Part shown: positions 1-39,081 of the stretch, piece by piece | How positions within the stretch are numbered: the first letter of the stretch is position 1 | How the letters are laid out: each line of letters starts with the position of its first letter | Source of the DNA: Spirogloea muscicola | Taxonomy: Eukaryota > Streptophyta > Zygnematophyceae > Spirogloeales > Spirogloeaceae | Direction: 5' to 3' | DNA: 39,081 nucleotides | Assembly (NCBI GenBank): GCA_009602725.1 | Contig: WELB01000101.1 | Coordinates: 426,014-465,094, forward strand | Translations under genes and position numbers: made by a program | Notes under the pieces: model-generated | Seen by the model: the letters and a program-made list of their open reading frames with translations, nothing else | Databases searched by the model: none | Told to the model about the DNA's origin: nothing

Positions 1-180
1 TAGATGCTGCCTCACTCCTCCTCTAGCAGCTCCAGCAGGACAGGATGTCAAGGCCCCAATCGTGGCACAGCCCCCTCTCACAGCCCTCTTCTCCCCCCCC
101 ACCCCTCCATTCCTCCTGGCACAGCTGCTGCCTCACTCCACTAGCAGCTCCAGTAGCTGCTAGATGCTAGCTGCTACGTC
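1..180. repeat. Short direct repeat pair, C/T-rich leader
   Basis: The 13-mer GCTGCCTCACTCC occurs at 6-18 and again at 127-139. Each is followed closely by CTAGCAGCTCCAG (23-35 and 141-153). The sequence between them is C/T-rich. No coding signal is visible; this may be the edge of a degraded repeat. Confidence 0.5.
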
Positions 181-182
181 AT

Positions 183-600
183 AAGATGTGCTTACCTCTG
201 TACTTGGCCATACTGGCCTTCGACTGTTTCAAATACACAAAATTTTCCTCACTGCCACCACGAGACGAAGTGGCTCTCCCAATGGGAGCAAGGGCTGTAA
301 AAAAGCCAGCCCGAAATGAATTTGACAAAGGTTCGAAGGGGCCAACAGAAAGCGGTCGCCCATTGAGGATACAAGATAAGAAGGAAGTGCTCGCCCATAG
401 AGAAGGGGGGGTTATCAAAGCCAGCCCAGAAAGAATGGACAATGTCCAAAGCCAAAGAAAGAAATACACAGGGGCTGGAAAAGCCAGCCCAAAAAAGAAT
501 GAACAAAGTGCGAGAATGGGGCCAAGGCGAAGCGAAATAGGCCTCTGCACCTACAATATCGTAGATTGCTCCCAAAAGTAGTCAAAGCTAAAAGCCAGCC
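183..600. repeat. Retroelement 3'-UTR shards with two hairpins
   Basis: Bases 183-245 match, in plus orientation, the 3'-UTR segment found reversed at about 2925-3000 and 38425-38490 (GATGTGCTTACC, then GTACTTGGCCAT, then CAAATACAC). Bases 260-600 are minus-oriented 3'-UTR blocks with the family hairpin at 292-312 (GGGCTG / CAGCCC arms) and at 472-490. They also carry the recurrent flank AGAATGGACAATGTCCAAAG. This looks like debris from at least two insertions in opposite orientation. Open frames across it on either strand are by-products of the repeat and do not resemble a host protein. Confidence 0.6.
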
Positions 601-2278
601 CATTTGAGACAGACATGTAGCACAAGTTCATGACTATCCCTTTGATCTTGAAGAAGAGATATACCTGGTTAGACCCAATCTCCATCCGCTGAGCCCCTGC
701 CAAAGCCAGTAAAACTGGAGGCAGACTTGTGCTTACGTTTGTGACTTTTCTGCGAGAAGAAATAGACCCTAGTAAGGCACAACTTCCAATTGCGTAAGTC
801 CCATTTAGGACCTGATAATTTATTATTAATCATGGCTCACATCCTGATCCAACTTCTTAAAAGGCACAATCTCCATTTGCTAAGTCCCTTTGAGAATCTG
901 ATACATCTACATTGTCATGGTTCACATCGTGAGTCAATATACTTGTAGATACGGAGCCGTAGTCTTGTACAATTTAATAGAAGCTATGAATTGCATATAT
1001 GATGAATAACACTCGACAGTATCAAGATCAGACGAAATTTATAAACATACACGAATCACTGCTCTAGATTGATTGTAATTGAGTTTCTTCGCGCCCACCA
1101 ACCAGAGTTTCCCAGTGTCGACACTGTACAGCTTCACAACTTCCACAATCTCTGTGCTTTATGAGACATTCTCAGGACCACAAGAACCTAGAATTTCTAA
1201 CTACATGAATCTTATGAATACATTGGGAGTATTGAGCCGACGCAAAATTAGGGCTCGTAAATACAGTCCTTCGCCATGTCTGATGATATGTGCTCTATAC
1301 ATACTTGAAACCCCTCATACAAAGGAAAGAACGATAGGCAACCTCTTTGCAAATTACCAACTCTTTCTGGTATACATGCCACGCCAACATACTACCAGTC
1401 AGTGTATAGGCTTCTCGATGAATTTGCAAGACTGACGAATGAAATACAACCAGATTATCAAGCCCAGACTCTTGCCGAAGCAAGTAAGTCGAGAAGAAAA
1501 TGGAGCGGGGCTGCATGGCAAGACCATGGCACCTTGAGTACCAAGGTAAGCAACAAAGCCCTGGTGGGAGGACACATACAGAGCAGCATCATGAAAGCTG
1601 CTGGTGCAATCAAGTGGGTGGAATCCCAAGCAACAGTCTCTCCCAACCTTGCTTGAAGGCCACCGGCGGGTCAGCCGGCGGTGCACAGGTCTAGGCAGGA
1701 AGATAACACATTGGAGGAAGGAAGAGTGCGTATTCAACAGTGATTGCTATAACACCGCTTCCAATGGAGACCGAGAAACCGGAGTGAAGGCCGGCTAGGC
1801 TCTGGCAGGGTGAGGCTCTGACTACGTTCTGGCAGAGTGAGTGCAGTGTGGCCGTTGTAGAGCGGGAAGTAGCACTGTGGCCTCTGGAGGAGGGTGAGCT
1901 TCTAGAAGCAAAGGGCAGACTGGCATAGTCGTGGCTGCATCGGGACTGACCACTTAATAAGTCAGGCCTTGAAGTTGTTGTAGCCGGCAACACAATTGCT
2001 AGGTCAAGAGAAGCTCAGAACCCACAATCCATAACCGAATGTCTGTGCAGAAATGGGTCGAAGCTCAGAGAGAGGGCTGTCAAGCGTCAGCCGAGAGAGC
2101 CGTAGCAGCCACAGCTCTCCAGGCTTCTTGGACGGAGGTGGCGCCACCGAGGCAGGTGGCGCCGGAGGGGGAGCAAGGCGGCGAAGGCGGAGGCGGAGGC
2201 CGCGCAGGCCAGGACCAGGGCGGCAACGGGCAAGCCATGGGCCGCTGGCCAGCTTAGTCTGGCGAAATCGGGAATGCG
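601..2278. other. No gene recognised
   Basis: The first kilobase is AT-rich; a more GC-rich segment follows at about 2040-2260. Only short open frames are present and none resembles a known family or shows a convincing exon structure. A fragment at about 608-640 (TTCATGACTAT) recalls the retroelement tail seen at 23565 and 35203. I see nothing else assignable. Confidence 0.5.
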
Positions 2279-2740
2279 GCTGCTGATATTCAAAGAGCGG
2301 CTGTTAAAGGCCAGCCAGATGCATACAGGTTTTCATGACGGAGCCACAGGCTAGGCAGACAGGGCGCTCTTAGTACCCCCGTGTCAGCAGTAAGCACTCA
2401 GATGAGCTGAGGGGAGGAAGAGCAACCCCGCCTACGCAAGCCAGAGGCTGCTACAAGGGCGCGACCGGCTCGGCGGTGCAAAGCAAGCACTTGGGACAGC
2501 TGAAGGGACATAGCTAAAACGCACGCGGTAGCAGGACACAAAAGCCAAACGCACCGAGCCTCCAGGAAGTGTTGTAACCTGTTCGCGGCGCCGCTGGTCA
2601 GCTTGAGAGGCCAGCAGCGACAGACCCACGACCCCCGTAACACCCGTTGATGTCCATGGCCAGGGGTAGAAGTTATAGCCAGCCGGGTGGTCCTTGTACT
2701 ATTGTTACTTCTTCTCTTCGTCCAACTTCACAGCATTGCC
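2279..2740 (-). mobile_element. 5'-truncated R2-like retrotransposon, same lineage as the 8.8-12.9 kb copy
   Basis: The sequence runs parallel to 8877-9340. It has the CTGCTGATATnAAAGA..GGCTGTTAAAGGCCAGCCAG hairpin (about 2298-2317), the TTCATGACGGAGCCA stretch, and then the C-terminal endonuclease coding end. Reading the minus strand, the last codons are S-E-C-L-L-L-T-R-G-Y followed by TAA (stop at 2370-2372). Similarity to the longer copy fades near 2740, which is the 5' truncation point. The coding part is degenerate (frame breaks), so this is a dead copy. Confidence 0.8.
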
Positions 2741-2819
2741 GAAATGGGGGGAGCAATGCAGGGCATGGGGAAGGAGGGAGTGATAGAGGGCTGATGAAGG
2801 TGGGGGTGGAAGCTTCTCC

Positions 2820-3090
2820 GACGAAAGGCGCGCGGCGCACATGAAATCGAAAGGAGGCCAAATAAGGAGAGAAGGGCTCGCTCATAGAGAAGAGGGCTAA
2901 ATAAAGCCAACACTGGAATTAGAGGGGGAAAATTCGTGTATTTGTAAGAAGCAAAGGCCAAATGGCCAAGTACAAAAGGTAAGCACATCTGGAGACGTAC
3001 TTCATCTACAGCTGATTGACCCGCTCAGTAACCACGCGTCAATTTATGAAGGCGCTAGTCGATGCCTGAATACTGGATGGCAGAATCAGA
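2820..3090 (-). mobile_element. Retrotransposon 3'-end shard (last codons plus 3' UTR)
   Basis: On the minus strand this begins in the last coding residues (degenerate, ending T-R-G-Y-stop near 3020-3040). It continues through a 3' UTR containing CAAATACACGAATTTTCC and GGCCATTTGGCC, and ends at the family terminus GCGCGCC near 2824. The same segment recurs at 38425-38600 and, more diverged, at 22531-22800. It is truncated to under 300 bp. Confidence 0.7.
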
Positions 3091-3529
3091 TGGCGCTATC
3101 GTTGCCCCTTTTTACGTTGCAGAATCTTCTGTGGGCTTGCTCTTCTCACTACTAGCCCCCCTCTGAAAATATGTTGAAGCCCTGTTGCAGAAGAAGGCGA
3201 TGCCTGTGAAAGGCGAGCACCAGAAGAAGTATACAAGAAAGAGCTGTGCTTTTATGAAGCACCTCTGGTCAGTACCAAATGTTCCCTTCCAATTCGTTTG
3301 ACTGCGTGCCTTCTCTTTCTTATCATTTGTTTTCCTTTGTCTTTCTCATTCTTACAGACAACGTATTGGCTTGGTCTGGCCTCCCTTTCATGAGCATCCA
3401 GGCTCCTTCTGCTTCTTCTCTCTATGACCTTGTTCGCTCGTGTGTGGGCTGGCTTCTCACAGCCCTCGGCCCCCTCGAAGCGTGTTCGCCCCCTTCGGAC
3501 CCTATCAATTGTCTTCGGACTGGCTTTTC

Positions 3530-4984
3530 CACAGCCCGCCCACTGGCTTACCTGGCTCGCGCGGCACACCTGGGGTGTTGGGCACAAGTGGCCTCCACAA
3601 TCTCAACGCGCTTCATCAGGAGGGGTCAGCCAGTACTGGCACCAGCAATAGCTGGAGTGGCAAATGGGACCCTGCCCTTTCAAACCTCCCTCTCTGACGT
3701 TCGCAGAGACCTGCTCCGCTCCTTCCCATCACTTGCGGCAGATCAGGTCGATTTTGCGGCGTGGGCAAGATGCTCTGATCTGAAGGCTCAAGCTCGTTTT
3801 TCACGCGCAGCCAATGAGCACGCCATGAGCCAGCTCCAAACTCTGCTCAAGGGAGAGAAGGCGCGCGGGGCGCATGAATTGAAAGGGAGGCCAATTCAAG
3901 CCAATACATTGTTCAGGCAGAGTCGAGTGCAGACTAAACAATGCTACATAATACGGAGACCTAATCTAAGGTACCTAAGATGACATTAGTACCCACGGGT
4001 GAGCACAAACAAATCTGACAAGCTAACTTGGGGAGCTGGAGCGCCGCCACGAAAGCCGGAGGCCTGACTTAGAGCGCGCCCTGCATCAAGGAGGATGGGC
4101 GTGGGCTCTCTCGTCTCCACTCCATCAGCTCTCGGGGGGCGTCGGAGTGGCTCAACGCTTTGCCGATCTATGAATCCCTCCGGCTCTCCGACAACCTTTT
4201 CCGGACGGCTGTCCACCACCATCTCGGCCTCCCTCCACTTTGTTTGGCTGGCATTCGACAGTGTGAATGTGGCCATCGTTGGGAGGATGAGATCTCCTTG
4301 GCAGCTCACATGCTTCGATGTGTCGAGGGAAGTGAACGTAATGCCTCTCACAATCTTCTCAGAGACGCAATGTATGGCTTGGTGCACGAGGCAGGTTATC
4401 ATGCGGCCATGGAGGTGCCGGGCATCATGCCGGTACTCCAGAAGCGTGGCAGGCCTTACGTCAGACGTCTGGACGTGGTGGCCACCCCCCGGAGTGGTGG
4501 GCCTCGTCTTCTCCTCGACGTCGTTCTCATCGACGCATTCCAATCAGGGGCACCCACACCGACTGTGCCAGGTTGGGCAACACATCATGCGGAGAGGAAG
4601 ACAGAGAGACACTACATTGACCACCCCCGGGGCGACCACTTCTTCCCATGCGCCATGGACATCTACGGCGGCTTTGGAACGAAGTGGTCTGCCCTCCTCC
4701 GTCGCCTGGCACTGCATGTTGATGCCCGCCGACGTAGTCGGGCGGGTAGCTTAGGCCATCCTAGTGTCTCGCAAGCCATCGTTGCATGTTATAGGATGAG
4801 GCTATCATTGAGTCTGCAGCGCTCCCAAGCACTCGCGATTCACCAGCGTGCTGGTCGTGCATTAGCCCAGGCTAATGGCTTCCGTGGAGGTGGTTCGGCT
4901 CCTCAGTATAGCTTGTCAGATATGCATGTGCTTACTCGGGGATATTTAGTGTCCCCCTTAGCCAGCTCATTACCCAGTTAACAG
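3530..4984 (+). pseudogene. Reverse transcriptase/endonuclease C-terminal part of copy A
   Basis: Before the insert the frame reads residues homologous to the thumb and linker of the longer copies (RPLAYLARAAHLGCW, then DFAAWARCSDLKAQ). After it, from about 4090, it reads RGLSRLHSISSRGASEW, the CCHC finger CECG..H-MLRC (about 4263-4322), a HNLLRDAMYG helix, and the nuclease core RRLDVV..LLLDVVLIDAF. This arrangement matches the R2 restriction-like endonuclease (CCHC, then a [K/R]PD..D core), which nicks the target so that the 3' OH primes reverse transcription. Here PD is LD and the usual lysine is not obvious. The 3' half (4160-4984) is an undamaged frame. Its conserved terminal LTRGY is followed by TTA instead of TAA, so the protein runs on for 11 extra residues. 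Confidence 0.8.
3853..4079 (-). mobile_element. Nested 3'-end retrotransposon insertion with target-site duplication
   Basis: The minus strand encodes the last residues (RALSQASGFRGGAPAPQ then SLSDLFVLTRGY, stop at 3986-3988). A 3' UTR of about 130 bp follows, ending GCGCGCCTTCTC at about 3855. It lies inside the coding frame of copy A. The flanks CTGCTCAAGGGA (3844-3855) and CTGCATCAAGGA (4081-4092) look like a 12-13 bp target-site duplication differing at one or two positions. Its UTR looks identical to copies at 7399, 13088 (reverse) and 13738. This indicates a recent target-primed insertion of a 5'-truncated transcript. Confidence 0.85.
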
Positions 4985-5045
4985 GACATTTGTAAGGCTA
5001 GAATTGGCCTCCCTATCAATTTCATGCGCACCGCGCGCCTTTCAG

Positions 5046-6760
5046 CATCATCACCCAGAACACTAACGCTGTGGCCACCATCGCAGCGTAAACTGCTCGT
5101 GTAATGGTGCAGCTACTTAGCAAAGTGAAATCGTAGACAAATTTGACATTGTATTGAATACTCATAAATGATATATGAAGGCTTACTCTTATCTGAATCG
5201 ATTGTAAAGGATTCACAAATATGTTCCTGAAGTCACTGAACAGGGATTGTTCTTAATCAACACACTTTGATGTGAAAAATCTGTACTAACATGAACATCA
5301 TGCACAAAACACAGTAATTGACAACCTCCATGCAACCTGCAAATATGATGAAGTGTTGTTCAACACACCACCTAATCTCAAAATAGCGACATTGGAAACA
5401 ATCCCATCTCCCGCTAAAACATTCTCCATGACATGCTCTTTGATCATCTGAATATAGCGTCATCAAATGACAATAGTGTATATATATGTTGACAAATGTA
5501 GTGAACGTTATGACAGACACTCAAAGAGAGAACTACCCATTTTCTTATCTCTCAGTATGTTGAAACCTCCTGCAGTTGACAATCTAAATATACTTGCAAC
5601 ACAATTATTTCGCACAAAGCAAAGTAGCAGACCAAGTAACACTTATCCAGCAAAGCCAAGACTCCACACTAAACGACTCAGATGTTTAGATTATCCTCAT
5701 AGGCCGTCAACTTCGTAAAGAGCTGGACTGTAGCTGTAGCTGTGAGTGTAGTCGCTATGATGCTGGCGCTGGCATTGGCCATCATTGCACAGATGATTAT
5801 TTCTATCTTCGCTCACTTGGAGGTCTATAGTAAAACCTTCCACGACACATGATGAGCTGCTTTAGCTAATCAGAGGTACTGGGATTTGCTACCTGCAATT
5901 CAATATTCTGTCTGCAGAAGTGTCAGGTAATACTCCTACACGTTTGTTACACCGATTTCAGCAATCCAAGGTCAACAAAGCTTGACACAGGAGTGGTGTG
6001 CATTTGTACAGCAGCACAGGAGCTGACACAGCAAAGAAGGGGTCCTGTGTCATAGGGAGGATGTGACAGTCTGTCACCATGCGGCGAGGCACATAAAAAG
6101 TACATCCTTCAATATGAATAAAGCGTCGCTTGACTAAAACTGCCTAAATGAGTGCATTGTCGTCGCTCAGATTCTCCTCGCTGTGGAGCAATTGAATTGA
6201 CTGTAGTAATCCTTGGCAACACCTCAACGACAGTACAACGTTGGCATCCTGATTCTTCCGGCCAGGATTTGCAGCAATAGAATGACAAAGTCGAACAACT
6301 GGATGGGCTTCATTTCCTGCCACTTGGTTGCTTATGCAACATGGGCTATTTCTATCTGGCTGCGCGCTCTCATGCTAATGGACATGGCGGCTGCAGGAGA
6401 AGGTCTTACTCTCAGGAGCAATGGTTTCAGTGTTTTACTTTTGTTAAAATTTGCTGACTCCTGAACCATTCATGTGTGTGACCTGTGCAGGTAGATGGAG
6501 CTTCATGTGGACGGAAAAAGATGTGGCAATACTGCTGCTAATAGCTGTGCAAGGAGGCCAAGGAGGCCAATGAGGAGCTTTTGTCAGGCACGTGTGGACA
6601 CACACAAGCGCAAGCAGGGCAAGAGGACCAGTATGTATTGCAATGCATCAGGCATGATCGGTTGCGTCCAACGGTCAGGTCGACTGCAGTAGTGTGAGTT
6701 GGCTTGGCGGCAGCGCAGATGCGGCTGATGGACCTAAGCAGCCACTTGCTCAGCAAGAAA
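5046..6760. other. AT-rich intergenic region, no gene recognised
   Basis: Only short open frames without recognisable families are present. A compact stretch at about 6070-6225 starts TGTGACAGTCTGTCAC, contains ACATAAAAAG and AATATGAATAAAG, and runs to TTGGCAACA. This could be a solo LTR or a promoter/polyadenylation module, but no matching partner or clear flanking duplication was seen. The inverted repeat TGACAG-T-CTGTCA is at about 6063-6076. Confidence 0.4.
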
Positions 6761-6763
6761 TAA

Positions 6764-6840
6764 GAGCGTGGCCAATTCAAGCCAATACATTGTTCAGACA
6801 AAAACTAGCGCAAAGATAAGGGGGCCTTGTTGACCCGTCA
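6764..6840 (-). mobile_element. Retrotransposon 3'-UTR shard
   Basis: GGCCAATTCAAGCCAATACATTGTTCAGA is the first half of the 3'-UTR block seen complete at 3857, 7402, 13088 (reverse) and 13738. It then diverges, with TTGACCCG near 6831 recalling the GACCCGCTCAGTAACC end. It is too short to assign to a lineage. Confidence 0.55.
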
Positions 6841-6869
6841 AACGACCACTACTGGAGCAGCGGGTTGAG

Positions 6870-7245
6870 TGGGGGGGCAGCAGTGGCAGGAGGGATGACA
6901 GGGGTGGTCATGAGTGCCGGGAAGGTTGATGACGGCCTTGGCAACCAGTCCTGCGTCCACGTCTGAAGCCGCTTGAGGAGGAGCGCAGCCGCAGTGGCAG
7001 GAGGGATGGCGGAGGGGGAAGGAGGGCCGGGAAGGTTGATGACGGCCTTGGCAACCAGTCCTGCGTCCACGTCTGAAGCCGCTTGAGGAGGAGCGCAGCC
7101 GCAGTGGCAGGAGGGATGGCGGAGGGGGAAGGAGGGCCGGGAAGGTTGATGACGGCCTTGGCAACCAGTCCTGCGTCCACGTCCGAAGCCGCTCGAGGAG
7201 GAGGGCAGCAGCCGTGGCAGGAGGGGTGGCGGGCGAGGGAAGGAG
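6870..7245. repeat. Minisatellite, 110-bp unit, about three copies
   Basis: GAAGGTTGATGACGGCCTTG starts at 6921, 7031 and 7141, giving an exact 110-bp period. The first two full units look nearly identical; the third diverges after about 100 bp, and a partial unit precedes 6921. Because 110 is not a multiple of three, successive units read in different frames. The minus strand nevertheless stays open in more than one frame, producing overlapping Pro/Ala/Ser-rich hypothetical peptides that should not be taken as genes. Confidence 0.9.
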
Positions 7246-7398
7246 GGGCGGGACGGCTGGGGCATCGAAGGCTGGGTGGCCGAAGGACCGGAACCTGCCG
7301 NGGCGGCGGCGGCGGGCGGGCGGCGGGGGGCAGCGGCGGGCCAAGCTCGGCCAAGCGCGGGCGAGAAAGCTCGAGCTCTTTCTTCTTCGGGGTCAGCA
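7246..7398. other. GC-rich segment with an ambiguous base
   Basis: A G+C-dense stretch rich in GGCGGC runs contains one N at 7301. It resembles the CpG-rich 5' ends of host genes in this window, but no coding exon or start could be supported. The N may be an unresolved base or a join. Confidence 0.4.
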
Positions 7399-7540
7399 AG
7401 AGAGAAGGCGCGCGGGGCGCATGAATTGAAAGGGAGGCCAATTCAAGCCAATACATTGTTCAGGCAGAGTCGAGTGCAGACTAAACAATGCTACATAATA
7501 CGGAGACCTAATCTAAGGTACCTAAGATGACATTAGTACC
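7399..7540 (-). mobile_element. Recent retrotransposon 3'-UTR copy
   Basis: About 138 bp look identical to the UTR part of the insertions at 3857 and 13738, and to the reverse complement of 13088-13228. On the minus strand it begins with GGTACTAATGTCATC, just at the stop codon of the parent element (TAC TAA), and ends GCGCGCCTTCTCTC at 7399. It is therefore a UTR-only copy. Confidence 0.85.
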
Positions 7541-8047
7541 AAGGGGAAGCTTCCTCAGGGCCTATTTGCACCGGGACAGAACGGACGGACGCCTGGCGTC
7601 CGCCCCGGTGGGGGGTTGGACGCGGCCACGGAGGCCGAGGCCGCCTGCCCGTGCAGAACTGTATACGTAATTTCGTGTATTGGGGTGGAGGGTGCCAGCT
7701 GTTCCTTTTCGGCAGGCCGAAGGAGGAATGCGTGTATATTAAGAGATGGGGAGGCCATGTGTGGCCAAGTACAAAGGCAAGCACATTAGGCCGAAGGGGG
7801 TGGACGGGGTGAAGTCCAGAATGGTTAATAGCAGCCATTGCGGGCGGCTGTGCAGCGGAAGATTGTCGAGAGAGTAACGGCGTGCCAGCGGCTGGGCAAG
7901 AAGAAGAAGTGGTACTCCCAATGGGGGCAAGGGCTGCGAAAAGCCAGCCCAAAAGAATTGACAAAGGTTCGAAGGGGCCTAAGAGCGTTGAGCAGCTACA
8001 AAGGGGCCTGAGGATGCGATGGGAAAAACAGGGGGAGGATGGATCAC
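7541..8047 (-). repeat. Retroelement 3'-UTR blocks downstream of copy C, with hairpin
   Basis: On the minus strand this holds the block CAGGCCCCTTTGTAGCTGCT, then CTTTGTCAATTCTTTTGGGC, the hairpin at 7931-7950 (GGGCTGGCTTTTCGCAGCCC) and CCCCATTGGGAGTACCAC. The same block occurs at 23390-23510, 36262-36380 and 38610-38725, and reversed at 16745-16870. Further down, 7735-7795 matches the GTACTTGGCCA..AATATACACG UTR type. No convincing gene is present although a 143-residue frame is open on the minus strand. Confidence 0.65.
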
Positions 8048-8778
8048 TCAGTAATTACGAGTGAGGAGCAGATCCGACAGACTAGCTGCCGGGAAGCTCT
8101 CACCCTGACGAAAGCCAGAGGCCGCAGCAAGAGCACGGCCAGCACGCAGATGCAGAGCGTGGGCCATGGACCGCTGGAGGGACACTGACAATCTCATCCG
8201 GTATACCTGAGCCCACGAGCCAGCTGCATTAAAGTCAGTCGGTTCGCCGCGCCGGCGGGATACAGCACGCCGCGCGAGCCTGGCCAGCAGGTCGAGCCAC
8301 TGGGACCCGAGAGCTCCATGCACGTCCACTGCCAGGGGAATGAATTCGTCTGCAGCCGGGTGGTCGGCGTGCTTGGCCGCCTTGCTGCGAGCAGCCTTCG
8401 CCGCAGCATGGCCAGCCCGCGAGGCAGAGAGCCCCGGGTTGGAGCGGTCGACCACATCGGTGGTGACGACGTCGGCGATGATGCGCGCGCCGCCGCCCGG
8501 CGTGGACGCCACCAGGTCGACACGGCGCGTATGGAGTCCGTCGGCCTTCTGGAGGATGGGCATGACGGAGGCGTTCTCCATTGCGACCGTGTAGCCAGCC
8601 TCTTGAAAGATGCCGTACATGGCATCGCGCAGAAGATCGTGGGCCGCTGTACGTTCACCTCCAGTGGCGCAGCGGAGGATGTGTGCCGCCAGCTCCGTCG
8701 GGTCCGTTGACCGCTCCCCACACTCGCACTGCAGCAGGCGATGGGTGGCTGTGCGGAACCGAGAAAAGCGAGACGGCG
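8048..8778 (-). pseudogene. 5'-truncated R2-like endonuclease fragment (copy C)
   Basis: The minus strand encodes, in order, a CCHC finger (CECG..ELAAHILRC, about 8660-8720) and the helix HDLLRDAMYGIFQEAGY. The nuclease core RRVDLV..IIADVVTTDVV, the conserved DEFIPLAVDVHGALGSQW block and the tail SGFRQGES..SLSDLLLTRNY-stop (stop at 8048-8050) follow. From the finger to the stop the frame is intact, so it may be a fairly young truncation. Upstream of about 8770 homology stops, next to the 3' end of copy B. With FRQG and a TRNY ending it belongs to the same lineage as the copies at 35700, 36044 and 36386. Confidence 0.85.
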
Positions 8779-8968
8779 CTCAGAGGGCTGAAGTGGAAGG
8801 GCGGCCATCAAGCCACTACACTGTACAGGCAAAAGCCAGTGCGGGATCTGGGGCAATGGTTGTGAGGAAATAAAGCGGCTGCTGATATGAAAGAATCGGC
8901 TGTGAAATGCCAGCCAGATGCATACAGGTGTTCATGACGAAGCCAAAGGCTAGGCAGACAGGGCGCCC

Positions 8969-9619
8969 TCAATACCCCCGTGTCAGCAGTAGGAAGTCAG
9001 ATAAGCTGAGGGGAGGAAGAGCAACCCCGCTGCGCAAGCCAGAGGCTGCTGCAAGGGCTCGACCAGCGCGGCGGTGCAAAGCAAGCGCTTGGGAGCGCTG
9101 CAGGGACATAGACAATCGGTAGCAGGACACAAGACCCAAAGGCACCGAGCCACCGGGAAGGGCAGCACCCTGCTCCCGGCGCCGCTGGTCAGCTTGAGAG
9201 GCCAGCAGCGACAGTAACGAGGACCACCGACCCCCGTAACACCCATGGATGCCCATGGCCAGGGGGTAAAAGGTACCACCCGCCGGGTGGTCCTTGTACT
9301 TGTGCAGCTTCTTCCGTTCGGCCACCTTCACAGCGTAGCCGGTCTCAGAAGTAATGGGGCCCTTCGTCCGGAAGCTGTCGGTGAGGACAACGTCCATGAG
9401 GAGCCGCTTGCCACCTCCCAGGGGGACGCTGACCAGATCGACACGCCTCGTCCGAGGGACCCCATCGCGGAGTAGGATGGGCATCACCCCAGTGCTCTCC
9501 AACGCCACATGATATCCCGCCTCCTTGACAATGCCATACATGGCGTCATGTAGGAGGTTGTGGGAGCCCGTGCGCTCACTGCCTTTGGCACACCTGAGCA
9601 TGTGGTCACCCATGAGCAA
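8969..9619 (-). pseudogene. Copy B CCHC end and restriction-like endonuclease
   Basis: This is the last open segment of copy B. It carries the H-MLRC half of the CCHC finger, then HNLLHDAMYGIVKEAGY, the nuclease core RRVDLVSVPLGGGKRLLMDV (acidic residues about 13 apart), the FYPLAMGIHGCYGG block and the terminal tail PPLSLSDFLLLTRGY with TGA at 8969-8971. It follows the R2 endonuclease layout with VD in place of PD. The segment has no internal lesion. Confidence 0.8.
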
Positions 9620-10954
9620 TGCATCATGCTCAATAAGCCCACATCACATTGGGTCACCCCTGCCAAGCACAGGGATGGCAAGCCAAGACGGCGGCGCATA
9701 GCATCGCAAAACAAAGCATTCTCCATCCGCAAACCCGCATGCAAAGGCAAAGCGCGGAGCCACTCAGACGCTCCCAGAGACGAAACAGATAGGAGCCGAG
9801 CCTGGCCTCGAGCATCTCCTTGGAGGAGACTCCGGAGATGCTCCAGTGGTTGCTCGTCTGCGGCACGGGTAAACCGCGATTGAGCCTTGACATCAGAAAC
9901 GTCAGCCCAGGCAGCAAAACTAACAGGCTCATTTACCAGAGGCGGGTATGCGGCAAAGAGGTCCTGTTGGCATGCTTTGAGAGTCACTTGGAAAGGCAGA
10001 CTCACCTGAACCACGGTACTGATGTGAGGCGCCAACACACGTTGTTGCCCAAGGAGGAATCGTCCAGATATGGACGAAGCCATCTGGGCCCAGCAGCCAA
10101 GGTACGCTGGTCTGCACAAGCGGACCAAGGGGCGACAACCAAGCCCACCGAGACGGATGGGCCGCGTACATTGCACCAGTGCTGCTGGGGACTGCTCTAG
10201 GAGTGGGTGAGCAATCATGTCAGCTAGGCATCGTTGGAGCTTGACATCTATGGATGCATAGACCTCATCCATGGTAACCGAAGGTGGGACCGTTCTTAAG
10301 AGGTAACCCGGCCGCTGTGCCACACTCCTGGTCAAAATGGCCACTGCCAACTGAGAGTCCCCGAGGGTGGGGAGCTCTGGCAGGACCTGCATATATCCTT
10401 GGAGACGAGCAAGGACAGCACCCTCCGAGAAAGACGGGTCCCCTACAGGCACTCCCAAGATCTTCAAACCGCCCTCTGGTGTCTGACAAGATGTAGGCAA
10501 CGAGGGAAGGAGGGAAAGAGGGATGCCGTCGGGGGACCAGGCAGAGCACTTGGCAGTACTTATCCCAAGCCCGATGAGCTGGAGCTGGTGCTGAAGCGTG
10601 CCAAAAGCTCGCAGCACCTCCTCTGGGGGGCCGAGGAGCGTAATATCATCCGCGTAACTCGGGAGGAGAACGCCAGGGTGAGCGCTCGCCGTGTTGCGCA
10701 AAGCACGGTGATGCGCCAGAGCAAAGAGAAAACCACCCATGGGATCACCTTGACGTGTCCCCGTCTTTGACTGCAAAACAGCCAAAGAAGTGTGGCTGCT
10801 CCCCACCTGTGTGCCTGCCCACCACAGCAATGCAGATGGCGAGCCATACATGCAGCGGAAGTGAGGGAGGAGGGTGGGAAAGTACTGCCTTAGCTCCTCG
10901 GCGATAACCTGCCGATCCACGGAGTTGAAGGCGTTCTGTACATCCACGCTCAGG
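9484..10954 (-). pseudogene. Copy B reverse transcriptase palm, thumb and linker
   Basis: The segment holds motif A (VDVQNAFN), motif B (GTRQGDPMGG) and the catalytic YADD of motif C (about 10645-10656). The post-palm blocks STAKCSAWSPDG and LKILGVPVGDP, the thumb, and the linker GGLGCRPLVRLCRPAYLGCW follow. The catalytic aspartates are present. Near 9620-9640 the frame slips just at the CCHC finger: the first Cys is there (TQCD), but the second is lost in this frame. The remaining reading is out of frame and not homologous. Confidence 0.8.
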
Positions 10955-10955
10955 G

Positions 10956-11492
10956 TCAGCCAATGGGGTTTATATCCAGTGCCGCTCGTACCCCGTGCAC
11001 CAGGGTCTCAGCGCCAGCACGCATCCCAGCCCCAAACTGGTGGGGATGGAAGTGCGCCTGGGCATCGTCCTGGATCTGCATGATCAGGGTGCGCCCCACA
11101 AGGTGCGCCAGAACCTCCGCCATCGAGATAGGACGCACTCCGCCGTTGTCCTTCTGCAAAGCAATGAGATTGCTTGTGCAGAGGACTGCGCCTACACGAT
11201 GGGTGAGGTGCCCACGCGCAAAATGTTGCGCGACCCTATGCAACAGATCGAAATCCTCCGAGTCCTCCTCCCCATATAACTCCCGCAAGTGCTCAAAGAG
11301 CATGCCAGATGGACCCCCGGCGACTGCCTTGCGGCTACTCACAATCGCCCGACGGATCGCCCGACGGGTCCAGTCCACCGGTTCAGCAGGCATGAAGCTC
11401 TCCATCCATGTATCTAATCTTCGCGGGGCCGAAGGATGGAGCTGCTCGAGTGCGGCCAAGGTTGCCGCATCATGCGGTGCTGCTGTTGAGGG
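10956..11492 (-). pseudogene. Copy B reverse transcriptase, fingers segment
   Basis: This continues copy B in frame after the amber codon. It contains the PSGMLFEHLRELYG block and the palm-proximal VRPISMAEVLAHLVGRTL block (the conserved RP(I/V)s motif of non-LTR reverse transcriptases), then HFHPHQFG and the helix leading to motif A. It ends with a one-base frame slip in a C run (AAACCCCA near 10956-10965). Restoring one base would connect it to the next segment; I read this as a one-nucleotide loss or a consensus error. Confidence 0.75.
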
Positions 11493-12884
11493 CTACAAGG
11501 CTTGGGCAGCCCTGCCAAGGTCGCCGGCTCGCCCATATCGGATGGCACGTCGTTTGCCCGCCTCCTTAATATCGGATTCCGACGTGGTGGGCCGATAGTT
11601 GGCTTGCGCAAGTTGCGCAGCCGCTTGGTGCTTTGCAAGTAGCAGCTGCCACTCTCCACCTTCAAACAGGTGGAGGCGCAGCAGCAGCTCCTTGCGACCT
11701 GCCTTCCCCTGCGGCAGGCGACCAAGCAAGAGTCGCGGAAACAACACAAACACAGACCATGCAGCCTCATCCTCGCTGTCACGAGCCAGACGTGTCAGGA
11801 GGGGCCGAAGGGCTCGCCGTATGTGGGGCCGGGCCCAATACGGGATGTGTCGTAGGAGCTGCGCGTTGGTCGTCCGCAGGATCTCGGAGACGTCCACGCT
11901 CTCCGCCCACCGCCAGTGTTCTGCCGTAGGCCCTGGTGGTGGTGGTGGCATCGCCCCTCTTGTAGGGGCTCTGCGAGCCCGAGCGGTGGCGGATGCCTCT
12001 GCCTGCTGCGCCTCTCTGATAGCCAAACGCACGCAGGCCCGCTCGTGCGAGCTCAGACCCACCTTGTTGGCACATCGCCGCCGGCAGAGCCGGCAGCGGA
12101 GCTCAACAGGCGGGCAAGAGGTTGCCTCCGCAGGGGGCCGGAGGTCCTCTTGGCCCTGCTCCCCTTCCCCAGGTGCAGCTGATACAGCGGCATCGCCAGC
12201 CACGGGCCCGCCAGCATCACCAGCGCCACTGCCACCACTCGCCGAACCCATGGCGACAACCACTTCCAAGCGCCGCCTGGCTCCTCCGCTGCGGCGACCT
12301 CCCCTCCAAGATGCAGGGGGGTTTGCGGAAGCCGCCTGCCCTGCAGACGCGGAGGTGCACGGCGTTGGTTGTGGGTGGGGCTCGAAGCCCGTGAGTAGAG
12401 CAGCATGAGAAGCAGTGGGAGAGGATACTGGGGGAGGGGGTCCTGTGCCCCTCTCCATGTTGTCCTCCTCCATGGCAATCTCGGATGATGTTGGGGCCGT
12501 GGTTGGGATAGCCGTCTCGTCCATCCCTGGGCCTGGTGGGGCCTGGGAAGAGCGCGTAGCGCAGCAGCTCCTGGAGCTCCGGTGCACTGCTCTCGCAATG
12601 GCCGCCAGTGCGGTTGCCTCCCCGGCACAAGTGAGCCGAGGGTTTGATCGCAGCCGGCCGCGCCAGCTTGTGGGCTGGGCAGCCGGACCCATGTCCGCCG
12701 CACGAGGCTGTGCAAGCTGCCTAGGTGCCGTATCCTCCCTCGCCACCGCCGTGGCCGCCGCGGCGCACGGCGTGGCATGAGGGACCCCGCCAGCTGGGGG
12801 CCGCGCTGCGGGCGGCACTGTGCGCGGCGAGCTCCGAGGAGCGCGCCGCGCAGGTGCGCGCCGTGCCTTGGCAGGCGGCGGCAT
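11493..12884 (-). pseudogene. Copy B N-terminal segment: zinc finger and linker
   Basis: I chose the ATG at 12884 (MPPPAKARR) because upstream codons translate the 3'-UTR hairpin of a neighbouring element. The segment is low in complexity for about 220 residues. It then carries a finger of form CRLC-x12-H-x3-C (about 12040-12102), as in R2-type elements, where N-terminal fingers bind target DNA. The conserved linker FVLFPRLLLGRLPQGKAG with a G-E-W-Q-L-L motif follows, typical of RT proteins of this group. It ends at an amber codon, and the downstream segment continues in the same frame, so the stop is a single-base lesion or a recoded site. Confidence 0.75.
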
Positions 12885-13008
12885 GCGCGCCCGGCGGCGC
12901 TCAGGCGCTCGAGCGCCCCGGGGGGTTGGCAAGGCGCCACGGCGCCCGGGGGGGCGGCAAAGGAAAGGCAGGGAGGGAGGTAGAAGAAGGCTCGCCCATG
13001 GAGAAAGA

Positions 13009-13028
13009 GGGGCTGGCAAAGCCAGCCC
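13009..13028 (-). repeat. Family hairpin upstream of copy B
   Basis: GGGGCTGGCAAAGCCAGCCC is a near-perfect palindrome. On the minus strand it precedes copy B by about 50-120 bp. It is flanked by AGAATGGACAATGTCCAAAG (13033-13052), the same flank as at 430 and 23085. Confidence 0.7.
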
Positions 13029-13085
13029 AAAAAGAATGGACAATGTCCAAAGCCGAAGAAGGAGATGCCGAGGAAGGACTCCTCT

Positions 13086-13232
13086 ACCCGTGGGTACTAA
13101 TGTCATCTTAGGTACCTTAGATTAGGTCTCCGTATTATGTAGCATTGTTTAGTCTGCACTCGACTCTGCCTGAACAATGTATTGGCTTGAATTGGCCTCC
13201 CTTTCAATTCATGCGCCCCGCGCGCCTTCTCT
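13086..13232 (+). mobile_element. Recent retrotransposon 3' end, UTR-only copy
   Basis: The plus strand starts at ACCCGTGGGTACTAATG (the last codons T-R-G-Y and stop). It then runs through a UTR that looks identical in reverse complement to 3857, 7402 and 13738, ending GCGCGCCTTCTCTC near 13230. CTCTAC occurs on both sides (about 13080-13086 and 13234-13239) and may be a short target duplication, though the CT-rich context weakens this. Confidence 0.8.
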
Positions 13233-13399
13233 CTCTCTACTCTACCAAGAGGTAGAGGATGCCCCGAGCCCGGCGGGCTGATTCCCCGCGGGGCGACGAC
13301 GGGGCCGCATTCAGAATCTCCGGAGGACCCGGCACGAGTCGCGGCAGCCACTCCCCCCGCTGGGCCTGCAGCGGCCCCCGAGCCAAGTTTCTCTGGGAG

Positions 13400-13560
13400 C
13401 CAAGTTTCTCTGACCTGAGGCTGCTCAGCAGGGGTTACTGAGTGCTTCGTCGCTGCTTATCTTCTCTCTGGCTTGTTTTTCTTCGTGCTTCCCCTGGCCC
13501 CTTCTCGTACTTTGTCCATTCCTTTTTGGGCTGGCCTTTCCCAGCCCCTATCCTCAATGG
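13400..13560 (+). mobile_element. Retrotransposon 3'-end shard with hairpin
   Basis: The plus strand encodes only the last residues SFSDLRLLSRGY with TGA at 13439-13441. It is followed by a UTR carrying TTTGTCCATTCC and the hairpin at 13528-13547 (GGGCTGG..CCAGCCC). Upstream, 13255-13400 is GC-rich and not recognisable. Confidence 0.7.
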
Positions 13561-13733
13561 GCGAGCCCTTCTCCGAGGCCACCTACCTCGTCGGCCCGGC
13601 CGCTGCATTTACTAGGGGGACGAAAGGAAAGCTTCCAGGAGAGGGCGATGGCTGTGAGAGGCCAGCCGAGAAAAAAGGATGAAGGATATGACAGTAGAAC
13701 CTGATTCCGCTAGTCAGATCCTCTAGCTCCTCT

Positions 13734-13968
13734 GGAAGAGAGAAGGCGCGCGGGGCGCATGAATTGAAAGGGAGGCCAATTCAAGCCAATACATTGTTCA
13801 GGCAGAGTCGAGTGCAGACTAAACAATGCTACATAATACGGAGACCTAATCTAAGGTACCTAAGATGACATTAGTACCCACGGATGAGCACAAACAAATC
13901 TGACAAGCTAACTTGGGGAGCTGGAGCGCCGCCACGAAAGCCGGAGGCCTGACTTAGAGAGGAAGAGA
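13734..13968 (-). mobile_element. Recent 5'-truncated retrotransposon insertion with target-site duplication
   Basis: The insert runs from about 13740 to 13960. The minus strand encodes LSQASGFRGGAPAPQ then SLSDLFVLIRGY with a stop at about 13867-13869, followed by the UTR that looks identical to 3857, 7402 and 13088. GGAAGAGA occurs at 13734-13741 and 13961-13968, at the two junctions, as expected for a target-site duplication. Over 210 bp it matches the 3853-4079 insert almost base for base; one visible difference changes CACGGG to CACGGA. Confidence 0.85.
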
Positions 13969-14205
13969 ACGAGCCCACTAAGTGTGGGCCCTTGACGCAC
14001 CCGCTGTGGGCGGCACCGCCAGCGGGGAAGAGCCGGGAGTGCGCCGCATCGCGGGCGTGTGCGCCCACCACGCCCCGCTGATGGGCCAGGAGAGTGGGCG
14101 AGCGGCCTGCCCACCCACCCAATACACACGGATTGCAGATTCAGCCTTTGGTTACCGCCCCCGTCCGTGCCAGCGTTTTGCGGCGGAGTGTAGATGCTCT
14201 CTCAT

Positions 14206-14292
14206 GCTTAGCCAGCTCATTGCCCCAATGCCAGGAATTTTGTAGGGCTCGTGTTGGCCTCCCTTTCATTATGATGCGCACCGCGCGCCTTC
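14206..14292 (+). mobile_element. Retrotransposon 3'-UTR shard (copy A type)
   Basis: AGCCAGCTCATTGCCCCA, then ATTTTGTAGGGCTCGTGTTG, then GATGCGCACCGCGCGCCTT parallels the UTR of copy A (about 4958-5042). Only the last 85 bp or so of the element are present, in plus orientation. Confidence 0.75.
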
Positions 14293-15483
14293 AGCCAATG
14301 CTCTCTGTGTGTCCGCTCGGCTGGCTTGCACAGAGTCAGCAGTCGCTTTTCTGCGAACGGGCCACGAGAAGATAGCGGGTCGAGGTGTTGCCCAAAGCAA
14401 CACCCACCTGGCCTGACCAGGTGCTTGTCTCCACCTTCATTGTGGCTGGCACGTTGCGGGACTGCTCAGCGACAGCCACTATGCGCCGGCCAGGGACTCT
14501 ATGCTCGGAGCTGTTCTCTTGATTCCCGGAGCTCTTCCGCCCTTTACAGTATCCATCCCGATGCACCAATGCCTCAAACATTTGCCATGAAACTCCTCGC
14601 TAAGCGCACACTAGCAGAAGCTGTGGGAATATCGCATGCTGCCTGTCACAACAACTACAGCCGCGGGCTGCCTGGCGCTTCAGCATCAATGCCGGAGATT
14701 GATGATGCAGTGTTATGGCCACTGGCTTATCCAGTGGCGGAAGATGCAGTCTTCTCGGCTGACAGCTAATCTCTCGCTGATGATGACCAGCGAGATCGCG
14801 TGTGGTGACCTGATCCTATGCGCAGGCAAACTAGGAGGTTGGGTCCTGGTTGGATTCGGACATAGAGGGTTTAGGAGCAAACCCCCTACATGATGAAGCA
14901 CTCCAGCGTTGGCGCGGCGGAAGACTTCGCCCTGTGGCGCAGCCGTCAGGCAGCGTACGTCGCTGAATCCTGTGGAAGTCCTCAGACTGCCCTAGGATAT
15001 CCCAATACTATTTGATTCTGCTGGACCTGCGTGGGGTTGACTATCGGCACCAATATGGATGTAAGAAGGTAGTAGCTAGTCTGGAACAGTGTAGCTGAAA
15101 TTGGAGTCTCCAAAGAACCTCAGAAACTTTCGAGCAGCCCAAGCCTAAACGCAGCAGCAGGGTGACCGAAAGAAGACAAACTGCCGCAGGAAATTACTGG
15201 CAAGATGGAAATGGTACAAACTCGTACATGGAGAAGGGCGTCATATCTGAGCAGCACCAGCGAGGATGGCCTGCTGCAGCACTTGCGGTTGTATGCACCT
15301 GACTGGAGGGACTTGAATTGGCTTGCGCTTACAAGGCGGGCAAACTTGCTGTCAGCAGCGAGCTGTTCATGCCATTACAGTGTTCATGCAAAAGCAAGTG
15401 CTTAGAATCAGGCTACAAAGAGCGAAGCTCCATGATAACAAGGGGGCTAAGGCATCAGTGCAAAAGCCGGCTGAAGGAAGACC
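14293..15483. other. No gene recognised
   Basis: The longest open frame (plus, about 14326-14769) encodes a Ser/Ala/Leu-rich peptide of no recognised family. A minus frame at 14336-14581 has a compact, protein-like composition (TSTWSGQVGVALGNTST) but I could not place it. Bases 14895-15480 contain no convincing exon. This may hold a decayed mobile element or a captured gene fragment. Confidence 0.4.
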
Positions 15484-16000
15484 TCAGTACCCATGAGTGA
15501 ACACATACATATTGGACAAGCACTCTGGGGAGATGGAGCATCGCCACGGATGCCAGTGGCCTGGCTTAGAGTGCGCCCGGCACGGGATGAATAGCCAAAG
15601 CTTGGAAGCTCTAATATATAAGGAAGCGGTGCATTCTGTATATTGCATCTGATGCCTGCGGAATGCTAGTGTGCCTCAAGCTGTCCCTCCGACTGCGACA
15701 ACGCGTGTATCCCAGCTGGGCCAGATGCTGGAGGAGGGGGACCAATGCTTACCATAGCCGCATGCATATCGCACGCATAGAAGTGATCTCCTCGTGGTGG
15801 GCCTTGAAATGCCTCTCCTTTTTGTGCTTCGAGTGGGTCAATGCCCACCCATGGACAGCGACATGGGTGCTCTCGCTTTGACAACGTGAATGAGTCGAGG
15901 AGGAGGATAGGCCACAGCTCTGGGGTGTAGCGACGAAGTTTGGCCGCCGCAGATAAGGCTGTGTTTGTTGGTAACGGGCATGATGCCCGACACATAAATA
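15484..16000 (-). pseudogene. Degenerate R2-like endonuclease fragment (copy G)
   Basis: The minus strand shows a frame-broken relic of the copy A type endonuclease. FVATPQSCGLSSSS and the following residues track the RRLDVVATPRSGGPRLLL core. Then HHEEITSMRAICM tracks the HPRGDHFFPCAMDIYG block, and RALSQATGIRGDAPSPQ leads to V-F-T-H-G-Y-stop (15484-15486). A segment between about 15590 and 15690 is missing or unrecognisable. It is much more diverged than the other copies and so probably older. Confidence 0.65.
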
Positions 16001-16009
16001 TAAGAGAGT

Positions 16010-16070
16010 GCGGCTGCTAACATGAAACGAGCGGCTGTGAAAGGCCAGCCAGATGCATACATTAGGAAGA
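16010..16070 (-). mobile_element. Retrotransposon tail shard with hairpin
   Basis: GCGGCTGCTAACATGAAACG, then GGCTGTGAAAGGCCAGCC (16032-16050), then AGATGCATACA matches the 3' UTR of copy B (8877-8925) and its relatives at 2279, 23565 and 35203. Only about 55 bp are present. Confidence 0.65.
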
Positions 16071-16550
16071 GGATAAATGGCAGAAGAAGGTAATAAGAAG
16101 GTTCGCCTGTTGCCATGCCAACCCGCTAACTGCACGTAGGTAGACTAGGCCCCAATACCGGACGGCATGACATTACAAGCAAGTCTCTGCTTGCAGCTAG
16201 CGCCCGCCCAGCTTCGGAGCGGCGGAGCTCGTGAGACGGCCACGTGCCCCCTTTGTATAGATGCCAATGCAAGTCAGCACTGCGGACTCTGGCAGAGGCG
16301 TCATGTCGGGATTTAGCGACCGGGGCCGTTGACCAGCGAGGACGGGGACGCCAGGCTGCGTGGACCGCTTACCCGCCGACAGGAGTTGCTGACGTAGTGA
16401 CGGGGAACTGCGACGGTGACGCTGCTGGCTCAGTCATGGCGCTGCGAGGCCCACGGGGTTAGTAAGCGAGTCCACATAGCAATAGGTACTTGAAGGACAA
16501 GCAGCATTTCTAAGAAAAGGGCTTTGAGATAAAAAATTTGAGATGAAGAA
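16071..16550. other. No gene recognised
   Basis: Mixed-composition sequence. A plus-strand stretch near 16230-16310 reads CPLC followed at a distance by two histidines, which could be the relic of a zinc knuckle, but there is no supporting context. I see nothing else. Confidence 0.35.
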
Positions 16551-16880
16551 ACAACCTCCAAAGTACGGCGACGGGTGTGAGCTGAAGAGTGGCTGCGAGG
16601 CCAGCCCAAAAACGGATGGACAACATTGTAAAGAGCCGGGAGGCGCAAATGGCCAGCCCTGCCAAGGGCCGAGCTCACAGAAGAATGAGCAGGGTCCAAG
16701 AGAGGAAAACTCTTCCAATAGTGGGGATGGTGGTCATTAGCCAGCCCAAAGAAGAAGAAGTGGCACTCCCAATGGGAATAAGGGCTGCGAAAAGCCAGCC
16801 CACAAAGAATTGACAAAGGTTTGGAGGGGCCTACAAGCGATTAGCAGCTACAAAGGGGCCGGAAGATGCTATGTCAGAAC
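16551..16880 (-). repeat. Retroelement 3'-UTR blocks with hairpins
   Basis: Minus-oriented UTR blocks. One partial hairpin lies near 16590-16608 (GGCTGCGAGGCCAGCC) and a full one at 16782-16801 (GGGCTGCGAAAAGCCAGCCC). The GTGGCACTCCCAATGGGAAT flank and the AGCAGCTACAAAGGGGCC block match 7905-8020 and the reverse complements of 23390-23510, 36262-36380 and 38610-38725. Confidence 0.7.
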
Positions 16881-17059
16881 AGAGGGAGGATGGAGCAAAA
16901 GCAAAAGGGGGAAAGGAAGAGAGAATGAAGGAGCCGGAAAAGCGCAGGTGGTTCAGAACTGGGGACTCGCTGGCCTCCGTACCAGGCCCTCCTGTGCGCC
17001 AAGTTCACGCCTGTGCCTCCGCGCGCCAGCCAGGCGCACGACCACGTCGGCCCCGCATG

Positions 17060-17066
17060 CCCGCCA

Positions 17067-17106
<40 letters not shown>

Positions 17107-17112
17107 TGCGTG
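17060..17112. repeat. (CCG)n microsatellite
   Basis: About 15 tandem CCG triplets lie in the GC-rich region upstream of the CRY-DASH gene. The surrounding 16950-17690 is CpG-rich and free of a convincing exon, so it is best read as the promoter and 5' UTR area of that gene. Confidence 0.8.
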
Positions 17113-17696
17113 CTCGCCTCAAGGCCGCTCCGCCTCTCGCAGGTGACGATGCTCAGCTCCCGGCCGCGCGAGCTCGTCTAGAGCCCGCCAACTAATGGCC
17201 ACTGGGGCTCCGCGGCCGCGCCGTGGAGCCGCCGGGAGCGCGCGAAGCGCCGCCGCTAGCGCTGGCGCTGGCGATCGCCGTCTGTCCGCCCGTCTGATCC
17301 GCCGCTCGAGTTGGGCCCGTCGCGTCGTGCCGGAGCAGGGAGCTGGACTCGCTGGCGTGCGGCGCCGGTTGGAGCAGCTTCCTCGTCAGGGGCGCGCGCC
17401 TCCGGCGGCCAGTGGCAGCGCGGCCGACCGGCCTTCTGTGGGGCCGTCGGGCCACCGCCGGTGAGTAGCTGGTCACCAATGTCGGCCTGGACCCCAGCCA
17501 ATCGTCGCCGCACCTTCAGCCCATGTTCGTGCACTTGGCATGTTACAGCAGCTAAATCCTGTGCCTTTGGCGAGCTCGATCTGTTCTCGTATACGTGCTC
17601 ACGACGTTCTGCGAGTACTTCGGTGACTACTGCGTGACGAGCTGACTTGGGTCTCCTGCGGCGATATCCGGGTCGCCGCCCGCAGCGCCTGCTGCG

Positions 17697-20600
17697 ATGC
17701 AACAGGCCATTAGGCCCGTACGCGCCGGCTTGCCGATTGCAAGCAGTGGTGGCGGGGCGAGTACTGGGACCGCGGTGGTGTGGTTCCGCAACGACCTACG
17801 CGTGCACGACAATGAGGCACTCGTACGAGCTCACAGGAGCACGGAGCACCTTGTGCCGCTCTACTGCCTGGACCCCCGGTTGTTTGGCCAGACGTACACC
17901 TCTGACTTACCAAAGACTGGAGGTGAGTTTTTGTTTGTGCTATGGATAAAGTTGCATGCTTTTCTGACGAGGGGTTCTTCTTGAAAGCCGCTGTCGCACT
18001 CATCATGTTGAATTCTTCCAAGCAAAATACCACGCGCGGCACTCATCTACTAGCTAGCTGCACTTACGCAGCAGTTCTGTATCTGTTTTGATGCAGAGCT
18101 CAGGGCACAATTTATGCTGGACAGCGTGGCCGACCTTAGAGCAAGCTTACAGGCCAGAGGCTCGGACTTGATCATCAGATATGGAAAGCCAGAGGAAGTT
18201 GTTCCCAAAATAGCACACGAGTTGAAAGCACACACGGTAGGGCACTGTGCTTTGTGACCCTTTTAAGTCAGGCAGAGAAGGGGACTCCCTACAGTCATCA
18301 AAGCATGAATAGAATTACAGCGGCCTTTTCCCCCTCGAGCATTTAAACTCTCCCTTAGTGCTCCACAATGACGTTGTGTTGCACACCTCAGGTACTACTG
18401 TTGCCAAGGTTTGCACATGAGACCACCCTCAAAAAGTCCAGGAGAGAGGCAGATCCTGTCCTCCACTTACTCTCACTCGATGCCTGTTATGTGGCCCCAG
18501 GTATTTGTGCAGAGAGAGACTTGCGATGAGGAGATCAGGGTGGAGAAGGGCGTGGCTCGTGAGATGGAAAGGCTGGATGAGGCTGCCACCATTCCGGCTG
18601 ACGGGAGCAGGAAGCACAGGGTCAGGCTGGAATATGTCTGGGGGCACACAATGTACCACCTGGACGATCTTCCATTTCCTGTTAATCAGACCCCTGATGT
18701 GTACACACAGTTCAGGAAGGTGAATTCTTCTTTCAGTGCATTGCTCCTCTTGTGATTTGCCGCACGCTTGGCACTTTGGCATGCTTCAAGAGACATCTGC
18801 TTTCAGCCCTGAGGGATAACGACTGGCAAAGCCACAGTGGCTGAGTGTTGACAGAGAACTGCACCCTTGAAGTAGGAGTTAGTAGAGAGGGTAAGTAGAA
18901 ATAGACGAGATGAGCAGCACCTCAGCCTTACAGGCAGGTTGACGTCGTCTTACTAAACCCACCAAGTTATCGCCTCATTTTCTGAAGGCGGTGGAGTCAA
19001 AAAGTGAAGTTCGGAAGTCTATGGCTACGCCAGGGAAGCTTGCACCTATGCCTCATGGCGACATCTTGAATGCTATTGGAGGCAAGGGTGAGCTGCCCAA
19101 GCTGGAGGAGTTAGGACTTCAGCCTCGTAAGCAAGTATGTAAGCACTGCACATCCATGCGAGCTAAGCATGATGTTGTTCTGTAGCACTTCCAAACTGTC
19201 AAGAAGCTGACAAGACTTTATCAACTTTTGTCAGGACGAAAGAGGCGTCATGAACATAGTGGGTGGGGAGACAGCCGCACTTGAGCGCCTCAAGCATTAC
19301 TTCTGGGATACTGTGAGGAATCCTGCTGATGCTGACACCCAAGCATTACATGGCATGTTCCAGGCATGAATAAAATGCTGTCGGGATCTCAGCAAATATT
19401 ACTTGTGATCGATGTTCCTTATGTAGATGCTGAGCAGCCATAGGGCTGAGATGACATGCCTTGCTGAAATATTATGTGTAACTGGTGCTTGTAGGATTGC
19501 ATCAGAGAATACAAGCATACACGCAATGGGATGCTGGGGGCTGACTACTCGACCAAGTTTTCGCCGTGGCTTGCAGCTGGCTGCCTGTCCCCTCGCTTTA
19601 TATACGAAGAGGTTTGACTTGTTTCGCCTTTGTCCAATTCCCATGTGTCGGGTGCAATTTATACTTGACGTAGAGTTTCTTGTGGGCTCACTTAGACCAC
19701 ACCACTCCTTTCCCACTGTAGGTCCATAAGTCTCACAGCTGACAGTCCTGCATTGCATGGTATGATTCACAAGCAAGTCCATCTGATTGGCCAAATTTGG
19801 GGGGAGTGGGGCGGATGTGGGGCGGATGTGGGGCGGGGTGGGTGGGGGATGGAATGAAGGCGATATAATCAGTACCTGCTCACTATGAGAGTTCACTAAC
19901 GTCTGGTAACATGGCTTGGCAGGTCAAGCGGTACGAATCTCAAAGAGTTGCAAATGATTCCACTTACTGGTAAAAGCACAATCCAGGCTTTTTGAAGTGG
20001 ATCTGGAACTGGTGATAACCAGCATTCCAATGGGCTTGCTTGGTCCTGCAGCGTTTTGCCAGCATGTAATTGTCATGCGTCAGGTGCCCTTCATTTAGTC
20101 AAGACCAATATGATCCTGAAGGCTTGCTAGTAAGCAGCACCCTGTCAATATGCTTTGGTGTTGTACTTATTCTTGTGCTTGTCGATGCCAGGGTTCTGTT
20201 TGAGCTGATCTGGCGAGACTACTTCCGCTTTGTTGCTCTGAAGTACGGCAACTCGCTCTTCCATCTAGGTATGCCTAATTGTCATCGTTGTCTTGGTGCT
20301 TAGCAAAGAGGCAGGTAGCACGTGCTTTGAGGTACATGTCAGCAGTTACTTGTGTCCTTTTTCAGTGATGATGTCTGCTTGCCTGCTATCAAAGAAGGGC
20401 ATGTGCCTCATTGGCACATCTGCGCATTGCTCGCCTTCATTTCCAGATCGAGGATCCACGTTATCAGCTAATGCAGCAAAACTGCCTTGCAGTAATTTCT
20501 AAAAATATATGAATATCACCTATATGGCTGCCCTCTGTGACAGCTGGCCCAAGGTCAGTGAAGGGGTTAAGTTGGAGCCGTGACACTGCCCTCTTTGAGG

Positions 20601-22060
20601 CATGGAAGGAAGGTCGCACTGGGTAGGGGCCAGGGCCTTCTTCTTTCCTTAGCAATTGGAGTCAAGAGATTGCTCCAGTCCAAAGAATCACATTCTATTC
20701 TTAACACCCAAGGATAATGAAGTCAAAGAAATCATAGCAGACCTATCTCTTTATGTAATAGTTTGACTGGCAAAAAGGAGCTCATTTAAGTAGTCATACT
20801 TCAAATTCTTGTTTCTGCACGTTACTGTCATCTAACATATTTCTGCTTCTCAAGCAACTGTGGGATGTCTTCCTGTGTTCAGATACCCACTGGTGGATGC
20901 AAACATGCGCGAGCTTGCCGCCACAGGCTACATGTCAAACAGAGGCCGCCAGGTCAGTTGGCCAGCAACATGCCAGCTGCCTCTGCCTAATTGAGGGCAA
21001 GCTTGTTTGTCTGCCACTTGGTGATCTGCTTGTTTGGTTCTCTGGCTCTCTGGTACATCATGTCAGAGCTTCACCAGCATCTGGCACAACAATGTGGCTG
21101 ATGGCTGATGTCAGAGTGCTCAGAAGGTGACCTTCTGTGATACTTACAAGATTGGCATTGTGCAGATTGTCTGCTCATTCTTTGTAAGAGACATGGGCAT
21201 GGATTGGCGGATGGGTGCCGAGTGGTTTGAAACATGCCTCTTGGACTACGATCCTTGCTCAAATTATGGCAATTGGACCTACGGAGCAGGTATGAGCCAT
21301 GACTTTGCCGTATCTCTTGCAATTCTTGCATGCAGTCAAGAGGTCGGAGCACGTCTGTAATTTCGTATATCAGGCTGCCTTTGTCTGCTGCGGGCCTGTT
21401 TAACTGATTCTACTGGCTCATTGCATGACAGTTGCAACTCTCAATTTGTTACCACGTTGCAGGTGTGGGGAATGATCCAAGAGAGGACCGGTACTTCAGC
21501 ATACCCAAGCAGGTACACTTGTCCTGCAACAAAAGGACAGTGTCATGGTGCACTTTAACTGGCATTAGCATGATTTGGCTGCCATAGTGGCTGCAAGATG
21601 ACGTCTCTTTTGTAGCAACTGCTGAGTAAGTTGCTGCAAATTGATGCAGCAACTCTACTTAAGCCACAGCTTAATAAGTTAGTGCATCAACACACGCTGC
21701 TTGCTTGGTTGTATTCTCTTACGAACTTGGTGGTTGTCTCTCGGTGGGTTGTCCTGGTGGCAACAGGCGCAGAATTACGATCCCCAGGGGGAGTATGTTG
21801 CTCATTGGATACCGGAGCTTAAGGGGATTCCGCCAGCACTACGAAACAACCCACACAAGCTGTCGCCGGTGGAGCAGGAGCAACACAACATTGGCTCGGG
21901 TGGCTATCCGCTGCCCATCGTGCCACTGAAGTTCAAGTCTACGCCAGGCTCGGGGGGCGCCCCTGGAAGCCGTGGCAGAGGAAGGGGTGGTCGCGGCGGC
22001 CACCATGGTGGTCGTGCCGACCGCAGCTATGCACGCTCTGGTGGATCCGTTCGATTTTGA
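17697..22060 (+). CDS. CRY3: CRY-DASH cryptochrome/photolyase (plant CRY3-like), 13 exons
   Basis: Flavoprotein of the DASH clade. Family members repair cyclobutane pyrimidine dimers in single-stranded or looped DNA using FAD and a folate antenna; plant members act in plastids and mitochondria. Exons by GT..AG and phase: 17697-17922, 18097-18236, 18501-18719, 18988-19134, 19235-19312, 19495-19611, 19923-19969, 20192-20268, 20544-20622, 20883-20952, 21166-21289, 21463-21512, 21767-22060 (1668 nt, 555 residues, no frame break). Blocks seen: [14 protein letters not shown] (photolyase N-domain start), [43 protein letters not shown] (FAD pocket), [59 protein letters not shown] and SIPKQAQNYDP. The first ~25 residues ([17 protein letters not shown]) are basic and Ser-rich and could be a short organelle presequence (inference). 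An Arg/Gly-rich tail ends the protein. Upstream exons cannot be excluded. Confidence 0.93.
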
Positions 22061-22530
22061 TTGAGGGGTGGTCGCAGTATGTTGTGAGATTGTCATTGGC
22101 TGGCTGCAGGTACGGGCTTTGCAACACGTGACCTTACTGCAGCTGCCTTCGTGTATGAGTTGGTCTGAGTTGGTGTGTGTCTTGACATGGGAAAGGGCAG
22201 GCTGATGCTGCAATGAGATACTATGCGGTGGCCCAAATTGATGCAAAGCGAGACATACGGTAGAAGGACATGGCCTTCCTGCAGAGGCGCCGATGGCTCA
22301 TGGCAACAGTGCGCAAATGCACGGACTTTCAGGAATGCTGCACAAATTTCTGTAGACGGTCATGTGGAAGTAGCAGTTGCACAAGTGGGGCATGCGTGGT
22401 TTGGTAATCAGCAGTTGTCGATGCCCACAGAGCTCGCCCACTGGACAGCCTCCATTGTCCAGTGGGAGGAGGAAGCCACCATGTTCGTCATCACTGTGGC
22501 CTTAAGGACGTCAGAGAAGGGGTTTAGGAA
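22061..22530. other. 3' flank of CRY-DASH gene, no further gene
   Basis: Presumed 3' UTR followed by intergenic sequence. A 112-residue plus-strand frame (about 22223-22561) has no recognised homology and runs into retroelement sequence. Confidence 0.45.
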
Positions 22531-22800
22531 GGCGCAGTGTGCACATGAAATGAATGGCTAGCCAAGGAAGCCAGTACACCGTGTGTAAGACGAATAACAG
22601 GACACCAACGTGAGGCATGGGCAAAAACGAACGCCTTCCGAAAGGGAGTCTATGCCCCTCATTCGCCATCGCCTTCTGCCTGTGTGGCCAAGTACAAAGC
22701 CAAGTACATAAACAAGAGTGCAATACCTGCTGCTAAGCTGACCCGCTCAGTAACTACGAGTCAGAACATAGAAGTCGCTAACTGGTGTCCGAATTGACAA
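22531..22800 (-). mobile_element. Retrotransposon 3'-end shard
   Basis: The minus strand encodes S-D-F-Y-V-L-T-R-S-Y followed by TGA near 22748-22780. The UTR contains GTACTTGGC and ends at GCAC..TGCGCC near 22531. It is the same subfamily as 2820-3090 and 38425-38600 but more diverged. Confidence 0.7.
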
Positions 22801-22817
22801 GCTCTTGTGTTACCAGC

Positions 22818-22924
22818 TAAGGCTCGACCAGCTTTCTGATGCAATGCGTGAGCCTGTGCTCGCTGCAGACAAGCTGACACTCGACATCGCAAGAATGACA
22901 AGTAGGTTGCCGGCATGCCCATCT
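22818..22924. repeat. Dispersed repeat shared with 38724-38830
   Basis: CTCGACCAGCTTTCTGATGC, then ATGCGTGAGCCTGTGCTCGC, then ACATCGCAAGAATGACA parallels CTCGCCCAGCTTTCCGGTGC, then AAGCATGAGCCTGAGCAC, then GTCGCAAGAACGACA at 38724-38830. Both read open on the plus strand with similar residues (LxQLSxA..EP, then ARxT), but no known family is recognised. Each copy lies directly beside retroelement 3' ends. Confidence 0.55.
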
Positions 22925-23039
22925 GAGCTGGAAGCATATCCTCACGTCGAGCATATCCCAGACTTGAAGAAATATATGCAAGTTAGGGTTTGGAAGCGAG
23001 GACCCATGCAGCCGAAAGTGTCAATTGCGGCCGGTAGAA

Positions 23040-23160
23040 GAAAGAGCGCGCCCATAGAGAAAGGGGGCCAGCAAAGCCAGCCCAGAAAGAATGGACAATG
23101 TCAAAAGCCAAAAAACACAAAAACAAAAAACACACAGCTAGGCAGCTAGAGAAGAAGACA
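23040..23160 (-). repeat. Retroelement hairpin flank block
   Basis: GCCAGCAAAGCCAGCCCAGA followed by AGAATGGACAATGTCAAAAG matches the blocks at 415-465 and 13010-13055. The stem is imperfect here. An A-rich run follows (23110-23140). Confidence 0.5.
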
Positions 23161-23179
23161 CGACGAAATCACAGGAAGC

Positions 23180-23345
23180 TCAATACCCCCGGGTGAGCAA
23201 CATCAGGTCGGAGTAGCTCGACGCAGGAAATGATGCATCCAGACGCGACCCAGAAGCAGCCGCGATAGCGCGGCCCGCACGCGAGTGGACGGCATAGGCG
23301 AGGGAGCGTTGGTAGAAGGTTCTCACTGCGGGGGTAGTCGGAGTA
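23180..23345 (-). pseudogene. Retrotransposon C-terminal shard (copy E)
   Basis: The minus strand encodes TFYQRSLAYAVHSRAGRAIA, then ASGSRLDASFPASSYSDL, then MLLTRGY with TGA at 23180-23182. It covers the last 50 residues of the endonuclease protein only. The residues differ enough from copies A, B and C to suggest a fourth lineage. Confidence 0.75.
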
Positions 23346-23384
23346 GGTCGGAGCTTTCTCTGCTCTGCACCTCCCACTGTGTGG

Positions 23385-23540
23385 CCATTGCATCCTCAGG
23401 CCCCTTTGTAGCTGCTCACCGCTCTTAGGCCCCTCTGAACCTTTGTGAATTCTTTTTGGGCTGGCTTTTCGCAGCCCTTGCCCCCATTGGGAGTGCCACT
23501 TCTTTCTTTTCATTCTTCTGGGCTGGCTTTTCACAGCCTC
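23385..23540 (+). repeat. Retroelement 3'-UTR block with two hairpins
   Basis: CAGGCCCCTTTGTAGCTGCT leads to hairpins at 23458-23477 (GGGCTGGCTTTTCGCAGCCC) and 23520-23538 (GGGCTGGCTTTTCACAGCC), separated by CCCCATTGGGAGTGCCACTT. Orientation is plus, opposite to the copy E coding shard just before it. Confidence 0.75.
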
Positions 23541-23561
23541 CCTCCTGGGAAAGAATGTGGC

Positions 23562-23645
23562 TGCTGATGTAAGAAGCGGCTGAAAAAGCCAGCCAGGTCC
23601 ACACAGTCGGTGTTCATGACTATATTAGCGGAGCCAGAGGCGAAG
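23562..23645 (-). mobile_element. Retrotransposon tail shard upstream of pTAC2
   Basis: GTGGCTGCTGATGTAAGAAG, then GGCTGAAAAAGCCAGCC, then GTTCATGACTATATTAGCGG. Nearly the same 80-bp unit lies at 35203-35305, just upstream of another gene's start codon. The TATATTAGCGGAGC ending distinguishes this pair from the 2279/8877 copies. Confidence 0.7.
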
Positions 23646-23892
23646 ATACAGGAAAAGACACCAAATCCACGTCCCCTTGGAAAAGGAAACGGGGGGGTTT
23701 TGGGTTCTTGGGCTTCCCTGCGCAGCCGCATTGTACGACAACGGCAGCTTTGCAGCAGCCCCTCGGCGCGTGGCGAGCTCGCCGCGTCCGCCGCCGCCGC
23801 CGCCGCCGCACTTCGCGGCATCCGCCGCCTGGGCCGCGGTCGCCGGCGGGGCTCCGCCCCGGACATGTGAGCCGTCCCCGCGGGGCCGGGGT

Positions 23893-23952
23893 NNNNNNNN
23901 NNNNNNNNNNNNNNNNNNNNNNNNNNNNNNNNNNNNNNNNNNNNNNNNNNNN
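23893..23952. other. Assembly gap (60 N)
   Basis: Sixty Ns lie in a GC-rich, CCG-rich stretch at the 5' end of the pTAC2 gene. The true gap size may differ. The start codon and presequence of that gene are probably in or before it. Confidence 0.95.
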
Positions 23953-23954
23953 CC

Positions 23955-26900
23955 GTCCGTCGCGGCGGCGGCGGCGGCGGGCACAACGGCAGGGCGCGGC
24001 AGGCGGCGCCGCCGCAGCCGGACGCGCCGGAGGTGGAGCGCGGCAAGTACAGCTTCGACGTGGAGGCGGTGATCAACCAGCTGTCGTCGCTGGCGCCGCG
24101 CGGCTCCATCTCGCGCTGCATGGAGTCGTACCGCCACCGCCTCACGCTCCAGGTTGGAAACCCCGGCGGCCCCGCCACGGCTGGACAGCTTAAGGGTTTT
24201 CGGCCTGGGGTTTAAGCCTCAGATGTCGCATCCTGGGCTTGAGGCCTGAGGGTGGTGTAGCCACGTCTCAGCAGCCGCCACTGCTGGCGCGCGCGACGAG
24301 CCGTGGCGATGCCGCTAGTGGTCGCCTTGAGCTGCAGGCTGCCTCACTAAGTCGTCCCCGCCGCCCTGACTTGCAGGACTTCTCCTTGATATTCCGGGAG
24401 TTTGCGCAGCGCGGTGACTCGCAGCGCGCCCTCCGCCTCTTCAAGTACATGCAGGTGAGACGCTTTCTGTTGCAGACGAGCCACCTCCCAAGTGAAACCG
24501 CCTAAGTTCGACGGTACTCTTGCCTTGTATTTGGTTAAAAGCATTGAGCTTCAGGATACTTGGTGCTCGCTGCTGCTGCTGGCCATTCTGAGGAGCTGCA
24601 GTGAAGCTTACTCTGTCCCACCAATTTGGGTGTGGGGTGGGAGCTGCTCAGCGACAGCAGTGGTGCAAGCCGAACGAGCACGTGTACACGATCATGATTG
24701 GCATCATGGGCCGAGATGGGCTTGTGGAGAAGGCGTCAGAGCTGTTCGAGGACATGCCGCGCTCCGGCGTCCCGTGGAACGTCTACTCCTTCACTGCGCT
24801 CATAAATGCATACGGACGCAATGGCCTGGTCAGCGGCAGCCCTCTCTACCCCTCGCGCTTACCAATGTTTATGTCTGCCTCCCTCTCGCCCCTGCTTCCG
24901 AAGAGGGGCGCCTTACAGAGTCCTTCCATCTGTGCAGTATGACTGGTCGCTGGATCTGCTGGCGCGCATGAAGCACGAGCGAGTGGCGCCAAACCTGATC
25001 ACATACAACACAGTGCTCAACGCTTGCGCCAAGGGTGGCCTCGACTGGGAGGGCCTGCTTGACCTCTTTGCCCAAATGCGTCACGAGGGTATCCAGGTAG
25101 CCACCCCTGTCCGTGTTTGCCAGCACGTGCAGGTGATTGCTACATGTAAGGTCAGGACTCGGGTCACTGTGCAGGATGCATTCCAAGGTTCTGCTTACAA
25201 GTTGCACGTTGTAGGATCCTTGGTGGTGGTAGAGGATGATGGGGTGAGTATGTGGAAAGTGTCGAACCGCCAGTGCGGCTGCACTGAAATGCCGTGGTTG
25301 TCCCGTGCGTGCCTTTGCAGCCGGACATCATCACATACAACACGCTGCTTGGGGCGTGCGCAGCTCGGGGCCTGGTGGACGGGGCTGGCATGGTGTTCCG
25401 CACAATGCTTGAGGCTGGCGTGTCACCCGACCTCGTCACGTACACGACGCTTGTGGAGCCGTATGCTGATGCCCGCCGCCTCGGCGGCGTCGCAGAGCTG
25501 CTCTCTGAGATGCTCGTTCGTGAGTCTCCCACCTTGCTCAATTGCTACTGCCACGCCAGGACCTGTGCTAATTGCCGCTACGGAGGGCAGCAAGCACAGA
25601 TTGTCTGACTAAATCTATGATGCGTGTTGTGCAGTTGGCACCCTCCCGGATGTTGCCGCATACAACATCCTGATCGATGCATACGGCAAGCAGGGCTTGT
25701 ATCTCGAGGCTGGCAAGGTAGGGTGGACGCTCAGAGATCGCCTAGATGATCTTTCTAGATATTGCATCAGCCCCAACATCCAAAAGTGGTGAAGCACTTA
25801 GGCGGCCACAACCGAGTGCCATGGCGAGTTTTGATGGCTTGTCCCCGCCTGCTTGGGCAGACCTTTGCAGTAATGCAGGATGCGGGCGTGATGCCGAATG
25901 TTGTTACGTACAGCACGCTTTTGGATGCATATGGGAAGCACGGGCAATACGACAAAGTGCACGGCCTGTTCCGGGATATGAAGGCCAGCGGAATCACGCC
26001 CAACCTGGTCACTTACAACACACTGATTGGCGTATTCGGGCACGGTGGGTTCTGCCTCGAGGCAGTGGGCCTGTTTGACGACATGGTCGCTGCCGGCGTT
26101 GTGCCCGACGCTCTCACGTATGCAAGCCTCTTCTATGCCTGCGGCCGTGGTGGCCTGCATGAGGATGCCATGCGCATCTATAGGTCAGCGCTCTCGCCCC
26201 AGCTCAAGGATGTCTTAGATACCTCCGATGCCCCTGATGGCAAGACCTGTTAATCTAGATTCAAAACTTGAATGAATTGAATACCTGACCCCTGACTCTT
26301 GCACACTTTGACTCTACTAGCAAGTCCGGTAAGCTCTTCAATAGTGTAATCTATTAGCAAGTCCAGCTCTTTCAAATGATTGGACCCCAAGTGTGCTAGC
26401 TCTTGGAGCTGCTGGAAGGTGCCCAGCTGCAGCTAGCCGCTTCGAATCCACGGTGGATCTTAAGGATGTCACATGGCTAGCTGCTAGGGGCTTGGATCCA
26501 TATCCTCAAATCCTGATGTGGTGAGGTTGATTCCAAGCAAGAACCCTAAGCTTTGCAAATTCTCATGCAGATCCCTGCGCCAGAGTGAGGTTGTGCCGAC
26601 TTCGGAGATGTTTATTGGCATCATCCGGGCCTACGGTGCGGCTGCAATGTATGAGGAGGCCATGGGAGCATTCCAGGGCATGCAGGAGGCGGGTTGCACC
26701 CCTGATCAGGTTCCACCTCCTACAAAGCGCTCAAGCAGTGGGGCACTGCTGTGGCCAGCTCCGCATGTCACATCATATATGCTTGAGCAACAGTGCATGA
26801 GTTCTCATAAGCCCACCAGATACGCTGGTTATGGCGTAAACTTATTGATGACTTGCAACTATTTACGGAGAATGGTCTCAGGCGCGAGGCAGCTGCCTGA

Positions 26901-29003
26901 CGAATCAGAAGTGTGGCCTCCATGTGCAGGAGACTTACAATGCCCTGCTTGAGCTTTATGCTCGCGGGGGGCTGTATGATGAGGCGGGGGCTGTGGTTTT
27001 TGCTATGCATGATGCTGGTTTTGTGCCCAATGTTTGGACCTTCAACTCCCTCATTCAAGCATTCGGCAAAGGTGGCCAGTACGATGAGGCTATCGAAGTC
27101 TTCAGGGTGCGAAAGTGCTTTTCGATCTACTCTCATAATTCCTCACTTTGCTCTGACTGGCATCATATAAGACAGGTTCTGCATCTAGTGGGCAGTACGA
27201 CCAAGTGGGAAGGATGTTGACAGTGGTTGAGTTGAAAGTCATTCTGTGCTTGTGCTTGAGCAGGACATGCAGGAGGTGAAGCGGGCGCCTAACGAGCAGA
27301 CCAATGCAGCGCTCTTGGCTGTTTACTGCTTATCCGGCCACTTTGACGAGGCGAGGGCACAGTACCTGGAGATGCAAGCGGCGGGCTTTTTGCCCGATGC
27401 GGTTGCCTATGCGCTGCTCCTGTCAATCTGTGCCCGCAGAAGCCGGTGTGTACGCTATGCCTCACTGCTTTGTCCTGAAGTTGAGTAAATGACTTTGAGA
27501 AGCTTGAGAAAACTTGAAAACATGTCGCCTTTTTTGAGATGCTGCAACAACATAAACACCTCAGATCTCTTCATCCTGGCGTGCACGCTGAGTCTCAGTT
27601 GGTGTCTTGAGTCAGACAACCTCAGCAAATTGTGGTCTTTGATTTCTTGCTGCCCAGCTGGGGTGATGCCAAGCGCATACTGGACGAGATGGAAGGAGCC
27701 AGGTCGACCGAGTCGCACCGTATCCTCAGGGGCCTACTACTTGGGGAGTTTGACGACCGCTACGCGTGGCAGCAGGTGGAGTTCTTCCTGGACCAAGTCA
27801 AGGTGAGGGCTGCAATCATTCCTGGTCCAGTAGACAGGCTGCCATCCATTGGCAGCTGGCTTTGTGTCATTTGCAACCCAGACGGGTCTTCTAGGTGCTA
27901 TGTGTGCAAGTGACATTGCATCAGCCTCATTCTCAGAGTCTCGACATTCCCTCTGGCAAGGGCAAAGTTCTAAGAGTGCTTGTTCGTCTGGGTGCAGATG
28001 GAGGGCATCGCTGACGCGCTCGTTGTATATGATGCCTTCTTGGAAGCTCTCTGGTACTTTGGCCAGAAGCGCAGAGCCGCCCGGTTCCACTCGGCGGCTC
28101 AAGCAAGGGGCATCTCGCCAATCACCATCCGACGGAGTCGGCTGATGTGGTCCATAGATGTTCACAGGTTGGTGTCGTTGGTCTTGGAGCCTCCCAGCTT
28201 GTTGAACAACATGCGCCTTGCCAGGCATGGAATGCTTTACTTGCGCTGTGGCTTTGCTTGTAAGTACTTCACAGGAGCTCGCTGCAGGCGATTGGGCACT
28301 CTTCTCTGCTGGTGGATCAGTGCTCATTTGGAAGCTGAGAGTCAGTCCTTGTGCTGGTATCCAGGACATCTGCAGGTGCAGCACTTACAGTGCTCCTGAG
28401 CTGGCTAGCAGACGTCCAGGCTGCCGTGGAGCTTGGCGAAGAGCTGCCTCGGCTCTTTGGCATCATCACCAAGTAGGCCTCAGCTTGTTTCCCCGTCATA
28501 GCACTGCGACTGTGCGTCTGTGCCACACTTTGACATGGCTCAGAAAGGTACTGGAACACCATTGACGAGGACCAGACAGAGGACCAGGGCTTGCTTGCAT
28601 CCGTTGATGAGACTGCTTCCTGTTCTCCAGGTGGGGTGAGCAGGGGCCCAGCAAGAGCGAGATCCAGCACATACCCGTGCGCAAGGCTGTGCTGTCTCTG
28701 CTTGCTGCACTCGATGCGCCATTTCAGATGGCCCCCTGGAATCTTGGCCGGATCGTCAGCCAGGGGCCCCCGCTGGCCGAGTGGGTTGCCAGCGGAGGTG
28801 CTGCGCTGGCGATGGAGGATGAGCCGTTGCCCGAGTTAGTGGCGGGCATCACTGCTGCAGCAGGGCCTGCTATGTCAGCATTTCCGACCTCCATTGAAAA
28901 ACAAACAAAGTCTAGGCAGCAAGACGGCGAGACGTTGGCTATAGACGGCCTCAGCAACCTTTACTCGTCAAGGTCTTCTCAAGTAGCACCTATTCGTTCT
29001 TAG
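23955..29003 (+). CDS. PTAC2: pTAC2-like plastid PPR-SMR protein, 14 exons, 5'-incomplete
   Basis: Pentatricopeptide-repeat protein of the plastid-encoded RNA polymerase complex; in land plants pTAC2 is needed for plastid transcription. Exons with consistent phases: <23955-24152, 24377-24454, 24652-24828, 24938-25096, 25321-25519, 25635-25717, 25861-26183, 26571-26709, 26930-27106, 27264-27445, 27658-27802, 27998-28167, 28365-28472, 28631-29003 (836 residues seen; land-plant pTAC2 is about 860). The N-part KYSFDVEAVINQLSSLAPRG and LRLFKYMQ..WCKPNEHVYT are signature pTAC2 blocks. PPR motifs follow in series (NLITYNTVLNACAKGGLDW, DIITYNTLLGACAARG, NVVTYSTLLDAYGKHG and NLVTYNTLIGVFGHGG are clear). 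The C-terminus is SMR-like but degenerate (SIDVHRTSAGAAL..ALDAPFQMAPWNLGRI). The first exon is Gly/Arg/Pro-rich, consistent with a transit peptide, but no ATG is visible because of the N gap. Confidence 0.92.
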
Positions 29004-29159
29004 CGTTGGCATGCACCGAGGTCCATAGTATGGATGCTTGTACAGTCCTCTACACCCGCCAGCTCCATTGAGCTGCAGTTAGCACTTGTTTACGCAATAA
29101 GTTCTCAAGCTACCTTAGTTGAGTAGCCTGGCCTCAGAGCGCACGCCAAGTGTACGTCT

Positions 29160-30105
29160 CTAAGAGACTGGAGTGCGTGCAAAGTCTTGCATCTCTTGGA
29201 GCTGTCGCAGGACGCAGTCCACCTTCTGCGCCTGAATGTCAGCCCGGCATCGCGCCAGGTAGTCGCTGTTCTCGTACGGCCGCTGCTCACAGACGCTGGC
29301 TATCTCCTCCTGCAATGTCGTCTGGACGTCCTGGAGATGCGTGAGGCTGCCAATCAGGACAAGGGACGCTAAAGCTCAACAAGCTCTCTGACGTCTTGGG
29401 CGCCGCGGCACACCGCCTGCTATTGTGCTGGCGTGCACCATTGGTGATTTCCATGACGCAGCGGAGGCACACGGGCAGTCATGATGCCAGAAACGACTTG
29501 CTGTCTCTGATCCTTTGAGCCTAGACCTGACACTCTGGACGTCAATCTTGCACTCAGTAGTGCTGTGCCCACATGGCCCCCGCCGCAGGCGCAGGTGGGC
29601 CTGAGCGACAGCCATGGAGTGCGGCACGCAGCGCCAGCTGCGGATGGCCGCGTGACCGACGAGCCGCAGAGAGGCGGCGCACGAGCCGGTGGCGGCGCTG
29701 CATGGCTATTCTGAGACAGCGGCAACCTGCGCGGCAGTGGCGGCTGCAGACCTTCATGGCCTTCATGAAGGCCCCGCAGTTGGCGGCGATGGCGTCCTGG
29801 CGGGGGCCCCGCGCGCTGCCGAGCTCCTCCAGCACGGCGGCTGCCAGCTCCACAGCCCGCACAATGCTCTGCACAGCCGCCATTGCAGCCGCCGCAGCCG
29901 CCGGCAGGCGCTTCAGGCCTTCCCGGGCAAGTCACTACGTTCTCCGAGGTGGAGGCCACGACCTGTGCCCGTAAGATGAGCCAGAAGGACCAGCCGGCTG
30001 TTCCAGGATGGCGCCGCCGGCGGCGGCTGTGGCGGCGGCTGTGGCGGCGGCGGCCTGCCTGACCTGCTCGGCGCCCTCCAGGCGCTGGAGCGCGGTGCAG
30101 CCCAT
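29160..30105 (-). CDS. MED11: Mediator complex subunit 11 (MED11), 3 exons
   Basis: Small head-module subunit of the Mediator coactivator; in yeast and animals it pairs with MED22 and contacts the Pol II machinery. Exons on the minus strand: 30105-30064 (MGCTALQRLEGAEQ), 29868-29752 (SIVRAVELAAAVLEELGSAR, then GAFMKAMK), 29330-29160 (DVQTTLQEEIASVCEQRPYE, then RCRADIQAQKVDCVLRQLQE, stop TAG 29160-29162). All introns are GT..AG in phase 0, giving 109 residues, close to the roughly 115 of plant MED11. The joined blocks (LQRL..E..IVR..ELA..V.EEL, then F...MK D.Q..L.EEI.S.CE.RP.E..DY) fit the family across its length. The start at 30105 is preferred: the codons just upstream (to 30150) translate a Ty3/gypsy relic and an N. 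The gene converges on pTAC2 (157 bp between stops). Confidence 0.88.
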
Positions 30106-30112
30106 GCGCCGN

Positions 30113-31239
30113 GTGTCTGACCAAGATTTCTGGTGGCGAGGGGACGCCATTGCGGTTCCTGACTGCAATGTCCTACGAAGTACTACCATGCAAGAGATGC
30201 AAGAGCCACCCTACAGTGGTCATTGGCTTTGAGGGAAAAACAGAAAGCTATTCAGCTTCTCTTTTGGTGGCCAGGCTTGAAAGCCCAAGTACAATCTTTT
30301 GTGAAGACTTGCGCCACCTGCCAGCGTAGTAAGGTACGCTCTCACAAGCCTGCCGGGTTGCTCCAACCTTTGTAGATTCCTCCGCGGACCTGGTCTGATG
30401 TCAGTGTGGATATCATCACCCAACTGCCTAAGACGAAAACAGGCTATGATGGATGCCATTGTCGCGTCTGTGGATCGTCTAAATAAAATGGTGCATTTTG
30501 CGCCTACGACCACCAAAGTGTCCGCTCAGGAATTTGCTATATTCGTTGACTGTGTGTGGAAACTGCACGGAGTGCCCGAGCGATTCGTGTCAGATCGCGA
30601 CCCTCGCTTCACGGGTTACTTCTGGCGCGAAGTGTGCAGGCTTATTGGCACTAAGCAATCCTTATCCACGGCATTCCGCTCCCAAACCGATGGTCGAACA
30701 GAACGAATGAATCGTCTTTTGGAAGACGTGTTACGGCATTTCGTAAACCCCAGCCAGACTGACTGGGATAAGTATCTTGCTCCAGCGGAATACGCTGTGA
30801 ACAATGCCTGTCATGAGTCCACCAAAAACACCTCTTTCTTCCTTAACTACGGTCAGCATCCCCGAGCACCTTTACAGGTGGGGAGGCCGGAACGCGTGCC
30901 GGCCGCAACAACCTTTACCGGTCACCTCCTGGAAGCTCAGCGGAGGGCTAGGCAATGCTTGGAGATTGCCCAGCAACGGCAAAAGGCGTGTGCTAATCGA
31001 CATCGTCGAGATATATCCTTCGACGTGGGTGCTCAAGGGTGCTTCTGAGCACAAAGCACCTCTCCATGCGGGCTGTCGGTACGCATGAATTGCTGCCAAA
31101 GTGGGTTGGACCCTCTCGTGTAGTGCGCGGTATCAGTCCGGTCGCATATGAGCTGGAAAAAGCGGTACACTGGCAAATCCACAAGGTCTCTACGTGTCCC
31201 AGCTCGAACCACTCTATTCGGACGGTCGTGTCCAATCCC
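30113..31239 (+). mobile_element. Ty3/gypsy pol relic: zinc-binding domain, integrase and C-terminal region
   Basis: On the plus strand this reads RGDAIAVPDCNVLRS, then PPYSGH (H of the HHCC finger) and TCATCQRSK (its CC). It continues with SDVSVDIITQLPKTK (first integrase Asp), FVSDRDPRF (second Asp), TDGRTER (Glu, in the DD35E spacing) and the post-integrase LLPKWVGPSRVVRGISPVAY, ending near DGRVQSP. There is an in-frame TAG near 30376, frameshifts near 30450 and 31040, and other small lesions. No protease, RT, RNase H core or LTR is present. It abuts MED11 on one side and the GPKOW coding sequence on the other. Confidence 0.85.
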
Positions 31240-32122
31240 CGCGCCGGGGCCGGACGGCCGCGCCCGCCACACGCGCGTCGTCGGGGAGCAGCTCGTGGAG
31301 CGCGTCCGTCCCGGCCCGGCGGTCGGCAAGACGATGGCCGTCGTGGCGGGGCGCCACGCTGGCCTGCGCGGCGAGGTGCTGGCCATCACCCTGGAGCCGC
31401 CGGAGAGCGGTCGCTCCGACCGCGCCGTGCTGCGGCTGGCGCGCAGCGAGGAGAAGGTCGTGGTGCGGCTCAGGGAGCTTGCGGATGTCGGGTCCGTGGA
31501 GGAGGAGCAGGCCGCCAAGGCCTGCCGAGACGACAAGGACGCTGCTCGGAGGAGACATGGACATGGGCCCCCACAAGGTGAAGGCCGGCGGCGAGATGCG
31601 AGCGGCGGGGTTGGCAGAGCGAGCGCAGCGCCAAACGGGCAGCAGGAGCTGGGCAACGGCGTGGCGCGGGCAGACAGGCAGGTCGCCGCCGCCGCCGCCG
31701 CCCGCGAGAGCGATCGCCAAGAGGCGCCAGCTCCGGCGACTTTGCCGCAGCCGCCGGCGCCCTGGCTGATGAGCAGCATCCGCGTGCGCATCGTCAGTCA
31801 GAGGCTGCGCAGCGGGGCTCTGTACCTGAAGAAAGGTACGGTGGCTGACGTTGTGACGCGTACGTCAGCCGACGTCCTCCTGGATGAGTCCCGAGAGCTC
31901 GTCCAAGGTGTGCGGCAGGAGGACCTGGAGACTGTGCTGCCCAAGCGCGGCGGCCGTGTTGTTGTCGTCGGCGGAGAGCACTGCGGCACCAGAGGCACGC
32001 TGCTGGAAAAGGACACCGCCAAGGGGGTCGCCGTCGTGCGCCTGGGCGAAAGCTTCGAGATAGTTCGCGTTCACATGGACCTTGTCGCCGATTACCTTGG
32101 CGAGGCGGACCATTTTGAGTAG
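31240..32122 (+). CDS. GPKOW/MOS2-type splicing factor, C-terminal half (two KOW domains)
   Basis: GPKOW (human), MOS2 (Arabidopsis) and Spp2 (yeast) are spliceosome-associated G-patch proteins that work with the DEAH helicase Prp2/DHX16. The intronless frame shows KOW1 (MAVVAGRHAGLRGEVLAI, about 31334-31390, then VVVRLRELADVGS) and an Ala/Arg/Gln-rich linker. The second unit follows: WLMSSIRVRIVSQ, ALYLKKGTVADVVTR, RQEDLETVLPKRGG, KOW2 VVVVGGEHCGTRGTLLEKDT, then DLVADYLGEADHFE and TAG at 32120-32122. This order matches MOS2. The N-terminal G-patch is absent; upstream sequence turns directly into gypsy integrase. The gene is therefore truncated by that element, its 5' exons lie elsewhere, or the assembly is joined wrongly. 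The first in-frame ATG after the junction is at 31334. Confidence 0.85.
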
Positions 32123-32590
32123 ACAGTGGACAGCGCAGCCACCTCGCCACCTTCATCCATTGCAGGCCGCTGCCCCAGCAGTCCTTCATTAAGCGTGGGA
32201 CGCAGCAGCAGGTCAACTCTTGCTGCACCTTGAGTCTGCCAAAGCTGTAGAATGCTGCCAGCAATGCAACCTGCTCTGGTGTCTGCTGAGTTGTGAGCTA
32301 CATGGGGCACATAGTTGCCTCTGAGCTGGAGGATGCCAATTGCTGACGACTCAACTGGCTCCCTGTGAGATGGTTGTGAGGAGCAGTAAGGGGGAGTAGG
32401 CTTGCACTAATCAGGGCTCCAACGTTGATGGTTTTATGATGTTGCTGAATGTGCAGCAACTGCCGACTGGTATAGGATGGAGCAATGGCAGCCTGGCAGC
32501 CTCAAGAGCTCTTTCTAAGCACAGGCACTGCTTCGCGTGCCTGCCAACTGTACAGCCCTTGATGGATGCATTTGTTGAAGCCAGTCAACC
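32123..32590. other. Convergent intergenic region
   Basis: This holds the 3' flank of the GPKOW-type gene and of the minus-strand gene that ends at 32591. No extra gene or repeat was recognised. It presumably contains both polyadenylation sites. Confidence 0.5.
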
Positions 32591-35159
32591 TCACGTTATC
32601 CTCTTGTAATCCAGGTCTGGGTCCAGCCGCCGCTGAATCTTCTCAGCAGCCTGTGCCCAGACAAACAGCTCATCTTTCAGAAGAGCACATAGGTGGTGGC
32701 CTTGCACACACGCTTCAGCATGCTCACGCATACAAGATTCCGACTAAAGAAGTGCCTCTCTCAAGCATACCAAAGCAAATCCGAATTTGTATGCCGGATG
32801 TTGAGCTGAACGGCAACACTAAAGGAAATCTTAAGGATCTGCTGAATTGACCGAGATGACTCACCTCAACATTGCCAAGGCGATACTGATATTGCATCTC
32901 CTCCCGCATGAGGGCTTGCTTTCGCATGGCTTCGCCCTGCTCGGGCAGCCAAATCAGCACCCGCTTGCCATCAACATTCAATACGCCCCATAATAGGAGT
33001 AAAATTGTCATAAGCAGCAAGGGTGTCTAAATATTGGCAGCGGACGGTGGGGGTCCAGCGGGCCTGCGAGACATTTCGGCAGCACACTGAAGCAAACAGT
33101 TGACCTCAACACAGGCAGAGAGGGCGAGGGTGACATACCATGCCGGACTGCATCTGCCGCTTGAGCTGCTGCAGCTCCTCCTCCTGGCGAGCCGCACGCA
33201 GTTGCCGGATCTCCTCTCTAGCCAACACCAGAGCACGGTGTGATATGGAATTAGCTTCCTGCCGAGGTATCACCAGAGGCAGCTCGAGGCTGCCCAGCTG
33301 CTAAGACCTTGTACTACAGAAGCGAACCCTAAGGGCAACTCCTGATGTAAAAATGTACGCCTGTATCAAGGAATAGCAATGCTCAGATGTGAGCAAGGCC
33401 AGAGTTGCGAGAACAGTAAGTGGTCCGAAGTTGCAATAGGCGTGATGGATTGAGGCAATGAGAGTGGTGGGCACCTTCTTGCATCCTCGTCATTGAACTC
33501 CGTCATCTCCGCCTTCTTGTAGTTCTTGGTCCCCTTCTCTGCCGCCTTGCGTGCTTTCTCGCGTTCATATGCATCGATGTTATAATACCTTCACAAAAAA
33601 AAACAAGTGTCTGTGTGGGACGACCCACTAGGAAAGACTATTTGGACGTTGCTATGGGACCACCTTGCAGGTTGCCCCCGACGGCAACTGAGCATGGTCA
33701 GCAAAACTTCCATGGTACACTTGGGCGTGTATGTAAGAGCCGGCTTGAAGCAAGAGGATGGCAATGCAGCTGGTGGTCAGAGGGAAGAGGCCGCCAACAC
33801 CACAGAAGTACAGAAGCATTGACTAATGCAACAAGTGAATGTGCAAGGTGGCAATCCAGCAGTGGCAAGGTAGGTACAGGAAGAGCAGCATGCAGTAGTG
33901 CCGCCGCTTACTTGCGGGAGGGCATTGTGGCAGTGTTGTAGTCCTCCATGAAGCTGCATAGCCCATGCAGCCTGTGTCAGCATCACCAAGATAAGGGTTT
34001 GCAAAGAGGGGGAATGAGGCATGAGCAATTGCCTGATGCACACAATCGTCACAAACAGCAGAGGCTACAGAACATACAGCGACAACCGACTATCGGATTC
34101 CACTGGCAGGCTGCCTTTAGGAGCAGCACGCTGCAGCGGATGGGAGAAGTACGACGTGGACGGCGGCGAGAAGACATCCACATCGCAGATGTGGACGCTC
34201 TGGGGTCAGGTAGAAGGGCTCACTGGTCGACTCAGTAGCCTTGTGTTTCGACTCAACAGCCTTGGCCGTCGGGAGCTGCACAAGAATACACGTGGGACTG
34301 ATAGCCTGCCCCCCTAACCACGAGAACCCTAGTCCAAAACCCCAAATCCCGCTCCCCATATCCCGACTGAGTAGCCCAGATAGCATACGGGAGATGGGCA
34401 TCCCAGAGCTCACTCCTTGAATAGCGCCTTCTCCTCGGGCGCCGGCAGCGTCTCCAGGTCCACCTTGCGGACCTCGGCGAGCCACGCGCCAAACTCGGGC
34501 CGCTTGTTCCACATGTCCACCTCCCTCACGATGCCGTACGCGCCCCACTGCGTCACCGGCCCCCGCGCCGCCGCGGCCCGTGCCGCCCGCTCCGCGTTCT
34601 TGCGCGCGCGCCGCGCCGCGGCCTCGTCGCCGCCGCCCTCCTTCTCCTCCCGCTTCTTCCCCCGCTTCTTCCTCCGCCTCCGCCGCTCCTCCGCCTCCTC
34701 CTCCGCCTCCTCCTCCTTGCGCCGCCTCCGCCGCCGCGCCCGCCGCCGCTCCTCCTTGTCCCGCCGCCGCCGCTCCTCCCGCTTCTTCTCCCGCCGCCGC
34801 CGCTCCTCCCGCCGCCGCTCCTGCTCCGCCCTGCCGCCGCCGCCGTCCTTGCTCCCGCTCTCGCTCCCGCTCCCGCTCCCACTCCCACTACCACTCTCGC
34901 TCCCGCTGCCGCTGCTGCTGGAGCTGCTGCTGCCACCGCCGCCGCCGCCGCCGCCGCCGTCGTCGCCGGCGCCGGCGTCGTCGCCGGCCTTGGACCGCCT
35001 CTTGCGGGCGCCCTCGCCGGACGGAGGAGGCTGAGAAGGAGGCCCGGCAAGGGCCCCCGCGCTTGGGGATTGAGGAGAGGCGGGCGCGGCCGCGGCTGGC
35101 GCGTCCCTCGAGCTCTCGCGGCGGCGCGACGCCTTGGCGCCAGAGCTGGCGCCCGCCAT
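32591..35159 (-). CDS. Conserved Arg/Glu/Ser-rich probable nuclear protein, 6 exons
   Basis: Exons on the minus strand with consistent phases: 35159-34414, 33953-33912, 33588-33475, 33217-33139, 32939-32865, 32650-32591; 1116 nt, 371 residues. Residues 1-180 are low complexity: Ala/Pro, a Gly run, a Ser/Gly/Glu repeat, then long Arg/Glu/Lys tracts typical of nuclear RNA-processing proteins. The conserved core follows: WGAYGIVREVDMWNKRPEFG, then WLAEVRKVDLETLP, LFKDFMEDYNTATMPSRKYY, NIDAYEREKARKAAEKGTKN, FNDEDARREEIRQLRAARQE, LKRQMQSGM, MREEMQYQYRLGNVE and AAEKIQRRLDPD. I recognise this as a family conserved in green plants without a settled name in my knowledge; the F..WL..E and N....YY pattern distantly recalls style cell-cycle inhibitor 1 (SCI1). 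The function is not known to me. The 5' border of exon 5 is the least certain splice site. Confidence 0.85.
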
Positions 35160-35202
35160 GGCGGCGGCAGGCGCCGGAGGCGCGGCCGCCGCAGAGAAGG
35201 TG

Positions 35203-35310
35203 GCTGCTCATGTAAAAACATGAATACGGCTGCTAATATCAAAAGAGCGGCTGTAGAAGCCAGGTCCATGCAGAGGGTATTCATGACCATATTAGCGGAG
35301 CTGATGTGGA
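35203..35310 (-). mobile_element. Retrotransposon tail shard next to a gene start
   Basis: GTGGCTGCTCATGTAAAAAC, then GGCTGCTAATATCAAAAG, then GGTATTCATGACCATATTAG. It begins about 45 bp upstream of the ATG of the charged-protein gene, inside its presumed 5' UTR or core promoter. It is closest to the shard at 23562-23645. The hairpin arm is partly lost (GGCTGTAGAAGCCAGG). Confidence 0.7.
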
Positions 35311-35340
35311 GGGCCGGCAGTGAAAGCAAGCCGAGAAAGT

Positions 35341-35441
35341 AGAGTGCATCTACATTACTGCAGAGCTGGGCAGAGGGGGCGGAGGTTGCAATGCTAAAAA
35401 ATGTCGAGAATACATGGAGTGCATCCACGTTACTGCAAAGC
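35341..35441. repeat. Short direct repeat pair
   Basis: GAGTGCATCTACATTACTGC (from 35342) recurs as GAGTGCATCCACGTTACTGC (from 35418) with two differences, 76 bp apart. No known element. Confidence 0.7.
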
Positions 35442-35639
35442 CGCAATCTGAGCTAAGAGAGAGAGAGGAAGTGGCTCTCCCACGCAGTCAACTTGCGAGC
35501 AGGCCGCCCTGTGGCTGCTACATCTGGGTCTAGGCGGGGTGCCTCTTCCCCAGCTGCGAATTACTCCGTCAGCTGCTGCTCACTCGTGCTTACTAAGCTT
35601 CCATCTGCAGTAGTGTCGTGCTAGCTGTGTGGTTTTTAG

Positions 35640-35960
35640 GCGCCTTCTGGATCTTTGGACCTTGTCCATCCTTTTGGGCTGGCCTTTCTCAGCCCCTACC
35701 TTCGTGCTCTCGCTGCAGCCTCTGGCTTTCGTCAGGGGAATTGTTTTCCGGCAGGTAGTCTGTCGGATTTGCGGAACCTCATTCGTAGTTATTGAGTGGT
35801 TCATCCTACACCAACTCTGAGATAGCGCATTTGGCCCCTTCGTAATTTGGCCCCTTCGAACCTTGTGAGAAGCCAGCTTCTCGCAGCCCGTGCCCCCAAT
35901 GGGAGAGCCACTTCCCTACCTTCTACGGGAGAGCACTTTCCCTCCGAAGGGGGCGAGGGG
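35640..35960 (+). mobile_element. Retrotransposon 3'-end shard with upstream hairpin (copy H)
   Basis: The hairpin at 35676-35695 (GGGCTGGCCTTTCTCAGCCC) is followed within 10 bp by coding for RALAAASGFRQGNCFPAGS then LSDLRNLIRSY with TGA at 35793-35795. The UTR then has the GGCCCCTTCGAACCTTGT block. FRQG and the RSY ending place it with copies C, D and I. Only about 32 residues of coding sequence remain. Confidence 0.75.
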
Positions 35961-36155
35961 CTGTGAACAGCCAGCCCAAAAAGACTTGACAAGGTCCGAA
36001 GGGGCCAAAAGCGCTGTCTCAGAGCTTGGATAGGATGGACCACTTAGTAACCACGAGTGAGGAGCCGCCATTCGAAAGACGAGCAGCTGGAAAGCAATCC
36101 CCCCTGACGAAAGCCAGAGGCTGCAGCTAGAACACGGCCGGCACGCAGGTAGAAG
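35945..36155 (-). mobile_element. Retrotransposon 3'-end shard (copy I)
   Basis: The minus strand encodes AFYLRAGRVLAAASGFRQGG, then a short diverged stretch and LLTRGY with TAA at 36044-36046. Its UTR carries a hairpin at 35957-35977 (GGGGCTGTGAACAGCCAGCCC). It lies head-on against copy H. Confidence 0.75.
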
Positions 36156-36261
36156 GCGAAAGGGGGCGGAGGTCTCCCCACCCCTTCAGCCGCCTTTGGC
36201 AGGACTACCTTACCTCCCCTTCTCGCACGCTTCCCTCTGTGTCCTCCCCCCGTTCTGACAT

Positions 36262-36385
36262 AGCTTCTTCAGGCCCCTTCGTAGCTGCTATCCATTTTTT
36301 GGCCCCTTCGAACCTTTGTCAATTCATTTCGGGCTTGCTTTTCACAGCCCTTGCCCCCATTGGGAGTGCCACTTCTTCTGTGTAG
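36262..36385 (+). repeat. Retroelement 3'-UTR block with hairpin, upstream of copy D
   Basis: TTCAGGCCCCTTCGTAGCTG, then CTTTGTCAATTCATTTCGGG, then the hairpin at 36331-36350 (GGGCTTGCTTTTCACAGCCC, one mismatch) and CCCCATTGGGAGTGCCACTT. The body of copy D begins at once afterwards. Confidence 0.75.
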
Positions 36386-38053
36386 CCCCCACTCTTTGCT
36401 TAGTACCTTGCTTTCTGCTTTCTTTGCCACCCTGGAGGAGCACCTGAAGGAGCTTGGTCTGGACATCTGCGCATCGAAGTGTAGCGCTTGGTCCCCCCAA
36501 GGAAGGACAGCCCTCTCCCGCCTACCCCCCGGCTGCCTGACGCCAGACGGGGGCATCACACTCCTCGGGATTCCCTTGGGCTCACCTGCCTTCGTGGAGG
36601 AGCAGCTACGCGGCAAGCTGCAGGAGCACCTCAAGCCGGCGGCCCGCCTCCCTGAGCTGCATGACATGCAGCTCGGGCTCGCCATGCTGACGCGCAGCAT
36701 TTCCCAACGTCCCCTGTACCTGGCGCGCGCACTCCCCCCCTCCCCGGCGGCGCAGGCGGCTTATGAGACCTTTGATGCAGGTATCCTGGCCAGCACAGCG
36801 GCCCTGGTCCAACACCCGGCCTTCCTGGAGACGCCGGCCGCCGTGCACCAGGCCTCCCTGCCTGTGAGCCGCGGGGGTCTGGGCTGCCGGCCGTTGGCTC
36901 GTGCCTGCCGGGCAGCCTACCTGGGGAGCTGGTCACAGGTCGCGGCTTCGGTGGCCCAAGCTTCCTCTGGCATGGGAGTCGCCTCCTGGAGCCCGCAGTG
37001 GCGGACGTCGAGACCGGCGAGTGGCCATTCCAAGTGGATCTGCGCACAGCCCGGGATGCGCTGCTGGCGGACCACCCCGCCCTGGTGCCGCGGGCCGTCC
37101 CTTTTGCGCACCTCTCGCGCACGGCTGACCTCCGGGCCCAAGCTCGCTACATGGCGGAGGTCGATGCGGCCGCATTCACCAAGGCGATGGCACTTCTGCC
37201 TCCGGCCGACCTCCGGAGCCGCGCGCGGCTGCACTCGGCTTCATCACCAGGTGCGGCAGCTTGGCTGTCTGTGCTCCCTATCTATAACGCGCTGCGCATG
37301 CAGGACGACGCCTTCGATACGGCTGTCCACCGTCTACTCGGCCTCCACCCACCCTGCCTCAATGGGATACAACAGTGTGAGTGCGGCGAGCGCAGCCCAG
37401 ACGCATGCTCAGGTGCGCACGGGGAGGGGAGCGGACCGCCACCCACGACTTGTTGCGTAACGCGATGTACGGCATTTTCGTGGAGGCCGGCTACACCGTG
37501 GCGCTGGAACACCCAGCATCATGCCCCTGACCGTCGGGGCGGATGGCCGCCCTCACACCCGGCGGGCCGATCTCGTCGCCAGTGCGCTGGGCGGGGGGCC
37601 CCAGGTAATTGCCGACGTCGTTACCACGGACTGTGTTGTTTCCGGCTCCGCCAAGCGTTCCTCCGAGGAGGCGGGCTATGCAGTCCGCCAGGCGGCGGGC
37701 GCAAAGGAACGAAAGAACGCGGATCACCCCGTAGGCGACGAGTTTGTCCCACTCGCCGTCGACGTGCACGGAGCCTTTGGGACCAAATGGCTCGACCTTC
37801 TCCACCGCCTTGCTCGGCGTGCGGTGGCCCCCCGCCACGGGCAGAACGGCGAGCAGCCTGGCTTTAACCTCGCCGGGTCCCTCGCTCAGGTGTTCAGGAT
37901 GCGCCTCGCCATTTCCCCTCCAGCGGTCTCTTGCGTTTTGCCGTACACCTGCGTGCCGGCCGCGCCCTGGCGGCTGCCTCCGGGTTTCGTCAGGGCGACG
38001 TCTTCCCGCCATCTAGCTATTCGGACCTGCACTTGCTGACCAGAAGTTACTGA
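36386..38053 (+). pseudogene. 5'-truncated, frameshifted R2-like retrotransposon (copy D)
   Basis: The plus strand starts just after the YADD position and reads LDICASKCSAWSPQGR, ITLLGIPLGSP, the thumb, and GGLGCRPLARACRAAYLGSW. After a frame slip near 36985 it continues (ADVETGEWPFQVDLRTARDA, then PIYNALRMQDDAFDTAVHRL). The finger start QCECGE is present, but the region near 37400-37500 is damaged by a second slip. The nuclease core RRADLVASALGGGPQVIADV and the VDVHGAFGTKWLDL block follow. A third slip near 37915 leads to SGFRQGDV..SDLHLLTRSY with TGA at 38051-38053. Three frameshifts and the missing 5' half make it a pseudogene of the copy C lineage. Confidence 0.85.
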
Positions 38054-38340
38054 GAGCCTCCTTGTCGTCTTAGCACTCAGTCCCCTGCTTTCTGCGCCAT
38101 TCGGCTCCTTTTGACCTTGTCCATTCCTTTTGGGCTGGCTTCTCCCAGCCACCCGTCAATTCGGCCGCGCTTATCTTCTTTCTGCTCCATCCGGCTCCCT
38201 CAGAACTTTGTCCATTCCTTTGGGCTGGCCTCTCACAGCCACCAGTCAATCTGGCCGCGCTTTCTTTTGCTGGAAGCGCTGTTCCTTTCTTTTGCTGGCC
38301 CCTTAGGAATCTGTACATTTGCGTATTCTTTGTGGACAGC
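38054..38340 (+). repeat. Tandem hairpin units in the 3' UTR of copy D
   Basis: Two units of about 90 bp follow the stop codon. Each has TTTGTCCATTCC or a close variant, then a hairpin (38132-38150, GGGCTGGCTTCTCCCAGCC; 38222-38240, GGGCTGGCCTCTCACAGCC), then CACC(C/A)GTCAATnnGGCCGCGC. This is the clearest case of the hairpin being duplicated in tandem in one UTR. Confidence 0.8.
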
Positions 38341-38424
38341 CAGCGCGCCTGGGGGATGTCAAGTGTGTGTTGATTGAGGGAGGGCCGAAGGCAAAATACA
38401 TTGACATGATCTGGGGAGGCGGGA

Positions 38425-38605
38425 GGATTTCGTGTATTTGTAACAAACGAAGGCCAAATGGCCAAGTACAAAGGGCAAGCACATCTGAAGACCTACACAA
38501 CCCTACAGCAGATTGACCCGCTCAGTAACCACGGTTAAATGCATAAAGGTCGCTAATCGATGCCTGAACACTTAGATGGCCGATACGAAGCCCTTCTGCC
38601 ACCAT
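38425..38605 (-). mobile_element. Retrotransposon 3'-end shard
   Basis: The minus strand encodes S-D-L-Y-A-F-N-R-G-Y then TGA near 38520-38555. The UTR carries GTACTTGGCCATTTGGCC and CAAATACACGAAATCC. It matches 2925-3090 closely over about 160 bp. Confidence 0.75.
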
Positions 38606-38607
38606 GA

Positions 38608-38725
38608 CATCTTCAGGCCCCTCTGTAGCTGCTAAACGCTTGTCGGCCCCTCCGAACCCTTGTCAATTCCCTTTGGGCTGGCTTATCACAGCCCTTGCCC
38701 CCATATGGAGTGCCACTTCTTCTGA
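38608..38725 (+). repeat. Retroelement 3'-UTR block with hairpin
   Basis: TTCAGGCCCCTCTGTAGCTG, then CCTTGTCAATTCCCTTTGGG, then the hairpin at about 38675-38694 (GGGCTGGCTTATCACAGCCC) and CCCCATATGGAGTGCCACTT. It is the fourth plus- or minus-strand copy of this 110-bp block. Confidence 0.75.
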
Positions 38726-38830
38726 GCTCGCCCAGCTTTCCGGTGCAAAGCATGAGCCTGAGCACACTGCAAACAGGCCGAAACTCGTCGTCGCAAGAAC
38801 GACAGATGTGCAGCTGGCAAGCCCATCTCT
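38724..38830. repeat. Second copy of the 22818-22924 dispersed repeat
   Basis: It aligns with 22818-22924 through the CAGCTTTC, GAGCCTG and TCGCAAGAA blocks, and ends at AGCCCATCT as the other copy ends at GCCCATCTG. As there, retroelement sequence lies immediately upstream. No function is recognised. Confidence 0.55.
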
Positions 38831-39081
38831 GCCGGGAACAGCGGGGGTGGGGCCCCGGGGGCCGCCGAGGTGGCGGGGCGCCCTGCCCGCGTTGACCGGG
38901 CGGAGGGGGAAGGGCGAGCGGCGCCCCGCCCTCCCTCCTCCCCCCCTCCTCCGCCGGGGCAGCCGGCCCGCCTTCGCCCCGCCCTCCCTCCTCCCCCCCT
39001 CCGCCTGGGGAGCCTGCCCGCCTTCCCCCACCAACTCGGGAGAAGGCAGCCATCGCCAGCTCCGCCCCCGCCTCGCTACGT
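38831..39081. repeat. GC-rich end of window with a tandem duplication
   Basis: A unit of about 50 bp, beginning CGCCCCGCCCTCCCTCC and ending in GCCCGCCTT, occurs twice in tandem (about 38922-38974 and 38975-39024). The composition resembles the CpG-rich 5' regions of the host genes here, so a gene may start beyond the window. No exon can be supported. Confidence 0.6.

Follow-up and report, generated by a model that had tools for sequence, protein, structure and literature searches.

The recurrent ending SDLxLLTRxY found along the window, meaning the whole 39,081-nucleotide stretch of Spirogloea muscicola DNA analysed here, is the C-terminus of the single open reading frame (ORF) of R2-like non-LTR retrotransposons with a restriction-like endonuclease (RLE). 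The superfamily bearing this tail is a further member of the known RLE-type kind of element. Selection on the tail acts at the amino-acid level, with the synonymous sites free. Taken as a whole, the evidence makes it likely that the tail is a conserved R2-like C-terminus held by amino-acid constraint, that it may serve in docking, and that its density along the DNA results from copy number, 5′ truncation and the nesting of copies in one another.

All 16 endings that the earlier note had placed in the window were recovered by six-frame reading, intact or decayed, at their assigned positions or within a few bases of them. Tails of the SDL or SDF type stand unbroken at 3986, 8969, 23180 and 38053, with one residue missing at 8048, with one or a few changes at 2370, 13441, 13869, 22750, 35795, 36044 and 38530, as well as at 4947, where the stop codon is lost, and as remnants at 3030, 15486 and 13105. 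A seventeenth tail, LLLTRAY, at 35573-35596 (plus strand) was absent from the earlier list. The division into FRGG, LRSG, FRQG and SRLD groups was confirmed, and a fifth group is made up of the tails at 3030, 22750 and 38530. The pattern [LV][TSI]R[GSNTHA][YF] followed by a stop codon has 13 occurrences in the window; 200 first-order Markov sequences averaged 0.06 occurrences, and none of them had more than one. That such recurrence might reflect coincidence or an assembly artefact could be entertained for a region rich in repeats, but this disparity, the presence of element copies on many contigs, and the 1147 exact occurrences in the genome of one 25-mer of a 3′ terminus (that of FRQG_TY) against none for a reversed control leave the idea a negligible chance.

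A near full-length LRSG-lineage copy with a broken frame lies at 8873..12958 (minus strand; 97.8% identity to L070 over 4.1 kb), its ORF pieces lying at 8969-9643, 9484-11007 (containing RVT_1), 10956-11492 and 11493-13121 on the same strand and its tail, SDFLLLTRGY, ending at 8969 (this and the tails below run into a stop codon unless otherwise indicated). A 5′-truncated FRQG-lineage copy with RLE domain, tail and 3′ UTR (7906..8739, minus; 97.5% identity to L002, assigned also by tree group) closes with SDLLLTRNY at 8048. The FRGG_Q-lineage copy at 4081..5041 (plus; 95.9% identity to L041, and by tree), with a UTR reaching to CGCGCGCCTT, reads SDMHVLTRGYL at 4916-4945 with the stop lost (the ending assigned to 4947), and is met head to head by an FRGG_V-lineage 3′ end at 3857..4085 (minus; 99.6% identity to L057) whose tail SDLFVLTRGY ends at 3986. 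The FRGG_V lineage recurs at 13742..13959 (minus; 99.1% identity), with SDLFVLIRGY ending near 13871 (assigned to 13869); at 13086..13229 (plus; 100% identity to L057), with the last few codons and the 3′ UTR, the remnant at 13105 being read by eye as STRGY alone with its stop at 13098-13100 (plus); and at 7404..7546 (minus; 98.6% identity), a copy of the 3′ UTR only that lay outside the earlier list. Further 3′ ends belong to the QGTHF lineage (13396..13570, plus; 87% identity; SDLRLLSRGY ending at 13441), the LRSG lineage (2276..2741, minus; 84% identity; SECLLLTRGY ending at 2370), the SRL lineage (23036..23312, minus; 97.5% identity; SDLMLLTRGY ending at 23180) and the DVF lineage (37608..38172, plus; 78.6% identity; SDLHLLTRSY ending at 38053), the last being followed by a second DVF-lineage 3′ end at 38190-38262 (90.4% identity). 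The seventeenth tail and its inverted-repeat 3′ UTR occupy 35573..35702 (plus), and the next copy, a diverged FRQG-lineage 3′ end (35703..35914, plus; 73.7% identity; SDLRNLIRSY ending at 35795), starts directly at 35703; another such end lies at 35942..36158 (minus; 72.3% identity; FEWRLLTRGY ending at 36044). The fifth group, all on the minus strand, comprises SDFYVLTRSY at 22750, where LTRSY at 22747..22764 is followed by a UTR beginning TGAGCGGGTCA, KLTRGY at 3025-3042 with its upstream part out of frame, and SDLYAFNRGY with its stop at 38522 (assigned to 38530); this tail with its UTR region has at least 40 copies in the genome (40 of 2628 candidates scored). A remnant, VFTHGY, lies at 15484..15510 (minus; assigned to 15486), and an FRQG_TY 3′ UTR without a tail at 23370..23503 (plus; 96.3% identity) carries the inverted repeat GGGCTGGC...CAGCCC and a terminal CACTTCT. 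By library search the window contains 24 3′ ends of elements, several of them too short to reach the tail. The density, put earlier at about one per 2.5 kb, is uneven, none of the 16 tails falling in 23.2-35.7 kb, an interval with PPR and integrase reading frames.

The identity of the element was established from uninterrupted full-length ORFs elsewhere in the genome, namely L069 (1418 residues), L070 (1488) and L071 (1316), which end in SDLMLLTRGY, SDFLLLTRGY and SDLFVLSRGY, respectively. They are 45-47% identical, and S, S, D, L, R, G and Y of the last 12 residues are common to all three; the tail consensus reads S-x-S-D-L-x-L-L-T-R-x-Tyr-COOH. Pfam detected PF00078 (RVT_1) in each (E 2.5e-13 to 3.9e-17). 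A three-sequence profile was needed to go further because phmmer with one ORF reached only group II intron and retron-type reverse transcriptases among solved structures (E 0.12-0.45); with the profile, R2 was the best match (E 1.1e-07). Downstream of the reverse transcriptase, the RLE motif D-x14-D (RRxDxV...DVV) is present in all six aligned sequences, as is a knuckle of spacing C-x-C-x12-H-x3-C, which differs from the CX2-3CX7-8HX4C that the accessible text of PMC5678591 gives for the knuckle before the RLE in R2-type elements. An N-terminal zinc finger (C378, C381, H394, C398) is invariant in the three ORFs by alignment reading, with no Pfam match to it in any of them. Between the last conserved block, YRMRLS..QRS..RAGRALAAASG, and the tail lies a variable linker, some 10 residues long.

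Structure searches used an AlphaFold model of the last 243 residues, a weak one (mean pLDDT 52.6), a first model (A3, 291 residues; mean pLDDT 45.2) having been left out of them. R2 chains filled the first five rows in Foldseek (E 4.4e-04 to 2.5e-03, at low TM-scores of 0.26-0.36) and the first seven in VIA (Z 5.8-7.6); the best of the latter (Z 7.6, rmsd 3.4 over 109 residues) comes from this same weak model and, by the tool's own note, a Z below 8 may reflect merely a common arrangement. Tail pLDDT is below 50 in both models. In six of the seven VIA rows the alignment to R2 stops between model residues 170 and 187 of 243, and in the other at 220; the tail therefore has no structural counterpart in them.

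In overall design these elements resemble R2, NeSL/Utopia, R4, HERO and CRE, all with a single ORF carrying an N-terminal Cys/His zinc finger, a reverse transcriptase and a C-terminal knuckle with a PD-(D/E)xK-type endonuclease, and with 5′-truncated copies. R2 is the nearest to their reverse transcriptase and RLE among solved structures, but inserts at one site (28S rDNA), whereas the elements here are dispersed. The tail sets them apart, too, as far as the accessible descriptions of R2-type proteins go, in which it was not met, though its letters were not searched for. A Ulp1-like protease was not found by Pfam in the three full ORFs; according to the accessible part of PMC4640811, not all NeSL/Utopia members have one. 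As to small-RNA-gene targets, the other mark of that clade, Rfam applied to the window gave no match. Dualen/RandI elements of green algae are likewise RLE-carrying non-LTR elements and share 3′ repeats other than poly(A), exemplified by (CTTT)n in a SINE that carries a RandI tail (PMC3747384, in its accessible text). Dualen carries both APE and RLE (PMC4640811, likewise in part), unlike the three full ORFs, in which Pfam at E≤1 found neither an APE-type endonuclease nor an RNase H.

The proposal that the tail is a constant extreme C-terminus common to diverged lineages held up, the tail closing all three full ORFs and some six lineages. The copies fall into about six groups in the tree (built without LRSG_w, the window copy W8969), which together with the divergence of the full ORFs speaks against a single young lineage. 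Nor did copies with an intact reverse transcriptase overturn it, since most full-length copies and most of those sampled blind to the tail end in it. Among the 18 listed LRSG matches with open frames of 1100-2000 residues, 14 reach the final Tyr, in three (L077-L079) a frameshift or rearrangement precedes the tail, and one (L080) enters masked bases; six of the seven listed FRGG matches of such frame length reach it as well, an inner stop interrupting one of them, and the seventh is broken. When copies were anchored on RAGRA with no tail required, 52 of 80 distinct copies ended D-x(5,6)-..Y-stop, 11 of the other 28 had a recognisable lesioned tail, and no common alternative ending was seen in the remainder; this sample is biased toward the tail because its loci were originally fetched with tail-including proteins.

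It had further been suggested that the tail perhaps overlaps an RNA structure recognised by the reverse transcriptase; synonymous divergence, codon use, folding and the position of the UTR repeat do not support this. Across 18 representatives, pS was 0.677 in the tail and 0.70 elsewhere, so selection falls on amino acids, the tail's synonymous sites varying as freely as others. The corresponding pN was 0.181 in the tail, 0.177 in the conserved block, 0.419 in the linker and 0.320 in the rest, the tail value being lowered, unlike pS, because the representatives were picked by a pattern in which several tail letters are fixed. The RAGRALAAASG block is at least as well conserved as the tail, and 11 of 110 ten-codon windows have a pN below that of the tail. 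(In the representatives, pN/pS and tree, the row FRQG_NYb is an SRRS-like second copy inside L008 and was counted with SRRS when pairs were divided into within and between.) RAGRA-anchored copies use five Arg, four Ser and four Thr codons and all three stops in the tail, and the 52 tail-ending copies encode 21 peptides with 36 different 33-nt sequences. Folding of the last 45-46 nt was unremarkable across five lineages (z +0.97 to -1.50). A constraint on the tail as RNA, as part of the reverse transcriptase recognition signal, could draw on its lying within about 100-160 nt of the element 3′ end, on ACCCGTGGGT forming an inverted repeat in one lineage and on the fold of the L070 tail, which surpasses 185 of 200 shuffles (z -1.50). 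Against this stand the free synonymous sites, the breadth of codon use, the ordinary folding in the other four lineages and the copies that keep few or none of the tail codons (7404-7546 and 13086-13229), an argument tempered by the fact that 5′ truncation can come after recognition of a longer RNA; we consider an RNA role of this kind very unlikely.

The inverted repeat common to these elements lies in the 3′ UTR, outside the tail. At its true register 80.6% of cells pair, against at most 60% when slid; of 500 shuffles, 45 attained the pairing value and 37 the covariation score, and a single pair is changed on both sides. RNAalifold gave a 6-pair stem for the alignment with FRGG rows, UTR folding z lay between +0.88 and -2.64 (L018 +0.54, L070 +0.88, L071 -1.02, L053 -1.37, L069 -2.64), and Rfam returned no match in the window. 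With covariation not significant against shuffles, the repeat was not accepted as a proven RNA structure.

The abundance of tails is put down to the copy number, truncation and nesting named at the outset. The FRQG_TY terminus alone has at least 1147 copies, of which 100 listed places are spread along contigs C1-C7, and over 256 copies, library sources among them, the median aligned length is 145 nt. Truncation would arise during target-primed reverse transcription, leaving mostly short 3′-end copies, and some copies may join directly behind older 3′ ends on the same strand. Flanks of element 3′ ends vary, and TTCT or CTTC occurs in the last 10 nt upstream of truncated copies in 47 of 196 cases, a modestly higher share than in control windows (28 of 189). 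The copy, end, RAGRA-anchored and neighbour analyses dropped L001, L031 and L040, which overlap the window; 170 ends were found, of which 163 entered the neighbour and RAGRA-anchored analyses, with 60 of these uninformative for the neighbour test. Element DNA was present at +20 behind 67 of the 163 ends, a smaller share than the 66% of 3180 random points in the same element-centred loci. Behind the 103 ends whose 5′ boundary can be seen, same-strand element DNA followed at once in 20 cases and opposite-strand in 14, of which six and nine, respectively, were interrupted remainders of an older element. Within 15 nt behind the end, a further same-strand copy began in 14 of 103 cases, compared with 34 of 1630 control points (p 2.5e-07), while the opposite-strand count of 5 of 103 against 37 of 1630 was not significant (p 0.10). 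A strong two-strand hotspot (39 + 17 of 163), counted with the older-element remainders included, was overturned because their removal leaves only the same-strand excess significant.

Template jumping by the reverse transcriptase from one RNA to the next within one insertion, a term in use in the accessible R2-enzyme literature, would make such neighbours without a later insertion into the old 3′ end; it accords with the excess being significant on the same strand only and stands at somewhat less than an even chance. Neighbouring copies are often of different lineages (e.g., L043, L023, L050), about half of the 14 same-strand copies start within coding sequence and could be remainders that escaped detection, and a strand-specific insertion preference at a pyrimidine tract would look alike. 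Nested copies with many 3′ ends are also known from Zepp and Zepp-like LINEs of green algae, where, in the accessible portions of PMC8226300 and PMC3446292, insertion into existing copies yields tandem arrays mostly of 3′ ends; here, only the same-strand neighbours are in significant excess. Zepp is an L1-clade element (PMC8226300, in part), unlike the present RLE elements, in whose three full ORFs Pfam found no APE-type endonuclease, and it clusters once per chromosome in Coccomyxa, whereas the listed 3′ termini here are spread along contigs. No report of this tail, or of nesting by RLE elements at their own 3′ ends, was found in the literature as far as accessible, the tail letters not having been searched and Repbase and subscription papers lying outside the scope. 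A bolder reading assumes two constant 3′-end modules, a docking peptide and a UTR terminus acting as both RNA entry signal and strand-oriented landing site, with head-to-tail insertions; we hold it improbable, though, if true, it would make these elements an RLE-based, genome-wide counterpart of Zepp self-nesting. The UTR terminus in that reading comprises the inverted repeat and a pyrimidine-rich CTTCT end.

As for the role of the tail, it may dock back on the RLE, knuckle and linker part of the protein, where it would help to hold the target DNA or the RNP, acting within the molecule as a structural part of the integration enzyme. It might instead be a short linear motif outside the enzyme fold, its free C-terminal Tyr binding a host factor, in keeping with its extreme C-terminal position, the variable linker before it (pN 0.419) and the final Tyr in all 18 pattern-selected representatives. 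This we deem unlikely; it is without a known partner, and no docking-motif match arose from analyses that were not aimed at such motifs.

For a retrotransposon 3′ end, the question of protein versus RNA constraint thus receives a clear answer. The tail defines a deletable ten-residue module that ends an R2-like integration enzyme, and the abundant nested copies, once dated, could separate template jumping from self-targeted insertion in an RLE system.

Six-frame translation of the window confirmed the ending SDL-x-LLTR-[G/S/N]-Y-stop at all 16 places listed in the earlier note, intact or decayed and either exactly or a few bases off, the remnant near 13105 being identified by direct reading of the sequence, and a 17th ending was found at 35573-35596. 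The short form of the tail matches 13 times, whereas 200 first-order Markov sequences average 0.06 matches; chance is not the source of this recurrence. The spacing of the endings is uneven, with 0/16 lying between 23.2 and 35.7 kb. Pentatricopeptide-repeat matches (Pfam) occur at 24806-25612 (+), and adjoining PPR-like frames, followed by eye, run to about 27220 in an area without reported tails. An integrase core (rve) match at 30305-31048 (+; Pfam E 3.7e-05, under Pfam's cut-off) is probably an LTR retrotransposon remnant. The window also holds a tandem repeat at 6880-7253 (110 bp, 3.4 copies, 93% matches) and N bases at 23893-23952 (a run of 60), 7301 and 30112 (single).

The tail-bearing elements are RLE-type non-LTR retrotransposons. 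Three loci elsewhere in the genome, L069, L070 and L071, carry unbroken ORFs (1418, 1488 and 1316 aa) whose respective endings are SDLMLLTRGY, SDFLLLTRGY and SDLFVLSRGY, the last two ORFs sharing 45-47% identity with that of L069. Reverse transcriptase (PF00078) was found by Pfam in all three, and alignments show a Cys/His finger at the N-terminus, along with a knuckle and the endonuclease motif RRxD-x14-D. A Dualen identity was rejected by the Pfam test on full ORFs. When a profile of the three ORFs was compared with solved structures, R2 proteins ranked first (E 1.1e-07). Confidence is low (mean pLDDT 52.6) in the structure predicted for the last 243 residues of one window copy; with this model, rows 1-5 in Foldseek were all R2 (E 4.4e-04 to 2.5e-03, TM 0.26-0.36), as were rows 1-7 in VIA (Z 5.8-7.6), followed by MspJI and then a spliceosome chain. 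Leucine-rich-repeat text was read in the translation of another fetched locus, L072; taken with the PPR-like frames and the TTTAGGG repeats of L028, it would tentatively fit a host among the green algae or their relatives.

Searches of the genome (153 Mb, 471 contigs) with three window proteins gave at least 153, 153 and 136 matches, which are lower bounds because only 150, 150 and 134 of about 19,000-21,000 first-look candidates were scored. Among the listed matches whose open frame measures 1100-2000 aa, the final Tyr was reached in 14/18 of the LRSG lineage, three of the other four keeping the tail beyond a frameshift or rearrangement and the fourth running into masked bases, and in 6/7 of the FRGG lineage (one with an inner stop), the seventh being broken. 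Sampling was also anchored on the upstream RAGRALAAASG block without requiring the tail, although not blindly, since the loci had been retrieved with tail-bearing proteins; D-x(5,6)-..Y-stop closed 52 of these 80 distinct copies, and among the other 28, read from the listing, 11 retained a lesioned but recognisable tail and the rest were frameshifted or cut. As to copies with intact RT that lack the tail, no common alternative C-terminus was seen among the 80, and long frames mostly reach the Tyr.

Nor do the copies belong to a single young lineage. Tree building on 20 rows and 117 columns resolved two deep clades and about six lineages altogether, in which LRSG, FRGG, SRRS/SRL and QGTHF are starred, FRQG (89/92) is unstarred and DVF is a single row. 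The three long window copies each fall in a different lineage, and window copies are 72% to 100% identical to the library copy closest to them. At 3857-4085 (-) and 4081-5041 (+), copies from two FRGG sublineages stand head to head. A fifth tail group, near 3030, 22750 and 38530 (-) with the UTR TGAGCGGGTCA..., was seen only as short copies; since a long upstream open frame was absent in 4/4 fetched loci (L073-L076), this group could be a lineage close to extinction or a SINE-like derivative with tail codons.

The earlier suggestion that the tail overlaps an RNA structure recognised by the reverse transcriptase is disfavoured by its synonymous sites, codons and folding. Across 18 representatives (153 pairs), chosen with a pattern in which several tail residues are set, which lowers tail pN but leaves pS unaffected, the last ten codons gave pS 0.677 and pN 0.181, compared with 0.703 and 0.177 for the conserved block ahead of the linker, 0.696 and 0.419 for the linker, and 0.699 and 0.320 for the remaining region. 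Synonymous sites in the tail are about as variable as elsewhere in the region, 39/110 ten-codon windows having a lower pS and 11/110 a lower pN than the tail. The 52 RAGRA-anchored tails comprise 36 distinct DNA sequences encoding 21 peptides and use five Arg, four Ser (TCN), four Thr and two Tyr codons and all three stops, while unusual folding of the last 45-46 nt was absent in five lineages (z +0.97, -1.50, -0.80, +0.87, -0.81). The tail is under selection at the amino-acid level, and its constraint is unexceptional within the protein because the RAGRALAAASG block is equally constrained.

An RNA signal may instead reside in the 3' UTR, of about 100-160 nt. The examined LRSG, FRQG, SRRS, SRL, QGTHF and DVF copies carry an inverted repeat with the core (G)GGCTG...CAGCC(C) some 20-30 nt upstream of a pyrimidine-rich end (CTT...), and in FRGG copies the matching position is taken by GGCT...GGCC and GCGC repeats. 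At the true register 80.6% of cells are paired; covariation in the repeat was tested and is not significant. In L028, a QGTHF-lineage locus, TTTAGGG repeats, which are plant-type telomere units, follow about 40 nt of UTR after the stop, shortly past 1219 (+), and could reflect either repair with telomere DNA or a chimaeric insertion. By analogy with R2, whose UTR core is the RT entry signal (PMC10499050), the inverted repeat is a candidate entry signal.

The high density of these endings reflects copies that are numerous, mostly 5'-truncated and nested. Those with a 3' terminus have a median aligned length of 145 nt (n=256, sampled loci), and one exact 25-mer from a single terminus has 565 + 582 genomic occurrences (reversed control 0), its placement showing that, unlike R2, these elements are not limited to 28S rDNA. 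Behind 163 ends, from loci fetched around elements and hence not a random sample, an initial count gave 39 neighbours on the same strand and 17 on the opposite (control 34/1630 and 37/1630), and element DNA stood at position +20 in 67/163, against 66% of 3180 random points in the same element-centred loci. The initial 39 + 17 could not stand as new copies, as they included remainders of older, interrupted elements. The two are separable where the 5' boundary of the first copy is visible (103/163 ends), leaving 14 new copies and 6 remainders on the same strand, the 14 being an upper figure because several start within coding sequence and are possibly unrecognised remainders, and 5 and 9 on the opposite strand. 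The new-copy excess over control is significant on the same strand (p 2.5e-07) and not on the opposite (p 0.10, 103 ends). Either template jumping or strand-oriented insertion would fit the same-strand neighbours; the insertion form has been described for the green algal Zepp (PMC8226300, PMC3446292).

Taken as a whole, the tail is the conserved peptide in which an R2-like integration enzyme ends, maintained by amino-acid selection across about six lineages. It is possible that the tail serves as a host-factor motif; in the reading proposed here, the peptide would dock on the RLE region or the linker of the enzyme, and this docking would be required for integration.
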